Of a stretch of DNA of 64,000 nucleotides, positions 1-64,000 are shown in pieces. A program made the translations under genes and the position numbers. The notes under the pieces were generated by a model. It ran no database searches and was not told the DNA's origin. It saw nothing but the letters and a program-made list of their open reading frames with translations. How positions within the stretch are numbered: position 1 is the stretch's first letter; every line of letters begins with the position of its first letter. The stretch spans positions 558,001-622,000 of the forward strand of contig CANMMP010000002.1 of assembly GCA_947499125.1 (NCBI GenBank), read 5' to 3'. Origin of the DNA: an uncultured Pontibacter sp. (GTDB lineage: Bacteria > Bacteroidota > Bacteroidia > Cytophagales > Hymenobacteraceae).

Positions 1-804
1 CACAGAGTCAACCGGTATCATCAGGTTCACGCCTTTTTCGCGGGCCATCGCAATCAGGCGCTTTGCCAGGTCAATTTTATCTTCTTCAACCAACGACGAA
101 CCGATCTCGCCTCCATCTGCTTTCACAAACGTATAGCTCATGCCACCGCCAATCAGCAGGTTATCTACGCGGTCCATTAGTTTTTCTATGATCAGGATCT
201 TGTCAGAGATCTTGGCACCACCCATAATAGCGGTATAAGAGCGTTCGGCATTGCCCAGCACACGACGCGCATTTTCCAGTTCAGCAGTCATTACATAACC
301 CATCACCTTGTCTTTCGGGAAGTAGCGGGCAATAACTGCCGTAGAAGCATGCTCGCGGTGAGCAGTTCCGAAGGCATCATTTACATACACATCGCCCAGC
401 GTAGCCAGTTCTTTTGCAAAATCAGCATCGCCTTTTTCTTCGGCCTTATGGAAACGCAGGTTCTCCAGCAGCAGTATCTGGCCTGGCTGTAGTCCCGCTG
501 CCAGTTGTGCCGCTTCGGGGCCTACGCAGTCTTCCGCAAAAAATACAGTGGTATTGAATTCTTCAGATAAACGGGTTACCAGGTGGCGTAGTGAGTATTT
601 TTCTTCCGGTCCGTTCTTCGGTCTGCCCAAATGGGACATCAGGATAACAGCGCCGCCATCGGCTAATATTTTCTGTATGGTAGGCACAGCCGCCCGGATA
701 CGGGTATCGTCAGTGATGCGATGGTCTGAATCGAGTGGGACGTTAAAATCTACCCGCACCAGCGCTTTTTTGCCGGCAAAGTTATACTGGTCTATCGTTC
801 TCAT
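1..804 (-). CDS. pgk: Phosphoglycerate kinase, 3' end outside window
   Basis: Glycolytic kinase that moves phosphate between 1,3-bisphosphoglycerate and ADP in the cytosol. The minus-strand frame opens at the ATG complementary to 802-804 and stays open for 268 codons to the window edge; family members have about 395 residues, so roughly the last third is missing. Seen directly: the N-terminal substrate site [10 protein letters not shown], the [18 protein letters not shown] stretch with its basic Arg, [15 protein letters not shown], and the hinge-side [20 protein letters not shown] box on the minus strand (885-892) lies about 80 bases upstream of the start and is a plausible promoter. Monocistronic as far as can be seen. 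Confidence 0.97.
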
Positions 805-884
805 GAGGTAAGGTTATAGTTTTATTTCTGTTACTCATTGTTCGTGTTTCAGCTTTTTTTGTTGCTGAAATTTAAATGGATGAA

Positions 885-892
885 CAAATATA
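885..892 (-). promoter_or_regulatory. Candidate -7 box of pgk
   Basis: On the minus strand this reads TATATTTG, an exact match to the Bacteroidota -7 consensus TAnnTTTG, about 80 bases before the pgk start. No clear TTG -33 box is visible at the usual spacing, so this is a motif-only call. Confidence 0.45.
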
Positions 893-1075
893 GTAAAAGG
901 AACATGTATAGTTTGTCTGAATCAGGATTTTCAGGATGAATGGATGTGTAGGATTATTATAGACCTGGCAGTGTGCAAAGTTCCTGCTAGTGTCTGAGTT
1001 TATGGTTTTATAGTTGCAGTAATCCAACCACCCCCAGTATGGAGAGGAGCTTTCTATACTTTGAGAAAATTCCGT

Positions 1076-1146
1076 CCTTGAGGAGGGTAGGGAGGTGTTT
1101 CATAGTATACGAAATCAAACCACCCCTAACCCCTCCTTATCCAAGG
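1076..1146. repeat. Imperfect C/G-rich inverted repeat
   Basis: The left arm CCTTGAGGAGGGTAGGGAGG (from 1076) is an imperfect reverse complement of the right arm at 1121-1146 (CACCCCTAACCCCTCC then TTATCCAAGG). The loop holds a TAGTATA word. It resembles the short hairpin repeats scattered between genes in many Bacteroidota; no coding capacity. Confidence 0.55.
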
Positions 1147-1284
1147 CGGGGAGTTTTCTGCTATTGCCGATTCATAAGCTTTAGTTTTATAGTTACAGGC
1201 TAAACACCCCTATAGTCCCCTCAAGGGGACAGTTCTGACATTGTCAATTCATCCACTATAGTTTTATAGTTTACGATATTGAGC

Positions 1285-1304
1285 GGACAGGTCGCGACCT
1301 GTCC
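1285..1304. repeat. Perfect 20-base palindrome
   Basis: The sequence GGACAGGTCGCGACCTGTCC equals its own reverse complement. It is not followed by a T tract, so it is not an ordinary terminator. It sits between the TATAGTT word at 1264-1270 and an AACTATA word just downstream. Confidence 0.75.
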
Positions 1305-1732
1305 CTACGGAACTATAGCCATGAGAAAAGCGATACAACTATAGCTTCTCAATCAAACTATAGGTTAGCTATCGAAATTTATCAGTCTTTGGGTTGAGCG
1401 CCTTTGATTTGTTGCGGTGCCGCAGGCAACCTGAGGTACGAGGATAGCAAGAAAGCAGCAGCGCGATGCCCGAAGGCGAGGCCTCGCGGCCATGAGCGCA
1501 TAAAGCCAACTATAAAACTATAGGCGAATAGAGCTCCCAGGATAAGTTGATACAATGAAAGTATAGCTTGGTTCAAGAAAGTATAAATTCAAACTATAGG
1601 ACAAATAAGATTTCTCGGCTAACGGTCGAAATGACATAAGTGAAACTATAATAATGAACTACTCCTCCCAGTTATAAATTCTAACAGAAAACCCTTACCT
1701 TATAACCCTATTAATTAACGCTACCAATTTAT

Positions 1733-1740
1733 TACCTTTG
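1733..1740 (+). promoter_or_regulatory. Candidate -7 box (TACCTTTG) directly before ddl
   Basis: TACCTTTG matches the Bacteroidota TAnnTTTG consensus and ends only five bases before the ATG at 1746. Transcription usually begins a few bases after this box, so the message could be leaderless or nearly so. Confidence 0.5.
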
Positions 1741-1745
1741 CAGGA

Positions 1746-4448
1746 ATGAGAGTAGGAATAATTTTCGGTGGACCATCACGTGAGCGCGAGATCTCGTTTG
1801 CAGGTGGCCGTACGGTTTACGATAACTTAGATAAAGCATTGTTCGACGCTGTTCCGGTTTTTGTGGATAGCCTGGGCAATTTTATATTGCTGGACTGGCA
1901 ATACATCTACAAAGGTACTATCCGCGATTTTTACCCGCCAGTTGATGCATTGCCGGAAAGCGAGCATAGCTTGCAGGTATACCTGGAGTCTTTGGGTGAG
2001 CTGAGCATTGAAGAGCAGGACAAGATAATAGCCAAAGCTGGCAAGCGACTACAGCCGAACGAATTCAAAAACCATTTCGATTTTGCGTTCCTGGCACTGC
2101 ACGGGCCTTATGGCGAAGATGGTAGTATACAAGGCTTGCTGGAGTGGTACCATATTCCGTATTCTGGATCTGGTATACTTCCGTCGGCTATAGGTATTGA
2201 TAAGGTGGCGCAGAAGGAGATGCTGAAACAGCACGGCTTTCCGTCGCCTGACTACCGCATCATCAACTATACGCAGTGGTCTGATAAGCAGAACCGACCA
2301 CAGATCTTTGAGAAACTGGTAGCAGAACTTGGTTTGCCTTTAGTGTTAAAAGCGCCGCATCAAGGTTCTTCTATCGGGGTTTCTATTATAAAAGAGCAGG
2401 ATTTTGCTGCTTTTGAGCTAGGTGTAGAGCGCAGCTTCTTTACCAAAACCATTTACAAGAGCCAATGGCTGGCGATGGGCGAGGAAAAGCAGCTGATAAG
2501 CATTAAGCAGTTAGTTGATATTCGAGAAGGGATCGGTATGCCGGTGCAGCTCGAAGACGGAACTATAGTTTACCACCCGGAAGAACTGTTTAACCATATA
2601 AACAAAACCTTTACTTCAACTGCTACTGACAGCATCACGCTTACGAATATTGAACATGAGCAGCAGGTGTTGGTAGAAGCCTTTATCCGCGGGAAGGAGT
2701 TTTCTTGTATAGTTGTGCAGGACGAGCAGGGGCAGCCAATTGCGTTGCCGCCAACTGAGATCGTGAAAGGCAGCGAAGTATTTGACTACCGTTCAAAGTA
2801 CCTGCCGGGCCTGAGCCGCAAAATTACGCCAATCAACCTGCCAACAGAGCAGATTCAAAGTATAAGACAAGCTACCAGCCGACTGTTCACGGCCTTCGGG
2901 TTTAACGTGTATGCCCGCCTGGATGGCTTTATTACCGATACCAACGAAATTTTCCTGAACGACCCGAATACCACATCAGGTATGTTGCCGTCGTCGTTCT
3001 TCTTCCACCAGGCAGCTGAGATCGGACTTAACCCATCGCAGTTTCTTACTTACATTATCCGCACATCTGTTGCTGAAAGACTGAAGTCTGGCAAGGATAC
3101 CGTGAAGTTTACAAAGCTGCTGGCTGAGCTGGATAAAAGTATAAAAGAAGAGCAGGCGCACCGTCATGACAAGATACGTGTGGGTGTGATCATGGGTGGT
3201 TACTCTTCGGAACGCCATATTTCGGTGGAGAGCGGCCGTAACATTTACGAAAAGCTTTCTTCATCGGTAAAGTATGAGCCTGTTCCAATTTTCCTGACAG
3301 GCAGCAACGAAGAACACCGTCTGTACTCTATCCCGATCAATATTATGCTGAAGGATAATGCAGACGATATTAAAGAGAAGGTTTTATACTTTGAGAAAGG
3401 TGGCAAGCCGCACCCGGTACTGGCCCAGATAGCCGAAGAGGCAGAAAGTATAACCCGCAAGTATACAGGCAGCACGCTGCAGGAGCCACAGCGCATCAGC
3501 TATAGTCAGTTAAAAAACCTGGTAGATGCCGTGTTTATCGCACTGCATGGTCGTCCGGGTGAAGATGGTGCTTTGCAGGCTGAGCTGGAAAAACTATACA
3601 TTCCGTACAACGGTTCAGGTATTCGCTCGTCTCAGATAACTATAAACAAGTTTGAGACAAATGAGATCTTAGCGAATCACGGAGTTCCGGTAGCGAAGCA
3701 TACGATGGCTATGAAGGAAGACTGGTTGCATGATAAAGAAGCGTTCTTCCAAAGTATAGAAGCAGCTTTTCCTTATCCGTTCATAGCCAAACCCGCCGAT
3801 GATGGTTGCAGCTCTGCCGTGAAGAAGATTAAGAACCGTGCTGAACTGGAAGCTTTTACAACCCTGATCTTCCGTGAAATGGAAGAGCTGGATACGGATT
3901 GTGCCCGCACACTTTCGCTTGGCTTTAAAGAAGAATTCCCGAATAAGCAGGGCTATTTAGTGGAGACGCTTATCTCGAGAAACGGAGCGAAACACTTCCT
4001 GGAAATTACAGGCGGCTTGCTGACTACCCATGCACCGGATGGCAGTGTGAACTATGAAGTTTTTGAAGCATCGGAAGCCCTGGCCGAAGGTGAAGTACTG
4101 AGCTTAGAGGAGAAGTTTCTGGCTGGTGAAGGACAGAACATCACGCCTGCACGTTATGCCGCAGATCCGGAGCGTCGCCAGAAGATATCGGATAAGGTAA
4201 AAGAAGATCTGAAGCGTGTGGCGCAGCTTTTAAATATTGAAGGCTATGCCCGTATCGATGCGTTTGTGCGTGTGCTGGAAAACGATGAAGTGGAAACGAT
4301 CATCATTGAAGTAAACTCGCTGCCAGGTATGACGCCGGCAACCTGTATCTTCCACCAGACGGCCATAAACGGCTACAAACCATACGACTTCATCGACCGC
4401 ATCCTGACCTATGGCGTGGAGCGCACCAAAATGAAAGCGACGGTGTAG
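1746..4448 (+). CDS. ddl: Tandem-fused D-alanine--D-alanine ligase (two Ddl units)
   Basis: Ligates two D-alanines with ATP for peptidoglycan precursors. The 900-residue protein is two Ddl/ATP-grasp units in one frame: unit 1 starts RVGIIFGGPSREREIS, unit 2 starts at residue 476 with KIRVGVIMGGYSSERHIS. Ordinary Ddl has 300-370 residues. Unit 1 keeps LALHGPYGEDGSIQG, HQGSSIGVS, FDYRSKYLPG and a metal-site version LNDPNTTSGM, where the usual Glu of LEANTSPGM is Asp. Unit 2 keeps ALHGRPGEDGALQ, a divergent GCSSAVKK loop, loses the Y-x-x-K-Y loop, but has the classical EVNSLPGMT. The units may therefore have specialised. A PASTA gene follows 143 bases downstream. A single-unit enzyme split by error is excluded because both halves are full length. 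Confidence 0.9.
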   Translation: MRVGIIFGGPSREREISFAGGRTVYDNLDKALFDAVPVFVDSLGNFILLDWQYIYKGTIRDFYPPVDALPESEHSLQVYLESLGELSIEEQDKIIAKAGKRLQPNEFKNHFDFAFLALHGPYGEDGSIQGLLEWYHIPYSGSGILPSAIGIDKVAQKEMLKQHGFPSPDYRIINYTQWSDKQNRPQIFEKLVAELGLPLVLKAPHQGSSIGVSIIKEQDFAAFELGVERSFFTKTIYKSQWLAMGEEKQLISIKQLVDIREGIGMPVQLEDGTIVYHPEELFNHINKTFTSTATDSITLTNIEHEQQVLVEAFIRGKEFSCIVVQDEQGQPIALPPTEIVKGSEVFDYRSKYLPGLSRKITPINLPTEQIQSIRQATSRLFTAFGFNVYARLDGFITDTNEIFLNDPNTTSGMLPSSFFFHQAAEIGLNPSQFLTYIIRTSVAERLKSGKDTVKFTKLLAELDKSIKEEQAHRHDKIRVGVIMGGYSSERHISVESGRNIYEKLSSSVKYEPVPIFLTGSNEEHRLYSIPINIMLKDNADDIKEKVLYFEKGGKPHPVLAQIAEEAESITRKYTGSTLQEPQRISYSQLKNLVDAVFIALHGRPGEDGALQAELEKLYIPYNGSGIRSSQITINKFETNEILANHGVPVAKHTMAMKEDWLHDKEAFFQSIEAAFPYPFIAKPADDGCSSAVKKIKNRAELEAFTTLIFREMEELDTDCARTLSLGFKEEFPNKQGYLVETLISRNGAKHFLEITGGLLTTHAPDGSVNYEVFEASEALAEGEVLSLEEKFLAGEGQNITPARYAADPERRQKISDKVKEDLKRVAQLLNIEGYARIDAFVRVLENDEVETIIIEVNSLPGMTPATCIFHQTAINGYKPYDFIDRILTYGVERTKMKATV

Positions 4449-4591
4449 TTAGAAGTTTAGAAAGTTAAACTAAGATTTTTAAGATCTGATAGATTACTGG
4501 ATTTTATACTTTACAGGAAATCCTTAACATCATTTAATCTTAAAAATCTTAGTCCGGCAATTTAGCAATCAACAATACAGCAATTTAAAAA

Positions 4592-5368
4592 ATGTTTAAA
4601 GCGAATTCGTTTGTCGATGTGCTGAAGCACGTGGCAATAATGGCGGTTATTGTAGGAGCCCTTATAATAGGCTTCTTTTACTTTTACCTGCCTTCCAGTA
4701 CCAACCATGGCGAGAGTGTGCCGGTGCCTAAAATTACAGGTATGTCGCTGCCCGATGCCGAAGCTTTCCTGGATGAGCAGAACCTGCGCTATTTTATCAA
4801 CGACTCCAGCTATAACTCCGAGCATAAGCCATTCGAGATACTGACACAGGACCCGGCGCCGGGTGCGCAGGTAAAGGAAGGTCGTAAAATTTACGTATCG
4901 GTGAACATGAAGAACCCGCCGATGATCAAAATGCCAAAATTAATTGACGGCTCGGTTAAAAATGCGGAGCTGATATTGAAGAGCTACGACCTGAAAATAG
5001 GTAAGATAACACCAGTGCCCGACCTGCAGAAAAATGCAGTGCTTAAACAATTCGTAAGCGGCAGAGAAGTAGCTCCGGGCGAAGCGATAGCCAAAGGTTC
5101 TATAGTGGACCTGCATGTAGGTGATGGCCTCGGCAACACTGAATTTGAAGTGCCGGAAGTAGTTGGAATGCCATTAGACGAAGCTTCGGTTGTGCTTGTA
5201 GGCCAGGGACTCCAGATCGGTAATATAATTTATGTGCAGGGCAGCGGCCAACAGAACGGTACCGTTCTACGACAGCGGCCTTTTGCCGAAGTTGGCGCTA
5301 AAATAAGGGTAGGTGAGCTGGTTGACCTATGGGTTGCCGGAACCGAACCGATGCAGACAATTGATTAA
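4592..5368 (+). CDS. Membrane-anchored three-PASTA-domain protein
   Basis: 258 residues: a short cytoplasmic N-terminus, one membrane helix at about residues 12-33 and three PASTA repeats (about 42-108, 110-180, 185-255), each with the V/M-P-x-L/V-x-G-x-x-x-x-x-A core (for example VPKITGMSLPDAEAFL and VPEVVGMPLDEASVVL). PASTA domains bind peptidoglycan or muropeptides; here there is no kinase or transpeptidase domain, so this is a stand-alone cell-envelope sensor or scaffold. Position directly after the Ddl fusion fits a wall-related role. Bacteroidota commonly carry such PASTA-only proteins; exact function unknown. Confidence 0.88.
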   Translation: MFKANSFVDVLKHVAIMAVIVGALIIGFFYFYLPSSTNHGESVPVPKITGMSLPDAEAFLDEQNLRYFINDSSYNSEHKPFEILTQDPAPGAQVKEGRKIYVSVNMKNPPMIKMPKLIDGSVKNAELILKSYDLKIGKITPVPDLQKNAVLKQFVSGREVAPGEAIAKGSIVDLHVGDGLGNTEFEVPEVVGMPLDEASVVLVGQGLQIGNIIYVQGSGQQNGTVLRQRPFAEVGAKIRVGELVDLWVAGTEPMQTID

Positions 5369-5379
5369 GGGACAAGTAT

Positions 5380-5420
5380 AACGCAGCGCCTGCCAGAGAT
5401 GGCGGGCGTTGTTGTTTTCA
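5380..5420 (+). terminator. Possible imperfect terminator after PASTA gene
   Basis: An imperfect hairpin pairs ACGC..CGCCTGCCA (5381-5395) with TGGCGGGCGT (5400-5409) around a GAGA loop, followed by a mixed GTTGTTGTTTT tract. The T run is weak. Confidence 0.4.
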
Positions 5421-5510
5421 GTTTACTTAACTATAAAAATTGCGTACTTACAGTGGTCTTTACAGGTTAATTTCTTAACTTCTTTGCTACTTTACCCTTG
5501 CCCCAAATCT

Positions 5511-7310
5511 ATGAAGAAAAGTGTACTGCTTATACTTATACTTTCTGGTTGTATTGTGTCGGCTATGGCGCAGGCCATTTTGGTACCACTGCCAACTAAG
5601 GTCAGCAATACGCCTGCTACCAGAGGCTACAAAACAGCAGCGGTAAATCTTCCTTTTTTCGATGATTTTTCGGCCAGCACAGGCGTTCCTAACACAGCCC
5701 GCTGGATAAACGGGGGCGTAAGCATCAACAACCGGTTTGCATCCGAACCTATAACTAAAAACGTCGCTACTTTTGATGGTGCCGATGCTTCCGGGCAGCC
5801 TTACCTGGCTAATGCTACCACACCGGGGCCTTCCGATACCTTAACATCGCAGCCGATACAACTGGCCGCTTTCTCACCTTCCGACTCCGTTTACCTTAGT
5901 TTTTACTGGCAGGCCGGCGGCATAGGCAATGTACCCGACCAAACTGTTGAGAACAGCTATTACCTGGTGCTTGAGTTTAAAGACAATGCCGGAAACTGGC
6001 AGCAGGTATGGCGACAGAACGCAACCGGGGTTACAACCAACTTTGCACAAGTGTTTTTAGCGCTGAAAGAAGCAAAGTACTTTCATAACACATTTCAGTT
6101 CAGGTTCAGGAATGTGGGAGTAAGGAGTGGGCTGGTAGATATCTGGAACATAGATTATGTGGAGCTGAACAGGAATCGCCGTAAAAATATAAACACCACT
6201 ACCGATATTGGAATAAGCCAGACGGTGACCAGGCTGCTGCAAAACTATACAGCCATGCCTGCGCACCAGTTCCGGGAAAGTGCCGAAGAGGTAATGGCCG
6301 ATACGGTTTCGGTAACTATAAACAGCCTGGGCACTATGCCGGGTGCTATCAGCTGGCGCGCTTTCTTAAAAGTAGAAGGTGCAGCCACCGCCGATACATT
6401 CCTGGTAGACCAGGGGCTTATACCTTCGCAGGCCAGGCAGTATACGCTTAGCGGGACCCCCGATATTAAAAAGCTTAACCTGCCCTCTGGTAATTTTACT
6501 CTGGTACATGGCTTTGTACTCAACACCGAAGAGCAGAACCCGCTGCAGGCTGCCAACGACACCTCTTTCAGAAAAACGACCTTCGCTGATTATTTTGCAT
6601 ATGATGATGGCACAGCGGAGGCTGGTTTTGGTTTCCTGGCTGATGGCAATGTGACGCAGGTAGCCACACGTTTCCAGTTAAATAAAGAAGATCAGGTAAA
6701 AGGTTTTAAGATCTTTTTCCCGAGGGTGGGGCAGGATCTTTCGGGGCGTACGCTCACCGCTAAGGTTTGGGCTGAAACCAACGGAAAACCGGGCAAAGAG
6801 CTCTACCAGCAATCTTTCCAGATAACTTATACAGCTGGCGACAACCAGTTTTATGAAGTAACTTTTGATGAGCCGGTATCGGTGCAGGGCGCTTTTTACC
6901 TGGGCTGGAGCCAGCCGGCCAACCAGTTCTATGTATTCGGTTTTGACAGGAACAACCATGCTCCCGGAAGCCGCTACCTCTGGACGAGCCAGACCAACTG
7001 GCAAGCCGATACTTACCTAGAAGGTGCCGTTATGATGCGCCCCCTTATGACAGGCCAGGCCTTGGGTGTGGAAGATGAGGATGAAACTGCCCTGATCGTA
7101 CTTTACCCGAATCCGAGCCAGGGAACTATAAACATAACTGTGCCTTACAAATCACTCACTATTCTCGATAATTTAGGCCGGAAAGTGTACCAGGACCATC
7201 AGAGTCATTCGAAAAGTATAGATTTGCGAAGTTTACCGGCCGGTATGTATACATTTATCATCGAAACAGGTAAAACAGTTTACACCAGAAAATTAATTAA
7301 AACACTATGA
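5511..7310 (+). CDS. Secreted protein with type IX secretion sorting domain
   Basis: 599 residues from the ATG at 5511, chosen because it gives a clean signal peptide (MKKSVLLILILSGCIVSAMAQ) whereas the upstream extension does not; a TACCCTTG box lies just before. The body has beta-rich adhesive-type segments without a recognised enzyme motif. The last ~75 residues (LYPNPSQGTINITV to the end) form a typical type A T9SS C-terminal sorting domain, including DNLGRKVY and LPAGMYTFII. It should be exported across the inner membrane by Sec, then across the outer membrane by T9SS and anchored or released. The rhodanese gene overlaps its stop by four bases. Confidence 0.85.
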   Translation: MKKSVLLILILSGCIVSAMAQAILVPLPTKVSNTPATRGYKTAAVNLPFFDDFSASTGVPNTARWINGGVSINNRFASEPITKNVATFDGADASGQPYLANATTPGPSDTLTSQPIQLAAFSPSDSVYLSFYWQAGGIGNVPDQTVENSYYLVLEFKDNAGNWQQVWRQNATGVTTNFAQVFLALKEAKYFHNTFQFRFRNVGVRSGLVDIWNIDYVELNRNRRKNINTTTDIGISQTVTRLLQNYTAMPAHQFRESAEEVMADTVSVTINSLGTMPGAISWRAFLKVEGAATADTFLVDQGLIPSQARQYTLSGTPDIKKLNLPSGNFTLVHGFVLNTEEQNPLQAANDTSFRKTTFADYFAYDDGTAEAGFGFLADGNVTQVATRFQLNKEDQVKGFKIFFPRVGQDLSGRTLTAKVWAETNGKPGKELYQQSFQITYTAGDNQFYEVTFDEPVSVQGAFYLGWSQPANQFYVFGFDRNNHAPGSRYLWTSQTNWQADTYLEGAVMMRPLMTGQALGVEDEDETALIVLYPNPSQGTINITVPYKSLTILDNLGRKVYQDHQSHSKSIDLRSLPAGMYTFIIETGKTVYTRKLIKTL

Positions 7311-7609
7311 TCACGACAGATATTACAGCTGAGGAGTTGAAAGACAGACTGAACAAAGGTGAGACTCCTATTATTATTGACGTGCGCGAAGACTGGGAGC
7401 ACCAGGAAAGCAACATTGGCGGAGCGCAGAATATTCCGCTTGGCACCCTGCCGCAGCGCCTCGACGACCTGGAAGACTATAAAGACCAGGAAGTGATCGT
7501 GCATTGCAAATCTGGGGCACGCTCTGCATCGGCAAAGGCATTTTTACAGCAGCAGGGCTTCAGTAATGTGCGTAACCTGTTAGGGGGCATTATGGGCTAC
7601 CAGGGGTAA
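7307..7609 (+). CDS. Single-domain rhodanese-like protein
   Basis: 100 residues, one rhodanese domain: IIIDVREDWEHQ, then the active-site loop CKSGARS with catalytic Cys67, and the C-terminal NLLGGIMGY. Single-domain rhodaneses move sulfane sulfur or act as persulfide carriers in the cytoplasm; the physiological acceptor is not evident. Its ATG overlaps the stop of the preceding gene (ATGA, 7307-7310), which suggests translational coupling, although the upstream product is secreted and functionally unrelated. A strong terminator follows. Confidence 0.92.
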   Translation: MITTDITAEELKDRLNKGETPIIIDVREDWEHQESNIGGAQNIPLGTLPQRLDDLEDYKDQEVIVHCKSGARSASAKAFLQQQGFSNVRNLLGGIMGYQG

Positions 7610-7632
7610 TCTATACTTACATAGTATACTTA

Positions 7633-7662
7633 AAAGAGACGCTTTAAAAGGGCGTCTTTTTT
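7633..7662. terminator. Bidirectional terminator
   Basis: Stem AGACGC (7637-7642) with GCGTCT (7652-7657), flanked by AAAA on the left and a T run on the right. It separates the convergent rhodanese (plus) and site-2 protease (minus) genes. Confidence 0.85.
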
Positions 7663-7708
7663 ATTTTTCTATAGTATTGTGTTTTACTGTTTCCTTGATA
7701 AAAATATC

Positions 7709-9007
7709 TTAATCTACTATAAAAGGGGTAGGGCTGAAGCAAAGTATAAGTATAACTATAGCCAATATACCGAGTGCTTTACGGAATGGAGTAAGCGGAG
7801 CTTCGTTGGGGCAGGAAGGATGGAATAAGCCCATTACCCGCGATAGCAACAAGCCGAACAGTAACCAGCCGCTGTAGCCATCCATTCCCGGGAAAATAAA
7901 GGCTACTAGTACCTGCAGCACAACTATAAGCCCGGCTAAGTATAAAGCAAACTTTACTTTCGGGAAAGCAGGCTGCAACACGAACACCAGGTACAGCACA
8001 TACGTTGGCCAAACCCAGATATAGCCGGCAAAGTCCGGAAGCGTGGTAGCCATACTGTACTGGAACATCAGCATAAAAAAAGCTGCTCCCAAACTATAAC
8101 GCCTGTTATCGATGAGCTTATGCAAGGCCCAGTAAGTAAACGGCACAAACACATACATTAACTCCTCGAACCATAGCGGCTGCTCGTACGGCGATATCAT
8201 GCCCAGGCCAGCGTAGAGTATAAACAAGGAAAAAAAGACAGGGGAGAGGCGGTTAAAACGCTTGTAGCCCAGTAATCCATATAACACATGCCCGCCATCG
8301 AGCTGGCCAATTGGCAACAGGTTAAGCGCCGTAAAAAACAACGCCAGGTAACCTGCAAACAGGTAAGGGTAATGGATGATCTCGTACTGATTAGGCACCA
8401 GCGATGCATCGGTAGCTGCAAACTGCTCGAAAAACAGGAACAACAGGTTCTTACCCAGTGCAAAATTGCCGAAACCCGATTGGTAAACATAAGCCGCGTA
8501 GTCAGGGCCATACTTTTTATACTCCGGGTGAATGCTGAATATGTGCTCTGGCGCTGGCAAGTGTGTAAAACCATACCACAACAGCGGCAAGGCCACTACA
8601 AAACCTGCCAACGGACCAGCCACCCCAATATCGAAGAACTGCTGACGGCTGTTAATGCGGCTTTTTATCCGGATAAAGGCGCCCATGGTGCCAATGGCTG
8701 AAGTGATACCAAACCATAGCGGAATGTAATAGGGGAGTGAAACGCTGGCACGGTAATGGCGGGCGGTAAAATAATGACCAAACTCGTGCACAGTAAGCAC
8801 CCCCAGAAAAGGAACCGAAAAGTATAAGCCTGCCCAAAGCTCGGGCCAGGTAAGCGTGCCACCCCAGCTAAAACCCTGCGGACCCAGGAAAAAAAGTTTA
8901 CCGGCCTGCCATTCTGCTCCGGCTATAGTGGTAGTAATAACCGTAACTATAAAAAGCAGCAGGTGCAGGCCATAATTCTGTCGGTCGTTAGGCAAGGGCA
9001 TCCCCAA
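7709..9007 (-). CDS. Site-2 protease family (M50) membrane metalloprotease
   Basis: 432 residues with about ten hydrophobic segments. The zinc motif HEFGH (His74, Glu75, His78) sits at the end of an early membrane helix, followed by GVAGPLAGFVVALPLL and the third-ligand motif GQLDGGHVLYG. These are hallmarks of intramembrane M50 proteases, which cut within membrane helices, often anti-sigma factors. Substrate unknown. The start overlaps the end of the HAD gene by about 20 bases (or 14 if the Met at residue 3 is used), so the two are co-transcribed. Length fits the family found in Bacteroidota and cyanobacteria. Confidence 0.9.
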   Translation of the reverse strand: MGMPLPNDRQNYGLHLLLFIVTVITTTIAGAEWQAGKLFFLGPQGFSWGGTLTWPELWAGLYFSVPFLGVLTVHEFGHYFTARHYRASVSLPYYIPLWFGITSAIGTMGAFIRIKSRINSRQQFFDIGVAGPLAGFVVALPLLWYGFTHLPAPEHIFSIHPEYKKYGPDYAAYVYQSGFGNFALGKNLLFLFFEQFAATDASLVPNQYEIIHYPYLFAGYLALFFTALNLLPIGQLDGGHVLYGLLGYKRFNRLSPVFFSLFILYAGLGMISPYEQPLWFEELMYVFVPFTYWALHKLIDNRRYSLGAAFFMLMFQYSMATTLPDFAGYIWVWPTYVLYLVFVLQPAFPKVKFALYLAGLIVVLQVLVAFIFPGMDGYSGWLLFGLLLSRVMGLFHPSCPNEAPLTPFRKALGILAIVILILCFSPTPFIVD

Positions 9008-9641
9008 AAAACTTATTTATAGTTAGCGGCGGCTGTAAATGCAGGGTCTGTATGCCCAGGCTTTCGGCACTGCGAATGTGTTGTACGCTGTCGTCGATAA
9101 ACAGTGTTTCGTTGCGGTCGAGGTTGTTTTCGTGTAGTATCTGCTCAAAAATGGCGGCATCGGGCTTGCGTTTGCCAACCAGGTGCGAATAGTAGCTCAT
9201 CTCGAACAGCGAATCGAGGTTAGGTATGGTAAAGCTATGGTCCACCATCTCGTTAAACTTTTTCAGGTGGATGGCATTGGTATTGCTCAGCAGGAACAGG
9301 CGGTACTTTTTGCCCAGCTCCTGTAGCAGCTCAATACGCTCGGCAGGTATATCCAGCAACATGGCATTCCAGGCGTCATCAATTTCGTCGTCAGAAGCCT
9401 CCAGGTTATACTCCTGGCGCAGGCTATCCCGGAACTCCTGGCTGGTGCTCTGGCCGGTTTCGTACAGGTCGAAGAGGTGCGACTGGGCTTTTTGTGTAAA
9501 CTCCATGTCGCTACCGGTTTTGCTATACTTGCGCAGCTCCTGTATACTTTTTTCGTAGTTAATGTTGATGATAACACCACCCAGATCAAAGATGATGTTT
9601 TTAATATTTTGTAAATCCACAGAAAAATTTTTGCGTTGCAT
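8988..9641 (-). CDS. HAD-family phosphatase, YihX-like
   Basis: 217 residues from the ATG at 9641; an upstream extension to 9695 is less likely because a CATATTTG promoter-like box falls inside it. Motif I is FDLGGVIININ, motif II LLSNTNAIHLKKF, motif III Lys in GKRKPDAAIF, motif IV IDDSVQHIRSAESLG. This order and the SNTN signature match subclass IA enzymes such as E. coli YihX (alpha-D-glucose-1-phosphate phosphatase). Motif I has Gly rather than Asp two residues after the nucleophile, as in YihX. Substrate is inferred only by similarity. First gene of a two-gene unit with the site-2 protease. Confidence 0.88.
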   Translation of the reverse strand: MQRKNFSVDLQNIKNIIFDLGGVIININYEKSIQELRKYSKTGSDMEFTQKAQSHLFDLYETGQSTSQEFRDSLRQEYNLEASDDEIDDAWNAMLLDIPAERIELLQELGKKYRLFLLSNTNAIHLKKFNEMVDHSFTIPNLDSLFEMSYYSHLVGKRKPDAAIFEQILHENNLDRNETLFIDDSVQHIRSAESLGIQTLHLQPPLTINKFFGDALA

Positions 9642-9718
9642 TTGAAAATCTCGATACAAATATGTAGAATTGCACTCCCAAATCAAAGAAAGCACCTTTT
9701 TAGCGATCTTCGAGGGAC

Positions 9719-9792
9719 GGGCCTATAGCTCATTCGGTTAGAGCAACTGACTCATAATCAGTAGGTGGCTGGTTCGATTCCAGCTGGGCCCA
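9719..9792 (+). tRNA. tRNA with anticodon CAT (probably Ile2, else Met)
   Basis: A complete cloverleaf: acceptor GGGCCTA pairs with TGGGCCC and discriminator A; D arm TAGCTCATTCGGTTAGAGCA; anticodon arm ACTGA-CTCATAA-TCAGT with CAT; T arm GCTGG-TTCGATT-CCAGC. No encoded CCA. The GGGCCTATAGCTC 5' part resembles isoleucine tRNAs of Bacteroidota, which favours the lysidine-modified tRNA-Ile2 reading AUA, but an elongator Met tRNA cannot be excluded by eye. If it is Ile2, it decodes the ATA codons that the iterated AASTATA word creates in this genome. Confidence 0.93.
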
Positions 9793-9804
9793 CAAAAAGT
9801 AAAA

Positions 9805-9841
9805 AGCACTTACACAGCGAGAACTGGTAAGTGCTTTTTTG
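9805..9841 (+). terminator. Terminator after the tRNA
   Basis: Stem AGCACTTAC (9805-9813) with GTAAGTGCT (9827-9835), then a T run. Strong intrinsic terminator placed 12 bases after the tRNA. Confidence 0.9.
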
Positions 9842-10275
9842 TTTTTATAGGTTTCAGCTTAAAATTTCCTCGAAAAAGTTTTTCTTTTATCATTAATTTT
9901 TATCCCGTCACTCACATCTTTCAGCAAGGGTAATTATTAAAATTTTCACCTATTGAGCCGCGGGTTTCTGATAAAAGCACCTTTTTTGATTTCACATCCA
10001 ACCCTGTATTTATGTTGTTGAAACTTTAGCCTTTAGCTAATGAGGTCAGGGCATAAACCGGAGCAATACTTCCTGAATTCTGAATATCTTTAAAATCTAA
10101 ATTATAGTGTTTTATTGTGCTATTTATGGTGCGCTGCAAAACAGTGTTTTATGCAAATTGTTGGGCAATAGGAGACTGTGTTAAAAATAAAAAAAATATT
10201 TTAGGATTATACAAACAATTGATTTTTAGCTGTGTTGGGTCAGATATGTAATTAACCTCACTTAAAAATCTAATT
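9842..10275. other. AT-rich geneless stretch before the fasciclin gene
   Basis: About 430 bases without a supported gene. It is AT-rich, contains no recognisable repeat, and probably holds the promoter and long leader of the fasciclin lipoprotein gene; I could not identify a consensus -7 box with confidence. Confidence 0.6.
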
Positions 10276-11268
10276 ATGAAAAAGAATGTATTCTCCTCTT
10301 TCTTTAAGCTAAAGCCCGGCTCTTTCGCTTTACTGTTTGTTATGATGTTTGCAGCTGCCAGCTGCGACTCTGCGGATAATGTGCAGCCAGATGACAGCGC
10401 ACTTGCGACCGCAGACATAACAGCCACGCTTAAAAACAGCAACAACTGGAAAACTCCAGCAAATGCAAAGGAGCGCAAGCCAACTTTTAACACGCTTTTA
10501 GTTGCGCTGGCAAAAACCGGTCTTACTTCTACGGTAGCCAAAGAAGAACTGACCCTGTTTGCTCCTTCCGATGAAGCCTTCGCGGCATTGGGGCTCTACC
10601 CAAATAACATCGGCGATGTACCTAACCTGGAACAGATACTGCTTTACCATGCAGTACAAGGCGAACTATACGCCAGTGACCTGTCAGCAGGATATGTACC
10701 AACGCTGAATGGTGCAGCCGTAGAAGTAACGCTTACAGGTGGTGTGCAGATAAATGGTGCCGATGTAATACTGGCTGATAAGCGCGCACTGAATGGTGTA
10801 ATTCATGTAATTGATGAAGTGCTAATGCCGCCTACCTTAAACCTGGTGGAACTGGCCCTGAGCTTAGACCCTGAGTTTACTATACTGGTAGCAGCGGTTC
10901 AGAAAGCCGGGCTGGTTAATACGCTGGCTAACGATGGACCATTTACTGTGTTTGCCCCAACTAACGCTGCCTTTGTAGCTTTATTAAACGAGCTTGGTTT
11001 CGCTAACCTGGAGTCAGTGCCTGATGATGTACTCAGAGATATTTTGCTATACCACGTGGTGCCAGGCAGAGTTTACTCTTCTGATCTGAGTTCTGGTGAT
11101 GTTGCCACTGCAAACGGCGATACGTTTTATGTAAATACAAGCAACCTGACGCTTACAGATACCAAAGGAAGAGTAGCCAACCTGGTACCTTCTTTACTGA
11201 ACGTGCAGGCTACAAACGGTGTAGTGCATGTAATTGATAAAGTTATCTTACCAGACCTGGGCAGCTAA
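10276..11268 (+). CDS. Two-domain fasciclin (FAS1) lipoprotein
   Basis: 330 residues. A lipoprotein signal ends in FAAASC with lipidated Cys30. Two FAS1 domains follow (about 60-190 and 190-330), each with the H1/H2 signatures: LTLFAPSDEAFAAL and FTVFAPTNAAFVAL, the YH motif (LLYHAVQG, LLYHVVPG) and the NGVIHVIDEVL / NGVVHVIDKVIL ends. FAS1 domains mediate cell adhesion or surface interactions. Likely displayed on the outer membrane. Stands alone between the tRNA and the histidine kinase, with its own terminator. Confidence 0.93.
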   Translation: MKKNVFSSFFKLKPGSFALLFVMMFAAASCDSADNVQPDDSALATADITATLKNSNNWKTPANAKERKPTFNTLLVALAKTGLTSTVAKEELTLFAPSDEAFAALGLYPNNIGDVPNLEQILLYHAVQGELYASDLSAGYVPTLNGAAVEVTLTGGVQINGADVILADKRALNGVIHVIDEVLMPPTLNLVELALSLDPEFTILVAAVQKAGLVNTLANDGPFTVFAPTNAAFVALLNELGFANLESVPDDVLRDILLYHVVPGRVYSSDLSSGDVATANGDTFYVNTSNLTLTDTKGRVANLVPSLLNVQATNGVVHVIDKVILPDLGS

Positions 11269-11295
11269 TCTATCGCTATACTTTATACATAAAGA

Positions 11296-11325
11296 CAGGA
11301 ATCCGGATACCGGGTTCCTGTTTTT
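11296..11325 (+). terminator. Terminator of the fasciclin gene
   Basis: Eleven-base stem CAGGAATCCGG (11296-11306) with CCGGGTTCCTG (11310-11320), three-base loop, then TTTTT. Confidence 0.92.
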
Positions 11326-11433
11326 GTGTTTGATTGTAACACATTTATCAATCTGCTTTTCAGAAGTTCAATCTTAAAACAAGTACTCCTGAAGTACTTT
11401 AAAACCACTATTTTAATATTTATGTAATAGGTG

Positions 11434-11441
11434 TAATTTTG
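11434..11441 (+). promoter_or_regulatory. Candidate -7 box before the PAS kinase
   Basis: TAATTTTG matches TAnnTTTG. It lies 20 bases before the possible leader frame at 11461 and about 134 bases before the kinase ATG. No clear -33 element. Confidence 0.4.
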
Positions 11442-11460
11442 CTGCAGCAGTAACGAAAAG

Positions 11461-11571
11461 ATGCTTTATATCATTAACTTCCGGGCCGGCTTTATCGTTA
11501 GTGTGTTTTTAGGTGCAAATTTTGCTGCAGGTTCCCAGCCTGTCTCCGGGGTGTGCACCACCTATAAATAA
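11461..11571 (+). CDS. Possible 36-codon leader peptide upstream of histidine kinase
   Basis: An ATG frame (MLYIINFRAGFIVSVFLGAN at its start) ends with TAA at 11569-11571, three bases before and in frame with the kinase ATG. The middle is hydrophobic and it follows a TAATTTTG box. It could be a translated leader coupled to the kinase, or chance. No homologue is known to me; evidence is position and frame only. Confidence 0.3.
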   Translation: MLYIINFRAGFIVSVFLGANFAAGSQPVSGVCTTYK

Positions 11572-11574
11572 CAC

Positions 11575-12699
11575 ATGAAGAATCAACATTTTAACGAAAG
11601 CATCACTTCTAACTTTATTGAGCAGGTAAAAGAGTACGCCATATTTGCCATGGACCCTAACGGCATGATCGCGACCTGGAATGAAGGGGCCGAACGCATG
11701 AAAGGCTTTAAGCAAGAAGATGTAATAGGGAAATTTTACGGTATGCTCTTTACTGAAGAGGACAGGGCAAACCAATTGCCACAGCGTGAGCTGGAGCAAG
11801 CCAAGACCCACGAGCAGTTCCAGACCGAAGGTTTCCGACAAAAGAAAGATGGCTCCCTGTTCTGGGCCGGTATTACACTTACCCCGATCTACGACGACGA
11901 AAGACAACTTATAGGACTAACCAAAGTAACCCGCGACCTGTCTGATAAACGCAAATCGGAACAGGAACTTACCCGCAAACACGACGAACTGGTAGTTACG
12001 AATCGTGACCTGGATAACTTTATTTATACCGCCTCGCACGACCTGAAAGCGCCCATCCTGAACATTGATGGACTCGTGCATCGTTTGCAGTACCTTTTCG
12101 AGGAGAAAAACATAAACGACCCTGAACTGAAAGAGCTTGTCGCGTTTTTTCAGAAATCAGTTAACCGGTTTAAAATAACGATTGAAGACCTTACCACTAT
12201 AAGCAAGCTGCAGCGAACCATAGACGACGAGAGTAACCTGGAGCGGGTAAATGTGCAGCAGGTGTTCGATGATATCCTGGAAGACGTTAGATTCCTTAAT
12301 GACGTTTATAGTTTCCCATGCCAGGTTCAGAGCGATTTCGGAGTAAAGACGCTTAATTTCTCGCGTAAGAATTTTCGCAGTATATTATATAACCTCCTCA
12401 GTAACGCTATAAAATACCGCTCGCTTAGTAGTGCCTGTCATATAAAAGTAAGCACTTTTATAGAAGACGATTGGGTTGTGATGTCGGTTAAAGATAATGG
12501 TTTGGGCATGAGCCAGGACGACCAGAATAAACTATACACCATGTTCAAACGCTTCCACGACCATGTGGATGGCTCTGGTATCGGCCTCTATATTGTTAAG
12601 CGCATCGTAGAAAATGCTGGAGGCAAGATCACTGTTTCTTCTGAAAAAGGAAAAGGAGCAGAGTTTAAGATCTATTTTGATAGAAGGCTGGCAGACTAA
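11575..12699 (+). CDS. Cytoplasmic PAS-domain sensor histidine kinase
   Basis: 374 residues with no membrane segment, so a soluble sensor. Order: PAS domain about 15-130 (FAMDPNGMIATWNEGAERMKG, then GLTKVTRDLSDKRKSEQEL), a short coiled coil, the HisKA phosphoacceptor ASHDLKAPI with His155, then HATPase with N box NLLSNAIKY, G1 DNGLGM and G2 GSGIGLYIVK. All catalytic residues are present. No response regulator lies next to it, so it is an orphan kinase; ligand unknown (PAS may bind haem, flavin or a small molecule). A 36-codon frame ends immediately upstream. Confidence 0.92.
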   Translation: MKNQHFNESITSNFIEQVKEYAIFAMDPNGMIATWNEGAERMKGFKQEDVIGKFYGMLFTEEDRANQLPQRELEQAKTHEQFQTEGFRQKKDGSLFWAGITLTPIYDDERQLIGLTKVTRDLSDKRKSEQELTRKHDELVVTNRDLDNFIYTASHDLKAPILNIDGLVHRLQYLFEEKNINDPELKELVAFFQKSVNRFKITIEDLTTISKLQRTIDDESNLERVNVQQVFDDILEDVRFLNDVYSFPCQVQSDFGVKTLNFSRKNFRSILYNLLSNAIKYRSLSSACHIKVSTFIEDDWVVMSVKDNGLGMSQDDQNKLYTMFKRFHDHVDGSGIGLYIVKRIVENAGGKITVSSEKGKGAEFKIYFDRRLAD

Positions 12700-13147
12700 T
12701 CCTTTTTGATCTTACTTTAGATTAACCGGCATTCAGATGAAAGTATGGCATGTTTCAACTATAAGCTATCCATCTTATATAGATTTCTCACGCTGTTCGA
12801 AATGACAGTAGTGCTTATTGAAACTATAAAGTTAATTGCTTTCTGTACCATTGAGCCATTGTTGGTGTTTTGACCAACAATCTGGATATCAGGCTCTTTG
12901 TGTTTGTTGGTGGAAATACACAGCAATGGTAAGAAAAGTATAGCTGCCAGCAAGAAGTATAGTTGTTGGTGAAAACACCAACAACGGCAGAAACTGGAAC
13001 ACTAACAACGGCACAAAAAGAAGTATAGTTGTTGGTGAGAACACCAACAACGGCAGGAATATCAGGAAGTAACTTATCGCTTTTCATTTCTGCCTTGCTG
13101 TTTATACTTATAGTATGATCTGTCGGCTATCAATTCCGGTTTAAAGC
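12700..13147. other. Geneless region carrying palindromic repeats
   Basis: No coding sequence is convincing; minus-strand frames here only translate the repeats. It contains two perfect and two degenerate copies of a GTTGTTGGTG / CACCAACAAC palindrome plus several AASTATA words (for example at 12936, 12956, 13022), described separately. Confidence 0.75.
12858..13051. repeat. Cluster of interspersed palindromic repeats
   Basis: Copies: ATTGTTGG...CCAACAAT at 12858-12881; a degenerate copy starting at 12904; perfect GTTGTTGGTG-AAAA-CACCAACAAC at 12962-12985; an isolated right arm near 13000-13010 (CACTAACAACGGCAC); perfect GTTGTTGGTG-AGAA-CACCAACAAC at 13028-13051. The two perfect copies are 66 bases apart and share the left flank AGAAGTATA and right flank GGCAG. 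Each could form a 10-base-pair hairpin with a four-base loop. Confidence 0.85.
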
Positions 13148-13180
13148 AAAAAACCTCTCCCGTTATGGAAGAGGTTTTTT
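13148..13180. terminator. Bidirectional terminator
   Basis: A run, CCTCT (13154-13158) pairing with AGAGG (13170-13174), then TTTTTT. It ends the TonB-type receptor gene on the minus strand. Confidence 0.85.
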
Positions 13181-13208
13181 AATTATGTAAACAGGTAATA
13201 TAAAGTAC

Positions 13209-15713
13209 TTATTGCATACCGTTGCTTTCGCCTTGCTTGGTATCGTCGTTGCGGATAGAGCGCTTGCGTTTTGGTGCACGCTGCTGGTCCATTTTACCGA
13301 AACGGTAGTTGAAGGAGATCTTGCCGCCACGGTTATAGTTATTGATCAGGATATGCTGTTCGTAATCGATAGCGTTTACGTCGTTGCGCATCTGCATGCT
13401 CTTACGGAATGGGTTATCTAAGCCCAGGCTGATGCCGCCCTTACCACCAAACAGGTCCTTTTTAAACGCTAAGCTGTGATAAGAGAAACCAGCGAAGCTA
13501 CCTTGCAACTGTATGCGCTTCGAGTTAAAGCCACCGTTAAACTGTGCGCTAAACCCTTTACCAAGGTTGTAAGATGAGTTCAGGTGAATGTTGTGCATCC
13601 AGCCGCTGTTGTTGTAAAGCTCACCCATCAGGTCAACAAAGTATAAGTTTGCGCTACCGCCTACTGTCCAGTCTTTAACCGGCTTCACGGAACTATACAA
13701 GCTCATACCATAGGTTTTATTTATGGCCACGTTGGCAAAAGTAATAACGGTAGTATTGGTCTCTGGCTCAAACTCAGGCACCGTCTCAATCGCATTATCC
13801 GTCTGGCGCATGTATAAGCTGGCACTAATAGACGAGGTGTTGAAGTAGGTGCTGTAGCCTAACTCGAACAGGTTGGTAAGTTCAGCATCCAGGTATGGGT
13901 TACCGCGCAATACTGTGCCCGGTGCCTGCTCCTGCTCAAAAGGGTTCAGGTAAAACAACGACGGACGCTGAATACGCTGCGTATAGTTTGCCTTAAATGT
14001 GTGCTTGTCTTTTAAAGTATAGCTTAATGCTACGCTTGGTACAATGTTGTCATAATCATCCTTGAAACCGTCTGTTTCCTCCTCTGCATCATGCAGGTCG
14101 CGGCTATAGTCGGCTTCAATATCAGTAAACTCGTAACGGGCACCTAGTTTAATGTTCAGCTTTTTAAGGGCAAAACCATAAGTCAGGTAAGAGGCATAAA
14201 CTTTCTGTCCGTAATCAAAATCAAGCAGGTCAGTCTGTGCCGATTCAAGGTCTGCCTGGTGCAGGTGGCCTTCGCTGGTCACGTTTCTGAAGATCGACTT
14301 TGCACCAACCTCAAGCATGGTCTTATTAGCGAACGGGTGTATGTAATCCGCCTGGAAAGTCAGTTCGTTGTTACCGCCTTCGTTATCGTTGCGCTGCAGG
14401 TAAAAAGGATCTTCGCCTGTACGGAAACGGTCCTGGTAGTTACGTGTGTCGGCGCTGGTAACCGAGTACTGCGATAGGATAGAGAACTCCTGCTGCGGCT
14501 TTGCAAAAGTGTGTACATAGTCCAGGTTAAAGTCGGTACCTAAGCGCTCGTTCCTGTTATTGATATCTGTAAAGAACGACTCTTCAGGTTGCTCAATGCC
14601 GCCTTCCGTTACCTTCTGGCGTTGGGTGTTTTCCATGTCAAACTGACCACCGTTGCTTCTGATCCCGCCTGAAATAGTGTTGTTTTTGTTGATGTCGTAA
14701 TCGAAACCAAGCTGGCCGTTCAGGAACAGTCCATTGATACGCGTATTACCAAACTGGTCGCGGATGTAACGGTCGTCGGCAGGAGTGTTATACTTAGGCG
14801 AGATGGTAATATTGCTCATATCGCCTTTGTTGTAGAAAGTATGCGCACCCAGACTGGCATTTATACCCAGTTTGCCACGACGCACATTCAGGCTGGCGTT
14901 GCCGTTGCTGGCACGCGTACCGCCCGTCAGAGCCACCGTACCGGTAACGCCCTGCAGGCCGCTGTCTTTTTTAGTGATGATGTTGATGATACCGGCTGTG
15001 CCTTCCGCATCATACTTAGCTGATGGCGACGTGATCACTTCCACTGACTTTATCTGGTCGGCAGGAATCTGCTTCAGGGCGTCGGCTATACTTCCGGCCA
15101 TAATAGCCGAAGGTTTGTTGTTGATAAGCACACGCACGTTACCGCTACCACGCAGCTGCACATTACCATCCGTATCAAGCGACAAGGAAGGCACCTTCTG
15201 CAGTACATCGGCAGCCGTTCCGCCGGCATTTGTAATGTCTTTTTCAGCGTTGTAAACAGTGCGGTCAATTTTCTCTTCTACGAGCGGTTTCTCGCCTGTT
15301 ACAACTACTTCGTTCAGTTTCTGAGCATTAGAGGCAAGTGTAATACTGCCCAAGTTCAGGTTATCGGTAGCGGCAGCAACTGTAAACTCGTCGAGTGTTT
15401 TTGGCTGGTAACCTATAAACGAAACCAGGAGTTTATACTTGCCCGGAGCTACCTTTGCAATTGTAAAGCGGCCTTTTTCGTCGGCCATGGTGCCATCAAT
15501 AGGTTTGCCGGTTGCCACGCTTACCAAGGCTACAGTAGCAAATTCTACCGGGTTTTGCGTGTCAGCATCTACTATAGTGCCTGTTATGCTGGTATTGCCT
15601 TTCGGGGTAGCTGTGCCCGGTATAGCTGCTTGCTGCGGTGCTGCCTGCTGCGCCATTGTTATAAGCGGCAGCGTGCTCAGGCCGAGCCATAAAAGAAGAG
15701 TATTCCTGTTCAT
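13209..15713 (-). CDS. TonB-dependent-type outer membrane receptor, OMP beta-barrel family
   Basis: 834 residues. Signal peptide (MNRNTLLLWLGLSTLPLITMAQ), then a carboxypeptidase-regulatory-like domain about 42-130 (ITGTIVDADTQNPVEFATVAL ... FIGYQPKTL), a plug domain about 150-250 (TAADVLQKVPSLSLDTDGNV, VRVLINNKP, IKSVEVITSPSAKYDAEGTA, GIINIITKK), and a large beta-barrel of the outer-membrane-protein-family-3 type. Such proteins import siderophores, glycans or peptides, or serve as secretion partners; substrate is not predictable here because no SusD-like partner is adjacent. The C-terminus is basic rather than the usual aromatic ending, common in this subfamily. Confidence 0.9.
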   Translation of the reverse strand: MNRNTLLLWLGLSTLPLITMAQQAAPQQAAIPGTATPKGNTSITGTIVDADTQNPVEFATVALVSVATGKPIDGTMADEKGRFTIAKVAPGKYKLLVSFIGYQPKTLDEFTVAAATDNLNLGSITLASNAQKLNEVVVTGEKPLVEEKIDRTVYNAEKDITNAGGTAADVLQKVPSLSLDTDGNVQLRGSGNVRVLINNKPSAIMAGSIADALKQIPADQIKSVEVITSPSAKYDAEGTAGIINIITKKDSGLQGVTGTVALTGGTRASNGNASLNVRRGKLGINASLGAHTFYNKGDMSNITISPKYNTPADDRYIRDQFGNTRINGLFLNGQLGFDYDINKNNTISGGIRSNGGQFDMENTQRQKVTEGGIEQPEESFFTDINNRNERLGTDFNLDYVHTFAKPQQEFSILSQYSVTSADTRNYQDRFRTGEDPFYLQRNDNEGGNNELTFQADYIHPFANKTMLEVGAKSIFRNVTSEGHLHQADLESAQTDLLDFDYGQKVYASYLTYGFALKKLNIKLGARYEFTDIEADYSRDLHDAEEETDGFKDDYDNIVPSVALSYTLKDKHTFKANYTQRIQRPSLFYLNPFEQEQAPGTVLRGNPYLDAELTNLFELGYSTYFNTSSISASLYMRQTDNAIETVPEFEPETNTTVITFANVAINKTYGMSLYSSVKPVKDWTVGGSANLYFVDLMGELYNNSGWMHNIHLNSSYNLGKGFSAQFNGGFNSKRIQLQGSFAGFSYHSLAFKKDLFGGKGGISLGLDNPFRKSMQMRNDVNAIDYEQHILINNYNRGGKISFNYRFGKMDQQRAPKRKRSIRNDDTKQGESNGMQ

Positions 15714-15994
15714 AGTTTATATAGGTTAGGTGTGTAACTAATCCGTTCCCTGCGCGGTTCCATAATCCCCACAATGCAAAGTTTGCTGCTTATTTTGATG
15801 CCTGAAAATGGAATATACCAATGCGCCCCATTTCTATATAAAAAGGCTTAATACCCCGATAAGATTTTGGTAGGTTAAAAGGGCATGCTTGTCGGTAGAT
15901 ATGCTGTAGTTTTATAGTTTGGTCACGTTTTGTACGATGGTAGGTTTTGCACCCTGAACTATAGTTTATACTTTCGTTAAAAAATAACAGACCA

Positions 15995-16411
15995 ATGGAA
16001 GTTAACTTAACCCGCTTAAACCAGGATTATCATTTTGCTGCAACCGGAACCTCGGGGGTGGCTGTGCACATGGATGGCTCCCCGGAAATTGGCGGACACA
16101 ACCTGGGTGCGCGCCCCATGGAAATGCTATTGATGGGCCTGGGTGGCTGCAGCGCTATCGACGTGATCATGGTAATGAAAAAGCAGCGCCAGGAAGCAAC
16201 CACCTTTGATATTAAAGTAACCGCCGACCGCGAAAAAGTAGCCGAATACTCTGAGTTCAGGAATATAAACATCCACTTTATACTTGGCGGCAACCTGAAC
16301 GAGGAAAAAGTGCGCAAAGCAATAGAGCTCTCCCTCGAGAAATACTGCTCCGTAGCGATGGTACTTTACAAGACATCAACTATAACCTATACTTTAGAGC
16401 TGCTCGGTTAA
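15995..16411 (+). CDS. OsmC/Ohr family peroxide-reducing protein
   Basis: 138 residues. OsmC-type fold with the two redox cysteines, Cys52 in LGGCSAIDV and Cys118 in LEKYCSVA, spaced as in family members that reduce organic hydroperoxides. The N-terminal substrate strand has the typical EIGGHNLGARPMEMLLMGL run. Cytosolic. Ends convergently with the broken gene to its right; the two stop codons share TTAA at 16408-16411. Subfamily (OsmC, YhfA-like) cannot be fixed by eye. Confidence 0.9.
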   Translation: MEVNLTRLNQDYHFAATGTSGVAVHMDGSPEIGGHNLGARPMEMLLMGLGGCSAIDVIMVMKKQRQEATTFDIKVTADREKVAEYSEFRNINIHFILGGNLNEEKVRKAIELSLEKYCSVAMVLYKTSTITYTLELLG

Positions 16412-17127
16412 GCGCTCAGCCTGCCCACATACTTTACAAGCGAGCGCTTGGCAATAGGCAGCAGGCTATGCTCCAGGGGCACCGGTATCCGCGAAATAAT
16501 AGCAAAGGTGGCGGGGTTAGGTAATTCTTTCCGCTCTTTTATAAGCTGCACTTTCAGGTTTTCGTGGGTAAGGCTGAGGCCACGACGTACGGTTTGCACA
16601 TGTTCGGCGTTTATGCCGCGATACTGCTCGTAAGTGTTTTTGAATACGGTAATGCGGTACAGGTATACCTGTGTCTCCTTGCCCGGAAAAACATCGAGGA
16701 AAAAATAGCCTTCGTTATGGTACATCGGGGTAATGCCGACCGGGTTTATCTCGAGGTTACTTTCTACAAAATCGTATAGCTCTTTTCCTTCTTCCAGGGT
16801 CTGGCTGAACAGGGGAGTGGCGTATTGTATGATCTCCTCTATCTGTTGCATGGTCTCGTCGTCTTCCACAATTTTCTGGTACACGAGTTCCAGCTTTTCA
16901 AAATCGGCCCTGCTGATGCGTTTCGGAAATTGCTCTTACACAAGCTCTTTGTGCTCTTTTACCTGCACCAGGTTACGGTAATGCATGATCAGGTCTGAGA
17001 AAACAGGGTAGAGCCGGTGCTGCCCGAATTCTGTTTTAGCTGCTTTTAGGTACGCCAGCAGCAGGTATTTTTTATACTCGAAATCGAGCAGGCCTTCGGT
17101 AAGCCAGTTGATGGGTAGGGTGTTCAT
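16408..17127 (-). pseudogene. Unknown protein gene interrupted by one in-frame TAA
   Basis: From the ATG at 17127 the frame runs 63 codons (MNTLPINWLTEGLLDFEYKK ... VKEHKELV), meets TAA complementary to 16936-16938, and then continues in the same frame for another 175 codons (EQFPKRISRADFEKLELVYQ ... KYVGRLSA). Composition is coding-like on both sides and the second part lacks a sensible ATG at its beginning (first candidate is a GTG at 16884). The simplest reading is one ~239-residue gene with a nonsense mutation or a base error. The alternative is two separate products. The family is not recognised; it is soluble, with no signal peptide or membrane helix. Confidence 0.65.
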
Positions 17128-17280
17128 TGCCTTCAACTTTAGATGTTAATCCTTGGTGTATTAAACGCAGGTTGCTATGCCTGTGTTAGTCCAAATCTAT
17201 AGTTTGTGCTAACCAAACAGGGCTTAATGCGTTATTAATTGCACGCAGCCCTGGCTGTTTTAACTATAAAAGCAAACTAT

Positions 17281-17586
17281 ATGAACTATACCGAAAACTA
17301 TGAAGGCATACGCCTGGACGTGCAGGCCGTGGATATCACCATTTCAGATGAGTTACAGCAATATGTACGCAACGCTATCGATAAGCTTCGCCGCCATTCT
17401 AAAAAGATCGACTCTGTGGATGTATACTTTAAAGAAGAAGCCAGCCAGGCTACCAATAGCAAAAGTGTACGCATGCGCGTAGGCATCCCCGGTAACGATG
17501 CCTTTGCAGAAGATGAGGGCGATAACTGGTTTGAGCAACTAAAGAACGTTGAAAACAAGCTGATAAGACAATTGGATAAGCATTAG
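17281..17586 (+). CDS. Short HPF/RaiA-type ribosome hibernation factor
   Basis: 101 residues from the ATG at 17281; an earlier TTG-led extension is unlikely. The single domain shows the ribosome-interface pattern: VQAVDITISDELQQYVRNAI, a DKLRRHSKKIDSVDVYFKEE core and a C-terminal VENKLIRQLDKH helix. Short HPF homologues bind between the mRNA and tRNA sites of the 30S subunit and stall it in stationary phase. Monocistronic, with a strong shared terminator. The usual stress promoter was not identifiable. Confidence 0.85.
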   Translation: MNYTENYEGIRLDVQAVDITISDELQQYVRNAIDKLRRHSKKIDSVDVYFKEEASQATNSKSVRMRVGIPGNDAFAEDEGDNWFEQLKNVENKLIRQLDKH

Positions 17587-17620
17587 GAGAAAAGGCGCTG
17601 CTTCGGTGGCAACTATAAAA

Positions 17621-17652
17621 AAAGCCTTCCCGCATACTTGCAGGAAGGCTTT
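17621..17652. terminator. Terminator between HPF and S1/P1 nuclease
   Basis: Ten-base stem AAAGCCTTCC (17621-17630) with GGAAGGCTTT (17643-17652). Usable from both sides by the convergent genes. Confidence 0.85.
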
Positions 17653-17674
17653 ATACTTTACTTTAGGCTAAGTC

Positions 17675-18469
17675 TTAGCCAAATATTTCGTTCAGAAGGG
17701 CTGCCAGGTGGATGCCGCCTTTCAGGAGTTGCTGGTTCAGGGTTTCCAGGTTATCGTAGTTGTAACGGTAGCTAAGGCGCTGCTCTGGCTCCACTCCGCT
17801 GTATATCTTGTTACTGATCAGGTAAGAGTCGTATAGCCACTGGCTTATTGGCTGCTTCATCAGCTCTTTGCGCTCTGCTTTGGTGGTTTTGTTAAGGTGC
17901 GTGCTGTATTCGGTGTAACTCAGGTTCTGCGATTCGATCAGGTCGCTGTCCCAGAGGCGGTGCAGGTTTGTAGATTCGCCAAACCAAAACAGTTTAACAC
18001 GGTTACCGCCCAGGTCTTCCGGACGGCCGGCGTGCATCGGCTGATGTATGTCTCCTACCATGTGGATCACCAGGCGCAGGTACATCTGCTTTTTCTCCAT
18101 CGGCAGGTCTTTTTTCTTCAGCTCTGCTACCAGCATGTTCAGTTTGGTATGGATGTTTGTGGCTGTGTCCTGCTGCAGGTTGTTTACAAACGCATCGTAA
18201 GTTAAACCTTCCTTAAAGTTAACATAGTGCCACGAGTCAAGGTATTTGTAGCTTGGGTCTGATTTTACAAAATCGGCCCAGTTGCTGGCCATTGCCACAG
18301 ACTCGCCGCCCAGTATCTTTTCTACCTGCTTTTTTGCTTTGCAGGTCATGTTGCGTTGTGCAATTTCGCCAACTACACGGTGCCCCAGCATGCCCCAGGC
18401 CATCGATTGTAGCGGTAAAGACAGGAATAAGGCCGCCAGTAGTAATTTTTTAAGCGTGTTAAATGCCAT
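17675..18469 (-). CDS. Secreted S1/P1-type zinc nuclease
   Basis: 264 residues. Signal peptide ending LQSMA, giving a mature N-terminus starting with Trp (WGMLGHRVVGEIA); in this family the N-terminal Trp and His are zinc ligands, which supports the cleavage site. Further ligands appear in the YLDSWHYVNF segment, HMVGDIHQPMHAG, DLGGNRVKLFW and NLHRLWDSDLIE. These trinuclear-zinc enzymes cut single-stranded DNA and RNA and remove 3' phosphates, scavenging phosphate and nucleosides in the periplasm or outside. Minus-strand GACCTTTG near 18505-18512 may be its -7 box. Confidence 0.94.
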   Translation of the reverse strand: MAFNTLKKLLLAALFLSLPLQSMAWGMLGHRVVGEIAQRNMTCKAKKQVEKILGGESVAMASNWADFVKSDPSYKYLDSWHYVNFKEGLTYDAFVNNLQQDTATNIHTKLNMLVAELKKKDLPMEKKQMYLRLVIHMVGDIHQPMHAGRPEDLGGNRVKLFWFGESTNLHRLWDSDLIESQNLSYTEYSTHLNKTTKAERKELMKQPISQWLYDSYLISNKIYSGVEPEQRLSYRYNYDNLETLNQQLLKGGIHLAALLNEIFG

Positions 18470-18588
18470 TGAAGTATAAACTATAGGTTAGATTAATTCT
18501 CCGGCAAAGGTCTGAAATTTATCCTGAAACCCGATACCTGTTGTTAAGAATTGTTTATAGTTACCGGCAACTTGCCTAGAGTTGCTTT

Positions 18589-19833
18589 TTACATGAAACC
18601 AAACAATACCGGAAACAGGAATACCACGATGATCACCCATACAAAATAGACCGGCAGGTAAGCGGCTATAGTTCTGCCTAAAGCTGTTATAGATGCTTTT
18701 TTAGTGACCGATCTGTAAAGCGCGCTTGTTACCAGCAGCAGGTGCAGCAACATGAGCACATTGCTGCCCAAAACGGCCAGCCTGTTTGGCGTAATTCCCC
18801 ATTCTGCAATCCTGAAAAGTATAGCCGATAAGGCAATGCCGTTCACGATAATGGTAACCACAGACAAAAGTAGCAGCACCCATATCCCTTTCGCATCCTG
18901 GGCATGTTTATCATTTTCAGCAACTGAGAAAAAGATAAGCGCCATCACTCCTACTAATAACAGGTTGAACAGTATCAGGAAATCACGATCAGTGTAAGGG
19001 TCTTTACCTGAAAACGGGATGGCTACGAGGTAGACTATTAACATAAGCAGCACCAGCGGACTGAATATGCGGGCTATTACCGGCGATACTTTATTTATAA
19101 GCTGCGGATTAGTTTGAGTAAGGTAAGTGGCCACTATAGGTATAGCCGCAAGTCCGAAAACACCAATATAATCCGCGTAAAACTGCTCGATCTGTAAACC
19201 TATAATGGCGAATAACCCGATCGTGATTCCGGTTAAAATTATACCTGCAATTACCAGCAGGGCCGTCATGACCAGCAGGTCGCCGTTAAACCGGAGGTAG
19301 CCAAGCCGCTTAGTATAGTTCTGTAGTTCATTGCCGGTATACGCTATACCTAAAACAGCCCACAATAACACCGGTAAATGCAGGCAGGCAAGTACCAACG
19401 TATCGCTTTCGGTGTTGCCTGGCAGCAGGTTAATGTATACCAGCGATGCAAGTATAGTTCCCCCGACCAGGGCCATGGTTTTAGGGCTTAAGTTGTTCTT
19501 CCAGGCAAAATAAGCTGTCAGGATCGGGAAGACGATAAAGCCGATGTTACGGGTATAAAAGAACTCTTCGCTGACAGGTAAAAAGGTAGGAATTTTAGCG
19601 ATTATACCTGCCACCAACGAGGCTATCAGCACCAGTAACAGATCGCTGCGCGTGCCCCACGAAATATCATCGCTTTCGTAGTTCAGTCTTTCGTTCCAGA
19701 AGTCTGCTAACTGGTTTCCTCTAAGCTCAGGATATATACCTTTGAATTCCTGCGTAAAAGGCGCTTTGTTGCTTCGGTATAACTTCTCGAGCTGACCCGG
19801 ATCGTTAATATGTGTTAGTATTTCGTTTTTCAT
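18589..19833 (-). CDS. Multi-spanning membrane protein, DUF4153-like
   Basis: 414 residues: a ~70-residue soluble N-terminus (DPGQLEKLYRSNKAPFTQEF) and about ten membrane helices. The C-terminal half, with IARIFSPLVLLMLIVYLVAIP and RIAEWGITPNRLAVLGSN, resembles the DUF4153 family; this assignment is by memory of the pattern, not a search. Function unknown. It is the last gene of a closely spaced minus-strand run that begins at 22335. Confidence 0.7.
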   Translation of the reverse strand: MKNEILTHINDPGQLEKLYRSNKAPFTQEFKGIYPELRGNQLADFWNERLNYESDDISWGTRSDLLLVLIASLVAGIIAKIPTFLPVSEEFFYTRNIGFIVFPILTAYFAWKNNLSPKTMALVGGTILASLVYINLLPGNTESDTLVLACLHLPVLLWAVLGIAYTGNELQNYTKRLGYLRFNGDLLVMTALLVIAGIILTGITIGLFAIIGLQIEQFYADYIGVFGLAAIPIVATYLTQTNPQLINKVSPVIARIFSPLVLLMLIVYLVAIPFSGKDPYTDRDFLILFNLLLVGVMALIFFSVAENDKHAQDAKGIWVLLLLSVVTIIVNGIALSAILFRIAEWGITPNRLAVLGSNVLMLLHLLLVTSALYRSVTKKASITALGRTIAAYLPVYFVWVIIVVFLFPVLFGFM

Positions 19834-19898
19834 GGCTGTTGAGCTCTCTGGTTAAGGTATTATTTGTTCTGGCCTTGCTATTTCTGCTTTGAGAACAC

Positions 19899-20189
19899 CT
19901 ATAGTTTATCGATCATATCGCCGAGGTCGCTTACACCCAACGTGAACAGGAACAGCACAATACCCAGCAGGAACTTTACGGCCATTGGAACCTGGAAACC
20001 GAATTTTTTACGGAAGTACATATTGGCGGGAGGCAGGTATACCAGGGAAAGAAGGAGATAAACCACGCCTGGAACGGGGTGCACCAAAAATATATTTAGT
20101 ATACCAACCACTATTAAAGCTAAACCAAATATCCATCCGCTGATGCTCCAGATAGTTGGCCTGTTATTCATTGTTATTTCATTTTCCAT
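19899..20189 (-). CDS. Small membrane protein, paralogue of the 20604-20933 product
   Basis: 96 residues with three hydrophobic segments. The pattern ISGWIFGLALIVVGILNIF ... VYLLLSLVYLPPANMYFRKK FGFQVP closely parallels the protein encoded at 20604-20933, so the two arose by duplication. No enzymatic motif. Member of the seven-gene membrane operon; function unknown. Confidence 0.75.
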   Translation of the reverse strand: MENEITMNNRPTIWSISGWIFGLALIVVGILNIFLVHPVPGVVYLLLSLVYLPPANMYFRKKFGFQVPMAVKFLLGIVLFLFTLGVSDLGDMIDKL

Positions 20190-20261
20190 GTCTGTATCTT
20201 TTTTGATGTGACTTATACTTTACTTCAATCCCTGGCTACATGTATCGTATACTTGATCAGG

Positions 20262-20552
20262 TTAACTTCCGGCAAACGGCGACCCGAAAATACCTACTGA
20301 TAGTTCGGCCCAGATCAGGAAGAGCGCAACTATAATAACTGCAATGATGCCGATGCGATAATCTTTGTTCTTTACTGATCTGATAACAAACTCGCATAAA
20401 AGGCCGGTGCCCAGGAGCAGGATGCCCATCACTACAAAATCGCCTAATGTCCAGTTTACTTCATTTGTAAACAGCATGGCTACCAATGGAATAAGTAACA
20501 GAAATGCTACGCCGAGCACTATACCGAAAAGTCTTTTGTTTTGCGCGATCAT
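20262..20552 (-). CDS. Small three-helix membrane protein
   Basis: 96 residues: three hydrophobic helices separated by short loops, ending with the distinctive GIFGSPFAGS tail that I associate with small conserved Bacteroidota membrane proteins. No function known. Lies between the two paralogous small membrane proteins in the same operon. Confidence 0.75.
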   Translation of the reverse strand: MIAQNKRLFGIVLGVAFLLLIPLVAMLFTNEVNWTLGDFVVMGILLLGTGLLCEFVIRSVKNKDYRIGIIAVIIVALFLIWAELSVGIFGSPFAGS

Positions 20553-20603
20553 AATGTTTTTGATTTAAGTTGATTGATTTGTTTAAGTGTTTAGTTTGAG
20601 TTG

Positions 20604-20933
20604 TTAAAAGCTGTTCACCATTATTTCTATCTTGTCGAAAAGCTCGCCTACGCCCATTGCCGCCCATACTATAAAAATGCCGAGCAGTATCTTTAGCAGT
20701 CGCAGTTTTGGGAGAGTGAAACCGGTTACTTTGTAGAGAATATCGTTTACCGGAAGAAAGTAAACAAAAGAGAGCAGCACGATAAAAATTCCGAAGCCCG
20801 TGTCCCCACCCCAGAAAGTGTTCACGATACCTATCGCAAAAAATGCGAGGCCAAATATCCAGCTGATGATCGTGTAAGCAGTTGACCCATCGTTCAACGC
20901 TTCTTCGTCCTGGTGTTTTACGTTTTCATTCAT
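20604..20933 (-). CDS. Small membrane protein, paralogue of the 19899-20189 product
   Basis: 109 residues: acidic N-terminus, then ISWIFGLAFFAIGIVNTF, FIVLLSFVYFLPVNDILYK and a third helix. Matches the neighbour at 19899-20189 in order and spacing of motifs. Function unknown; operon member. A degenerate copy of the candidate operator (TAAAGTGTTTTG, around 20943-20954) sits just upstream. Confidence 0.75.
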   Translation of the reverse strand: MNENVKHQDEEALNDGSTAYTIISWIFGLAFFAIGIVNTFWGGDTGFGIFIVLLSFVYFLPVNDILYKVTGFTLPKLRLLKILLGIFIVWAAMGVGELFDKIEIMVNSF

Positions 20934-20991
20934 GATGTTATAGTTTAAAGTGTTTTGATGTAGATTGTCGATTCAGAATTATAGTAGCAGG

Positions 20992-21330
20992 TTAATCCCA
21001 CATGGTGCCATGCAGACCCAGTACAATGCCAAGCCACACTACTACCAGGTAAACCAGCACGCTCAGCACATTGGCTAGTATAAGCCGCCAGCCACCCTCG
21101 TAGCGCAAGTGGTCCATAAAATGAAAGAATGCGCCACCCAGGGCACCTGCTGCAGGTATAATCAGTAGCGGCTTCACTATCCAGAGGGCGTGCCATTCGG
21201 GTTTCGGGTCATCAACTCCCAATACAAAAAATAAGCTGATAAGTAAGCTAATGCCAGCGCCTACCAGCATTCGTTTGCCCAGCGTTGAGGGGTGTATGGG
21301 GTGGGTTTTAATGTTATCTTCTTGTGCCAT
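20992..21330 (-). CDS. Small membrane protein, often labelled KefB-like
   Basis: 112 residues with three membrane helices and a charged N-terminus (IHPSTLGKRMLVGAGISL). Similar Bacteroidota proteins are sometimes annotated as potassium transporter KefB, but this is far too short to be that antiporter and has no nucleotide-binding domain, so I do not accept a transport function. It follows an internal promoter-like block with the candidate operator at 21356-21378. Confidence 0.7.
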   Translation of the reverse strand: MAQEDNIKTHPIHPSTLGKRMLVGAGISLLISLFFVLGVDDPKPEWHALWIVKPLLIIPAAGALGGAFFHFMDHLRYEGGWRLILANVLSVLVYLVVVWLGIVLGLHGTMWD

Positions 21331-21355
21331 GGTCTGTTTATTTATAGTTGTTGTT

Positions 21356-21378
21356 TAAAGTACTTTGAAATGCAAAGT
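21356..21378 (-). promoter_or_regulatory. Candidate operator copy 2
   Basis: TAAAGTACTTTG, three bases, TGCAAAGT. The same block with identical spacing is at 22338-22360. It contains the palindrome AAAGTACTTT and lies 26 bases before the start of the KefB-like gene, after the regulator gene. Confidence 0.5.
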
Positions 21379-21395
21379 ATAAGTATAAAAAAAAT

Positions 21396-21704
21396 TTAGA
21401 TCCCGTTCCTGTTGTTTAAAATAAGCTGTTCTAATGCATCTAAATGATTTTTAAAAGCTTCACGACCCAAATCAGTCGCGTGGTAAGTAGTGTTTGGTTT
21501 GCGTCCAACAAACTGCTTTTCTACGCGCAGGTACTCGGCATCTTCCAGGGCCCGCAGGTGACTGGCCAGGTTTCCGTCTGTTAGTTGCAGGGTCTCTTTC
21601 AGCGTACTGAAATCCACTTTTTCATCCACCATCAACACCGACATAATGCCCAGCCGCGCCCTGCTCTCGAAGGCCTTGTTTATATTTTCAAGATAGTCTT
21701 TCAC
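21396..21704 (-). CDS. Winged-helix transcriptional regulator
   Basis: 102 residues if started at the GTG complementary to 21702-21704, eight bases after the upstream stop; the longer frame to 21773 overlaps the preceding gene and is unlikely. A single winged helix: FESRARLGIMSVLMVDEKVD, DFSTLKETLQLTDGNLASHL (recognition helix) and RVEKQFVGRKPNTTYHATD (wing). This matches the short HTH proteins related to MarR/ArsR that sit beside membrane-protein genes. Probably represses its own operon through the repeated block at 21356-21378 and 22338-22360. Confidence 0.88.
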   Translation of the reverse strand: MKDYLENINKAFESRARLGIMSVLMVDEKVDFSTLKETLQLTDGNLASHLRALEDAEYLRVEKQFVGRKPNTTYHATDLGREAFKNHLDALEQLILNNRNGI

Positions 21705-21711
21705 AGGTCTG

Positions 21712-22335
21712 CTAGCGTTCGTATTTAAAATACACCAGCGTACCATACACAATGTGCAGTAATCCAAAACCAATTGTCCAGGCCAGCAAACCGTAGCCTA
21801 CAAAAAAGCTGGCAAGCAAGCCAAGTACGATCTCTAAAAAGCCCAGATACCGGATATCGCTGATGGTATACTTGCTGGCATTTAACAAGGCTAAGCCATA
21901 AAAAATAAGCATTGCCGGGGCTACCAGGTATAACAGGTCGTGGTAAACTAAAACTGCACAAAAAATACCACCTGCCACCAACGGTATAAACAGGTTAACA
22001 AGCATCCGCTCCGTTTTCTTATCCCATACCTGGTGACTGTTCTTTTTTGCGTTTCGGGCAGTAAAGTACATGGCCAGGCAAAGGGCAAGTATAAATACCA
22101 GCACCGCTACAGCCCCCATAAACAGGAGGTTATTGTTTGTAAAGTTGCGGCCCATGGTCTGGCTATAGTTTATGTTATGCGTAAGCAGGTACCATTTTAC
22201 AACAGCAGCACCCAACAAGGCAGAGGTTCCGGCAGCAACACCTGAAAGTCCGCTAAGCGAAATAAACCGGGAAGACCGATCCATGATGTTCCGGATCTCG
22301 TGCAGGGTGGCTAACTGTTCTTGCTGTTGGTTCAT
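21712..22335 (-). CDS. Integral membrane protein paired with winged-helix regulator
   Basis: 207 residues: a soluble start (MNQQQEQLATLHEIRNIMDR) and about six helices. No catalytic signature. First gene of the run; its promoter is unusually clear (TTG, 19 bases, TAACTTTG). In related bacteria an equivalent membrane protein precedes a winged-helix regulator, which suggests a sensor or effector partner, but the role is unproven. Confidence 0.78.
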   Translation of the reverse strand: MNQQQEQLATLHEIRNIMDRSSRFISLSGLSGVAAGTSALLGAAVVKWYLLTHNINYSQTMGRNFTNNNLLFMGAVAVLVFILALCLAMYFTARNAKKNSHQVWDKKTERMLVNLFIPLVAGGIFCAVLVYHDLLYLVAPAMLIFYGLALLNASKYTISDIRYLGFLEIVLGLLASFFVGYGLLAWTIGFGLLHIVYGTLVYFKYER

Positions 22336-22337
22336 GT

Positions 22338-22384
22338 TAAAGTACTTTGTGTTTCAAAGTTAATTAGGATTTACGTAAAGTCAA
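22338..22384 (-). promoter_or_regulatory. Promoter and overlapping candidate operator of the membrane operon
   Basis: On the minus strand TTG (22382-22384), a 19-base spacer and TAACTTTG (22355-22362) match the Bacteroidota promoter consensus closely. The downstream part (22338-22360, TAAAGTACTTTG-3-TTCAAAGT on the plus strand) overlaps the -7 box and recurs at 21356-21378, as expected for a repressor site. Confidence 0.6.
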
Positions 22385-22491
22385 GTAACAGGTATATAAT
22401 ATTTTTTTATTTTTTTGAAGACGCATTATAAAAACCGAAAAGGCTAACCCTGGCTATAAGAAAAAGGTAACAGGTAACGTAAGTATAGACT

Positions 22492-23271
22492 ATGGCAAAT
22501 TCATACTATAAGGGTAAAATAATATTGGTTACGGGTGGGGCACAGGGCATTGGGCTTGGTATTGGACAGGCTTTTGCTGCCGAGGGTGCCCAAGTAATAA
22601 TTGCGGATACTGATGAAGAAGCAGGGCAGGAGGCGGTTGAAAGTATAAGATCTGACCCAAAACCTGAGTTTATACTTTGTGATGTAAGCCGTGAAGAGGA
22701 TGTGCAAGCTGTACTGCAAACTATAAAACAAAAGTATAGCCAATTAGATGTGCTGGTGAATAATGCCGGTATAGCCGATCCGTTTATGGGTAGCCTGGAA
22801 GAAGTGCCTGTTCCAGATTTTGATAAGGTGCTGGCCGTAAATCTGCGGGGGACTTTTTTATGCGCTAAGTATAGCCTGCCCTTGTTACGGAAAGCTAAAG
22901 CACCGGCTATAGTTAATATTACCAGCACCAGGGCTTTTATGTCGGAACCGGATACATTTGCATATTCCGCTTCGAAAGGCGGGTTGGAGGCCTTAACGCA
23001 TTCGTTAGCCATTAGCCTTGCCGAAGATAAGGTGCGGGTAAATGCCATTGCGCCCGGCTGGATAGAGACCCGGAACTGGCAGAAAGAAAAAGACAGAGAA
23101 GAACCGCATCATAGAAAAGAAGACAAAGAGCAGCACCCTGTAGGCCGGGTGGGCACTCCCGAAGACATAGCCCAGGCTGTTTTGTTTCTGTGTTCAGATA
23201 AGGCAGGTTTTATAACCGGGCAAAGTATAACTATAGATGGCGGCATGACGGTAAAGATGATCTATAAATAA
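22492..23271 (+). CDS. SDR family oxidoreductase
   Basis: 259 residues, classical short-chain dehydrogenase. NAD(P) site VTGGAQGIGLGIG, then LCDVS, NNAGIAD, catalytic Ser145 (NITSTRAF), Tyr158 and Lys162 (YSASKGG), and the C-terminal FITGQSITIDGGM. The acidic Asp39 after the second strand suggests NAD preference. Substrate unknown; similar to 3-oxoacyl-ACP reductase or glucose dehydrogenase types. The gene is rich in AASTATA words (for example 22641, 22720, 22733, 23223, 23229). Monocistronic. Confidence 0.93.
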   Translation: MANSYYKGKIILVTGGAQGIGLGIGQAFAAEGAQVIIADTDEEAGQEAVESIRSDPKPEFILCDVSREEDVQAVLQTIKQKYSQLDVLVNNAGIADPFMGSLEEVPVPDFDKVLAVNLRGTFLCAKYSLPLLRKAKAPAIVNITSTRAFMSEPDTFAYSASKGGLEALTHSLAISLAEDKVRVNAIAPGWIETRNWQKEKDREEPHHRKEDKEQHPVGRVGTPEDIAQAVLFLCSDKAGFITGQSITIDGGMTVKMIYK

Positions 23272-23341
23272 CCTTTATTAAGCCAGCAACTATAACCTGC
23301 GGGCACTACAACCTGTAAACTATGGCAAAATATACTGCAGC

Positions 23342-23971
23342 ATGGTAAACTCCCACAACACGCCAACTATAATATATGTAACCAACCCCATGTGTGCCTG
23401 GTGCTATGGCTTTACACAGGTGGTTCGCCGGCTGGCTGCACTTTGGCGTGGCAGGTTAAAAGTAGAGGTAATGATGGGAAACCTGCAGGCATACAGTGCC
23501 ACACCTTTAAAACGTACCGAGCGCGAACGCATGGCTACTAACTGGCATTGGGTGCAGCAACGCACACACCTTCCTTTCGACTTTCATTTCTTTTTACATA
23601 AGCAGCATATTTTTGCAACTGAACCTGTCTGCCGCGCCCTGCTTTGTATGCGATTATTGCGCCCGGTACTTACCCTGGAGGTACTCAGAGCCCTGCATTC
23701 CGCCTTTTTCGCGGATAACCTCGACCTGACCGATACAAGGGTTTTAGTTAAAATAGCCGGCATGTTCGGTGTTTCTGAAAACCTGTTTCTAACACTTTTT
23801 GAGTCTGAAGAAATAATGGAGCAGCTCGAGAACGAATTTGAGACAGTAGCCGATATGGGCGTGCAGAATTTCCCGAGTGTGTACCTGCAAACCCGGAAGG
23901 GGGTGGAGCTTATTGCCAAAGGTTTTTGCCAGTTAGATGAGCTCGAACAACGCCTGCTTGCGCATTTATAG
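23342..23971 (+). CDS. DsbA-family (FrnE-like) thiol oxidoreductase
   Basis: 209 residues without a signal peptide. Thioredoxin-fold start TPTIIYVTNPMCAWCYGF with the CAWC active site (Cys18, Cys21), an all-helical insertion, and the cis-Pro motif NFPSVYL near residue 179. This matches cytosolic DsbA/FrnE-type proteins linked to oxidative stress or polyketide chemistry in other bacteria. Physiological partner unknown. Lies alone after the SDR gene. Confidence 0.85.
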   Translation: MVNSHNTPTIIYVTNPMCAWCYGFTQVVRRLAALWRGRLKVEVMMGNLQAYSATPLKRTERERMATNWHWVQQRTHLPFDFHFFLHKQHIFATEPVCRALLCMRLLRPVLTLEVLRALHSAFFADNLDLTDTRVLVKIAGMFGVSENLFLTLFESEEIMEQLENEFETVADMGVQNFPSVYLQTRKGVELIAKGFCQLDELEQRLLAHL

Positions 23972-24149
23972 TTTACCTTTTATTGTAGCCTGTAGCAAAG
24001 TATAAGTTCTGTTTATACTTACTATGCCTTCACTTTTCTCTATAATTAACACACATTACAGCAATCCGAATCGGAGAAAGTTGACTGTAATATTAAATTA
24101 GTTGTATATTTAGAGATTAAAATTACAGGCATATCAATACAAATAAACT

Positions 24150-24509
24150 ATGAGAACCAAGGCTACGACCAACCAGGTAGATGAGTACATCGAGAAGCTA
24201 AGTCCGGAGAAAGTACACCTGGCCCAGGAAATACGCCGCATCATTAACGAATCGGTAGCGCACTTAGAGGAGTGTGTTCGCTGGGATAGTCCTTGTTATT
24301 TCTTTTATGGCCCGGTATGTTATTTCTCTTCGTCGCGTAGTGGCCTGCATTTTGGTTTTTTCAGAGGGAAAGAGTTAACCGACCCTGCCCGCAGGTTGGT
24401 GAGCCGCAACGGACAGCCATTCCATATTAAAATTCGCTCGTTAGAGGATATTGACGAAGCTTACTTTGGTGAGCTGGTGCGCGAAGCGGTACTTCTTAAT
24501 CAGAATTAA
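24150..24509 (+). CDS. DUF1801 domain protein (YdhG-like)
   Basis: 119 residues. Matches the DUF1801 pattern: VDEYIEKLSPEKVHLAQEIR, a conserved Trp/Cys segment ECVRWDSPCYFF, and GLHFGFFRGKEL before a helical tail. Small soluble protein; no established biochemical function. Converges with the cation efflux gene, overlapping it by 14 bases at 24496-24509. Confidence 0.85.
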   Translation: MRTKATTNQVDEYIEKLSPEKVHLAQEIRRIINESVAHLEECVRWDSPCYFFYGPVCYFSSSRSGLHFGFFRGKELTDPARRLVSRNGQPFHIKIRSLEDIDEAYFGELVREAVLLNQN

Positions 24510-25410
24510 TACTGCTGCATGCCTCGTGCTCGCATTCAAAGCCGGGTACTTCCAGCTCAACGGTAACGTGCTCTATGGCTAGGCCAGCCATCATCTCCCT
24601 GATCTGTCTTTTTATAGCTTCTGTTTTCTCCAGCGGTAGGTTTTCCGAGATGACTGCATGCAGGGTCAGTATGTTATAGGTCCCGTCCAGTGTCCAGGTA
24701 TGCAGGTCATGTATCGATTCTATTTTAGGGATAGAAAGTATACGCTCCTCTATTTTATCCAGGTTTATCTGTGCCGGCGTTCCCTGCAATAAGATCTTCA
24801 TACTTTCGCGCAGGTTCTTTACCACGTTATACAACACAAACAAAGTTATACCTATCGATAGAAGCGGGTCTATAATAGGCCAATCAAAAAAGTAAAGTAT
24901 AATACCGCCAACCAGCACAGCCACCCAGCCAAATACATCTTCCAGCAGGTGCAGGCGCACCACGCGCTCGTTTATAGAGTTACCGCTTTTAAGCTTAAGT
25001 ACGGCAGCCCCGTTTACAACTATACCTAAAATAGCAAACCCGATCATGCCGGTAGCATTCACCGCTTCGGGATTCCAGATGCGTGGTATGGCCTCCGAAA
25101 GTATAACAAACGAACCCACCAGTAATACCACCGAGTTAATAACAGCGCCAAGCAACGAGAAGCGTTTGTAACCATAAGAGAAATTTCGGTCGCTGCCTTT
25201 TTTGGAGAGTTTTTCGAAGTACCAGGCCAGCCCCAGCGAAAGCGAATCCCCGAGGTCGTGCAGTGCATCCGACATGACGGCCACACTGTTTATCATAAAT
25301 CCGCCTATAAACTCAAGTATAGTGAAGCCAAAGTTCAGGAAAAAAGCTACTTTAATATTGCTGCTGCCATGGTGATGCCCGTGGCCTGGATGTGCGTGGT
25401 TGTGTGCCAT
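24496..25410 (-). CDS. Cation diffusion facilitator (Zn/Co/Cd efflux)
   Basis: 304 residues. His-rich N-terminus (HNHAHPGHGHHHG), six membrane helices with the metal site in helix II (SDALHDLGD) and helix V (HLLEDVFGW), and a C-terminal ferredoxin-like domain with HDLHTWTLDG. The HxxxD pair typical of Zn2+/Co2+ exporters such as CzcD is present. Inner-membrane proton-metal antiporter. Divergent from a two-component system 129 bases away, which might sense metal and control it; this is inference. Confidence 0.95.
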   Translation of the reverse strand: MAHNHAHPGHGHHHGSSNIKVAFFLNFGFTILEFIGGFMINSVAVMSDALHDLGDSLSLGLAWYFEKLSKKGSDRNFSYGYKRFSLLGAVINSVVLLVGSFVILSEAIPRIWNPEAVNATGMIGFAILGIVVNGAAVLKLKSGNSINERVVRLHLLEDVFGWVAVLVGGIILYFFDWPIIDPLLSIGITLFVLYNVVKNLRESMKILLQGTPAQINLDKIEERILSIPKIESIHDLHTWTLDGTYNILTLHAVISENLPLEKTEAIKRQIREMMAGLAIEHVTVELEVPGFECEHEACSSINSD

Positions 25411-25539
25411 AGTTTTGTAACGGAACAGAGGCGTTTAAGATTTGTGTTTAACTTTACAATGTTTTACCGGTTTACAGGTAACTACCTGTAGAGATAAAAT
25501 AAGGTAAAATATAGCACGTAGCCAAACTACCCGTTTACA

Positions 25540-26223
25540 ATGAAAATATTGCTGATTGAAGATGAGCCTAAAGTAGCCGCCTTTATAAAAAAAGGGCTGG
25601 AAGAACAGGCTTTTGAAGTTGACCAGGCCTACGACGGCAATTTTGGTGTAAAGCTGGCACTGCAAAACGATTACGACCTCATTATTCTGGATGTGATACT
25701 GCCGCACATGAGCGGCCTGGAAGTTTGCCGGGAGATAAGAAAACAAAAAGCCTCGGTTTCGATATTGATGCTGACCGCACTTGGCACTACCGACGATAAA
25801 ATTACCGGGCTGGATGCCGGCGCCGACGACTACCTGACCAAACCATTCGAGTTTAAAGAACTGCTGGCTCGCCTGCGTGCCCTCACCCGCCGCAGCACCG
25901 ATACCGCTGTGAACGAAAAACTCGGCATAGCCGACCTGGAAATGGATGTAGTAAAGAAGACCGTCATACGCGGCGGCAAACCTATAAACCTGACAGCCCG
26001 CGAATTTGCCTTGTTACACTATTTACTGCGCAACAAAGAGCGTGTCGTGTCGAGGGTGGATATTACGGAGCAGGTCTGGGAAACATCTTTTGATACAGGC
26101 AGCAACGTGATAGATGTGTATATTAACTTTCTGCGGAAAAAAATAGATAAAGACCACTCCGCCAAACTTATCCATACTTTGGTGGGAATGGGTTATGTAC
26201 TAAAAGAGCAGGCCGAAGCATGA
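25540..26223 (+). CDS. OmpR-family response regulator
   Basis: 227 residues. Receiver domain with acidic pocket IEDEP, phosphoacceptor Asp51 (LIILDVILPHM), Thr in MLTALGT and Lys in YLTKPFEF, followed by a winged-helix domain (NLTAREFALLHYLLRNKERVVSR, VIDVYINFLRKKID, LVGMGYVLK). Its stop overlaps the kinase ATG by four bases (ATGA). Partner of the adjoining histidine kinase; likely targets include the divergent efflux gene, unproven. Confidence 0.97.
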   Translation: MKILLIEDEPKVAAFIKKGLEEQAFEVDQAYDGNFGVKLALQNDYDLIILDVILPHMSGLEVCREIRKQKASVSILMLTALGTTDDKITGLDAGADDYLTKPFEFKELLARLRALTRRSTDTAVNEKLGIADLEMDVVKKTVIRGGKPINLTAREFALLHYLLRNKERVVSRVDITEQVWETSFDTGSNVIDVYINFLRKKIDKDHSAKLIHTLVGMGYVLKEQAEA

Positions 26224-27611
26224 AGATCCGGAACAGGTTAACCTTACAGTTTGCCGGCATCTTTGGTCTTATCCTGGTGCTTTTCTCGCTGGTGATCTAC
26301 TATTTTACATCCATCTACAGGCAGGAAGATTTTTATGATCGTATTCTGCGTCGCGCCCAGATAGTTGCCAGTTATGTGCTCGATGCCGAAGAGGTAGATG
26401 CCCGGACCCGCAGTAAACAGGAAATGCAGTTGTACCAGGTGTTGCCCCAGGAAGTAGTTAAAGTATACAACAGCCGGAACGAAGAGATATTTACAGAAGG
26501 AGACGGAGAACTACAGGTAGATGTAGCCTTGCTGAACCGGGTGCGTGAGCAGAAAGAAGTACATTTTGAACAGGATGTCCGCCAGATCGTCGGCATTTTG
26601 TACCAGGATAACCAGGGCGAGTTTGTAGTAATGGCTTCGTCGGTGGATGCTTATAGTTTAAAAAAACTGCAGCACCTGAAAGTTATACTTATAGTTGGCC
26701 TGCTGGGCTCGCTGGTGGTTGTGTTGGTAGCGGGTTGGGTCTTTGCCAAATCAGCGCTATGGCCAATAACCAAAGTTGTAAGCGAAGTAGAGAAGATAAG
26801 TGCCTCAGACCTGCACCTGCGCCTGACCAATGCCGACGGCAAAGATGAACTCTCGAACCTGGGTAAGACCTTTAATAATATGCTGGACCGCCTGGAGCTG
26901 GCTTTTGAGATGCAGAGTACCTTTGTTTCGAATGCCTCCCATGAGTTGCGTACGCCACTTACTACTATGATGGGTGAGCTGGAGGTTGCCCTGATGAAGC
27001 CCCGCACACCGGAAGAATATCAACGGGTGTTACAAAGTACCCTCGAAGATGCCCGCCTGTTAACTGAGCTTTCCAATGGTCTGTTGCAGATAGCCCAGGC
27101 AAGTATAGATTCGTCCAAAATTCAGCAGGTATACCTGCGCTTCGATGAGCTGGCCCTTATGGCCCGCGATCAGGTAATGAAACGCCGCCCTGATGCCCAC
27201 ATCGATATTGAATTTGCTGAATTACCCGATGACTCGGATCGCCTTATTGTAAAAGGAAACGAAGCTTTATTGCTGATAGCCATGGTAAATGTGATCGAGA
27301 ACGCCATCAAGTTCTCGCCATCGGGGAGGAGTGCTACTGTGCGTATTGTGCTGGATAAAAACAGTAGTATGCTGGTAGTAAAAGACCGCGGCCTGGGTAT
27401 AACTGAGGAGGATCTGAAACATGTGTTTGTTCCGTTTTTCAGGGCCGAGAACGTGCGTGATATTACAGGCCATGGTATAGGTTTACCGCTAACCGAGCGT
27501 ATACTTAAACTGCACCGCGGTACTATAGCGGTACATTCTAAAATAAACGAAGGCACCGAAGTAACCTTAACATTGCCGCAAGCTTACGGCTTCATCCCTG
27601 ACCGACCTTAA
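26220..27611 (+). CDS. Membrane sensor histidine kinase
   Basis: 463 residues. TM1 about 10-32, a ~120-residue periplasmic sensor, TM2 about 155-177, HAMP, HisKA with His241 in SNASHELRTPLTT, and HATPase with N box VNVIENAIKFS, G1 DRGLGI and G2 GHGIGLPLTERI. Translationally coupled to the response regulator. The CzcS/CusS-like layout next to a cation efflux gene suggests metal sensing, but the periplasmic domain shows no obvious metal cluster. Confidence 0.95.
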   Translation: MKIRNRLTLQFAGIFGLILVLFSLVIYYFTSIYRQEDFYDRILRRAQIVASYVLDAEEVDARTRSKQEMQLYQVLPQEVVKVYNSRNEEIFTEGDGELQVDVALLNRVREQKEVHFEQDVRQIVGILYQDNQGEFVVMASSVDAYSLKKLQHLKVILIVGLLGSLVVVLVAGWVFAKSALWPITKVVSEVEKISASDLHLRLTNADGKDELSNLGKTFNNMLDRLELAFEMQSTFVSNASHELRTPLTTMMGELEVALMKPRTPEEYQRVLQSTLEDARLLTELSNGLLQIAQASIDSSKIQQVYLRFDELALMARDQVMKRRPDAHIDIEFAELPDDSDRLIVKGNEALLLIAMVNVIENAIKFSPSGRSATVRIVLDKNSSMLVVKDRGLGITEEDLKHVFVPFFRAENVRDITGHGIGLPLTERILKLHRGTIAVHSKINEGTEVTLTLPQAYGFIPDRP

Positions 27612-27757
27612 TTTTAATCTCATTTTAATTTCGTTTTAATTCTGCCTTAATACCGCTGCTGTAGCTTTGTGGCATTAGGTGAGAAAATCAGCTTTTGTAC
27701 CTGCTCCTTTCGTTTGTTTGGAGGGGGCGGGGCAAAGTTGATTCTGAAAGAAATTAT

Positions 27758-29329
27758 ATGAGAGAAGAAAAAGGTTTACCATCACGTTTTGCCACCCTAT
27801 CAAAAGACATTCCGGCTGGCCTTGTTGTATTTTTAGTTGCTCTTCCGCTTTGCCTGGGCATATCGCTGGCATCGGGGGCACCCCTTTTTGCGGGTATAAT
27901 TACAGGTGTAGTAGGCGGCGTTGTAGTGTCGTGGCTCAGCGGCTCTAACCTGAGTGTAAGCGGACCAGCGGCTGGCCTTACCGTAATTGTACTTAATGGC
28001 ATAGAAACCCTGCAAAGCTATGAAGCCTTTTTGCTGGCTGTTGTGCTGGCAGGTTTTATACAGCTGGTGCTTGGGTTTGTTAAAGCCGGTGTTATCGGTT
28101 TATACTTTCCTTCGTCGGTGATCAGGGGTATGCTGGCAGCAATTGGCCTTATACTTATACTTAAGCAGATCCCGCACTTTTTAGGAGCAGACGACGACTT
28201 TTTCGGGAGTCTGAATTTTATACAGGCTGATGGGCTCAATACTTTTTCAGGTATAACGCATGCTCTTTCAGCTATAAACCTGGGTGCACTTATAGTTGGG
28301 TTGGTGTCGCTGGCTATTTTACTGCTTTGGGATACACCCTTATTTAAAGGTATCAAGTTATTTAAGTTTATACCAGGCGCGCTTATCGTAGTATTAGCTT
28401 CTGTTGGCTTGAATGCCGCTTTTTTCAGCTACTTCCCGGATCTGACTATTTCTAACAGCCATTTGGTGAACCTACCTGTAATTACAGGTATACAGGGACT
28501 CGGAAGCGAACTGAGCCTGCCCGATTTCAGTGCATTTGCCAACCCTTCGTTATACGTGGTAGCCTTTACCATTGCGATCGTGGCCAGCCTCGAAACACTG
28601 CTTAGCGTTGAAGCCGTAGATAAACTGGATCCGCATAAGCGCCGTACGCCAACAAACCGCGAATTAAAAGCGCAGGGTGTGGGTAACATGCTAAGCGGTA
28701 TAATTGGTGGTTTACCTATGACAGCGGTTATTGTAAGAAGCTCAGCTAACATTGTAGCAGGCGGCCAGACAAAACTTTCAGCGTTTGTACACGGCATTTT
28801 CCTGTTGCTTTCAGTGCTGTTCCTGTCCAGCTTTCTGAACCAGATTCCATTGTCGGCATTAGCTGCAGTTTTGCTGGTAGTTGGTTTTAAATTAACGAAG
28901 CCTGCTTTGTTTAAAAGCCAGTTCAAACTCGGAGCAGAGCAGTTTATACCTTTTATAGTTACCATTATCGCCATCCTGTTCACTGACCTGTTGATCGGTA
29001 TATGTGTGGGTCTTGCGGTGGGTATCTTCTTTATCCTGAAAGCAAACTATAAATCGCCGTATTTCTACCACGAAGAGGAGCAGAAAGACAAGGATATTAT
29101 CCGTATCAGGCTGAGCGAGCACGTATCGTTCCTGAACAAGGCAAGTATAGTTTTAACGCTCGATCATCTGCCGCATAACAGTAAAGTTACTATTGATGGC
29201 GAGAACACAGCCTTTATAGATTACGATGTGCTGGAGGCTATCCAGGAATTTAAACAAACCGCTCACGAGCGAAACATCGATGTTGTGGTACTGAACGTGA
29301 CCGAGGTATCAACAATGGAAGTAAACTAA
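27758..29329 (+). CDS. SulP-family anion (probably bicarbonate) transporter
   Basis: 523 residues from the ATG at 27758; the frame extends upstream but without a better start. About 11-12 helices carrying the SulP signature (DIPAGLVVFLVALPLCLGISLASGAP, SVSGPAAGLTVIVLNGI, LETLLSVEAVDKLDPHKR). The C-terminus is a reduced STAS-like segment (SHVSF..., VTIDGENTAFIDYDVLEAI). A beta-carbonic anhydrase follows 40 bases downstream; this pairing, known in marine and Bacteroidota genomes, points to HCO3- uptake rather than sulfate. Confidence 0.9.
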   Translation: MREEKGLPSRFATLSKDIPAGLVVFLVALPLCLGISLASGAPLFAGIITGVVGGVVVSWLSGSNLSVSGPAAGLTVIVLNGIETLQSYEAFLLAVVLAGFIQLVLGFVKAGVIGLYFPSSVIRGMLAAIGLILILKQIPHFLGADDDFFGSLNFIQADGLNTFSGITHALSAINLGALIVGLVSLAILLLWDTPLFKGIKLFKFIPGALIVVLASVGLNAAFFSYFPDLTISNSHLVNLPVITGIQGLGSELSLPDFSAFANPSLYVVAFTIAIVASLETLLSVEAVDKLDPHKRRTPTNRELKAQGVGNMLSGIIGGLPMTAVIVRSSANIVAGGQTKLSAFVHGIFLLLSVLFLSSFLNQIPLSALAAVLLVVGFKLTKPALFKSQFKLGAEQFIPFIVTIIAILFTDLLIGICVGLAVGIFFILKANYKSPYFYHEEEQKDKDIIRIRLSEHVSFLNKASIVLTLDHLPHNSKVTIDGENTAFIDYDVLEAIQEFKQTAHERNIDVVVLNVTEVSTMEVN

Positions 29330-29369
29330 AATCAGAATTTTTGAACAAGATCATATTTTATACATAAGC

Positions 29370-30002
29370 ATGGAAAAGATTTTTGAGAACAATAAGAAGT
29401 GGGTGGCAGAGAAGCTTGCCCAGGACGAGAACTACTTTGCGAACCTTGCCAAAGGGCAACAGCCGCGTTACCTGTTTATAGGTTGCGCCGATAGCCGTGT
29501 ACCGGCAAACGAAATTACAGGTTCAGCTCCGGGCGAGATGTTTGTGCACCGCAACATTGCCAACATGGTAGTACATACTGATATCAACCTGTTATCGGTG
29601 CTACAGTATGCGGTGGAAGTACTTAAAGTGAAAGATGTGATCGTGTGTGGCCATTATGGTTGCGGTGGTGTGGCTGCAGCTGCAGGCAACAACCAGTTTG
29701 GTTTGATAGATAACTGGCTGCGCAACATAAAAGATGTGGTTCGCCTGCACGAAGATGAGATATTCAGCATCGAAGATGAAGAGCAGCGCCTGCGTCGCCT
29801 GGTAGAGCTGAACGTAATGGAGCAGGTGCACAACCTATCTAAAACATCTATCATACAGAATGCTTTAAAAGGCGATAACCCGCCTAAACTGCACGGCCTG
29901 GTGTACGACCTGAAAGAAGGGTTGCTGCGCGACCTGAAAGTGGATATTAACTCATTTAAGCGGTACGAACACATTTATAACCTTACCGCCGAAACTGTTT
30001 AA
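29370..30002 (+). CDS. Beta-class carbonic anhydrase
   Basis: 210 residues. Zinc ligands Cys39 (CADSRV, with the Asp41-Arg43 dyad), His95 and Cys98 (CGHYGCGG). The N-terminus EKIFENNKKWVAEKL and the C-terminal LVYDLKEGLL match plant-type beta enzymes. It interconverts CO2 and bicarbonate in the cytosol, feeding anaplerotic carboxylases. Co-transcribed with the SulP gene. The following strong terminator ends the unit. Confidence 0.95.
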   Translation: MEKIFENNKKWVAEKLAQDENYFANLAKGQQPRYLFIGCADSRVPANEITGSAPGEMFVHRNIANMVVHTDINLLSVLQYAVEVLKVKDVIVCGHYGCGGVAAAAGNNQFGLIDNWLRNIKDVVRLHEDEIFSIEDEEQRLRRLVELNVMEQVHNLSKTSIIQNALKGDNPPKLHGLVYDLKEGLLRDLKVDINSFKRYEHIYNLTAETV

Positions 30003-30028
30003 ATACTAATCTAATCTATACCAATCAG

Positions 30029-30059
30029 AAAAGCCCCGATCGATGACCGGGGCTTTTTT
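30029..30059 (+). terminator. Terminator of SulP-carbonic anhydrase unit
   Basis: Stem AGCCCCG (30032-30038) with CGGGGCT (30048-30054) and TTTTTT; A-rich left flank makes it usable in both directions. Confidence 0.9.
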
Positions 30060-30081
30060 ATGCTTTAAATTATAGTATTGC

Positions 30082-30672
30082 TTAAAACAGGTAGCTCATC
30101 ATCAGAAAGATGGTTGAATTGCGACGCTCCTGGCCAACAAAAGGTCCCTCGTCATCAATATCTTTTAAGCCACCGGCATAACGAATTTCCAGGCCAATGT
30201 TGCTCATGCCACGGTAACCTATACCTGCCGCATAGCCCAGGTCTACAGTATAAGGGTGGTCGGTTACATCGGTTTTGGTTGTTACTGTTGTGCTGCTACC
30301 AGTTGTCTCGCTAATACGCTGTGCTTTTACCAGGAACGAAGCCTGCGGGCCCAGGTCGAAGAACAAACCACCTGCAGAAACATGCAGGAACAAGGGCACA
30401 TCTACATAATTATACCTGAAGCGATCTTCTACACCAGAATTTTCTCTTTTAGCGCCGCGCGAAGTATAAAGAGCTTCTATCTGGATGCCAATTATTTCGT
30501 TAATGTGTTGCTGGTAAAACAAGCCGGCTGCATACCCCAGTCGGTGATCGTAGTTTTCGGCATCGTTTCCTTTAAAAGTGGCATACGTGGCGCCGCCTTT
30601 TACGCCCAGTTGTTGTGCCGATGCTGCAAATGCCAGCGAACAGAAACAGATTAATAGTGCTATTTTCTTCAT
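30082..30672 (-). CDS. Outer-membrane beta-barrel protein (PorT-like)
   Basis: 196 residues. Signal peptide MKKIALLICFCSLAFAASA, then QQLGVKGGATYATFKG and alternating amphipathic strands to a terminal aromatic Leu-Phe (MMSYLF). This is the small eight-strand barrel type of Bacteroidota (outer membrane protein beta-barrel domain). Role unknown. Same type as the pair at 56886-58413 and the 61654 product. Confidence 0.85.
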   Translation of the reverse strand: MKKIALLICFCSLAFAASAQQLGVKGGATYATFKGNDAENYDHRLGYAAGLFYQQHINEIIGIQIEALYTSRGAKRENSGVEDRFRYNYVDVPLFLHVSAGGLFFDLGPQASFLVKAQRISETTGSSTTVTTKTDVTDHPYTVDLGYAAGIGYRGMSNIGLEIRYAGGLKDIDDEGPFVGQERRNSTIFLMMSYLF

Positions 30673-30775
30673 TTTGTATTGTATAGTAATGCGTTATGAA
30701 ACGAGCTAAAAGTTAAGTTATAAAGCCAACCGGTATATAAGCCGCTTCGAAATTAAAGTGCGCAAAAGTGCAAAT

Positions 30776-30812
30776 AAAAAAGCCTTGCTGCAACCAGCAA
30801 GGCTTTTTTTTG
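30776..30812. terminator. Terminator between disordered-protein gene and porin-like gene
   Basis: Ten-base stem AGCCTTGCTG (30781-30790) with CAGCAAGGCT (30795-30804), four-base loop, A run left and T run right; ends the minus-strand gene above. Confidence 0.9.
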
Positions 30813-30886
30813 TGGAGTTTCATCCACTATTCAAAAAGTAGATTTACCACTGGTACCCGTAAGTATAACGGGGATAACGTGTGGTT

Positions 30887-31756
30887 CTACCATTCATAGT
30901 CTCTGCGCGAAGACGATCCGTAAGAGTAGGGAGGTCCGCTATAGGACCCTGAGTAGCTTGAAGATGATCTCCCATAGCGGTTGTAATCGCTGTCATGCTC
31001 TCTATCTCTCATTTCGTCCATTCTTCTTCTGCGTTCAGCTTCTTCGTCACCGAACCATGATTTTACCTCATCGCCGGCTCTGTCAAAAAAGCCACGGTCG
31101 TGGTCTCTGTCTCGGTTGCTGTCCCAGCTGCTTCTGTTTCTGTCGTAATCGCTGCTATAGCGGTCGCGGTCGTAGTTGCTGCTGCGGTTATAGTTTGATG
31201 TACCGTAATTTGATGTACCGTAGCCAGAACCTGTGCTGCCATAACGGTTACCATACGATGATGAACCATAGTTAGAAGAACCTCTGTAACGGTTGTCGTC
31301 GTCATCGGTCATACGGTCCCATGCATTCGATACACGGTTCTTAGTACGATCCCAGGTATTCTCTAATTTATCACCTGCACGGTCCCAGCTGTCGCGGCCC
31401 TGGCGGTCATTGTAATTAGAATAGTTAGAACCTGTGTTTCTGTTATAGTTAGATGATCCATAATTTGATGAACCATAAGGCGAAGATCCGTAGTTAGACG
31501 AGCCATAGTTTGAGCTATAGCCTGAACCTGAACCATAGTTGCCTGAACCAGTTGAACGGCCATAGTTTGAGCCGCTGCTGTAGCCAGAGCTATAGTCGCG
31601 TCCTGAGCCCAATGATGAGCCGGTTCTGTTAGCGCGGTTTGTATAGTCGCGGCTGCCAGTATTTAAGTTATCTGAATAATTACTTGATGAGCCTCTCGAC
31701 TCAGTTCTGTAGTTGTCACTGTACGGGTTGTAACCCGAGTTTTCATAGCTTCTCAT
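30887..31756 (-). CDS. Ser/Gly/Tyr/Asn-rich disordered protein with SWFGD motif
   Basis: 289 residues, no signal peptide. Residues ~1-120 and ~155-215 are low-complexity repeats of the type GSSNYGSSNYGSS, built mostly of [G/S]-Y-[G/S] with interspersed Arg and Asp. Between them is a helical charged segment DRAGDKLENTWDRTKNRVS followed by DDDD, and near the C-terminus another: DRAGDEVKSWFGDEEAERRR. The SWFGDEEAERRR motif occurs in bacterial stress proteins that also carry BON domains; no BON domain is present here. A coding origin is supported by the non-repetitive helical parts. Function unknown. Confidence 0.8.
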   Translation of the reverse strand: MRSYENSGYNPYSDNYRTESRGSSSNYSDNLNTGSRDYTNRANRTGSSLGSGRDYSSGYSSGSNYGRSTGSGNYGSGSGYSSNYGSSNYGSSPYGSSNYGSSNYNRNTGSNYSNYNDRQGRDSWDRAGDKLENTWDRTKNRVSNAWDRMTDDDDNRYRGSSNYGSSSYGNRYGSTGSGYGTSNYGTSNYNRSSNYDRDRYSSDYDRNRSSWDSNRDRDHDRGFFDRAGDEVKSWFGDEEAERRRRMDEMRDREHDSDYNRYGRSSSSYSGSYSGPPYSYGSSSRRDYEW

Positions 31757-32242
31757 AGTTTTTTTAGGTTTTTCGATTTAAACTCTAATTAAATTTAAAA
31801 CGCCACAATTATCATTTGCGACGTATTTTTTTACGGCGACTATACTATTTTGTTATGCTTCCGGGGTTATAGTTGGTACAAGGTCAGGATTTGAAATTGC
31901 CTAAAAATGTATGGGTTACGATGTGGGTAGTAAGGTATAACACAAGTCTGTTTACAGGACTGCTTATAACACAGCCTGTTTATAATGAACTTATTATGTG
32001 CAGGAGCCATTGTACTTAAATTGTATAGTATATAAACTTCTGAAAAGTATAAGTTTGGTATTGTACTATGTTGATATTATAAATTGTTTTAAATGGTTTT
32101 TTAAAAACTTTTTAAATTTATAATTGCCTGTAAATTAAATGGTTTGTACTATTGTAGCACTCTGCCAGGAGCTTCCCTTAAATAGTATTTATAGTTTTTG
32201 CGAGGACCTGCAGAGGAGAGTAACTTTTAGCCAATCCTTTTT
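31757..32242. other. AT-rich geneless stretch between divergent genes
   Basis: About 490 bases without a supported gene. Very AT-rich toward 32060-32150, presumably holding divergent promoters for the disordered protein and the lipoprotein. A few AASTATA words (for example AAGTATA at 32046) and no longer repeat. Confidence 0.6.
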
Positions 32243-32638
32243 ATGAATTTGAAAACAATACTTGCCGCTGCGCTTGCCGTGGTAGCACTGACCGGCTGCG
32301 AAGACCTTTTAGAAGAGGATAACATGCAGCCAGATGGTTCTAAGCCAAGCTTAACCATAAACAACCCTACCGGTAACCAGTCAGTTAACCAGGAGCAGGG
32401 CCTGCGTGTGTTCGTAACCGCCGTTGACAAGGATGCTGTTAAAAAGCTGGACTTTAAAATTAACGGTAACGAGACAACCTTTATCTCTTTCAGCAGAACT
32501 CCGGACAGAAACGTGATCGAATTAGATACCCTGGTTTCAACAGATAACCTGAAGCCAGGTACTTACCAGTTACATGTGCGTGCTACAGATGGCCGTACCA
32601 ATATATCTGACCAGATGGTGAACTTTAACGTAAAATAA
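32243..32638 (+). CDS. Small lipoprotein with Ig-like fold
   Basis: 131 residues. Lipoprotein signal MNLKTILAAALAVVALTGC with Cys19. The rest (PSLTINNPTGNQSVNQEQGL ... LKPGTYQLHVRATDGRTNIS) is a single beta-sandwich of the kind found in Bacteroidota surface proteins, with the YQLHVRATDG strand typical of bacterial Ig-like domains. No catalytic motif. Ends in a strong terminator. Confidence 0.75.
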   Translation: MNLKTILAAALAVVALTGCEDLLEEDNMQPDGSKPSLTINNPTGNQSVNQEQGLRVFVTAVDKDAVKKLDFKINGNETTFISFSRTPDRNVIELDTLVSTDNLKPGTYQLHVRATDGRTNISDQMVNFNVK

Positions 32639-32663
32639 CTATACCCAAAACCTATAAACCCTC

Positions 32664-32697
32664 AAAAAAAGAGCAGCCGATAAGCTGCTCTTTTTTT
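32664..32697. terminator. Bidirectional terminator, lipoprotein / topB
   Basis: GAGCAGC (32671-32677) pairs with GCTGCTC (32684-32690), A run before and T run after; serves both convergent genes. Confidence 0.9.
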
Positions 32698-32716
32698 GTT
32701 GTCGTTATAGTATAGT

Positions 32717-35152
32717 TTAAAACTGGTAAACTACCTGCCAGTTCTCGTTTATAGTTAGCGCAGCCTCAAAAGCGTTTCCTGTTTTAGGGGAAATGAAGCC
32801 CTTTATTTTCCCGGTTTTGCCTTTGGTAAGCAGCGTGGCGATCTGTTTTTCGGAGAGTTGTTTACTACCTATTTCAAAAGGCACTTTAAACTGGCAACCC
32901 TCCCGAAAGCGGTTGCAACCATAAGCTGTATTACCTTTCAGCAGTTTGCCTTGTTTACAACGCGGGCAACTCTCAAATGGGTCTGAGGATGGTTTTTTAT
33001 CTGCTTTTTTTACTTCCAGTTGCTGTCCTTTTAAAAGTATAGTTCCATCAAAGGTTTGGCCGGCGGCATCCTGTAAGCCTTTTATAGTTGGAGTTTTCCC
33101 TTTTGTAAGCAGGGCGGTTACCTGTTTCTCGGTTAGCTGTTTGCCAAACTGTTCTATCGGGATCAGGAAGCGGCAGCCATCTTTATACTTGATACAACCA
33201 TACGCCGAAGCGCCTTTTACAATGTAACCTTGCTGGCAGGCAGGGCAGGAGCCGAGTCCTTGTGCAGGGGCAGCAGGTTTTGTGTTAGCTGGCGCTGCTT
33301 TTTTAGCTTTCGGTGATGGACTGCTTTCGGATGCCTGCGGTTCTATCGTTACAGTAGCGGTATCATACTTTACTTCCTGCACCAGGCTGATCACGAAGTC
33401 CTGGAGTTCCTGCAAAAATGCTTCTGCTTTAAACTCGCCACCTTCAATCTGGCGCAGTTTTTTCTCCCATTGCCCGGTCATCTCCGCCGACTTCAGTGTC
33501 TGGTTTTTTATCACACCGATCAGGTCGATACCCATTTGGGTAGGCACTATCTTCTTTTTGTCTTTGCGGATGTACTGGCGTTTGTAAAGCGTTTCAATAA
33601 TAGCAGCACGGGTAGAGGGACGACCGATACCATTTTCTTTCAGGGCGTCTTTCAGTTCATCGTCTTCCATTTGTTTGCCGGCAGTTTCCATGGCGCGCAG
33701 CAGGGTGGCCTCCGTATATTCCTTAGGCGGATTGGTCATTTTAGTTTCCAGCAACGGTTCGTGCGGGCCATGTTCTCCCTTATCAAAATGAGGCAATACA
33801 CCGGCTACAGCTTCTTCCTCTTTCCCTTCGCCTTCTTTTGGAGTTGTGTCCGGTTTTACATCCTCAGCACCATAAAGTACACGCCAGCCCGGGTCCAGTA
33901 TCTGCTTACCCCGCACCCTGAAAGTATAGCCCGCCGACTCTGCATTAACCGTTGTGTTGCTTACAATACAATCCGGGTAAAAAGCAGCTATAAATCGACG
34001 GGTAATGATGTCGTACACATCTGCTTCGCGGCCATAAAGGCTACCTGCCGAAGCACCGGTAGGTATAATGGCGTGGTGGTCGGTTACTTTATTGTTGTTG
34101 AATACTTTCTTTGTCTTCCTGATCTTATCCTGCAGCAGTGGCTGCACTTCCTGCCTGTAGTTGTCGAGGCCCTGCAGTATGCCGGGTATCTTCGGGTAAA
34201 TATCATCAGGCAGGTATGTGGTATCTACACGCGGATAGGAAACTACTTTCTTCTCGTACAGGCTTTGCACGGTCTTCAGCGTTTCGTCAGCAGACATGCC
34301 CAGTTTGTTGTTGCACTCTATCTGCAGTGAGGTAAGGTCGAAGAGGTTGCGTGGTGCTTCTGTTCCTTTTTTTGTTTCAACGTCGGTTATGGTCAGCTCC
34401 GCCTGCTTTATAGCCTCGAGTATCTTCTGTGCGTCTTCTTCTTTCTGGAATCGGCCGTTGGTGCTGGCAAAAGTGACTTCCCGGTAAACGGTCTTCAGTT
34501 CCCAATATGGCTGTGGCACAAAGTTCATTATCTCGTGATAGCGGTTCACGATCATGGCCAGCGTAGGTGTTTGTACACGGCCTATAGATAAGGTCTGGCG
34601 GCTGCCGTTCGCATACTTCAGGGTAAATAAGCGGGTAGCGTTCATGCCCAGCAGCCAGTCGCCGATGGCGCGGCTTTTACCAGCCTGGTACAGCGAGTCG
34701 AACTCGGAACCTTCGCGTAGTTTGTTAAAGCCCTGTCGGATGGCTTCTTCCGTTAGCGACGATATCCAGAGGCGTTTAAAGGGTTTTCTATACTTTGCTT
34801 CGGTAAGTACCCAGCGCTGGATCACTTCTCCTTCCTGGCCGGCATCACCGCAGTTTATTACTTCATCAGCGTTATCTAAAAGTTGCTTTATTATCCTGAA
34901 TTGCTTTTGCACGCCACTATCCTTCATCAGTTTTATGCCATACTGTTGCGGCAGCATAGGCAGGTCGTACAGGCTCCAGCGCTTCCACTCAGGCCTGTAA
35001 TCGTCGGGTTCGCGCAAGGTACAGAAGTGTCCGAACGTCCAGGTTACCTGGTAGCCGTTCCCTTCAAAATAGCCATCTTTCTTGGTTTTAGCACCAATTA
35101 CCATGGCAATTTCGCGGGCCACGCTCGGTTTCTCAGCAATACAAACTTTCAA
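32717..35152 (-). CDS. topB: DNA topoisomerase III (type IA)
   Basis: 811 residues. TOPRIM domain: catalytic Glu7 in IAEKPSVAREIA and acidic DAGQEGEVI (Asp103-Glu107 region). The nucleophilic Tyr306 lies in SYPRVDTTYLP, and the SIGRVQTPTL domain-III motif is intact. The C-terminus carries two zinc-ribbon-like four-cysteine repeats (CPACQQGYIVKGASAYGC, CPRCKQGKLLKGNTAYGC), each followed by a QLTEKQVTALLTKGKT type repeat. Decatenates and relaxes DNA with RecQ-type helicases. Size normal for the long Bacteroidota TopB with C-terminal repeats. Confidence 0.95.
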   Translation of the reverse strand: MKVCIAEKPSVAREIAMVIGAKTKKDGYFEGNGYQVTWTFGHFCTLREPDDYRPEWKRWSLYDLPMLPQQYGIKLMKDSGVQKQFRIIKQLLDNADEVINCGDAGQEGEVIQRWVLTEAKYRKPFKRLWISSLTEEAIRQGFNKLREGSEFDSLYQAGKSRAIGDWLLGMNATRLFTLKYANGSRQTLSIGRVQTPTLAMIVNRYHEIMNFVPQPYWELKTVYREVTFASTNGRFQKEEDAQKILEAIKQAELTITDVETKKGTEAPRNLFDLTSLQIECNNKLGMSADETLKTVQSLYEKKVVSYPRVDTTYLPDDIYPKIPGILQGLDNYRQEVQPLLQDKIRKTKKVFNNNKVTDHHAIIPTGASAGSLYGREADVYDIITRRFIAAFYPDCIVSNTTVNAESAGYTFRVRGKQILDPGWRVLYGAEDVKPDTTPKEGEGKEEEAVAGVLPHFDKGEHGPHEPLLETKMTNPPKEYTEATLLRAMETAGKQMEDDELKDALKENGIGRPSTRAAIIETLYKRQYIRKDKKKIVPTQMGIDLIGVIKNQTLKSAEMTGQWEKKLRQIEGGEFKAEAFLQELQDFVISLVQEVKYDTATVTIEPQASESSPSPKAKKAAPANTKPAAPAQGLGSCPACQQGYIVKGASAYGCIKYKDGCRFLIPIEQFGKQLTEKQVTALLTKGKTPTIKGLQDAAGQTFDGTILLKGQQLEVKKADKKPSSDPFESCPRCKQGKLLKGNTAYGCNRFREGCQFKVPFEIGSKQLSEKQIATLLTKGKTGKIKGFISPKTGNAFEAALTINENWQVVYQF

Positions 35153-35226
35153 ACGCTTTTACTTTTTATATCATTCTACAGATTTCAAATTTACAGCTTT
35201 TCGGGGTTAAACAGTAGCTTTTTTCG

Positions 35227-35234
35227 TAACTTTG
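35227..35234 (+). promoter_or_regulatory. Candidate -7 box of the glycosyltransferase gene
   Basis: TAACTTTG matches TAnnTTTG and lies 27 bases before the ATG at 35262. No good -33 box is visible. Confidence 0.45.
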
Positions 35235-35261
35235 CAGCCCATTTTATACTTGCATCATACC

Positions 35262-36134
35262 ATGAAAGTAAGCGGTTTCACCTTCGTCCGGAATGCCATA
35301 AAATACGATTACCCAGTTGTAGAAGCTATCAGGTCTATACTTCCGATTTGCGACGAAGTGGTGGTGGCTGTAGGCAACTCTGAAGATGGCACACTCAGTC
35401 TGATACAAAGTATAGATTCACCGAAGATCAGGATCATAGAAACAGTTTGGGACGATAGCCTGCGCGAAGGTGGCCGGGTGCTGGCCGAAGAAACGAACAA
35501 AGCGTTTGCTGCTTTAGCCGCTGATTCGGATTGGGCTTTTTACATACAGGGCGATGAAGCGGTACATGAACAGTATCTGCTAACTATAAAAGCCGCCATG
35601 GAGAAGTATAAAGATGCCCCTGAGGTGGATGGCCTACTCTTTAACTACAAGCACTTTTATGGCTCTTACGATTATGTAGGCGAGTCAACGCGTTGGTACC
35701 GCCGCGAGATACGCGTTGTGAAGAATCGAAAAGATATTTATTCCTATAAAGATGCGCAGGGCTTCAGGAAAGGAGATAACCAGAAGTTGAACGTGAAGCC
35801 GATCGATGCTTACATTTACCACTATGGCTGGGTAAGAGACCCACGGGCCATGCAGGACAAACGTGAGAGCTTTCTGCGCCTGTATCACTCAAACGAATGG
35901 ATGGAAACCCATGTGCCCAAAGTTGCAGAATTTGACTATAGTGGAGTTGACGCACTTGGACTTTTTGATGGTACACACCCAGCTATTATGCAGGACCGCA
36001 TTGACCGGATAAACTGGAAGTTTGACTATGACCTGAGTTACAGGAAGTTCAGTTTTAAAGACAGAATAAGGATGTTTGTGGAAAGCCTGACCGGCTACAG
36101 ATTATGGGAATACAAGAACTATAAGATCATCTGA
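35262..36134 (+). CDS. Glycosyltransferase, GT2-like
   Basis: 290 residues from the ATG at 35262. N-terminal KVSGFTFVRNAIKYDYPVVE and CDEVVVAVGNSEDGTLSLI form the GT-A nucleotide-binding part, followed by the acidic metal motif YIQGDEAVHE. The second half lacks clear acceptor signatures. This pattern is typical of small Bacteroidota glycosyltransferases that act on surface glycans. Stand-alone, with its own TAACTTTG box; acceptor unknown. Confidence 0.78.
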   Translation: MKVSGFTFVRNAIKYDYPVVEAIRSILPICDEVVVAVGNSEDGTLSLIQSIDSPKIRIIETVWDDSLREGGRVLAEETNKAFAALAADSDWAFYIQGDEAVHEQYLLTIKAAMEKYKDAPEVDGLLFNYKHFYGSYDYVGESTRWYRREIRVVKNRKDIYSYKDAQGFRKGDNQKLNVKPIDAYIYHYGWVRDPRAMQDKRESFLRLYHSNEWMETHVPKVAEFDYSGVDALGLFDGTHPAIMQDRIDRINWKFDYDLSYRKFSFKDRIRMFVESLTGYRLWEYKNYKII

Positions 36135-36229
36135 TAACCAGATCAAAAGGCAGTATCTTTAAAAAATATAATACCCCGCACCAAACAAAAAATTGCACTA
36201 CTTGTATATACTATTAGAGATAACAGTAT

Positions 36230-37075
36230 ATGCATAACACTACTACAAAATATAACTACTTGAATAAGATTACGCTTACAGTACTGGCCTTGCCTTTACT
36301 GATGTTACAGGCCTGCGAGAAATTTGAATACAGCCCTTACGAGATAAGGCTGCACGAAAACGAAAAACAACTCAACCAACGGAACATAGACCGGATTGCC
36401 GGACAGAATATTCCCCAGGATGCTACTATAACATTTGCCCTGATCTCGGATACGCAGGGGTATTACAAGGATACCGAAGCTTTAGTAAACCACCTGAACA
36501 ACCGCAATGATGTACAGTTTGTGCTGCACAACGGCGATATCACCGACTTTGGTTTACTGAAAGAATTCCGGTTGATAAATGAAAAGCTGGGCAGGCTAAA
36601 TGCACCTTTGGTAACTGTGATTGGCAACCACGATGCGGTAAGTAACGGCATGCAGCTTTATAAGCAGATGTATGGTCCCTACAATTTTAGTTTTGTGGCC
36701 GGCCACTCCAAGTTCATCTTCATCAATACAAATAACTGGGAGTTTAATGGCACTGCCCCCGACCTGGACTGGCTGGAGACGCAGTTAGCTGACAGGGCAA
36801 ACTATAGCCAGGTATTTGTGCTGTCGCATATTCCGCCTACCAGTTCTTCTTTCGGCGAAGCCAATGCACAACGCTACCGCCAGCTAATGAACAAGTATAA
36901 AGTAAGCATGTCGATACACGGGCACAACCATAGTTTTGAGACGTATCAGATGGAGGACGGAGGCACACAGTACATGAACGTAGGAGAAGCTGCTGATGAA
37001 GAATACGTTATGATGCAGGTTAGCAACTCCGGCGTAGCTTTTGATCGCGTTTCGATCAGAGGCCTTTACGAATAA
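36230..37075 (+). CDS. Lipoprotein metallophosphoesterase, copy 1
   Basis: 281 residues. Lipoprotein signal with Cys29 (LMLQAC), then a conserved EKFEYSPYEIRLHENEKQLN block shared with the neighbour. The calcineurin-like domain has SDTQG (motif I, where Gln replaces the usual His), GDITDFG, GNHDAVSNG, SHIPP and HGHNH. It should bind two metals and hydrolyse a phosphoester in the periplasm or on the surface. Two-copy arrangement with the gene at 37223. Confidence 0.85.
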   Translation: MHNTTTKYNYLNKITLTVLALPLLMLQACEKFEYSPYEIRLHENEKQLNQRNIDRIAGQNIPQDATITFALISDTQGYYKDTEALVNHLNNRNDVQFVLHNGDITDFGLLKEFRLINEKLGRLNAPLVTVIGNHDAVSNGMQLYKQMYGPYNFSFVAGHSKFIFINTNNWEFNGTAPDLDWLETQLADRANYSQVFVLSHIPPTSSSFGEANAQRYRQLMNKYKVSMSIHGHNHSFETYQMEDGGTQYMNVGEAADEEYVMMQVSNSGVAFDRVSIRGLYE

Positions 37076-37222
37076 ACTATAAGTGCTGCATTTGTTAGTA
37101 TTCATTTTGCTATTAAAATTTCCTGTGGTTTCCTGTAACCTCACTTATACTTAGCTAATTATAGCACGATGTGTTAAACAATTAATTGTACGATTGGTAT
37201 ACATTCTTAGGGGTGTCAACTT

Positions 37223-38059
37223 ATGTATAATGCAGCTATAAAATATCACTATTTTAAAAAGAGTATACTTGTTACACTCCTGTTACTGCTGTTGTCCTGC
37301 GATAAGTTTGAGTACAGTCCTTATTCAATTCAGCTAAGCAAAAACGAGAAGAACATTAACCAGCGTAATATTGCCAGGATACAGTCCCTGAATATATCTC
37401 CTGTCGAGCCGCTACGGTTTATACTTATCTCAGATACACAGGGCTTCTTTACCGAAAATGAGAAGGTAGTAAACCATATTAACCAAAACCATGCAGCGGC
37501 ACACTTTGTATTATTGGGTGATGATATAACCGAGTTTGGGCTTTTAAAGGAGTTTCGGCTGGTGCACGAGGAGCTGAGCAGATTAAAAATGCCCTATGTG
37601 GCGGTAGTTGGTAACCACGATGCCACCAACAATGGTAAAGTTGCTTACAAGGCTATGTACGGCGATTTTGACTTGAGCTTTATAGTTAAAAACATAAAGT
37701 TTATACTGCTGAACACCAATTACCTGGAGTTCGACAGGAAAGTGCCTGACCTGGAATGGCTGGAGCAGGAACTGGAAGATGGCCTAAGGTATGACCATGT
37801 TTTTGTACTTTCGCATATCTACCCGATCCTGTATGAGTTTGGTAAAGAAGAAGGTAAAGGCGAGTTGTATGGCGAGCTACTGAGCAGGTATAATGCAAGT
37901 TATTCGCTGCACGGGCACAGGCACGAATTCAATCATTTTTATCCGTTTGATGGCCGTATTCCGTACCTGATCTCAAGTTCAACAGAAAGACTGGAATACG
38001 TGGTGTTTACTGTAGCCGGGGATAACATAACTTTTGAACGTATTCATATTAACTCCTGA
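37223..38059 (+). CDS. Lipoprotein metallophosphoesterase, copy 2
   Basis: 278 residues, lipobox Cys26 (LLLLSC), then DKFEYSPYSIQLSKNEKNIN. Motifs follow the first copy: SDTQGFF, GDDITEFG (an extra Asp), GNHDATNNG, SHIYP in place of SHIPP, HGHRHEFN. About half of residues agree by eye. Its last codon is one base before the ATG of the outer-membrane protein gene at 38061, so they are coupled. Confidence 0.82.
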   Translation: MYNAAIKYHYFKKSILVTLLLLLLSCDKFEYSPYSIQLSKNEKNINQRNIARIQSLNISPVEPLRFILISDTQGFFTENEKVVNHINQNHAAAHFVLLGDDITEFGLLKEFRLVHEELSRLKMPYVAVVGNHDATNNGKVAYKAMYGDFDLSFIVKNIKFILLNTNYLEFDRKVPDLEWLEQELEDGLRYDHVFVLSHIYPILYEFGKEEGKGELYGELLSRYNASYSLHGHRHEFNHFYPFDGRIPYLISSSTERLEYVVFTVAGDNITFERIHINS

Positions 38060-38060
38060 G

Positions 38061-38666
38061 ATGAGGATAAGATTTATACTGTTGCTGCTATGCTTTTTAG
38101 GGGTGATCTATACTTCTGTGGGTAAAACAGTACAGGATACCACAGCTATGGCGCCACGTAAATGGTATGTGCCCGACGAGGCTGTGCTGCAGTTTGCAGG
38201 TAATACCGGTATGCTGGCTGTTGGTCCGGGTTATACTTTTGCAAAGGAGCGGTTAACAGCCGATCTCCTTTATGGTTTTGTGCCTAGATTTGATGCCGAC
38301 GAGGCCGAACACTTGCTCACCTTAAAAGGCACATACAAACCCTGGGAAATTAAAAGGAGGAGAGGCTTCGCAATTATACCTGTGCAAATAGGGTTGGGGT
38401 TTAGCTACTATTTTAACGACGACTATCCGCTTACCTGGGACGATAAATTTCCGAAGGGATATTATTGGTGGTCGCCGAAGGTAAGGGTGCTGGGCTTTGC
38501 GGGAGCAGCTGTAACCCGCGACTTCCAGAACAGTAGTGTAAAAAAGATAGCCCTGTACAGCGAATTCGGAACATACGACCTGATTGTTACGTCGTGGTAT
38601 AAAGATGAAAGTTTAAAGCTCTGGGATATTTTGAATATCTCGGTAGGTGCCCGTGTCAGTTTCTAA
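38061..38666 (+). CDS. Outer-membrane beta-barrel protein of unknown function
   Basis: 201 residues from the ATG at 38061; a longer frame to 38034 overlaps the phosphoesterase and is less likely. Signal peptide MRIRFILLLLCFLGVIYTSVG, then alternating aromatic-rich strands (LQFAGNTGMLAVGPGYTF, IIPVQIGLGFSYYF, SVGARVSF) ending in Phe. Translationally coupled to the phosphoesterase copy 2, so it may be its outer-membrane partner. Family unrecognised. Confidence 0.72.
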   Translation: MRIRFILLLLCFLGVIYTSVGKTVQDTTAMAPRKWYVPDEAVLQFAGNTGMLAVGPGYTFAKERLTADLLYGFVPRFDADEAEHLLTLKGTYKPWEIKRRRGFAIIPVQIGLGFSYYFNDDYPLTWDDKFPKGYYWWSPKVRVLGFAGAAVTRDFQNSSVKKIALYSEFGTYDLIVTSWYKDESLKLWDILNISVGARVSF

Positions 38667-38676
38667 ACTATAACGT

Positions 38677-38898
38677 ATGCAGCCGGTCGGTAAATATCTG
38701 GTAATAATTGGTGTTGGTATTATAGTGATAGGCTTACTGCTATGGTTTGCCGGCGATAAACTGAACTGGTTTGGGAACTTGCCCGGCGATGTGCGCGTGG
38801 AGAAAAAGAATGTTAAAATATTTGTCCCTTTTACAACCATGCTACTGCTAAGTGCCGTGCTTTCGTTGTTGTTCTGGCTGTTCAGGAAGTTCTTCTAA
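38677..38898 (+). CDS. DUF2905 membrane protein
   Basis: 73 residues. Two membrane helices around the conserved loop GDKLNWFGNLPGDVRVEKKN, the DUF2905 signature. Function unknown. Follows the outer-membrane protein by ten bases, so probably the same operon. Confidence 0.85.
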   Translation: MQPVGKYLVIIGVGIIVIGLLLWFAGDKLNWFGNLPGDVRVEKKNVKIFVPFTTMLLLSAVLSLLFWLFRKFF

Positions 38899-38958
38899 AA
38901 TCAATCCATTTTATGATTTAACTATACTTTCCTATCTTGCCCGGGAAACTATAAACCC

Positions 38959-39045
38959 ATGTTCCCTAAATTTAAGCTGCACAAAGATATTATCGCTATC
39001 CTGACGATGCTGGTGGTCTTTCTGCTGCTTTGGCTCATCTTCTAA
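38959..39045 (+). CDS. Putative 28-residue single-helix membrane peptide
   Basis: MFPKFKLHKDIIAILTMLVV followed by FLLLWLIF and TAA. A basic start followed by a hydrophobic helix, as expected for a small inner-membrane peptide. It lies between DUF2905 and the DUF218 gene with a six-base gap before the latter. No homologue known; inferred from frame and hydrophobicity only. Confidence 0.4.
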   Translation: MFPKFKLHKDIIAILTMLVVFLLLWLIF

Positions 39046-39051
39046 CCTGCC

Positions 39052-39816
39052 ATGTTCTTTATACTTTCTAAAACGCTGCACCTGCTGCTGATGCCATTCT
39101 TGTGGATGTTGCTTTTCCTGGGGCTGGCACTTTACCTTAAAAATCCGAAGTATAGAAAGACTGCGTTGTGGGTTGCCGTGGGCATTGCGCTTTTATTCTC
39201 CAACCCTTTTTTAGAGAAAGAAGCTTGGCGCGCGTGGGAGGTAGCTGCAACACCTATAAGCAAAGTAGAGAACTATGATGTGGCCATTATACTTACCGGT
39301 GTTACAGGCTACCGCGAAGACATCGACGATCGCATCCATACCCATAAAGGAGCTGACCGTTTTCTGCACCCATTGCAGCTCTACAGGTTAGGTAAAGTAA
39401 AACAGTTTTTAATTACCGGCGGCGATGGAAGGGTAACAGGAACAGCAGTACCCGAAGCTGAACAAATAGAAAAAGTGCTGCTGATGGCCGGCGTAGCCGA
39501 AGAAGACATTATAACAGAAAGTAATAGCCGTAATACAAACGAGAATGCTATTAATACAGCCAGGGTATTACAGCAGCATCCCGAATGGAGGAAAAAATTG
39601 CTAGTAACCTCTGCCTTTCATATGCGCCGGTCGTATGGCTGTTTTACAAAACAAGGAATAAACGTAACGCCTTTCAGCACCGATTTCTATTCCGGGCCAC
39701 GCTACTTAACCCCCGACGAAACGATTATACCAAGTATAAACGCCTTCAGTAACTGGCACCTGCTTATCCATGAGATCGCCGGCTACCTGATGTATAAGAT
39801 GATGGGCTACTTATAG
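39052..39816 (+). CDS. YdcF/ElyC-family (DUF218) membrane protein
   Basis: 254 residues. Two N-terminal membrane helices, then the DUF218 domain: VAIILTGVTGYREDID, LITGGDGRVTG, ESNSRNTNENAINTARVL and LLVTSAFHMRRSYGCF. Related E. coli proteins SanA and ElyC work in cell-envelope biogenesis and undecaprenyl recycling under cold or vancomycin stress. Here it lies next to short membrane genes, consistent with an envelope role but not proof. Confidence 0.9.
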   Translation: MFFILSKTLHLLLMPFLWMLLFLGLALYLKNPKYRKTALWVAVGIALLFSNPFLEKEAWRAWEVAATPISKVENYDVAIILTGVTGYREDIDDRIHTHKGADRFLHPLQLYRLGKVKQFLITGGDGRVTGTAVPEAEQIEKVLLMAGVAEEDIITESNSRNTNENAINTARVLQQHPEWRKKLLVTSAFHMRRSYGCFTKQGINVTPFSTDFYSGPRYLTPDETIIPSINAFSNWHLLIHEIAGYLMYKMMGYL

Positions 39817-39903
39817 GTTTAGGAGTTTGAAAATTCAGCTTAACCACTATTAGTCTGAACCAGTATTAGTGAGGATTTCCTTTAACCTTACAATACACTT
39901 CCT

Positions 39904-41295
39904 TTAATCACCTTGCTTATTACTTGGTCCCGGGCCTACCCAAATGCTTTTCTGATTCACAAATTCACGGATACCTACATACGAAAGCTCACGGCCATAA
40001 CCTGATTTTTTGATACCGCCGAAAGGCATTTCCGGTGTAGAGGCTACCATGGCATTTACGAAGACAGCGCCGGACTCTACTTGTCGGGCTACTTTTAAAC
40101 CACGTTCCTGGTCATTGGTCCAGACGGAGCCGGCAAGGCCGAAGCGGGAGTCGTTAGCGATGCGGATAGCTTCGGCTTCGTCATTGGCAACTATAACAGC
40201 CGCTACCGGGCCAAACATTTCTTCGTCGTAGGCAGGCATCCCGGGTTTTACATTTTTAAGTATCATCGGCTTAAAGTATGCGCTGTCTTTGCCTTCGCGG
40301 CCACCATCCAGCACAATTTCAGCACCTTTCGCCACCGATTTCTTTACCTGTTCTTCGAGTTCTTCTGCCAGGTCAACACGTGCCATTGGGCCATAATCAC
40401 AGTTATCTTGCAGCGGGTCGCCGGTTTTAAGAGAAGCCATTTTCTCTTTCATTTTCTCCAGGAAAGCATCTGCTATACTTTCAACAACTATAAACCGTTT
40501 GGCCGCAATACAGCTCTGCCCGGTATTCACCATCCGCGACTTTACAGCGTTCTCAGCAGCCAGTTCCAGGTCTGCATCTTCCAGAACTATAAACGGGTCG
40601 GAACCACCTAACTCCAGTACTGTTTTCTTAATCTCTTTACCTGCCACGGAGGCCACGTTAGCACCCGCTGCTTCGCTTCCGGTTAAGGTAACCGCTTTTA
40701 CCGCAACATGCTCGATCACGGCATTTACTTCTTTCGAACCGATCAGTAAGGTATAAAATACATCATCCGGGAAGCCGGCTTTACGCACGATCTCCTCTAT
40801 AGCCAAAGCGCATTGGGGTACGTTGGAGGCATGTTTTAATAAACCGGTATTACCAGCCATAAGCGCAGGAGCCAGAAAACGGAAAACCTGCCAGAACGGG
40901 AAATTCCAGGGCATAACAGCAAGTATAACTCCCAATGGCTGGTAGGCGATCAGGCTTCTTTCAGCTTTGGTTTCTACTTCTTCGTCTTTCAGGAAATCTT
41001 CTGCATTCTCGGCATAATAGCGGCAGGCGAGGGCACATTTTTTAACTTCAGCTATGCCATCCTTCAGCGGTTTGCCCATTTCCAGGCTAATGATGCGTCC
41101 ATACTTTTCGGCATCATTCTCCAGTATATTGGCGCATTTTTGCATGGGTTTAGCACGCTCGGCAAAGGTAGTTTGTCGCCACTTCTGAAAGCCTTTGTCA
41201 ACAGCTTCTATTTTCTGTTTTACTTCTTCGGCAGTGTGCGGTTCAAATGTTTTTACCACCTCATTGGTGGCCGGATTCATAGTTTGGATGGCCAT
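39904..41295 (-). CDS. NAD-dependent aldehyde dehydrogenase (succinate-semialdehyde type)
   Basis: 463 residues, ALDH superfamily. Catalytic Cys262 (NTGQSCIAAKR), general base Glu228 (LELGGSDPF), Asn131 (PWNFPFWQV), and KHASNVP near residue 154, a variant of the usual KPS cofactor motif that is typical of the GabD-like NAD-dependent subgroup. Oxidises succinate semialdehyde or a similar small aldehyde. Monocistronic; divergent from the arsenosugar cluster with ~148 bases between. Confidence 0.9.
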   Translation of the reverse strand: MAIQTMNPATNEVVKTFEPHTAEEVKQKIEAVDKGFQKWRQTTFAERAKPMQKCANILENDAEKYGRIISLEMGKPLKDGIAEVKKCALACRYYAENAEDFLKDEEVETKAERSLIAYQPLGVILAVMPWNFPFWQVFRFLAPALMAGNTGLLKHASNVPQCALAIEEIVRKAGFPDDVFYTLLIGSKEVNAVIEHVAVKAVTLTGSEAAGANVASVAGKEIKKTVLELGGSDPFIVLEDADLELAAENAVKSRMVNTGQSCIAAKRFIVVESIADAFLEKMKEKMASLKTGDPLQDNCDYGPMARVDLAEELEEQVKKSVAKGAEIVLDGGREGKDSAYFKPMILKNVKPGMPAYDEEMFGPVAAVIVANDEAEAIRIANDSRFGLAGSVWTNDQERGLKVARQVESGAVFVNAMVASTPEMPFGGIKKSGYGRELSYVGIREFVNQKSIWVGPGPSNKQGD

Positions 41296-41443
41296 AGATC
41301 AGGTATTTTAATGTACATATACGGAGCGTAACCGTACAGCTTTTCGTATTTATAGTTTACATTCCGGGCTTACTGGTGTAGCTTTACTTTTGCTAAAACA
41401 ATATGCACGGTTTTAGTTTTACTATTGATACGCAATAATACTT

Positions 41444-41779
41444 ATGGAAAAGACATATTATAACCCTGCCGACCTGAAAAAGTTTGGCAACATAACTGAG
41501 CTGCAGCCGGAGCTGGGCAACAAGTTCTTCGATTACTATGGCGAAGTGTTTAAGGAGGGTGCCCTGACAGCCCGCGAAAAAGCCTTGATCGCATTGGCCG
41601 TGTCGCATGCGGTGCAGTGCCCTTATTGCATTGATGCTTATACTTCGGATTGCTTGGAGAAAGGCGCTGACGAGAACCAGATGATGGAAGCCGTGCATGT
41701 GGCAGCAGCTATAAAAGGTGGCGCGGCATTGGTGCATGGCGTGCAGATGATGAACAAGATAAAAGAACTGACCATGTAA
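41444..41779 (+). CDS. Arsenosugar-cluster carboxymuconolactone-decarboxylase-like peroxidase
   Basis: 111 residues of the CMD/AhpD fold, with the redox pair CPYC (Cys59, Cys62) in LAVSHAVQCPYCIDAYT. In genomes with the ArsS pathway, this TIGR04169-like protein is encoded next to arsS. Likely reduces a peroxide or a thiol intermediate. Stop and the ArsS start are two bases apart, so translation is coupled. Confidence 0.88.
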   Translation: MEKTYYNPADLKKFGNITELQPELGNKFFDYYGEVFKEGALTAREKALIALAVSHAVQCPYCIDAYTSDCLEKGADENQMMEAVHVAAAIKGGAALVHGVQMMNKIKELTM

Positions 41780-41781
41780 TT

Positions 41782-42837
41782 ATGGCGGTATCTGTTCCAT
41801 CACTTCACAGGCAAAAGCACGAGCTCTCCAACCCTGATTACCAGCTGACGGTTTTGCAACAGGGCACAGCTTTTCCGGCTTTCGCAGATCAGTTGAAGCA
41901 ACACAACTTATTTCCGCTGAAGCCCACGGGAGCCACTATACTGCAGGTAAATGTAGGCAAGATGTGCAACCAAAGTTGTCGCCATTGCCACGTAGATGCA
42001 GGCCCGGACCGCCGTGAGATAATGACCCGCGAAACGATGCAGCTTTGCCTTGATGTATTGGGCCAAAATCCGGAGCTAACTACTGTTGACTTAACCGGCG
42101 GCGCACCCGAGATGAATCCTGATTTCCGATGGTTTGTGGAAGAGCTTTCTAAGCTGGGGAAACAAACTATAGTACGCTGTAACCTGACCATTATACTGGC
42201 AAACAAAAAGTATAACGACCTGCCGGATTTCTTTAAAGCACACAAGGTACAGGTAGTATCGTCGTTGCCTTATTTTGCTGCCAGCCGTACCGATGCTCAG
42301 CGTGGCGACGGCGTGTTTGAGAAATCTATAAAAGCGCTGCAGATGCTGAATGCCGTGGGTTATGGAATGGAAGATTCTGGCTTAATTCTGGACCTGGTCT
42401 ACAACCCATCCGGGGCTTTTTTGCCGGCAGCACAGCAAACGCTGGAAGCTGAGTTTAAGCGGCGTTTAAAAACTGGTTTTGGCATCGATTTTAACAACCT
42501 GTTCTGCATTACTAACCTGCCGATAAGCCGCTACCTGGAGTACCTGTTGCAAAGCGGAAACTACGAAAGTTACATGGAAAAACTGGTTGATGCTTTTAAC
42601 CCTGCTGCCGCTGCCAACGTAATGTGCCGCAACACCGTATCGGTGAGTTGGGATGGCACGCTTTACGACTGCGACTTTAACCAGATGCTGGAACTGCACG
42701 TAGCTCCAACCGCCCCACAACACATCCGCGATTTCGATCTGGCTGCGCTGGACGAAAGGAACATCATCCTGAACCAGCATTGCTATGGCTGCACAGCAGG
42801 TGCAGGTTCCAGTTGCGGAGGCCAGACAGTTGCTTAA
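41782..42837 (+). CDS. arsS: Arsenosugar biosynthesis radical SAM protein ArsS
   Basis: 351 residues. Radical-SAM 4Fe-4S motif CxxxCxxC (Cys62, Cys66, Cys69: MCNQSCRHCHVDAGPDR), SAM-binding LTGGAPEMN, and a Cys-rich C-terminal (NQHCYGCTAGAGSSCGG) for extra clusters. The family transfers the deoxyadenosyl group from SAM to dimethylarsinous acid, the first committed step to arsenosugars. The required methyltransferase ArsM is not in the window, so methylated arsenic must come from elsewhere. Second gene of a four-gene cluster. Confidence 0.93.
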   Translation: MAVSVPSLHRQKHELSNPDYQLTVLQQGTAFPAFADQLKQHNLFPLKPTGATILQVNVGKMCNQSCRHCHVDAGPDRREIMTRETMQLCLDVLGQNPELTTVDLTGGAPEMNPDFRWFVEELSKLGKQTIVRCNLTIILANKKYNDLPDFFKAHKVQVVSSLPYFAASRTDAQRGDGVFEKSIKALQMLNAVGYGMEDSGLILDLVYNPSGAFLPAAQQTLEAEFKRRLKTGFGIDFNNLFCITNLPISRYLEYLLQSGNYESYMEKLVDAFNPAAAANVMCRNTVSVSWDGTLYDCDFNQMLELHVAPTAPQHIRDFDLAALDERNIILNQHCYGCTAGAGSSCGGQTVA

Positions 42838-42851
42838 ATTTTTTTCATTTC

Positions 42852-43355
42852 ATGTATAAACGAATACTCTCTTTAGTAGTCATTATTGCTGTGGCTATAT
42901 TTTTCACGGATTATGGCAAACACTATACTTATAGTTTAATTACCAACGTAGTTACAAACCAGGCAGTACCCACCATCGAGCCAAAAGAATTAAACAGGCT
43001 AGAGGAGCCATATATTCTGCTCGATACCCGAACGCCTACAGAGTATAAAGTAAGCCACCTGGAAAACGCCCGGCTGGTGAATTCTGATGCTTTTAAGGTT
43101 AGTGAAGTAGCTGATATTCCGAAAAACACTAAGATTATAGTTTACTGCGCTGTAGGTACCAGGAGCTCGAAGATTGGAATAGAACTTCTGGATGCCGGGT
43201 ATACAGATGTACATAATTTACGTGGCGGGATTATAAACTGGATGAATGAAGAATACCCGGTTTATGATGCTAATGGCCAGACAAATCGTATACATGGTTA
43301 TTCTAAATTCTGGGGATTTTGGTTAACTAACGGAGAGGAAGTATATGGACCATAA
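42852..43355 (+). CDS. Membrane-anchored rhodanese in arsenosugar cluster
   Basis: 167 residues from the ATG at 42852 (upstream extension overlaps arsS and has no signal). An N-terminal membrane helix (MYKRILSLVVIIAVAIFF) and a rhodanese domain with ILLDTRTPTEYKVSHLENA and the active-site YCAVGTRSSK. Rhodaneses are common neighbours of arsS; the sulfur may serve thio-arsenosugar formation, which is inference. Its end overlaps the glycosyltransferase start by 11 bases. Confidence 0.88.
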   Translation: MYKRILSLVVIIAVAIFFTDYGKHYTYSLITNVVTNQAVPTIEPKELNRLEEPYILLDTRTPTEYKVSHLENARLVNSDAFKVSEVADIPKNTKIIVYCAVGTRSSKIGIELLDAGYTDVHNLRGGIINWMNEEYPVYDANGQTNRIHGYSKFWGFWLTNGEEVYGP

Positions 43356-43932
43356 AAATTTGCTGCTGCTATTTGTGCGTGTCCCTGAGCTAGGTAAAGT
43401 AAAGACCCGCTTAGCCGAAACAGTAGGCCCTGAAGTAGCGCTGGAAATATACATACACCTGCTGCAACACACCCGCCAGGTAACCGAAAAGCTTGCTGCA
43501 GACAAGGCCGTATACTTTGTTGATAATATAGTAGATGACGGGATGTGGCCGAAAGAAGCTTACCAGCACCACCTGCAAACAGAAGGCGACCTTGGCCAGA
43601 AAATGCAGACTGCTTTTAAAGAAGGTTTTGCTGCAGGCTATACTTCGGTTGTGATAATTGGGAGCGATTGCAAACAGCTGACCCAGGAAATTATAGAACA
43701 GGCTTTCGATGCCCTGCAAACCCACGAAGTAGTAATTGGTCCGGCACTGGATGGCGGCTATTATTTGCTGGGGATGAACCACCTGCACCCCGAGCTTTTC
43801 CAGGATAAACAGTGGAGTACTGCCAATGTATTACCGGCAACTATTCATGATGTAGAACGACTGCACCTGTCGCATAAACTATTGCCCGAGCTATCGGATG
43901 TAGACCACCTGGAAGACATTGATTTCGACTAG
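43345..43932 (+). CDS. Arsenosugar-cluster glycosyltransferase (TIGR04282-like)
   Basis: 195 residues of the DUF2064/CofC-like nucleotidyltransferase fold: LLLFVRVPELGKVKTRLAETVG, VIIGSDCKQLTQEI, VIGPALDGGYYLLGM. Members in arsS clusters are annotated as arsenosugar biosynthesis glycosyltransferase, presumably adding or activating the sugar. Last gene of the cluster; the TIGR04283 partner and a nucleoside phosphorylase are not present in the window. Confidence 0.88.
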   Translation: MDHKNLLLLFVRVPELGKVKTRLAETVGPEVALEIYIHLLQHTRQVTEKLAADKAVYFVDNIVDDGMWPKEAYQHHLQTEGDLGQKMQTAFKEGFAAGYTSVVIIGSDCKQLTQEIIEQAFDALQTHEVVIGPALDGGYYLLGMNHLHPELFQDKQWSTANVLPATIHDVERLHLSHKLLPELSDVDHLEDIDFD

Positions 43933-43948
43933 AAAGAAGAAGAATAAG

Positions 43949-45085
43949 CTACGTTTTCTCTTTCTCGTAACTATACACATCTTTCCGGAACTGGATAAGT
44001 CCTTTTTCGTCTACCCAGCAGGTTTGGTAAACTATAAACAGCGGCATTTTATACTTTAAGCCCAGGTGCAGGTTGCCTGTACTTTCGGCAAGTCTTTCTT
44101 TTGCTTTATCCGAAGTATAGCCGGGTTGTTGTTGCAGTATATAAACCGCTAATTCGTAAGGTTTCTCGAGCCTGATGCAGCCGTGACTGAAATCACGCGG
44201 GAAGTAATTGAAAAATTGCCTCTTTGGTGTATCATGCATGTACTGGTTCGCCTTACTTTTATACAGGAATTTGATCTCTCCCAACTCATTTTTAGGATGC
44301 GGCATCTGCACAAGATGATAGTTGTAGTTAGCCGCATTAACCTTATGCCAGTTTACCCGCCAGGGGTTCACCTGTTTGCCATTTAAGTATAAGCGCATTT
44401 TTCGGCTGGCCAGGTAGCCGGGGTTTTTACGAAGCAGCGGCACGATCTCGTTCACTGCAATCGATCTCGGAATTCCCCAAACCGGATTTACTACGATGGT
44501 CAGCAGTTCAGTTTGATTCTGGTACGTAGGCGTTTTTTTAGTTCCTGTAATTACTTTCATCTGTAAGGGCACGCCGGTACTATCGAGCACATAAAGTTTA
44601 AAAGCAGGTATATTGATGAGCAAGGTTTGCACAGGTAGTTTTTCGGAGAGGACTTTCCAGCGTTGGAGGTTATCCTGTAGTAATTTTACACGACTTGCCG
44701 GCGGTATGTTTATAGCTGCCACCGTTTGCGAACCAACAACGCCATCAGGAGTTAGCCCCATCCTGGATTGGAAATTTATAGTTGCCTGCACCAAAAGCGA
44801 ATCATAAATTCCTTCCTGAGGTAAATAGTCAGCTTGTAGATCGTGGGTTAAGCGTAAGTTATGTTGCAGCTTATTTACAGCCAGGTTTGTATCGCCGGGG
44901 CTAAGCAGGAGGTCGCGAGGCAGGGGCAGCCACTCGTTGTTTTCTGCGATGCAGGTATACAGTTCAATAGCTTGCTGCAGGCTTTCAGTTTGCTGTTGCG
45001 GATGGAGCCAGAAAGGCTGAACAACCTGCGCTATGCCTCTAACCCAGAGCAACAATAATAGCACAGAGATCGACCAGTAACGCAT
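43949..45085 (-). CDS. L,D-transpeptidase (YkuD) with peptidoglycan-binding domain
   Basis: 378 residues. Signal peptide (LLLLLWVRGIAQ), an early variable region, a PG_binding_1-type helix bundle about 60-128 (INFQSRMGLTPDGVVGSQTVAAIN), and the YkuD domain with INIPAFKLYVLD, His284 (YMHDTP), His301 and catalytic Cys303 (DFSHGCIRL). Makes 3-3 cross-links in peptidoglycan or attaches proteins to it. Convergent with the arsenosugar cluster. Confidence 0.94.
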   Translation of the reverse strand: MRYWSISVLLLLLWVRGIAQVVQPFWLHPQQQTESLQQAIELYTCIAENNEWLPLPRDLLLSPGDTNLAVNKLQHNLRLTHDLQADYLPQEGIYDSLLVQATINFQSRMGLTPDGVVGSQTVAAINIPPASRVKLLQDNLQRWKVLSEKLPVQTLLINIPAFKLYVLDSTGVPLQMKVITGTKKTPTYQNQTELLTIVVNPVWGIPRSIAVNEIVPLLRKNPGYLASRKMRLYLNGKQVNPWRVNWHKVNAANYNYHLVQMPHPKNELGEIKFLYKSKANQYMHDTPKRQFFNYFPRDFSHGCIRLEKPYELAVYILQQQPGYTSDKAKERLAESTGNLHLGLKYKMPLFIVYQTCWVDEKGLIQFRKDVYSYEKEKT

Positions 45086-45138
45086 GATTAGTTTGAAAGG
45101 AACCTATTATACTTTACGCAACTTCAGGTCTGCAAGTA

Positions 45139-45146
45139 TAACTTTG
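45139..45146 (+). promoter_or_regulatory. Candidate -7 box of the DUF2461 gene
   Basis: TAACTTTG fits TAnnTTTG; it overlaps the end of an AAGTATA word (45134-45140). Leader of ~120 bases. Confidence 0.4.
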
Positions 45147-45265
45147 CAGGAATAACCTTTAGCCTGATTTTCCTGTTTAGCAGTTTAATTAATGATGGTT
45201 TGATATGGATGCTTTTGGTTTTAAGATCAGTAGCTGATGATCCAGGTAAAAAAATAAAGTATAAA

Positions 45266-45949
45266 ATGGCCGGAACTATAGATAAGAACACCCTCGTTTT
45301 CCTGAGCGACCTGACGAAGAATAATAACCGCGAATGGTTTAACGAGAATAAGAAACGCTACGAAACTGCCCGCAAAAACTACATCAGTTTCCTGGACGAA
45401 CTGCTGCAGGAAATGGCTGCTTTTGAGCCGATCGCTAAAAACCAGATCGGCAAAGACCTGGTGTTCCGGATTTACAGAGATGTCCGTTTTTCGAATGATA
45501 AACGCCCTTATAAAGATCATTTTGGCGCTTATATTTCAGAAGGGGGGCGCAAATCTATACTTCCGGGCTATTACTTGCACCTGGCAGGCAACAACAACTC
45601 GTTTTTAGCGGGCGGATTATGGATGCCACCAGCCGAATACCTGAAAGCCGTGCGCCAGGAGATAGACTATAACCTCGATGAATTAATAAGTATAACTGAG
45701 ACTCCGGACTTTAAAAAGCAGTTCGGAGATTTGCGGGGCGATAAACTAAAGACTACTCCTAAAGGCTACGATAAAGAGAACCCGGCCATAGAATACCTCC
45801 GCATGAAAAGCTGGAATGCTGTAATGCCCCTGTCTGATAAGGTAGTGTTGAGCAACGATTTTCTGGATGTGGTGTTGGATGGGTTCAAGAACCTGAAGCC
45901 GCTGATAGATTTTGTAAGAGCACCCTTAAGAGAGATAGGGCAGGAGTAA
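45266..45949 (+). CDS. DUF2461/TIGR02453 family protein
   Basis: 227 residues from the ATG at 45266. Conserved blocks TLVFLSDLTKNNNREWFNEN, FRIYRDVRFSNDKRPYKDHF and AGGLWMPPAEYLKAVRQEI are typical of this family of soluble proteins of unknown function. No signal or membrane helix. Converges with the glycosyltransferase operon two bases away. Confidence 0.9.
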   Translation: MAGTIDKNTLVFLSDLTKNNNREWFNENKKRYETARKNYISFLDELLQEMAAFEPIAKNQIGKDLVFRIYRDVRFSNDKRPYKDHFGAYISEGGRKSILPGYYLHLAGNNNSFLAGGLWMPPAEYLKAVRQEIDYNLDELISITETPDFKKQFGDLRGDKLKTTPKGYDKENPAIEYLRMKSWNAVMPLSDKVVLSNDFLDVVLDGFKNLKPLIDFVRAPLREIGQE

Positions 45950-45951
45950 TT

Positions 45952-47286
45952 TTATGCTAAGTTGGCCCGTTTCCGGTGTTGTCGGTACAAGTATAGTTCC
46001 GCTATAAGCCACAATAGCACGATGGTATATTCCAGTGTTATTAGGGTAAGATCTTCGGTGTAGGTGGCTTGCCTGTAAGTTGCGTAACTAAGTATAGCCA
46101 ATCCCGACCAGACTATAGCAAAACGAAACTGGCTAATAACTGTGAGAGCAACCAGGGTTGTGATGTACCAGGGGTGCACCGTGGTAGCCAGCAGCAGGTA
46201 AATTGTTAAAGCAACCGCCATGTAGCCGGCAAGCCGTTTTACAGAACCCAGCTTGCTCTTAACTGCCAGCCATACCACAACTATAAACGTTACCAGCGAA
46301 AGTACAGGCCCAAGCAACGCAATCTGGTTGTAGCCCGAAATCTGGAAACCCAACCAGCGCAGCAGGTAATAAATGCTGGCATTAAACTCAAATTTGCGGA
46401 AGTACAGATCCAGGCTGTCAGCAATGTGCATGATAACCTGCATATTGATCAGTGGTAAGCCTATCAACAGAAGTATAAAAACCAGCCCGGCTGAAAAGTA
46501 TAGGAACTTAACAAGACCAAGTTTACGCCACACAAAAGGCAGAAAAAGCAAAGGCAGTAACTTTATACCTATAGCCAACCCAAAAGCAAGACCTGCCCAG
46601 ATAGCACGCTGGTAGCAAAGCTGGTACAAGCCAAGCAACACAAACAGGATCATGAACACCTCGAAATGCAGGTTACCGGTCAGCTCCAGGATAACAAGTG
46701 GGTTTAAGGCATATAGCAACGTATAGTTATCCGGGAGCCCGGTTTTGCGCAATAGCCGCCATAAAAGCAGCATATTAAGCACTTCCGCCACCATCACCAA
46801 CAAGCGCATTATAAGTATACTGCCAGCCATGCTGTCTGGAGATAGTTTTACTGCTAACCAGAAAATAGCCTGCGAAACGGGCGGGTATACACTATAATAA
46901 TCGGGGGAGTTGAGCTGCGCGTACAGTTCCTGGGTAATGCCGGCTATACTTTCGATACCCTCCTGCATCAGTTCAGAAGGCAAATAGAGGTACGGATTTA
47001 TACCTGCATTCAGTAAATGCCCATCCCACACAAACCTGAAATAATCGTCGGAAAGCAGGGGAGTAGAAACTATAAAAATCAAGCGGAAAAGGATAGCAGC
47101 AGCTATGCCATGCCAGACCGGTATTTTCTGGTTAATAACATAGGCATAAGCTGCAAAGCACACAGCAAACAGGATGAGCAGCTGCGTAAAACTTTCGCGG
47201 GGCGTACCATAGGCAAGCACAGCATAAGCGGGTACCGATATGCCCAGCAAAACATACGCTGCTATTGTCCCTGGTTTTCCGATCAT
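45952..47286 (-). CDS. GT-C fold polyprenyl-phosphate-sugar glycosyltransferase
   Basis: 444 residues with about 11-12 helices. After helix 3 comes LLSDDYFRFVWDGHLLNAGI, an acidic loop typical of GT-C enzymes that use polyprenyl-phosphate mannose or glucose, and PDYYSVYPPVSQAIFWLAV, as in DUF2029/MptB-type mannosyltransferases. Likely transfers a sugar on the periplasmic face. Four-base overlap with the GT2 gene upstream, hence operon. Confidence 0.8.
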   Translation of the reverse strand: MIGKPGTIAAYVLLGISVPAYAVLAYGTPRESFTQLLILFAVCFAAYAYVINQKIPVWHGIAAAILFRLIFIVSTPLLSDDYFRFVWDGHLLNAGINPYLYLPSELMQEGIESIAGITQELYAQLNSPDYYSVYPPVSQAIFWLAVKLSPDSMAGSILIMRLLVMVAEVLNMLLLWRLLRKTGLPDNYTLLYALNPLVILELTGNLHFEVFMILFVLLGLYQLCYQRAIWAGLAFGLAIGIKLLPLLFLPFVWRKLGLVKFLYFSAGLVFILLLIGLPLINMQVIMHIADSLDLYFRKFEFNASIYYLLRWLGFQISGYNQIALLGPVLSLVTFIVVVWLAVKSKLGSVKRLAGYMAVALTIYLLLATTVHPWYITTLVALTVISQFRFAIVWSGLAILSYATYRQATYTEDLTLITLEYTIVLLWLIAELYLYRQHRKRANLA

Positions 47287-48740
47287 GCTTTTTTATGATG
47301 CGCTAAGGTATAAAAAAATACCAATCCGAACCCTGTTGCCAGCATCACATGGAAAGGCAGCAAACCGTATAGTTCGTGCTTCAGTCCGAGCCATACAGCC
47401 CAGCAAAAGTATCCAGTAAGCAAGCCCTCGAGCCAGGTAATTATACTTAAGGCAGGTAGTTTATAGCCCTTTTTCTGCCAGCTGTCATTGGCCTGCAAAA
47501 TGTTATACTTCGGTGTCCGGATAAAAGGAGTTTTACGGCCAAACCAGCCTTCCAGCACCGCCACGCTGTTATGTAAAGCCATACCCATCGTCATGACAAG
47601 GAAAAGTATAAACTCGCGCAAAAAACTTAAAACCGACATGTTTCTTCGCTTTACCGAGGCCCAGTAAAACAGCACCAGCGCTACTATACTAAGTATAAAT
47701 ATGCTGCCCAATCTAAAAATCCAGTTAAGCTGCGGGTAGTTTTTCTGGATGAACAACACCGGTACAGATAGCAGGGCCATTAATAGCACACATACAAAAA
47801 CACTGCTGTTTAGTAAATGGAAAATAGCATGCAGTTTAGCATTAAATGGTTTGCTTGATCTTATAACCCGGCCCAGGTGTTTCCTGGCAGTTTCGGCAGC
47901 GCCTTTGGTCCAGCGGAATTGTTGGGATTTCAGGGCGGCCATAGTTACAGGTAGTTCGGCGGGTGCTTCGGTTTGCTGCTGGTATATAAACTGCCAGCCT
48001 TTAAGCTGAGCCCGGTAACTCAGGTCCAGGTCCTCGGTAAGGGTATCGGGTTGCCAGCCGCCGGCATCGGTTATACAGGTTTTGCGCCACACACCACCCG
48101 TGCCGTTAAAATTGATGAAGAAGTTACCTGCGCTCCGGCCTTGCTGCTCTACGGTAAAATGTGCATCAAGACCAAAAGCCTGTAAGCATGTAAGCAAAGA
48201 GTAATTTCTGTTTAAATGGCCCCAACGCGTCTGTACCACACCAATTCGGTCATGTATAAAGTCGGGTATCGTCTTCTGCAGAAAATCAGGTTTAGGTATA
48301 AAATCAGCATCAAAAATAGCGATGAATTCGCCATTGGCAGTTTCCAGGCCGTGTTGCAGAGCCCCGGCCTTGTAGCCTTCGCGGTTCGGGCGTCTTACAT
48401 GCGCTACATTAAAGCCCTGTTCGGCCAGGCTTAGCAATTTGTCGGCAACTATAGCGGTGGTGTCGTCCGTGGAGTCGTCGAGGATCTGTATCTGTAGTTT
48501 GTTTTTGGGATAATCGAATGCGGCGACAGCTTCTATTAACCGGCTTACCACATAACGTTCGTTGTAAAGCGGCAATTGTACCGTAACAGCAGGCCAGATT
48601 TCGGGAATTTGGTTGGGGGTATGTTTGGTTTGGCGACGCAGGTAAAGCCAAGTAAGGTGTAGCTGTGCCAAACTATAGCAGAATATAAATGCCAGGCAGA
48701 TACTATAAATTACGACAATTATAATTGCTACCAGCGTCAT
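47283..48740 (-). CDS. Processive GT2 glycosyltransferase (glucomannan/CslA-like)
   Basis: 485 residues: N-terminal TM helix, catalytic domain with LPLYNER, LDDSTDDT, FDADFIPKPDF, TEDLDLSYRAQLKGW and QQFRWTKG (the Q-x-x-R-W motif), then four or five C-terminal membrane helices. The set is typical of processive beta-glycosyltransferases such as cellulose synthase-like CslA. Product not predictable. Middle gene of a three-gene unit. Confidence 0.9.
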   Translation of the reverse strand: MTLVAIIIVVIYSICLAFIFCYSLAQLHLTWLYLRRQTKHTPNQIPEIWPAVTVQLPLYNERYVVSRLIEAVAAFDYPKNKLQIQILDDSTDDTTAIVADKLLSLAEQGFNVAHVRRPNREGYKAGALQHGLETANGEFIAIFDADFIPKPDFLQKTIPDFIHDRIGVVQTRWGHLNRNYSLLTCLQAFGLDAHFTVEQQGRSAGNFFINFNGTGGVWRKTCITDAGGWQPDTLTEDLDLSYRAQLKGWQFIYQQQTEAPAELPVTMAALKSQQFRWTKGAAETARKHLGRVIRSSKPFNAKLHAIFHLLNSSVFVCVLLMALLSVPVLFIQKNYPQLNWIFRLGSIFILSIVALVLFYWASVKRRNMSVLSFLREFILFLVMTMGMALHNSVAVLEGWFGRKTPFIRTPKYNILQANDSWQKKGYKLPALSIITWLEGLLTGYFCWAVWLGLKHELYGLLPFHVMLATGFGLVFFYTLAHHKKA

Positions 48741-48753
48741 GGTTTATCCCGGG

Positions 48754-49446
48754 CTACCTGTATTTAAATATCGTTAAAATAATTTTATAGCCGGCCATAA
48801 CACTGCCTTTTACCGTTCCGGATACTTTAGAAACACCAATACGCTTACGATACGACACCGGCACCTCAACTGATCTCATACTTTTTTTAGCTGCTTTTGC
48901 CTGCATTTCTACGGTCCAGCCATAGGTTTTGTCCTGCATATCAAGGGCAAGCAGGGTGTCCAGTTTTATAGCCCTGAAGGGGCCGAGGTCGGTATAGGTT
49001 ACACCATAAAGCCAGCGAAGCAGTTTTGTAGCCAGCCAGTTCCCAAATAGTTGCTGCGGCAGTAAAGCACCACGCTCCCTGTTGCCGAGTACCCGCGAAC
49101 CGATCACCATATCAGCTTCTCCGGCAAGTATAGGCTCCAGAACTACAGGCATCTCTCCGGGATAATCCGAAAAATCGCCATCCAGAAATACAATGATATC
49201 GGCTCTTTCATGCGTTGGTTTTGAGGCCGCATAAGCTATACCTTTCAGGCAGGCGTGGCCGTAACCCGGCTTTGGTTCGTGCAATACGGTAGCGCCGGCA
49301 GCCTGCGCGACAGCAGCTGTATGGTCTGTAGAGTTATTATTTACCACGATCACCTCGCTTATCAGGTTGGCAGGAATGGCTGCTACTACTTTTGCAATAG
49401 AGCGCTCTTCGTTGTAAGCCGGAATGATAACAGTTATACTTGCCAT
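48754..49446 (-). CDS. Dolichol-phosphate-mannose-synthase-like GT2
   Basis: 230 residues from the ATG at 49446 (ASITVIIPAYNEERSIAK...), chosen over the longer frame to 49545. Motifs: VVNNNSTDHTAAVA, VFLDGDFSDYPGEMP, VIGSRVLGNRE and EMQAKAAKKSMRSVEVPVSYRKRIG. No membrane domain, typical of DPM1-like enzymes that load mannose or glucose on polyprenyl phosphate. Supplies the donor for the GT-C enzyme two genes downstream, by inference. Confidence 0.88.
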   Translation of the reverse strand: MASITVIIPAYNEERSIAKVVAAIPANLISEVIVVNNNSTDHTAAVAQAAGATVLHEPKPGYGHACLKGIAYAASKPTHERADIIVFLDGDFSDYPGEMPVVLEPILAGEADMVIGSRVLGNRERGALLPQQLFGNWLATKLLRWLYGVTYTDLGPFRAIKLDTLLALDMQDKTYGWTVEMQAKAAKKSMRSVEVPVSYRKRIGVSKVSGTVKGSVMAGYKIILTIFKYR

Positions 49447-49483
49447 GTGTGCTGATGAGGTGTAAAGTTGGGTAATAAAATCT

Positions 49484-49511
49484 TTTGATACTAAATGCAC
49501 TTCTAACTTTG
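49484..49511 (+). promoter_or_regulatory. Candidate promoter of bcp
   Basis: TTTG at 49484-49487 and TAACTTTG at 49504-49511 with a 16-base spacer, near the Bacteroidota -33/-7 arrangement; bcp begins at 49589. Confidence 0.5.
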
Positions 49512-49588
49512 TAAATGTGTTATGGGAGTTGGCACTCGTATTCAAGGTTATCCATACAGGGCCAGAACTAGTTAAATGGAAATAAAAA

Positions 49589-50059
49589 ATGAGCGAAAAA
49601 CTGAAAGTAGGAGATAAAGCGCCAGATTTTGAGTTGACGAAGCCGGATGGCAGGTTGTTCAGGTTAAATGAGCAGTTGCAGAAAAATAACGTGGTGCTAT
49701 ACTTTTACCCGAAGGATAATACGCCCGGTTGTACAAAGCAGGCCTGCGAGTTCCGGGATCAGTATGAGGTTTTTAAGGAGCACGATGCAGAGGTGGTAGG
49801 TATAAGCTCGGATAGCGCGAACACCCACGACAAATTTGAGCGCAACTATAAGCTGCCTTTTGTGTTGCTCAGCGACAAAGGAAACCAGGTTCGGGAAATG
49901 TATGGCGTGCCGCGTAAGTTTGGTGTAATACCTGGCAGGGCTACTTATGTAATTGATAAGAACGGTACTGTGCGCTATATTTTTAACTCACTTACCAAAC
50001 CGGTAGAGCACGTAAAAAATGCCCTGGAGGTACTTGAAAGCTTAAAAACCGAAGTATAA
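49589..50059 (+). CDS. bcp: Thioredoxin-dependent thiol peroxidase
   Basis: 156 residues, PRX-Q/Bcp type. Peroxidatic Cys48 in YPKDNTPGCTKQAC with resolving Cys53, and the FVLLSDKGNQVREMYGV segment. Reduces hydrogen and alkyl peroxides with thioredoxin. Single gene with its own promoter and terminator. Confidence 0.95.
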   Translation: MSEKLKVGDKAPDFELTKPDGRLFRLNEQLQKNNVVLYFYPKDNTPGCTKQACEFRDQYEVFKEHDAEVVGISSDSANTHDKFERNYKLPFVLLSDKGNQVREMYGVPRKFGVIPGRATYVIDKNGTVRYIFNSLTKPVEHVKNALEVLESLKTEV

Positions 50060-50073
50060 GACACATGATGTAA

Positions 50074-50106
50074 ACAAAAAAAGGCCTGTACACTACAGGC
50101 CTTTTT
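50074..50106. terminator. Bidirectional terminator after bcp
   Basis: AGGCCTGTA (50082-50090) with TACAGGCCT (50094-50102), A run before and TTTTT after. Confidence 0.9.
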
Positions 50107-50124
50107 CATTATATATAAAGCAAC

Positions 50125-50694
50125 TTATCTGTAAAGTCTTAGCTGCTTACCATTGTAATAATCTACAAGCAGGAAACCATATTTTTTGTTGAACAAGATC
50201 TTGCGCACGCTGTTGCGGTTCACGCTATCCGGGGTAACTTCAAATACATCCTGGTACTGGAACCCATTTACTTCCAGGTTGGCGTAAGTCGGATTTTCCT
50301 TATCAATCGGCCAGTCACCACGACGATCTACTGCCAGGCGAACCAACGTTTTATCAGGGCGCTTTAAAAAGTAAGTATAAAGGGCGGGATAGGTATTGGT
50401 GGTATCGGTAAGTTTGGCAAAAACCTGTGTGTCCAGCTTATCCAGGCAGTCATCGGCCAGCGATTTACCTTCGGCAGGTACGTTCTGTACGTTTATACCT
50501 TCAAAAATGAATGACTGAACTAAAGAGTCTTTTTCGTTCTCGAAAAGCGGAGAAGGATCCTCCGGATGATAGGAAAGCCACTCTACATCAGCATCGGTAG
50601 GTTGGGTAATGGTAGGGTCGCTGCATTTTTCGCAGGAGTATAAAAACAAGCTGCCAAAAAGCAATGAGAAAGCAGTTACTACAGTTCTTTTCAT
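50125..50694 (-). CDS. Lipoprotein of unknown function
   Basis: 189 residues; lipobox SLFLYSC with Cys21. Mature part is soluble with no recognised domain; repeated acidic/proline start (ITQPTDADVEWLSYHPEDPS). No family recognised. Alone between bcp and the small membrane gene. Confidence 0.65.
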   Translation of the reverse strand: MKRTVVTAFSLLFGSLFLYSCEKCSDPTITQPTDADVEWLSYHPEDPSPLFENEKDSLVQSFIFEGINVQNVPAEGKSLADDCLDKLDTQVFAKLTDTTNTYPALYTYFLKRPDKTLVRLAVDRRGDWPIDKENPTYANLEVNGFQYQDVFEVTPDSVNRNSVRKILFNKKYGFLLVDYYNGKQLRLYR

Positions 50695-50860
50695 GGGTGA
50701 TCGTTTATAATAAGAACTGCAAAATAAGCTATAATCAGCTATAAACGAAATATTTTAGTGCAATCTATAAATTAAATCCTTACATAATGTTTAAACACAG
50801 AGTAGCGTGCTGCAAAATGAAAGTATAGGATAATGCTGAAAAAAGTGAAGGGCACAAAAA

Positions 50861-50950
50861 ACTGCCGGCTTTACAAGCTACAGCAGAAAAAGATTACAAC
50901 ACTACCCAACAATTAACTTTTCCTGCTGCCAGCATCGCAAACCGGCAGTT
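50861..50950. repeat. Inverted repeat with wide loop
   Basis: AACTGCCGG (50861-50869) and CCGGCAGTT (50942-50950), nine bases each, separated by 72 bases. Downstream of the small membrane gene (minus strand). No T run at either side that would make a good terminator; may be part of a structured 3' end. Confidence 0.4.
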
Positions 50951-50965
50951 ATATTTTTACTGTTC

Positions 50966-51199
50966 TTATGCTTCTATAGGTATCGTTTGTGGCTTAACTC
51001 TTGGCCTGAAAAGCAGCCATAAAAAAGTGCCGGCTATAGTACCCGACATAAAAGTAAGCAACGTTACAAACCAGCCATTAATACCGCGTAATTCTGCATC
51101 GTGATACACCCATGTAAGTATAAAGCCCAAAAGGCCAATGTATAGCAGGAAGGTAACCAGTATTACAGCCGATGTAACATACGGCATTAGTAATTCCAT
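50966..51199 (-). CDS. Small two-helix membrane protein
   Basis: 77 residues with two membrane helices separated by a loop WVYHDAELRGINGW, reminiscent of the N-terminal helix pair of cardiolipin synthases and PLDc_N-type proteins but without any catalytic HKD. Function unknown. Confidence 0.55.
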   Translation of the reverse strand: MELLMPYVTSAVILVTFLLYIGLLGFILTWVYHDAELRGINGWFVTLLTFMSGTIAGTFLWLLFRPRVKPQTIPIEA

Positions 51200-51387
51200 T
51201 TTGTATCAGTTCGTTTAAAAATAAAGCAGATAGCTGTTGCACTGCTCTTATTAGCTTAAACTGATAATTGGTAGGCTGGTTTTGGATATTTTAAAGAAGA
51301 TGTTAGCAATGTGAGTATTATGCAATAAGATTCATTGCATTATTCAATATCATCATAAAAATAGTTGTTGCACTGTTTACCAGGAAC

Positions 51388-52767
51388 TTACTTAGCTGTT
51401 GTGTTTTGCTGATGCTGATCAAGCAAAGAACGAAAGACAGCTGTAATGTAGTCGCCGCCCCATTTGCCATAAAAGTTCATGTCGCGCACTTCATATTCGT
51501 CCAGCATATAATGCCGCGAGGGAGTGAGGTAGCCCATATAACCACCGTTAAATCCGGTAACCAGTAACTTTTGGTTCTGACTATTAGCGTGCTGTTCTAA
51601 TCCTTTCACAAATTCACCGGAGTAATCGGCTGGAGCACCAAGTAAGATCATATCGCCGAGTTGCAGCGAGCTAACAAATGCCGGGTACTTCCCGAACAAA
51701 CCATGGAACAACCAGGGGGCCAGGTGGTAATTATCACTTATCCGGAATTCAGGGTCCGACAGGGCAAGGGGTACGCGGCTGTAACCCAGTGTTGAAGTAT
51801 AGCCCATTTTTATAGTTGAAAGTTCCGGAAGTATAGTTCGGGCAAGCTGCGTACCCAGCGAGTCGACGCTCTCAAACGTATCCTGGTGGTGGTAAATAGG
51901 CTTGTGGCTGGCAACAGCTCCGGCTGTAAAAGCGGCAAAGTCAACCTGTTTCTCCAGGGCATCTACAAAAGCGCCCGGGTAATCGCGCGATAAAACGGGT
52001 TGTTTAGAAGGCAGCACCGTAGCATGCGCCGAAAAAGCTGCCAGAACAGCCACATCGCCATCTTCCTGCTCAAACTTAATGAAACGCACTGTAGAGTCGC
52101 GCACGCTTTCTTCACCATTCAAGCGGTTACCTACCAGGTGTCCAGCAAAGGCTTTTCCGTAGCCAACTCTAGCTTTTTCTGCATTGGCTCTGGCCAGTTC
52201 TATACTTCTCATGATCTGGTCGGTGGTTCTGGCTAACTGCTGCTTACTGTAACTGCCTGCCATTACCCATCCCATCAGTTTTTCGCCCCAGCCACCAAAA
52301 CTGTTATGTGTGTGCGTGGCCGATAAGTATAGTTGCTCCGGTTGCAGCCCTGCTTTTATACTTGCCTCATTCAGCGCTGTGGTAAGCGTCATGGGGGTTA
52401 TCAGCATATCCAGGGCAATAAAATAGGCTTGCTGTTTCCCGTTATCAAAAGCGAAGGTGCGCACATACACCGAATCGTGTATTTCGGTATACTCTTTACC
52501 CAGGCGTTTGCCGTAACCAGCCAGCGGAAAAGGTGGAGGCGGGGTTATACTTAGTTTGGCCCAACCCACCTGCAGCGTATCACCTTCCGAAATAAGCGGT
52601 TTGTGCTCCTCCAGTGATTTTATAGTTTTTTTATAGTAGGCAGATTCGGTGTAAGGTGTGTAATCGTTTTTACGGATGGCGCAGGCCAGTACCAAAAGTA
52701 TAAGCCCGGGCACCAGCAAAAGTATAAACAACCTGCGGAAAGCAGGCTTCTGATTCATTCGTTTCAT
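51388..52767 (-). CDS. Neutral/alkaline ceramidase N-terminal domain protein
   Basis: 459 residues from the Met at 52767; a hydrophobic N-terminus ends LVLAC, so it may be a lipoprotein. Motifs of the neutral ceramidase catalytic domain: VGWAKLSITPP, LSATHTHNSFGGWGE (zinc His region), LVGNRLN, FSAHATVLPSKQPVLSRDYPGA and GGYMGYLTPSRHYMLDEYE. It would hydrolyse N-acyl-sphingoid amides in the periplasm or at the surface; Bacteroidota themselves make sphingolipids. It lacks the C-terminal Ig-like domain of animal and Pseudomonas enzymes and is short (family ~650). Confidence 0.8.
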   Translation of the reverse strand: MKRMNQKPAFRRLFILLLVPGLILLVLACAIRKNDYTPYTESAYYKKTIKSLEEHKPLISEGDTLQVGWAKLSITPPPPFPLAGYGKRLGKEYTEIHDSVYVRTFAFDNGKQQAYFIALDMLITPMTLTTALNEASIKAGLQPEQLYLSATHTHNSFGGWGEKLMGWVMAGSYSKQQLARTTDQIMRSIELARANAEKARVGYGKAFAGHLVGNRLNGEESVRDSTVRFIKFEQEDGDVAVLAAFSAHATVLPSKQPVLSRDYPGAFVDALEKQVDFAAFTAGAVASHKPIYHHQDTFESVDSLGTQLARTILPELSTIKMGYTSTLGYSRVPLALSDPEFRISDNYHLAPWLFHGLFGKYPAFVSSLQLGDMILLGAPADYSGEFVKGLEQHANSQNQKLLVTGFNGGYMGYLTPSRHYMLDEYEVRDMNFYGKWGGDYITAVFRSLLDQHQQNTTAK

Positions 52768-52793
52768 CAGCGCCAAGATAGCAAAACCTGACC

Positions 52794-54119
52794 TTAGTTT
52801 TTCATGGATTCTACGGCGGCGTACAGGCTGTTCTTATCGGTAGCAGGCTGTGCAAACATTTTACGCATGTCGTCGGCAGCCGGGTGCTCAAAAACTTCCA
52901 GGTCAAAATAGCGGACTGCTGCCAGCAAGTGGTCGAAAATATCCGCCATGATCTGTTCATAGTTGGCCCAGCGCACATCGTTGGCAAAAACGTATAGTTC
53001 AATCGGCATACCGGTTGTTGTCGGCTCCAGTTGGCGCACCATCATCGTCAGGTCTTTGTGCACATGCTCGTTATGCTCAATATATGCACTGGCATACGCT
53101 CTGAAAATACCCGCATTGGTCATATTCCGGCCATTTATAAGCAGGCTTTTGTCAATATCATGCTCAATGTTATAGTTTTCGATCTGCTGCTGGCGCTGGC
53201 GCAGGTAATCTTTCAGTAAATGTATCTTGCTGAAACGCTTAATATCTTCGGGAGAAACGTATTTTATACTTGAGATCTTGAGGTGAATAGAACGTTTGAT
53301 ACGTCGCCCGCCTGTGCGCTGCATGCCACGCCAGTTCTTGAAGGAATCGGAAATAAGGTAATAAGTTGGGATAGTGGTAATGGTCTTGTCCCAGTTCTGC
53401 ACTTTTACCGTCGTCAGGTTTATCTCGATCACATCGCCGTCTGCGCCATATTTTTCCATAGTTATCCAGTCGCCGATGCGTACCATATCGTTGCTCGAAA
53501 CCTGTATGCTGGCCACAAAACCAAGTATAGTATCTTTAAAAACAAGCAGAAGTATAGCCGAAGCAGCACCCATGGCAGTTATAAATGCCCATACTTCTTT
53601 GCCGGTCAGCAGCGAGAAGATCAGCAGGCCACCTATAAAGTATAAAAAGATGGTAATTACCTGTACAAAGCTATCTACAGGCTTATCCTTAAACAGTTCG
53701 GTGGTTTTAAGATAGTCTTTTAACGACCGCATCAGGGCCCGCACAATGGTAATGGTCAGTATGACCGTGTAAATGTCGGTGAGGGTGCGGAGGGGTTTTA
53801 TCCAACTTGGGAAATCAGAGAATATAACAGGCAGGCTCTGCACCACTATAATAAGCGGTATTATTTTAGCCAGGTGCCTGAATGTTCTGTGCTGCACCAG
53901 GAAGTCGTCGAATTGCGTGGAGGTTTTGCTTGAGAACTGCTGTGTTGCACTGAGCATTATTTTTCGGGCCAGCACCGCTGTTACATAAACCAGCACCATC
54001 ACAACACCCAGAAGCAGCAGCATATTCAGGTATTTGGCTGATGTTTCGGGCATGCCGAGGGTAACAAGATGATCGTAGGAGAAATGGCTTATCTGGGAGG
54101 CAATATCTGCAGTTTCCAT
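52794..54119 (-). CDS. MscS-family mechanosensitive channel (YbdG-like)
   Basis: 441 residues. Five N-terminal helices, a pore helix with AAILLLVFKDTILGF (the Gly/Ala-rich TM3 of MscS, here VFKDTILGFVASIQV), then the beta domain VRIGDWITMEKYGADGDVIEI and a long C-terminus. Size and the NWDKTITTIPTYYLISDSFKN motif match YbdG/MscM-like channels. Relieves hypoosmotic pressure. The CAAAGGTA at 54157-54164 gives a minus-strand TACCTTTG promoter box. Confidence 0.92.
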   Translation of the reverse strand: METADIASQISHFSYDHLVTLGMPETSAKYLNMLLLLGVVMVLVYVTAVLARKIMLSATQQFSSKTSTQFDDFLVQHRTFRHLAKIIPLIIVVQSLPVIFSDFPSWIKPLRTLTDIYTVILTITIVRALMRSLKDYLKTTELFKDKPVDSFVQVITIFLYFIGGLLIFSLLTGKEVWAFITAMGAASAILLLVFKDTILGFVASIQVSSNDMVRIGDWITMEKYGADGDVIEINLTTVKVQNWDKTITTIPTYYLISDSFKNWRGMQRTGGRRIKRSIHLKISSIKYVSPEDIKRFSKIHLLKDYLRQRQQQIENYNIEHDIDKSLLINGRNMTNAGIFRAYASAYIEHNEHVHKDLTMMVRQLEPTTTGMPIELYVFANDVRWANYEQIMADIFDHLLAAVRYFDLEVFEHPAADDMRKMFAQPATDKNSLYAAVESMKN

Positions 54120-54448
54120 TTGTAAAGGGTGTTAAATTGATGGATGAATTGCGGGGCAAAGGTACAAAATAAAACCGGGCAGAACAGGGAATTTGCATTT
54201 TAACGATACAGCTATGGTAGCGAACTATGGCTGAAGCAAGTATGAAGCAGCTTTTAGATTCAATTTTGGCTATTTCGGCTAATAATGTTTTCAGGTTTGG
54301 CAATAAGGCTTAAATTTGACGGTTCTATAGTTTCAGGTAAGCCATTAAATGGCTGGTGCGGCACGAAACTGCGGGAAGAGCGCCTGAACCAACAAATACT
54401 ATTCATCTAAATTAACTATAACTGAGCTGATCAGTCCTTTATCTTTTT
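54120..54448. other. Intergenic region between divergent mscS and tex
   Basis: About 330 bases with no supported gene. Holds a TACCTTTG box on the minus strand (54157-54164) for the channel gene. A plus-strand promoter for tex is not evident. Confidence 0.6.
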
Positions 54449-56716
54449 ATGGATTTTAACATTAACCACTTACTTAAAATTGCTTCGGAGCTCAACATAA
54501 CTATAAAGCAGATCGAAGCAACGGCTACCTTATTGGATGAGGGGGCGACGGTGCCTTTTATATCGCGTTACCGAAAAGAAGCGACCGGCTCCCTGGACGA
54601 AGTGCAGATCGCTGCTATCCGGGATCGCCTGGAGCAACTGCGGGAACTGGACAAGCGCCGCGATAGCATCCTGAAATCTATTAAAGACCAGGATAAACTG
54701 ACGCCTGAGCTGGAAGAGCAGATTATGGCTGCCGAAACAATGGCTGTGCTCGAAGATATTTACCTGCCTTACAAACCAAAACGCCGCACCAAAGCAACTA
54801 TAGCCCGCGAAAAAGGACTGGAGCCACTGGCGCAGCGCCTGTTCGAGCAGGAGAACTTTGATGTGGAGGGCGAAGCTGCCAACTTTATTTCGGAAGAGAA
54901 AGAAGTAAAAGATACTGTCGAAGCCCTGGCCGGTGCCCGCGATATTATGGCCGAGTGGATGAACGAGAACGCAGAGGCCCGTGCCAGCATGCGCCAGCTT
55001 TTCGAGAAGAAAGGCGTGTTCAAGAGCCGTGTGATGATGGGGAAGGAAGAAGAAGGCCAGAAGTTTAAAGACTACTTTGAGTGGGAAGAGCCGATCGAGA
55101 AAGCGCCATCGCATAGAATTTTAGCTATGCGCCGTGGCGAAACTGAAATGGTATTGATGCTGAGCGCTCAACCAGAGGAAGAAGAAGCTCTCGACAGGCT
55201 TGAAAATATGTTCGTGAAAGGCAACAATGCAGCATCGGAGCAGGTGAAACTGGCAGCCAAAGACTGCTACAAGCGCCTGCTGAAGATGAGCATGGAAACC
55301 GAAGTGCGCCTGAGCTCTAAAAAACGTGCCGACGAAGAAGCAATAAAAGTATTTGCCGATAACCTGCGCCAGTTGCTGTTATCATCGCCACTTGGCCAGA
55401 AAACTGTTTTGGCCCTGGACCCTGGTTTTAGAACCGGTGTAAAAACTGTGGTGCTGGATAAACAAGGCAAACTGCTGCATAACGAAACCATTTACCCGCA
55501 CACTGGTCAGCATAAAGAGCAGGAAGCAGCACAAACCGTGCGTTATATGGTTACCCGCTTTGAGGTAGAGGCCATTGCCATAGGTAACGGAACCGCCAGC
55601 CGCGAAACCGAAGCTTTTGTAAAATCTTTGAAGTTGCCTGCTTCGGTTATGGTAGTGATGGTGAACGAAAGTGGTGCGTCTATTTACTCTGCTTCGGATG
55701 TTGCCCGCGAGGAATTTCCTGACCAGGATGTAACCGTGCGTGGCGCTGTATCTATCGGTCGCCGTTTAATGGACCCTTTGGCGGAGCTTGTAAAGATAGA
55801 CCCGAAAAGCATTGGGGTAGGCCAGTACCAGCACGATGTGGATCAGTCTGCGCTAAAGCATACACTGGATGATGTGGTAATGAGCTGCGTGAATGCCGTA
55901 GGTGTGGAAGTGAACACAGCCAGTAAGCAGTTGTTAACTTATGTTTCGGGTTTAGGACCTGCTTTGGCGCAGAATATAGTTGAGTACCGTAACCAGAATG
56001 GACCTTTTAAAACCAGAACCGAACTGAAGAAAGTTGCCCGTTTAGGTGATAAGGCATTTGAGCAGGCTGCAGGTTTCTTAAGAATACGCGATGCGAAAAA
56101 CCCGCTGGATGCCTCTGCAGTGCACCCGGAAAGTTACCCGATCGTGGAGCAGATGGCAAAAGACCTGGGTGTTACCGTTCAAGACCTGATGCAGAAAGAC
56201 GAACTCCGCAAACAGATCAACCTGAAGAACTATGTGACCGAAGCCGTAGGCTTACCAACCCTGCAGGATATAGTGAGTGAACTTGCAAAACCAGGCCGCG
56301 ACCCGCGCGAGACCTTTGAAGCTTTCAGCTTTACCGAAGGCGTGAACGAGATAAAAGACCTGCGTGAGGGCATGAAGTTACCGGGTATAGTTACGAATAT
56401 TACGGCTTTCGGAGCTTTCGTGGACATTGGCGTGCACCAGGATGGACTCGTACACGTGAGCCATTTATCTGACCGCTTTGTGAGCAACCCGCATGATGTG
56501 GTGAAAGTAGGGCAGAAGGTAGAGGTTACGGTGCTGGAAGTAGATGCAAATCGCAAGCGCATCTCGCTTAGCATGAAAGGCGACCCGGCTGCTCCGAAAC
56601 CTGCCAGAGATGGTGGTAACAGAGACCGTACCAACAAAGCTTCCGGTAAAAAAGAAGAAGAGCCAATGGACGACTTCCAGGCAAAACTGGCAAAGCTGAA
56701 GGGAATGTTTAAGTAG
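54449..56716 (+). CDS. tex: Tex, S1-domain RNA-binding transcription accessory protein
   Basis: 755 residues: Tex N-terminal helix domain (VPFISRYRKEATGSLDEVQI), YqgF/RNase-H-like domain around residue 320 (ALDPGFRTGVKTVVL), helix-hairpin-helix region (LGPALAQNIVEYRNQNGPFK), then C-terminal S1 domain (GMKLPGIVTNITAFGAFVDI, HVSHLSDRF). Conserved nucleic acid-binding protein associated with transcription; strong match in order and length to the ~770-residue family. A terminator follows. Confidence 0.96.
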   Translation: MDFNINHLLKIASELNITIKQIEATATLLDEGATVPFISRYRKEATGSLDEVQIAAIRDRLEQLRELDKRRDSILKSIKDQDKLTPELEEQIMAAETMAVLEDIYLPYKPKRRTKATIAREKGLEPLAQRLFEQENFDVEGEAANFISEEKEVKDTVEALAGARDIMAEWMNENAEARASMRQLFEKKGVFKSRVMMGKEEEGQKFKDYFEWEEPIEKAPSHRILAMRRGETEMVLMLSAQPEEEEALDRLENMFVKGNNAASEQVKLAAKDCYKRLLKMSMETEVRLSSKKRADEEAIKVFADNLRQLLLSSPLGQKTVLALDPGFRTGVKTVVLDKQGKLLHNETIYPHTGQHKEQEAAQTVRYMVTRFEVEAIAIGNGTASRETEAFVKSLKLPASVMVVMVNESGASIYSASDVAREEFPDQDVTVRGAVSIGRRLMDPLAELVKIDPKSIGVGQYQHDVDQSALKHTLDDVVMSCVNAVGVEVNTASKQLLTYVSGLGPALAQNIVEYRNQNGPFKTRTELKKVARLGDKAFEQAAGFLRIRDAKNPLDASAVHPESYPIVEQMAKDLGVTVQDLMQKDELRKQINLKNYVTEAVGLPTLQDIVSELAKPGRDPRETFEAFSFTEGVNEIKDLREGMKLPGIVTNITAFGAFVDIGVHQDGLVHVSHLSDRFVSNPHDVVKVGQKVEVTVLEVDANRKRISLSMKGDPAAPKPARDGGNRDRTNKASGKKEEEPMDDFQAKLAKLKGMFK

Positions 56717-56740
56717 TAAACTTATAGTTTAGAAAATACA

Positions 56741-56772
56741 GAGCACAGTTGGAAACAGCTGTGCTCTTTTTT
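56741..56772 (+). terminator. Terminator of tex
   Basis: GAGCACAG (56741-56748) pairs with CTGTGCTC (56759-56766), then TTTTTT. Confidence 0.9.
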
Positions 56773-56885
56773 ATCGGCATCAGGAAGCTATACCTACTTT
56801 TAAGTATATTCTTATGTTATATTTTAATTTTTGAATATGATCATATAACTACTTATGTTTATAGTAAATTTTTAACCAACTTCTT

Positions 56886-57602
56886 ATGAAAATCAAATTT
56901 TTACTTGCCATTCTATTTGTAGTAGGCCTGGGGTTTACATCAATGGCACAAACTATCTCTGTAGGTCCGCGTGTAGGGGCGACTTTTTCTACAATCAAAA
57001 CTGATGAAGATGAAGAAGGAGTTGAAACTGAATCTATTACTGGCTTACAGATAGGTGGTGTTTTGAACGTAGGATTGAATGATTATTTTTCAATTCAACC
57101 GGAGCTTCTGTACGTACAGAAGGGTAGCAAAGCGACAATGTCTTTTAGCGAGAACTTTGAAGGTGGAGAGTATACGTTTGATGGTAGTGCAGAAGCTAAA
57201 TTATCTTACTTAGAACTTCCGATACTTGCTAAGGCATCATTTGGCAATGAGAATCTGAAAGGCTTTATAACTGCAGGACCAACTTTTGGATACTGGTTAA
57301 ACGGCAAAATGAAAGTGAATGCCACTGAAAGATATTCAGATGATTTTAGTGAGTTTGAAGAGAGCTACAGTGAACAGTATGACGTTGACTTCGATAACGA
57401 TGATGACGGGGAAGAAAACAGGTTTGAAACAGGAGCTAGTTTTGGTGCTGGCTTGGGTTATAAACTGGGAGCCGGTATGTTAAATATTGAAGCACGCTAT
57501 ACGCTTGGTTTGTCTAGCATCAATGAGACTTCAGAAGAAGATGATACTAAATCTAAGAACCGCGTATTCGGGATTTCTGTAGCTTATCTGTTTAGCTTGT
57601 AA
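56886..57602 (+). CDS. Outer-membrane beta-barrel protein, tandem copy A
   Basis: 238 residues. Signal peptide MKIKFLLAILFVVGLGFTSM then AQ; mature TISVGPRVGATFSTI and alternating barrel strands (FSIQPELLYVQKGSK, YLELPILAKASFG, GFITAGPTFGYW), ending in IAYLFSL-like ISVAYLFSL. Long acidic loops (for example DFDNDDDGEEN). Same family as the 30082 product. The next gene repeats the promoter and signal peptide almost exactly, so this is a recent tandem duplicate. Confidence 0.85.
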   Translation: MKIKFLLAILFVVGLGFTSMAQTISVGPRVGATFSTIKTDEDEEGVETESITGLQIGGVLNVGLNDYFSIQPELLYVQKGSKATMSFSENFEGGEYTFDGSAEAKLSYLELPILAKASFGNENLKGFITAGPTFGYWLNGKMKVNATERYSDDFSEFEESYSEQYDVDFDNDDDGEENRFETGASFGAGLGYKLGAGMLNIEARYTLGLSSINETSEEDDTKSKNRVFGISVAYLFSL

Positions 57603-57623
57603 TATTTTTTCATGTATCATATC

Positions 57624-57653
57624 AAAAGGCTCTGCGATCACAGAGCCTTTTTT
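57624..57653 (+). terminator. Terminator between the tandem OMP genes
   Basis: GGCTCTG (57628-57634) pairs with CAGAGCC (57641-57647), A run before, T run after. Confidence 0.88.
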
Positions 57654-57771
57654 GTTTTATCGACAGAAGGTAGATTACCTACTTTTAAGTATATTTTATC
57701 TTATATATTTTATTTTTTGAATATGATAAGATATCTCATTATGTTTGCGCAGAATTTTTAACCAACTTTTT

Positions 57772-58413
57772 ATGAAAATCAAATTTTTACTCGCCATTCT
57801 ATTTGTAGTAGGCCTAGGGTTTACTTCAATGGCACAAGGAATTTCTGTAGGTCCTCGCGTAGGTGCTACGTTTGCTAAAGTTAAATTCTCTAGCGACGAG
57901 GGTTCAATGGAATTCAAAAACACCACAGGGTTCCAGGTTGGTGCTGTTGTTAACTACAACATCAACGAAATGTTCTCTATCCAGCCGGAGTTACTACTTG
58001 TTCAAAAAGGATTCAAAGTAGGTGATAACGATGAAGATGGTTCAATGAGCGTTAAGTATAACTACCTTGAAGTTCCAATTCTTGCTAAAGTTTCTTTTGG
58101 TACTGAGGCTTTCAGAGGATTTGCAACTGCAGGCCCTACTTTAGGTTACTTAACCGGCGGAAAGTATATCTATGAATTTGATGGTGAGAAAGAAACTGAG
58201 GACATCGAGTTCGAAGATGAAGACAGAAGATTTGAAGCTGGTATGAGCATTGGCGTTGGTGCTGCTTACAAAGTAGGTGCCGGCGAACTGAACCTTGACG
58301 TACGTTATGGTTTCGGTTTAACTAGCCTGAACGACTCTGATGCTGACGCTGATGAAGCAACTGCTAAAAACCGTGTATTCGGTGTATCTTTAGCTTACAT
58401 TTTCAGCCTGTAA
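57772..58413 (+). CDS. Outer-membrane beta-barrel protein, tandem copy B
   Basis: 213 residues from the ATG at 57772. Signal peptide nearly the same as copy A (MKIKFLLAILFVVGLGFTSM), mature GISVGPRVGATFAKV, MFSIQPELLLVQKGFKVG, YNYLEVPILAKVSFG, GFATAGPTLGYL and a VSLAYIFSL end. Mature domains have diverged much more than signal and upstream DNA. Acidic loop EDIEFEDEDRRFEAG. Function unknown; likely a lipid, peptide or stress-related outer membrane protein. Confidence 0.85.
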   Translation: MKIKFLLAILFVVGLGFTSMAQGISVGPRVGATFAKVKFSSDEGSMEFKNTTGFQVGAVVNYNINEMFSIQPELLLVQKGFKVGDNDEDGSMSVKYNYLEVPILAKVSFGTEAFRGFATAGPTLGYLTGGKYIYEFDGEKETEDIEFEDEDRRFEAGMSIGVGAAYKVGAGELNLDVRYGFGLTSLNDSDADADEATAKNRVFGVSLAYIFSL

Positions 58414-58434
58414 TATTCGATAAGAATACCATAG

Positions 58435-58464
58435 AAAGGCCCTGCAAACGCAGGGCCTTTTTTT
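58435..58464 (+). terminator. Terminator of tandem copy B
   Basis: GGCCCTGC (58438-58445) pairs with GCAGGGCC (58450-58457), AAA before, TTTTTTT after. Confidence 0.9.
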
Positions 58465-58630
58465 GTTTAATATTTTTTAAAGACTTACAGATCAAGAAGG
58501 TCAGAAGTTTATACTACTATTTTTATGCCTTCGTTTATACATCATATAAATCAATCTGGCCAAGCACTTTGGCAGAAAACTTGCTTACAGTTTTATACTT
58601 ACAAGTTTTAATTTGAATTCCTGATCTTAT

Positions 58631-59521
58631 ATGATGTTCCGAACTATAAAGAATGCCGCATTGCTACTCGCTATCTGGGTAGTACCGTCTGTTGGCTTGC
58701 AGGCTGAAACTATAACGCCAACAACTACTGTAACCAAAACCGAACCTGCAGCTGGTGCCCGCGATATTGTAAAAGAGATTATTGATGTGATCGGCCTGAA
58801 GCCAAGGTTTGAATTACGGTCCGCTAACATCGAAAATGCAGCTGCCGTTATTTACAATGGCGAGCGCTATATTTTGTACAACGAAGATTTCCTGGCTGCC
58901 ATAAACAATGCCGTACACACCGACTGGGGCGGCGTAAGTATACTTGCCCACGAAATTGGGCATCACCTGAATGGCCATACCCTAAGCCGGGCTGGCAGCA
59001 ACCCCGCCGATGAGCTGGAAGCTGATGAGTTTTCTGGTTTTGTGCTGCGTAAAATGGGCGCCAGCTTAGCAGAAGCTCAGGCAGCTATTAATTTATTGTC
59101 GGAAGAGCATACTTCTGCCACTCATCCGGGCCGAAACTATAGATTGGCCTCGATAAGTAAAGGCTGGCGAAATGCGGATGAACAGTTAATAGCCAGCAAC
59201 CAGGCACCCCAACCAGACAGAACAGGAGTTACTGTGCAACCGCAGCGCAAACAACAGGTACGACAGGCAAACGCCGAGAGCCGTTATGTGCTGAGCCGCG
59301 TACATTTTTCATCGGCACCCAACGAGGAGTTCTACCTAACAAACAGCCTGCAACTGGTGCACATCACCAACCAGGGGCCGAAAGTTATAGGTAAGCTATC
59401 AAAAACTAATAACCGCCAGTTCCCTTATTATTTCGAGAGCAAATACCTGCAACCACTTTTTGTTACTACCAAAGGAAGCCTTGTAAACCAGAAGGGGCAT
59501 AAAGTGGGTTACCTGGGCTAA
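58631..59521 (+). CDS. M48-type zinc metalloprotease, secreted
   Basis: 296 residues. Signal peptide at the start (MMFRTIKNAALLLAIWVVPS). HEIGHH motif (His107, Glu108, His111) preceded by SILA and followed by ELEADEFSG, which gives the third metal ligand, so the catalytic residues of M48 are all present. No membrane helices beyond the signal, unlike HtpX/Ste24. C-terminal ~100 residues lack a recognised domain. Substrate unknown. Confidence 0.85.
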   Translation: MMFRTIKNAALLLAIWVVPSVGLQAETITPTTTVTKTEPAAGARDIVKEIIDVIGLKPRFELRSANIENAAAVIYNGERYILYNEDFLAAINNAVHTDWGGVSILAHEIGHHLNGHTLSRAGSNPADELEADEFSGFVLRKMGASLAEAQAAINLLSEEHTSATHPGRNYRLASISKGWRNADEQLIASNQAPQPDRTGVTVQPQRKQQVRQANAESRYVLSRVHFSSAPNEEFYLTNSLQLVHITNQGPKVIGKLSKTNNRQFPYYFESKYLQPLFVTTKGSLVNQKGHKVGYLG

Positions 59522-59579
59522 GTATAGTTTCAGATGGCTCCTGAAAGCCTGGTCTATAGTTTTTACGTAACTTTACCTT

Positions 59580-60173
59580 ATGATCAAGACCTTAAAACAT
59601 ACACAATACTTTAAGTTTTTATGGTTGCTGATGCCTGTTTTTATACTTGGCTGTAGCACTAAAAGCGATGTTGAGGCTTTTAAAGAAGCCAAATACGACT
59701 TGGCCGGTGTAGAGTCGGTGCAGGTAAATGGTGTTAGCCTGCTTAATAAATCGGATATAAGTGATTTCTCCTTTTCGGATGCAAGCAGGCTGTACAGTGC
59801 CGTGTCGAAGAACGACCTGTCAGCTACCTCTACATTGGGATTACAGATAACCTTACCAGAAGGCAGCAAAGAGCGAACCATGCTGGTGAACCAACTGAAG
59901 TGGCAGCTACTGGTTGACGGACAGCAGGCAGTAAGCGGACTCGTGGACCAGCCGGTTGAGTTAAAGGAAGGACTGAATACTATAACAGTTTCTTCGCTGG
60001 TGAAGCTGGCAGAAAACCAGGGGCGCGTAGATATAGATCAATTACTGCAGCTGGCTTCACTTTTAAACCAGAACGCTACAAATAAACCCCCAGTTTCACT
60101 GCAGATCAAACCAACTATACAAACTTCAGTGGGTGCTTTCGAGATGCCTGGTTACATAACTGTAACTAAATAA
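59580..60173 (+). CDS. Lipoprotein of unknown function
   Basis: 197 residues; lipobox VFILGC with Cys25. Mature domain (VESVQVNGVSLLNKSDISDF, LGLQITLPEGSKERTMLV) resembles beta-sandwich proteins such as LEA14-like domains, but no assignment is safe. A TAACTTTA box lies just before the start. Downstream gap carries the sigma-54 promoter of the next small gene. Confidence 0.7.
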   Translation: MIKTLKHTQYFKFLWLLMPVFILGCSTKSDVEAFKEAKYDLAGVESVQVNGVSLLNKSDISDFSFSDASRLYSAVSKNDLSATSTLGLQITLPEGSKERTMLVNQLKWQLLVDGQQAVSGLVDQPVELKEGLNTITVSSLVKLAENQGRVDIDQLLQLASLLNQNATNKPPVSLQIKPTIQTSVGAFEMPGYITVTK

Positions 60174-60233
60174 GGTACTATTTTAAGGTTGGGTTTAAAC
60201 TTTTGATAACTTTTAAGAAAAAGTGTCGTAGTG

Positions 60234-60249
60234 TGGCACATTCCTTGCT
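60234..60249 (+). promoter_or_regulatory. Sigma-54 (RpoN) promoter
   Basis: TGGCAC, five bases, TTGCT: an exact match to the -24/-12 consensus TGGCAC-N5-TTGCW. The ATG of the 66-codon gene is 45 bases downstream, and no alternative gene lies closer on the plus strand. Confidence 0.75.
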
Positions 60250-60293
60250 TTTAGTGTGTTAGAACACCAATAACCAACTTTAAGCCAAAGGAT

Positions 60294-60494
60294 ATGAACA
60301 CAGAAGTTAATGTAAACCGCAACCAGCTGACTACAAGCACCACTGTTAAAAATACAATGCTGCACGGTTGGGTTAAAATGGGAAATGTAATTGCACAGAC
60401 TGACAGGATCACTACGCAGATAGAAAGTGACCCACTTGTAAAGTTTAATACACAACGCGCCATCCGCGACCAGAAGAGCTGGGTGCGTTGGTAA
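60294..60494 (+). CDS. Small protein under a sigma-54 promoter
   Basis: 66 residues (MNTEVNVNRNQLTTSTTVKN at the start, RAIRDQKSWVRW at the end), with AAAGGA before the ATG. No signal, membrane helix or recognised domain; Thr/Asn-rich and basic C-terminus with Trp residues. Coding status is supported by the upstream RpoN promoter and full-length open frame; product and regulon unknown. Confidence 0.6.
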   Translation: MNTEVNVNRNQLTTSTTVKNTMLHGWVKMGNVIAQTDRITTQIESDPLVKFNTQRAIRDQKSWVRW

Positions 60495-60550
60495 ACTGGT
60501 CTGCTAAGCGAGGTATTGTTTTATAGGATCTCCTTGCTTAACTTGACCAG

Positions 60551-61462
60551 ATGCTACACAAAATTATACCTGGGGCGCTTATAGCCCTACTATTGGCCGG
60601 ATGCTCGCAAAAACCTTTGCTGCACTCCGGCCAATTGCTTTATGATGTAAAAGTATTGGCTGCCGATTCGCTGGAAGGCAGGGCAAGTACAACTGCAGGC
60701 AACTATAAAGCGCGCACCTATCTTATTAAACGCTTTTCCGAAATCGGGCTTCAGCCTTATAATAACTCCTACGAGCAGCACTTCACAATAAAACGCAGAA
60801 CCTCAGAAGGGCAGGGCACCAACCTGGTGGGTTATATTCCGGGGAACTCCGGCAAAAGTATAGTTATAACCGCCCACTACGACCACGTTGGTGTTAGAAA
60901 TGATGAGATATATAACGGTGCCGATGATAATGCCTCCGGGGTAGCAGCCATGCTGGCCGTAGCCGTTTATTTTAAAGAAAACCCACCCCAGCACACGTTA
61001 ATATTTGTAGCACCTGACGCTGAGGAAATGGGCTTGCAGGGAGCAGGCGCTTTCCTTGATAACCCACCCGTGCCTTTAGATGATATACTGCTCAACGTGA
61101 ACCTCGATATGCTAAGTATAAACTCTAGAGGTGAACTATACACCAGCGGAGTCTATCATTACCCGGGACTTAAAGAACTTGTCGAAAAAGTAAAACCACA
61201 GGCAAATGCCCGCCTCCTTACAGGCCACGACCACCCTGACCAGGGCCGCGACGACTGGACAAATCAATCCGATCATTATCAGTTTCATAAGCGTGGCATC
61301 CCGTTTTTATACTTTGGGGTAGAAGACCACCCGCATTACCATCGCCCAACCGACGATTTCGAACAAATAAACCAGGCGTTTTATGCAGATGCCGTTACCC
61401 TTGTCATTGATTTTCTGAAAGTTGCCGATAAAAGCCTGAATCAAAGGCCTGCAAGCAGATAA
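60551..61462 (+). CDS. M28 family zinc aminopeptidase, lipoprotein
   Basis: 303 residues; lipobox LLLAGC, Cys18. Zinc ligands and catalytic residues of M28: ITAHYDHVG, NGADDNASGVAAMLAVA, PDAEEMGLQGAGAF, NVNLDMLS and the final His in HYHRPTDDFEQIN. Removes N-terminal amino acids from peptides outside the cytoplasm. No neighbour suggests a specific role. Confidence 0.92.
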   Translation: MLHKIIPGALIALLLAGCSQKPLLHSGQLLYDVKVLAADSLEGRASTTAGNYKARTYLIKRFSEIGLQPYNNSYEQHFTIKRRTSEGQGTNLVGYIPGNSGKSIVITAHYDHVGVRNDEIYNGADDNASGVAAMLAVAVYFKENPPQHTLIFVAPDAEEMGLQGAGAFLDNPPVPLDDILLNVNLDMLSINSRGELYTSGVYHYPGLKELVEKVKPQANARLLTGHDHPDQGRDDWTNQSDHYQFHKRGIPFLYFGVEDHPHYHRPTDDFEQINQAFYADAVTLVIDFLKVADKSLNQRPASR

Positions 61463-61653
61463 GATATATTACATTATTTTGATATAATGATGTAATTATC
61501 TTTTTTTGCTTATCTTTTTATAACTAATAGCGTAGATTAATTTAGCTGATAATGCACCTGAAAGTATAACTTTCTATTGCCTAATGCTTTGCATTTTTTT
61601 AAGCTGCCCTATATTATCCTTTTTTCAGATACCCTTTATCAACCTGTGTTTAT

Positions 61654-62424
61654 ATGAACAGGAAAATTACGGTTTTTACCCTGATAATAACCCTTTTACT
61701 CATTCACGCGGATGTGGCAGCCCAGTCTGATTTCGTGAAGCGCATGCGTATGAGCAAGTTGCCGGAGCGCGGACTGGTTGTAGTGGCTGGCGCAGGCACG
61801 GCTGTAGTGCGCAGTAGTATTTGCGGCACGCCCGGCTGTAACGATTTCAGACCAGCCTGGGGAATTGGCGCTCTCTATAAATTCGACCCGATCTGGTCGG
61901 CAAGCCTAAACTTTGACTACCTTAAACTGGGTGCTTCTGAAAAGGACCCGAATATGCCGCGTAACTTATCTTTTAAAACAGATGTGATAGAAGTGAGCGC
62001 CACGGCCATGTATAACTTACTCGATGCCTATAGTGGCTCAGGTGGTTACCGCTCTTCGCGCAAGCGCTTTGTAGTGCCTTATGTAAAAGCCGGTGCTGGT
62101 TTTATATACTATACAGCAACTTCTTTCCCGACATCCAGCGAGCTGGCTGAATCGCAGACGACATACGACCCTGAACGTAAGTACCCGGCTTTTGGCCTGG
62201 TAGTGCTTGGTGGCGGCGGCATGCGCTTCCGTTTCTCGGACCAGGTAAGTATAGCTCCCGAACTTTTATACCATATCAGTTCCAGCAAATACCTCGATAA
62301 CGTTGGCCCACGACTGGCTCCGGGCGGCGGCCGGGATCATTATGGCGTCGCTTTTATCAGGCTGATGTATACTCCTGAAATAACCCCCAATATTTTCAGC
62401 AGAAAAGCCCAGCAGGCCAAATAG
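61654..62424 (+). CDS. Secreted outer-membrane beta-barrel-like protein
   Basis: 256 residues. Signal peptide (ITVFTLIITLLLIHADVAAQ) then barrel-like strands including IGALYKFDPIWSASLNFDYL, PYVKAGAGFIYYT, GGGMRFRFSDQVSIAPELLY and a Cys pair ICGTPGCNDF near the N-terminus. Belongs with the small outer membrane barrels of Bacteroidota; exact family not recognised. Confidence 0.7.
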   Translation: MNRKITVFTLIITLLLIHADVAAQSDFVKRMRMSKLPERGLVVVAGAGTAVVRSSICGTPGCNDFRPAWGIGALYKFDPIWSASLNFDYLKLGASEKDPNMPRNLSFKTDVIEVSATAMYNLLDAYSGSGGYRSSRKRFVVPYVKAGAGFIYYTATSFPTSSELAESQTTYDPERKYPAFGLVVLGGGGMRFRFSDQVSIAPELLYHISSSKYLDNVGPRLAPGGGRDHYGVAFIRLMYTPEITPNIFSRKAQQAK

Positions 62425-62521
62425 CAACTATAAGCTCACAACTCAACCACACTTTCTGGGTACCGTAGTGTAAATATACTTTGCCGCAACTAAAAAATGC
62501 TGCGCCATACTTAAACAAACT

Positions 62522-63544
62522 ATGAGAACATCTGAAAAAAATAAACTGTGGTGGTTGGCTGCCGGAGCCGGGGCTATACTTACAGCTCGTGCTATTTACC
62601 GTAATGTAACAGCTTTCGATTTTAACGGAAAGGTAGTGCTGATAACCGGCGGCTCGAGAGGGTTTGGCCTGGTAATGGCCCGCAAACTAGCCAAAGAAGG
62701 TGCACGCCTTGTACTTTGCTCCCGCGATGAGACCGAACTTGAGAATGCCCGCCTGGAGCTTGCAGGTAAGGGAGCCGATGTGCTGGTGATAAAATGCGAC
62801 GTGACCGTTCAGGAGCAGGTTAACGACATGATAACGAATGTGCTGAATGAGTTCGGTCCGATCGATGTGCTGATAAACAATGCCGGAGTGATACATGCCG
62901 GGCCTGTTACCGAAATGACGACAGAAGACTTTAAAGATGCCATTGACACGCACTTCTGGGGTCCTGTATATACTATATTAGCTGTTTTGCCTTCCATGAA
63001 AGCACGCCGGCAGGGGCGTATACTTAATGTGGCATCTATAGGAGGTAAAATAAGTGTGCCGCATTTGGTACCTTACAGCGCCAGTAAGTTTGCATTAGTT
63101 GGTCTGTCGGAGGGCTTGCGTTCTGAGCTGGATAAGTATAATATTACAGTAACTACGGCTAACCCCGGCCTGATGCGTACCGGAAGTCCGCGACATGCTT
63201 TTATAAAAGGGCAGCATAAAAAAGAATATGCTTTGTTCAAGATCCTGGATTCAAGCCGGTTGACATCTAACAGCGCCGAAGCCACTGCCGATTCTGTTTT
63301 AGATGCCCTGCGGCACGGGGATGCTGAAGTTACGACCACTTTCCCGGCTTTGCTGGGCGAGTTTGTGCATGGTATATCGCCGGCGCTTATTACGGCTGCT
63401 TTCGGGTTGATAAACCGCATTCTCCCTGACGAAGGTGGAATAGGAAAACGAAGAGCAAAAGGATATGCCAGCGAGACCAATTTATCGATGTCGTGGCTAA
63501 CGGAGCCAAGCCAGGAGGCTGCACGGCGCAATAACGAACTATAA
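62522..63544 (+). CDS. SDR family oxidoreductase with N-terminal hydrophobic segment
   Basis: 340 residues. NAD(P) site ITGGSRGFGL (40-50), NNAGVIHA, catalytic Ser172 (NVASIGGKIS), Tyr185 and Lys189 (YSASKFA). A short hydrophobic stretch WWLAAGAGAILTARAI before the domain may anchor it. C-terminal extension of ~90 residues beyond the fold. Substrate unknown. The NUDIX gene follows 20 bases later. Confidence 0.9.
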   Translation: MRTSEKNKLWWLAAGAGAILTARAIYRNVTAFDFNGKVVLITGGSRGFGLVMARKLAKEGARLVLCSRDETELENARLELAGKGADVLVIKCDVTVQEQVNDMITNVLNEFGPIDVLINNAGVIHAGPVTEMTTEDFKDAIDTHFWGPVYTILAVLPSMKARRQGRILNVASIGGKISVPHLVPYSASKFALVGLSEGLRSELDKYNITVTTANPGLMRTGSPRHAFIKGQHKKEYALFKILDSSRLTSNSAEATADSVLDALRHGDAEVTTTFPALLGEFVHGISPALITAAFGLINRILPDEGGIGKRRAKGYASETNLSMSWLTEPSQEAARRNNEL

Positions 63545-63564
63545 ACCTAATATCACCCTTACAA

Positions 63565-64000
63565 ATGAAAATAAAGAACAGGCAGAAAGTATACGACGGC
63601 TATTTTAAAATGTATGAGCTGACCGTAGAACAGGATGGCCATACACTTAAACGCGAACAGTTTGACCGTGGAATTGCCGTAGCAGCTTTGGTGCATGATA
63701 CTGAAAAAGACCTTTACATTCTGACAAATCAATTCAGGATAGGATCAGAGTCGGAAATGGTGGAAGTAGTAGCCGGCATGATTGATAAAGGGGAGAGCCC
63801 TGAAACAAGTATAAAACGCGAGATAGAAGAAGAGATCGGTTACCATGTGGATGAACTGAAGCTACTTTATACTTTCTTTTCGTCGCCGGGAGGAACCACT
63901 GAAAAAGTGACCTTATACTTTGCAGAAGTTAGCAGGCAGCAAGGCAATGGAGGCGGCAAAGCCGAAGAGCACGAGAAGATCGAAATAGTGTCGCTTACAA
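63565..64000 (+). CDS. NUDIX hydrolase, 3' end outside window
   Basis: The frame from the ATG at 63565 is open to the window end (145 codons). The NUDIX box Gx5Ex7REUxEExGU is complete: GMIDKGESPETSIKREIEEE then IGY. The preceding QFRIGSESEMVEVVAG resembles ADP-ribose and GDP-mannose pyrophosphatases of the NudK/NudF type. Substrate not certain; family length ~190-200 residues. Confidence 0.9.
   Translation, partial: MKIKNRQKVYDGYFKMYELTVEQDGHTLKREQFDRGIAVAALVHDTEKDLYILTNQFRIGSESEMVEVVAGMIDKGESPETSIKREIEEEIGYHVDELKLLYTFFSSPGGTTEKVTLYFAEVSRQQGNGGGKAEEHEKIEIVSLT

Follow-up and report, generated by a model that had tools for sequence, protein, structure and literature searches.

AASTATA, a highly iterated heptamer, as one dialect in a family of words that varies across the genus Pontibacter

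The window, by which we mean the whole 64,000-nucleotide stretch of Pontibacter DNA that was analysed, carries the heptamers AAGTATA and AACTATA (together AASTATA) on both strands, in genes as well as in the gaps between them. The landmarks used here are given below; word copies were placed from a position list and the gene from NCBIfam matches, of which those listed score below their cut-offs.

1009..1650, no strand assigned: dense cluster of 14 copies between the predicted ORFs 1-813 and 1746-4448
12936..12942, plus strand: example copy AAGTATA
22641..22647, plus strand: example copy AAGTATA
22732..22738, plus strand: example copy AAGTATA
28150..28162, minus strand: TATACTT pair at 28150 and 28156 with a one-base overlap
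29143..29149, plus strand: example copy AAGTATA
54449..56716, plus strand: gene with S1 and helix-hairpin-helix matches

This last gene, which we take to be Tex-like, stands outside the mechanism discussed below and served as the anchor with which the corresponding region was retrieved from the 50 Pontibacter genomes, each of which gave one full-length match (50/50). A scan of ten window proteins for defence families gave weak matches to two proteins and nothing more.

By direct count AASTATA was found 286 times in the window (AACTATA 69, AAGTATA 88, and the reverse complements TATAGTT 61 and TATACTT 68), with 157 copies on the plus strand and 129 on the minus strand, in comparison to 17 copies of the reversed word. 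The density was 4.5 per kb, whereas order-0 composition predicts about 24 copies (0.37 per kb); the random expectation of 0.2 per kb assumed in the preliminary description was somewhat low. Its claim that the word is iterated on both strands, in genes and gaps alike, was borne out on a larger scale than it had stated. Its counts of 14 copies between 1000 and 1660 and of five in 28001-29000 were exact on recount, and the densest kilobase of the window starts at 801 with 16 copies. Among its example positions 12936 and 22641 were exact, but 22733 was one base off, and 28109 and 29135 were each eight off, the copies in question starting at 22732, 28101 and 29143.

The enrichment was not confined to the window, since the genome (3.98 Mb) held 15,670 copies of AASTATA and 1,138 of the reversed pattern, with one AASTATA per 254 bases on average. 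The resulting 3.9 per kb is higher than the highest uptake-sequence density that we found in the literature (about 2.5 per kb). On a plasmid-like contig we counted 17 words (reversed 7) in 20 kb, compared to 1524 (103) in 19 other 20-kb stretches. Enrichment was 8-11 fold in coding and in noncoding DNA (about 10-fold in both), and 670 genic copies were in sense and 621 in antisense orientation, which together indicate that the word acts on DNA rather than RNA; an RNA-level signal was rejected on the near-equal sense and antisense counts. The two strands carried 7906 and 7764 copies genome-wide, although a bias could be masked in such counts because the orientation of draft contigs is arbitrary, and the most skewed of 20 stretches of 20 kb each had 34 to 62. 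Spacing within genes, relative to random, was 0.88-1.05 at 20-200 bases and 0.66 at 4-20 bases.

To obtain background expectations we used a 464-kb sample consisting of the window and 20 stretches of 20 kb. Under an order-3 Markov model, both strands considered, AAGTATA was found 901 times with 216 predicted and AACTATA 926 times with 231 predicted, and the two words had the two top z-scores among all 7-mers with more than 80 copies. The third-order expectation was exceeded 4-fold in this sample. The preliminary description had named whole-genome counts near a third- or fourth-order expectation, or an enrichment limited to the window, as results that would refute it, and the second of these is excluded by the genome count. 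Models trained on the window itself expected 147 copies at order 4 and 239 at order 5, with 286 observed, so that even order 4, which absorbs the word, was exceeded about 2-fold. Orders 4 and 5 were set aside as a null because they are circular, being trained on the word itself, and a synonymous-codon shuffle was taken as the independent null instead. In 20 runs of this shuffle 228.6 +/- 14.7 genic copies were expected and 1291 were observed, a 5.6-fold excess that ranged from 2.9 to 9.3 fold across all six frame-and-strand classes. The spelling was also sharp. Single-substitution neighbours had 0-40 copies in the window (AAATATA 20, AATTATA 18) in comparison to 130 and 156 for the two words, and neighbour counts in the window and the 464-kb sample showed all seven positions to be strict. 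AAWTATA and nearly all other one-step neighbours were not depleted in the 464-kb sample, and a drive by single-base conversion was rejected on this ground; the exceptions were AACTAGA (0.13), AAGTCTA (0.35) and mild cases at 0.7-0.9. The tetramer CTAG, which AACTAGA contains, is generally rare.

Conservation was assessed in one species pair (G208/G013), with the same codons elsewhere giving the expectation. Synonymous codons inside the word were kept in 444 of 474 cases (94%), compared to 76.1% expected, which indicates that the word is selected or driven. A codon or composition artefact, or context-dependent mutation, could be suspected of yielding the word, given its high AT content and the 40% share of ATA among the isoleucine codons of this genome. 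However, the excess survives a shuffle that preserves codon usage, in all frames; noncoding DNA gives the same ratio; a one-base mutation bias cannot produce seven strict positions; and codon changes are roughly four times rarer inside the word. We therefore regard such an origin as highly improbable. The earlier proposal of a genome-wide selected or self-propagating word is in turn supported by the genome counts, the synonymous null and the codon conservation. Between two close species, 165 aligned places carried the word in one species alone; 116 of them differed by one base, and these differences were spread across all seven positions. In Pasteurellaceae, uptake sequences arise by mutation according to the available part of PMC1626085.

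AASTATA turned out to be a single dialect in a family of words that varies inside this genus. Among 50 Pontibacter genomes we found the spellings AAGTATA, AACTATA(G), AGGTATA, GGTATA and TATATA, all sharing a TATA core, and a mixed dialect with AAGTATA and AACTATA together, as in this genome. P. populi has the AAC spelling. In 39 of the 50 genomes the word exceeded its reversed form about 9-39 fold (AAG 8.8-38.5, n=19; AAC 15.2-20.9, n=5; AGG 17.7-38.4, n=12). Eight genomes, falling in at least four separate lineages, had no clear word, and none of the genomes sampled outside Pontibacter was enriched for the spellings searched. In a quick tree the AGG genomes formed a single clade and the AAG spelling appeared in several clades; dialect counts and tree together gave clade-specific dialects around a constant core. 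Related species (G217, G032, G000, G211, G030, G018) showed a gradation from AAG to AAC. Distinct sites shared across dialects numbered seven for AAG/AGG (mean of the shift null 0.18), five for AAG/AAC (0.16) and two for AAC/AGG (0.09), the last equalling the largest of 300 shifts. We did not lean on this sharing, as part of it could be due to conserved codons; genome pairs, when pooled, are not independent.

When the TATA core carried the word on one strand, the word on the other strand was rarer in this genome (odds ratio 0.32). The ratio, which may partly reflect base preferences beside the core, was 0.32 in AAG genomes and 0.41 in AGG genomes, and 2.0 in the AAC dialect, which favours the dyad AACTATAGTT. 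By this measure the word does not behave as a palindrome in the AAG, AGG and mixed dialects, all at 0.32-0.42, and AAC alone reached 2.0.

The word, in the AASTATA spelling as in the others, probably has a sequence-specific DNA-binding protein as its reader, and its foremost candidate role is that of a DNA uptake (self-recognition) sequence in natural transformation; we regard this reading as tentative and a little short of probable. Among the functions named in the preliminary description, the uptake analogy fits best, a nucleoid-protein site is a possible alternative, and the HIP1-type methyltransferase link was unsupported in two families. ComEC and DprA, the two genes covered, had family matches in 50/50 genomes, without a stop in the matched region in 48. 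Stops were confined to G022 and G009, in comEC and dprA both, so the two genes look lost as a pair; G018 had a shorter comEC frame (561 aa). In 8/8 word-less genomes both genes were stop-free in the matched region with full-length open frames. We therefore rejected the idea that genomes became word-less by losing comEC or dprA, and DNA uptake in these genomes would lack this specificity. G009, with both genes broken, nevertheless retains more of the words of its relatives than any other of nine clade members (192/233). Its substitutions by codon position were mostly like those of its relatives, which suggests that the break in G009 is probably recent, but the method is rough and the third-position share of its private dprA changes was the lowest among the nine (6/14). 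In G022 the word is the weakest among 19 AAG genomes, although for its branch this level of word retention does not stand out clearly.

The PF07963 pilin domain matched 0/50 Pontibacter genomes in comparison to 8/14 control genomes, and a pilin receptor was rejected. In Riemerella, of the same phylum, transformation requires surface and TonB-like proteins, and transformation in the phylum has been reported to proceed without the classical machinery (both from the portion of PMC8459023 available). Since transformation in Riemerella needs surface proteins of another kind, the missing domain counts against a reader like ComP and leaves uptake itself untouched. The four scanned neighbours of comEC in G000 were ordinary (DEAD-box helicase, acetyltransferase, PhoH protein, SAM hydroxide adenosyltransferase) and no receptor was found among them. 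Among the literature matches listed there was no uptake experiment on Pontibacter.

Under the uptake reading, common point mutations would create copies anywhere in genes and between them, and a surface receptor would preferentially bind and import fragments with the species' own word. Word-bearing alleles would then spread by transformation, a form of molecular drive. A drift in what the receptor prefers would pull thousands of sites along with it and so produce dialects, with mixed stages like this genome, and a lineage without the specificity would see its words decay. Type IV pilins would not be the receptor; candidates are instead the surface and TonB-like proteins of Riemerella-type transformation, a set that includes DUF5689 (PF18942), its TonB-like partner, DUF1343 (PF07075) and a helix-hairpin-helix protein. 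With somewhat more reserve, we consider it possible that Pontibacter has, independently of Neisseriaceae and Pasteurellaceae, a genome-written species password made of TATA-core words in at least six spellings, its reader being a receptor without pilins; this genome would then be in the middle of a switch from AAG to AAC. Word-less genomes were 5.2-6.5 Mb in size, versus 3.8-5.6 Mb; if the password reading were true, their larger size would look as though a barrier to foreign DNA had fallen. Several observations stand against the uptake model: the intact comEC and dprA of the word-less genomes, the words retained in G009, a density above that of the uptake sequences compared, the failure to find a receptor gene, and the near-random spacing, as kilobase-long fragments would render extra nearby copies redundant.

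The word may instead be bound by a protein that organises the chromosome or maintains DNA. Sites would then occur about every 250 bases, each with a small local advantage, and the dialects would track drift in the specificity of the protein. Near-random spacing with little redundancy at 20-200 bases suggests local, additive value, and an odds ratio of 0.32-0.41 on the core would be expected of a site that can be bound once, in whichever orientation. The plasmid-like contig is low in the word, which fits the uptake reading as well, and comEC and dprA in word-less genomes pose no problem for such a site. However, the odds ratio may in part be a preference for bases adjacent to the core and is 2.0 in the AAC dialect, and no candidate protein was found. 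We know of no nucleoid protein whose site is raised 10-40 fold over background throughout coding DNA, and consider this explanation rather unlikely. A signal for recombination or segregation that a translocating helicase would read, like Chi or KOPS, appears very unlikely: Chi sites are likewise over-represented, short, asymmetric words in chromosomes, but here the strand counts over the draft contigs are equal, orientation on the shared core seems interchangeable and the spelling varies within a single genus.

A system like HIP1, in which a word-recognising DNA methyltransferase, coupled to mismatch repair guided by methylation or to some similar conversion bias, makes and keeps the word and dialects follow methyltransferase specificity, would agree with the word's abundance, which is of the HIP1 class. 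N6_N4_Mtase and Eco57I are families known for asymmetric sites. However, N6_N4_Mtase (PF01555) matched 31/50 genomes and was absent from the strong word bearers G208, G014, G030 and G018, and Eco57I (PF07669) matched 47/50, for the most part weakly, its strong matches being dispersed among genomes with and without the word. As neither family tracks the word, both were rejected as a universal partner. In cyanobacteria HIP1 and alternative HIPs follow methyltransferases, as far as the consulted part of PMC4390886 goes, but most dialects here are non-palindromic and a one-base conversion requires depleted neighbours, which AAWTATA and nearly all others are not. We find a methyltransferase origin quite improbable.

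Few lineages have documented dialect words of genome-wide extent, and uptake sequences are, to our knowledge, the only ones with a proven function. No such word in Bacteroidetes or Pontibacter was among the literature matches listed, which covered few subscription papers. Six spellings, graded intermediates and at least four word-less lineages make the origin, switching and death of words directly testable, and a reader protein could be found by phyletic profile together with residue changes that track the spelling. Pontibacter might become transformable with word-bearing donor DNA, and foreign DNA in its genomes might be flagged by word density.

Compared to known systems, the Pontibacter word resembles Chi in being a short, asymmetric, over-represented word and differs from it in showing no strand bias, in a far stronger over-representation and in changing its spelling within a genus. 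It shares with HIP1 and the other HIPs of cyanobacteria a high iteration with gain and loss between close relatives, whereas HIP1 is palindromic and tied to methyltransferases (PMC4390886, in part) and the Pontibacter dialects are mostly asymmetric and untracked by the two families tested. The uptake signal sequences of Pasteurellaceae (Hin and Apl types) are similar in their many copies, mutational origin and clade-specific, partly shared spelling, but according to the same excerpt of PMC1626085 have 9 bp, AT-rich flanks and two types per family, in contrast to six spellings in one genus and little flank information past three bases in G000. The DNA uptake sequence with dialects, as in Neisseriaceae, is the closest working model. 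The sections of Frye 2013 (PMC3630211) at hand describe eight dialects with three core bases in common, a 2.4 Mb genome that carries 5918 copies, and one genome with two dialects one base apart and overlapping dyad pairs. Both systems thus have a short word in thousands of genic and intergenic copies, clade-congruent dialects around a constant short core, coexisting dialects one base apart and dyads in some genomes. The uptake sequence of Neisseriaceae is, however, longer, reportedly 12 bp, with CTG and is read by ComP. The Pontibacter word has 7 bp with a TATA core and occurs in Bacteroidota at up to about 4 per kb with a putative role in uptake, and the type IV pilin domain had no match in the 50 genomes, so that a ComP-like reader was not seen.

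The word AASTATA (AAGTATA and AACTATA) was found 286 times by direct count in the window, where the preliminary description had reported it as highly iterated throughout. Its counts of 14 copies in 1000-1660 and 5 in 28001-29000 were exact; two of its five example coordinates were also exact and three were shifted by one or eight bases. The proposed genome-wide occurrence was confirmed in the whole genome (G000; 3,982,306 bases, 16 contigs), with 7906 copies forward and 7764 reverse as compared to 564 and 574 by strand for the reversed pattern, the same letters backwards. This strand symmetry disfavoured Chi and KOPS (draft genome, origin unmapped). In a 464 kb sample of G000 (the window and 20 stretches), the suggested Markov comparison gave 901 copies of AAGTATA against 216 expected and 926 of AACTATA against 231 under an order-3 model; no other 7-mer present in more than 80 copies was as strongly over-represented. 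AASTATA is a sharp word: neighbours one step away reached 0.1-3.9 times the order-1 expectation in this sample, and the words about 10 times. In G000, information lay mostly within the seven positions, with almost none more than 3 bases away on either side. The next base was A or G in 81% and the previous base A in 40% of copies, and AAC and AAG copies had similar neighbours. Two other features were observed in the window:

1285-1304: perfect 20-base inverted repeat GGACAGGTCGCGACCTGTCC, within a word cluster between two ORFs
1746-4448 (+): protein of 900 aa that matches D-alanine-D-alanine ligase at each end and looks like a fusion or duplication

Genes in the sample were predicted as longest ORFs with a codon filter (373 genes, 390.6 kb), so that class borders are approximate. 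Coding words numbered 1291, against 228.6 +/- 14.7 in 20 within-gene synonymous-codon shuffles, which rules out codon usage as the cause, and all six frame-and-strand classes were enriched 2.9-9.3 fold over the shuffle. Coding and noncoding DNA were enriched about equally (8-11 fold, each against its own composition). The in-gene words (670 sense, 621 antisense) were evenly distributed along genes, and density was highest in convergent gaps (80 words in 7.0 kb, 11.4 per kb; divergent 7.5, tandem 6.3). Per-gene counts were over-dispersed relative to Poisson (chi-square 1.8 per gene); among 269 genes longer than 600 bases, 27 contained no word, with 12 expected. Of the isoleucine codons in the sampled genes, 40% were ATA (3472 copies), and 21% of the ATA codons fell within the word. 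Nineteen of the 20 kb stretches held 1524 words and 103 reversed patterns. The other belonged to the single plasmid-like contig seen:

G000:C8:20001-40000, sampled from 57.9 kb: Rep3 initiator, ParA, E1-E2 ATPase, VKOR/SPW protein, AraC-type regulator

It was near background (17 words, 7 reversed in 20 kb). The next lowest of the 20 stretches, G000:C4:150001-170000, had 38 words in 20 kb and is possibly a recent island.

The proposed comparison with related genera showed enrichment of the searched spellings in Pontibacter and not elsewhere. AASTATA was not enriched in 154 genomes from five other genera of the family (at most about 1.4 times the reversed control) or in 22 genomes from the order's other families (no more than about 1.1), nor was ARGTATA in 394 other genomes of the phylum (top about 1.7, against 12.6 in G000); these tests cover the two spellings alone, and highest ratios were read by eye. 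In a 7-mer scan of 68 of 80 named loci (at least 10 kb), the word was among the top five only in two Pontibacter loci. For the spellings searched, the word is thus a trait of a single genus. The Hufsiella ginkgonis locus had its own repeated 7-mer (GATCACC, 29 against 5.3), and two MAG contigs had one strongly repeated 7-mer each (CTCCGGA, 17 against 0.7; CTTTCTC, 33 against 3.2).

Within Pontibacter, 7-mers were compared in 50 genomes over the same 20 kb locus, widened to 60-80 kb for nine genomes (for G210, the G025 locus was part of the set), around this anchor gene:

54449-56716 (+): gene with below-cut-off S1/helix-hairpin-helix matches

Dialects of the word in 50 Pontibacter genomes, grouped by eye, with fold over the reversed control; whole-genome counts confirmed three spellings.
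AAGTATA: 19 genomes, 8.8-38.5
AACTATA(G): 5 genomes, 15.2-20.9; G211 among them also AAG, 12.3
AGGTATA: 12 genomes, one clade, 17.7-38.4
AAG and AAC: G000, 17.6 and 11.4; G032, 16.3 and 7.3; G217, 21.3 and 4.2; grouped with them G007, weak, 4.0 and 2.2
GGTATA, any preceding base: G036
TATATA: G215
No clear word: G024, G027, G026, G214, G210, G025, G033, G002

A word system with dialects within one genus is real, strong and genome-wide, and as far as our searches show it has no earlier description in the literature. AGGTATA also occurred at 3.3-6.7 fold in AAG genomes, and traces were seen in word-less ones (AGG 3.9 fold in G002; about 3 in G024, G210 and G025). On a quickly built tree of six proteins from the anchor locus (14 of 47 inner branches below 80), the word-less genomes formed at least four lineages. 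Among relatives of G000 the AAG/AAC ratio changed gradually between species, and this shift suggests drift of a single reader, a putative word-binding protein, rather than two separate systems.

The preference for the word is active in its bearers and seems to be gone in word-less G024, as indicated by conservation between two word-bearing genomes and poor survival in G024. In 170.7 kb of G208/G013 alignment (89.5% identical), the shared fraction of AAGTATA was 0.794, rank 23 from the top among 2283 7-mers (median 0.590), and 444 of 474 amino-acid-unchanged codons within the word were identical, where the same codons in other places predicted 360.6. At 165 aligned places the word stood in one species only; 116 of these were one base apart, with all seven positions hit. 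G024 retained 8 of 111 words of its relatives (0.07, against 0.19 for ordinary 7-mers). If mutation and selection are close to balance for these counts, an excess of 5.6 fold would imply a scaled per-site advantage of about ln 5.6 = 1.7.

Uptake-type self recognition via the word is tentatively the most likely mechanism. ComEC and DprA family matches were found in all 50 Pontibacter genomes. G022 and G009 alone had stops within the matched region, affecting comEC and dprA alike and accompanied by frame changes. Around the anchor gene, G022 had no flagged gene among 9 comparable ones and G009 had 2 of 17, one of these also flagged in three relatives. This joint breakage suggests that the pair serves transformation. 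The G018 comEC frame was short (561 aa, at least 702 aa in the rest), its match being without a stop, and a second, lower-scoring DprA-family gene occurred in two genomes only (G000:C2:451482-452096; G033:C61:1243-1854). Pilin matches were absent from all 50 genomes, which counts against a ComP-like receptor and not against uptake, since Riemerella transformation, as described in PMC8459023, requires ComEC, DprA and surface/outer-membrane proteins unlike the classical machinery. However, comEC and dprA were without such breaks in all eight word-less genomes, and G009 retains the word despite breakage of both. Its loss looks recent because codon-position differences mostly match those of relatives, a rough comparison in which the intact G017 comEC also showed spurious gaps and stops; its private dprA changes had the smallest third-position share among nine genomes.

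These two observations against uptake, together with spacing and orientation, sustain the main rival, in which the word is the site of a chromosomal DNA-binding protein, a possibility we place second and consider rather doubtful. Within genes, spacing was near random (observed/random 0.88-1.05 at 20-200 bases and 0.66 at 4-20, same-core overlaps aside), which would suggest a local benefit of each copy; head-to-tail pairs 6-8 bases apart were over-represented in all DNA of the sample. Where one strand of a TATA core carried a word, the opposite strand was less likely to have one (odds ratio 0.32), so orientation seems interchangeable, with a possible contribution from base preferences next to the core. 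HIP-like methylation drive is less likely than either and improbable: in the two methyltransferase families compared, N6_N4 (31 of 50 genomes) and Eco57I (47 of 50, most matches weak and the strong ones scattered) did not track the word. Word-less genomes averaged 5.91 Mb (5.2-6.5), more than the mean of 4.63 Mb (3.8-5.6) in the remaining 42 (Mann-Whitney p = 1.5e-5, uncorrected for relatedness, sizes rounded), and on the locus tree every word-less lineage exceeded its nearest word-bearing relatives. Foreign DNA may have entered once the password was lost, or weak selection may be relaxed in large genomes.

By analogy, uptake sequences are the nearest model for the Pontibacter word. As described by Frye et al. 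(2013, PMC3630211), those of Neisseriaceae form eight dialects matching phylogeny with an essential 3-base core in all, and a 2.4 Mb genome contains 5918 of them; the Pontibacter counterparts are clade spellings, a TATA core and up to about 4 copies per kb. One genome there carries two dialects differing by one base with many overlapping dyad pairs, which G000 with AAC and AAG parallels, as does the tendency of the AAC dialect towards the dyad (odds ratio 2.0). In Pasteurellaceae, Redfield et al. (2006, PMC1626085) likewise describe two clade-specific uptake spellings of mutational origin.
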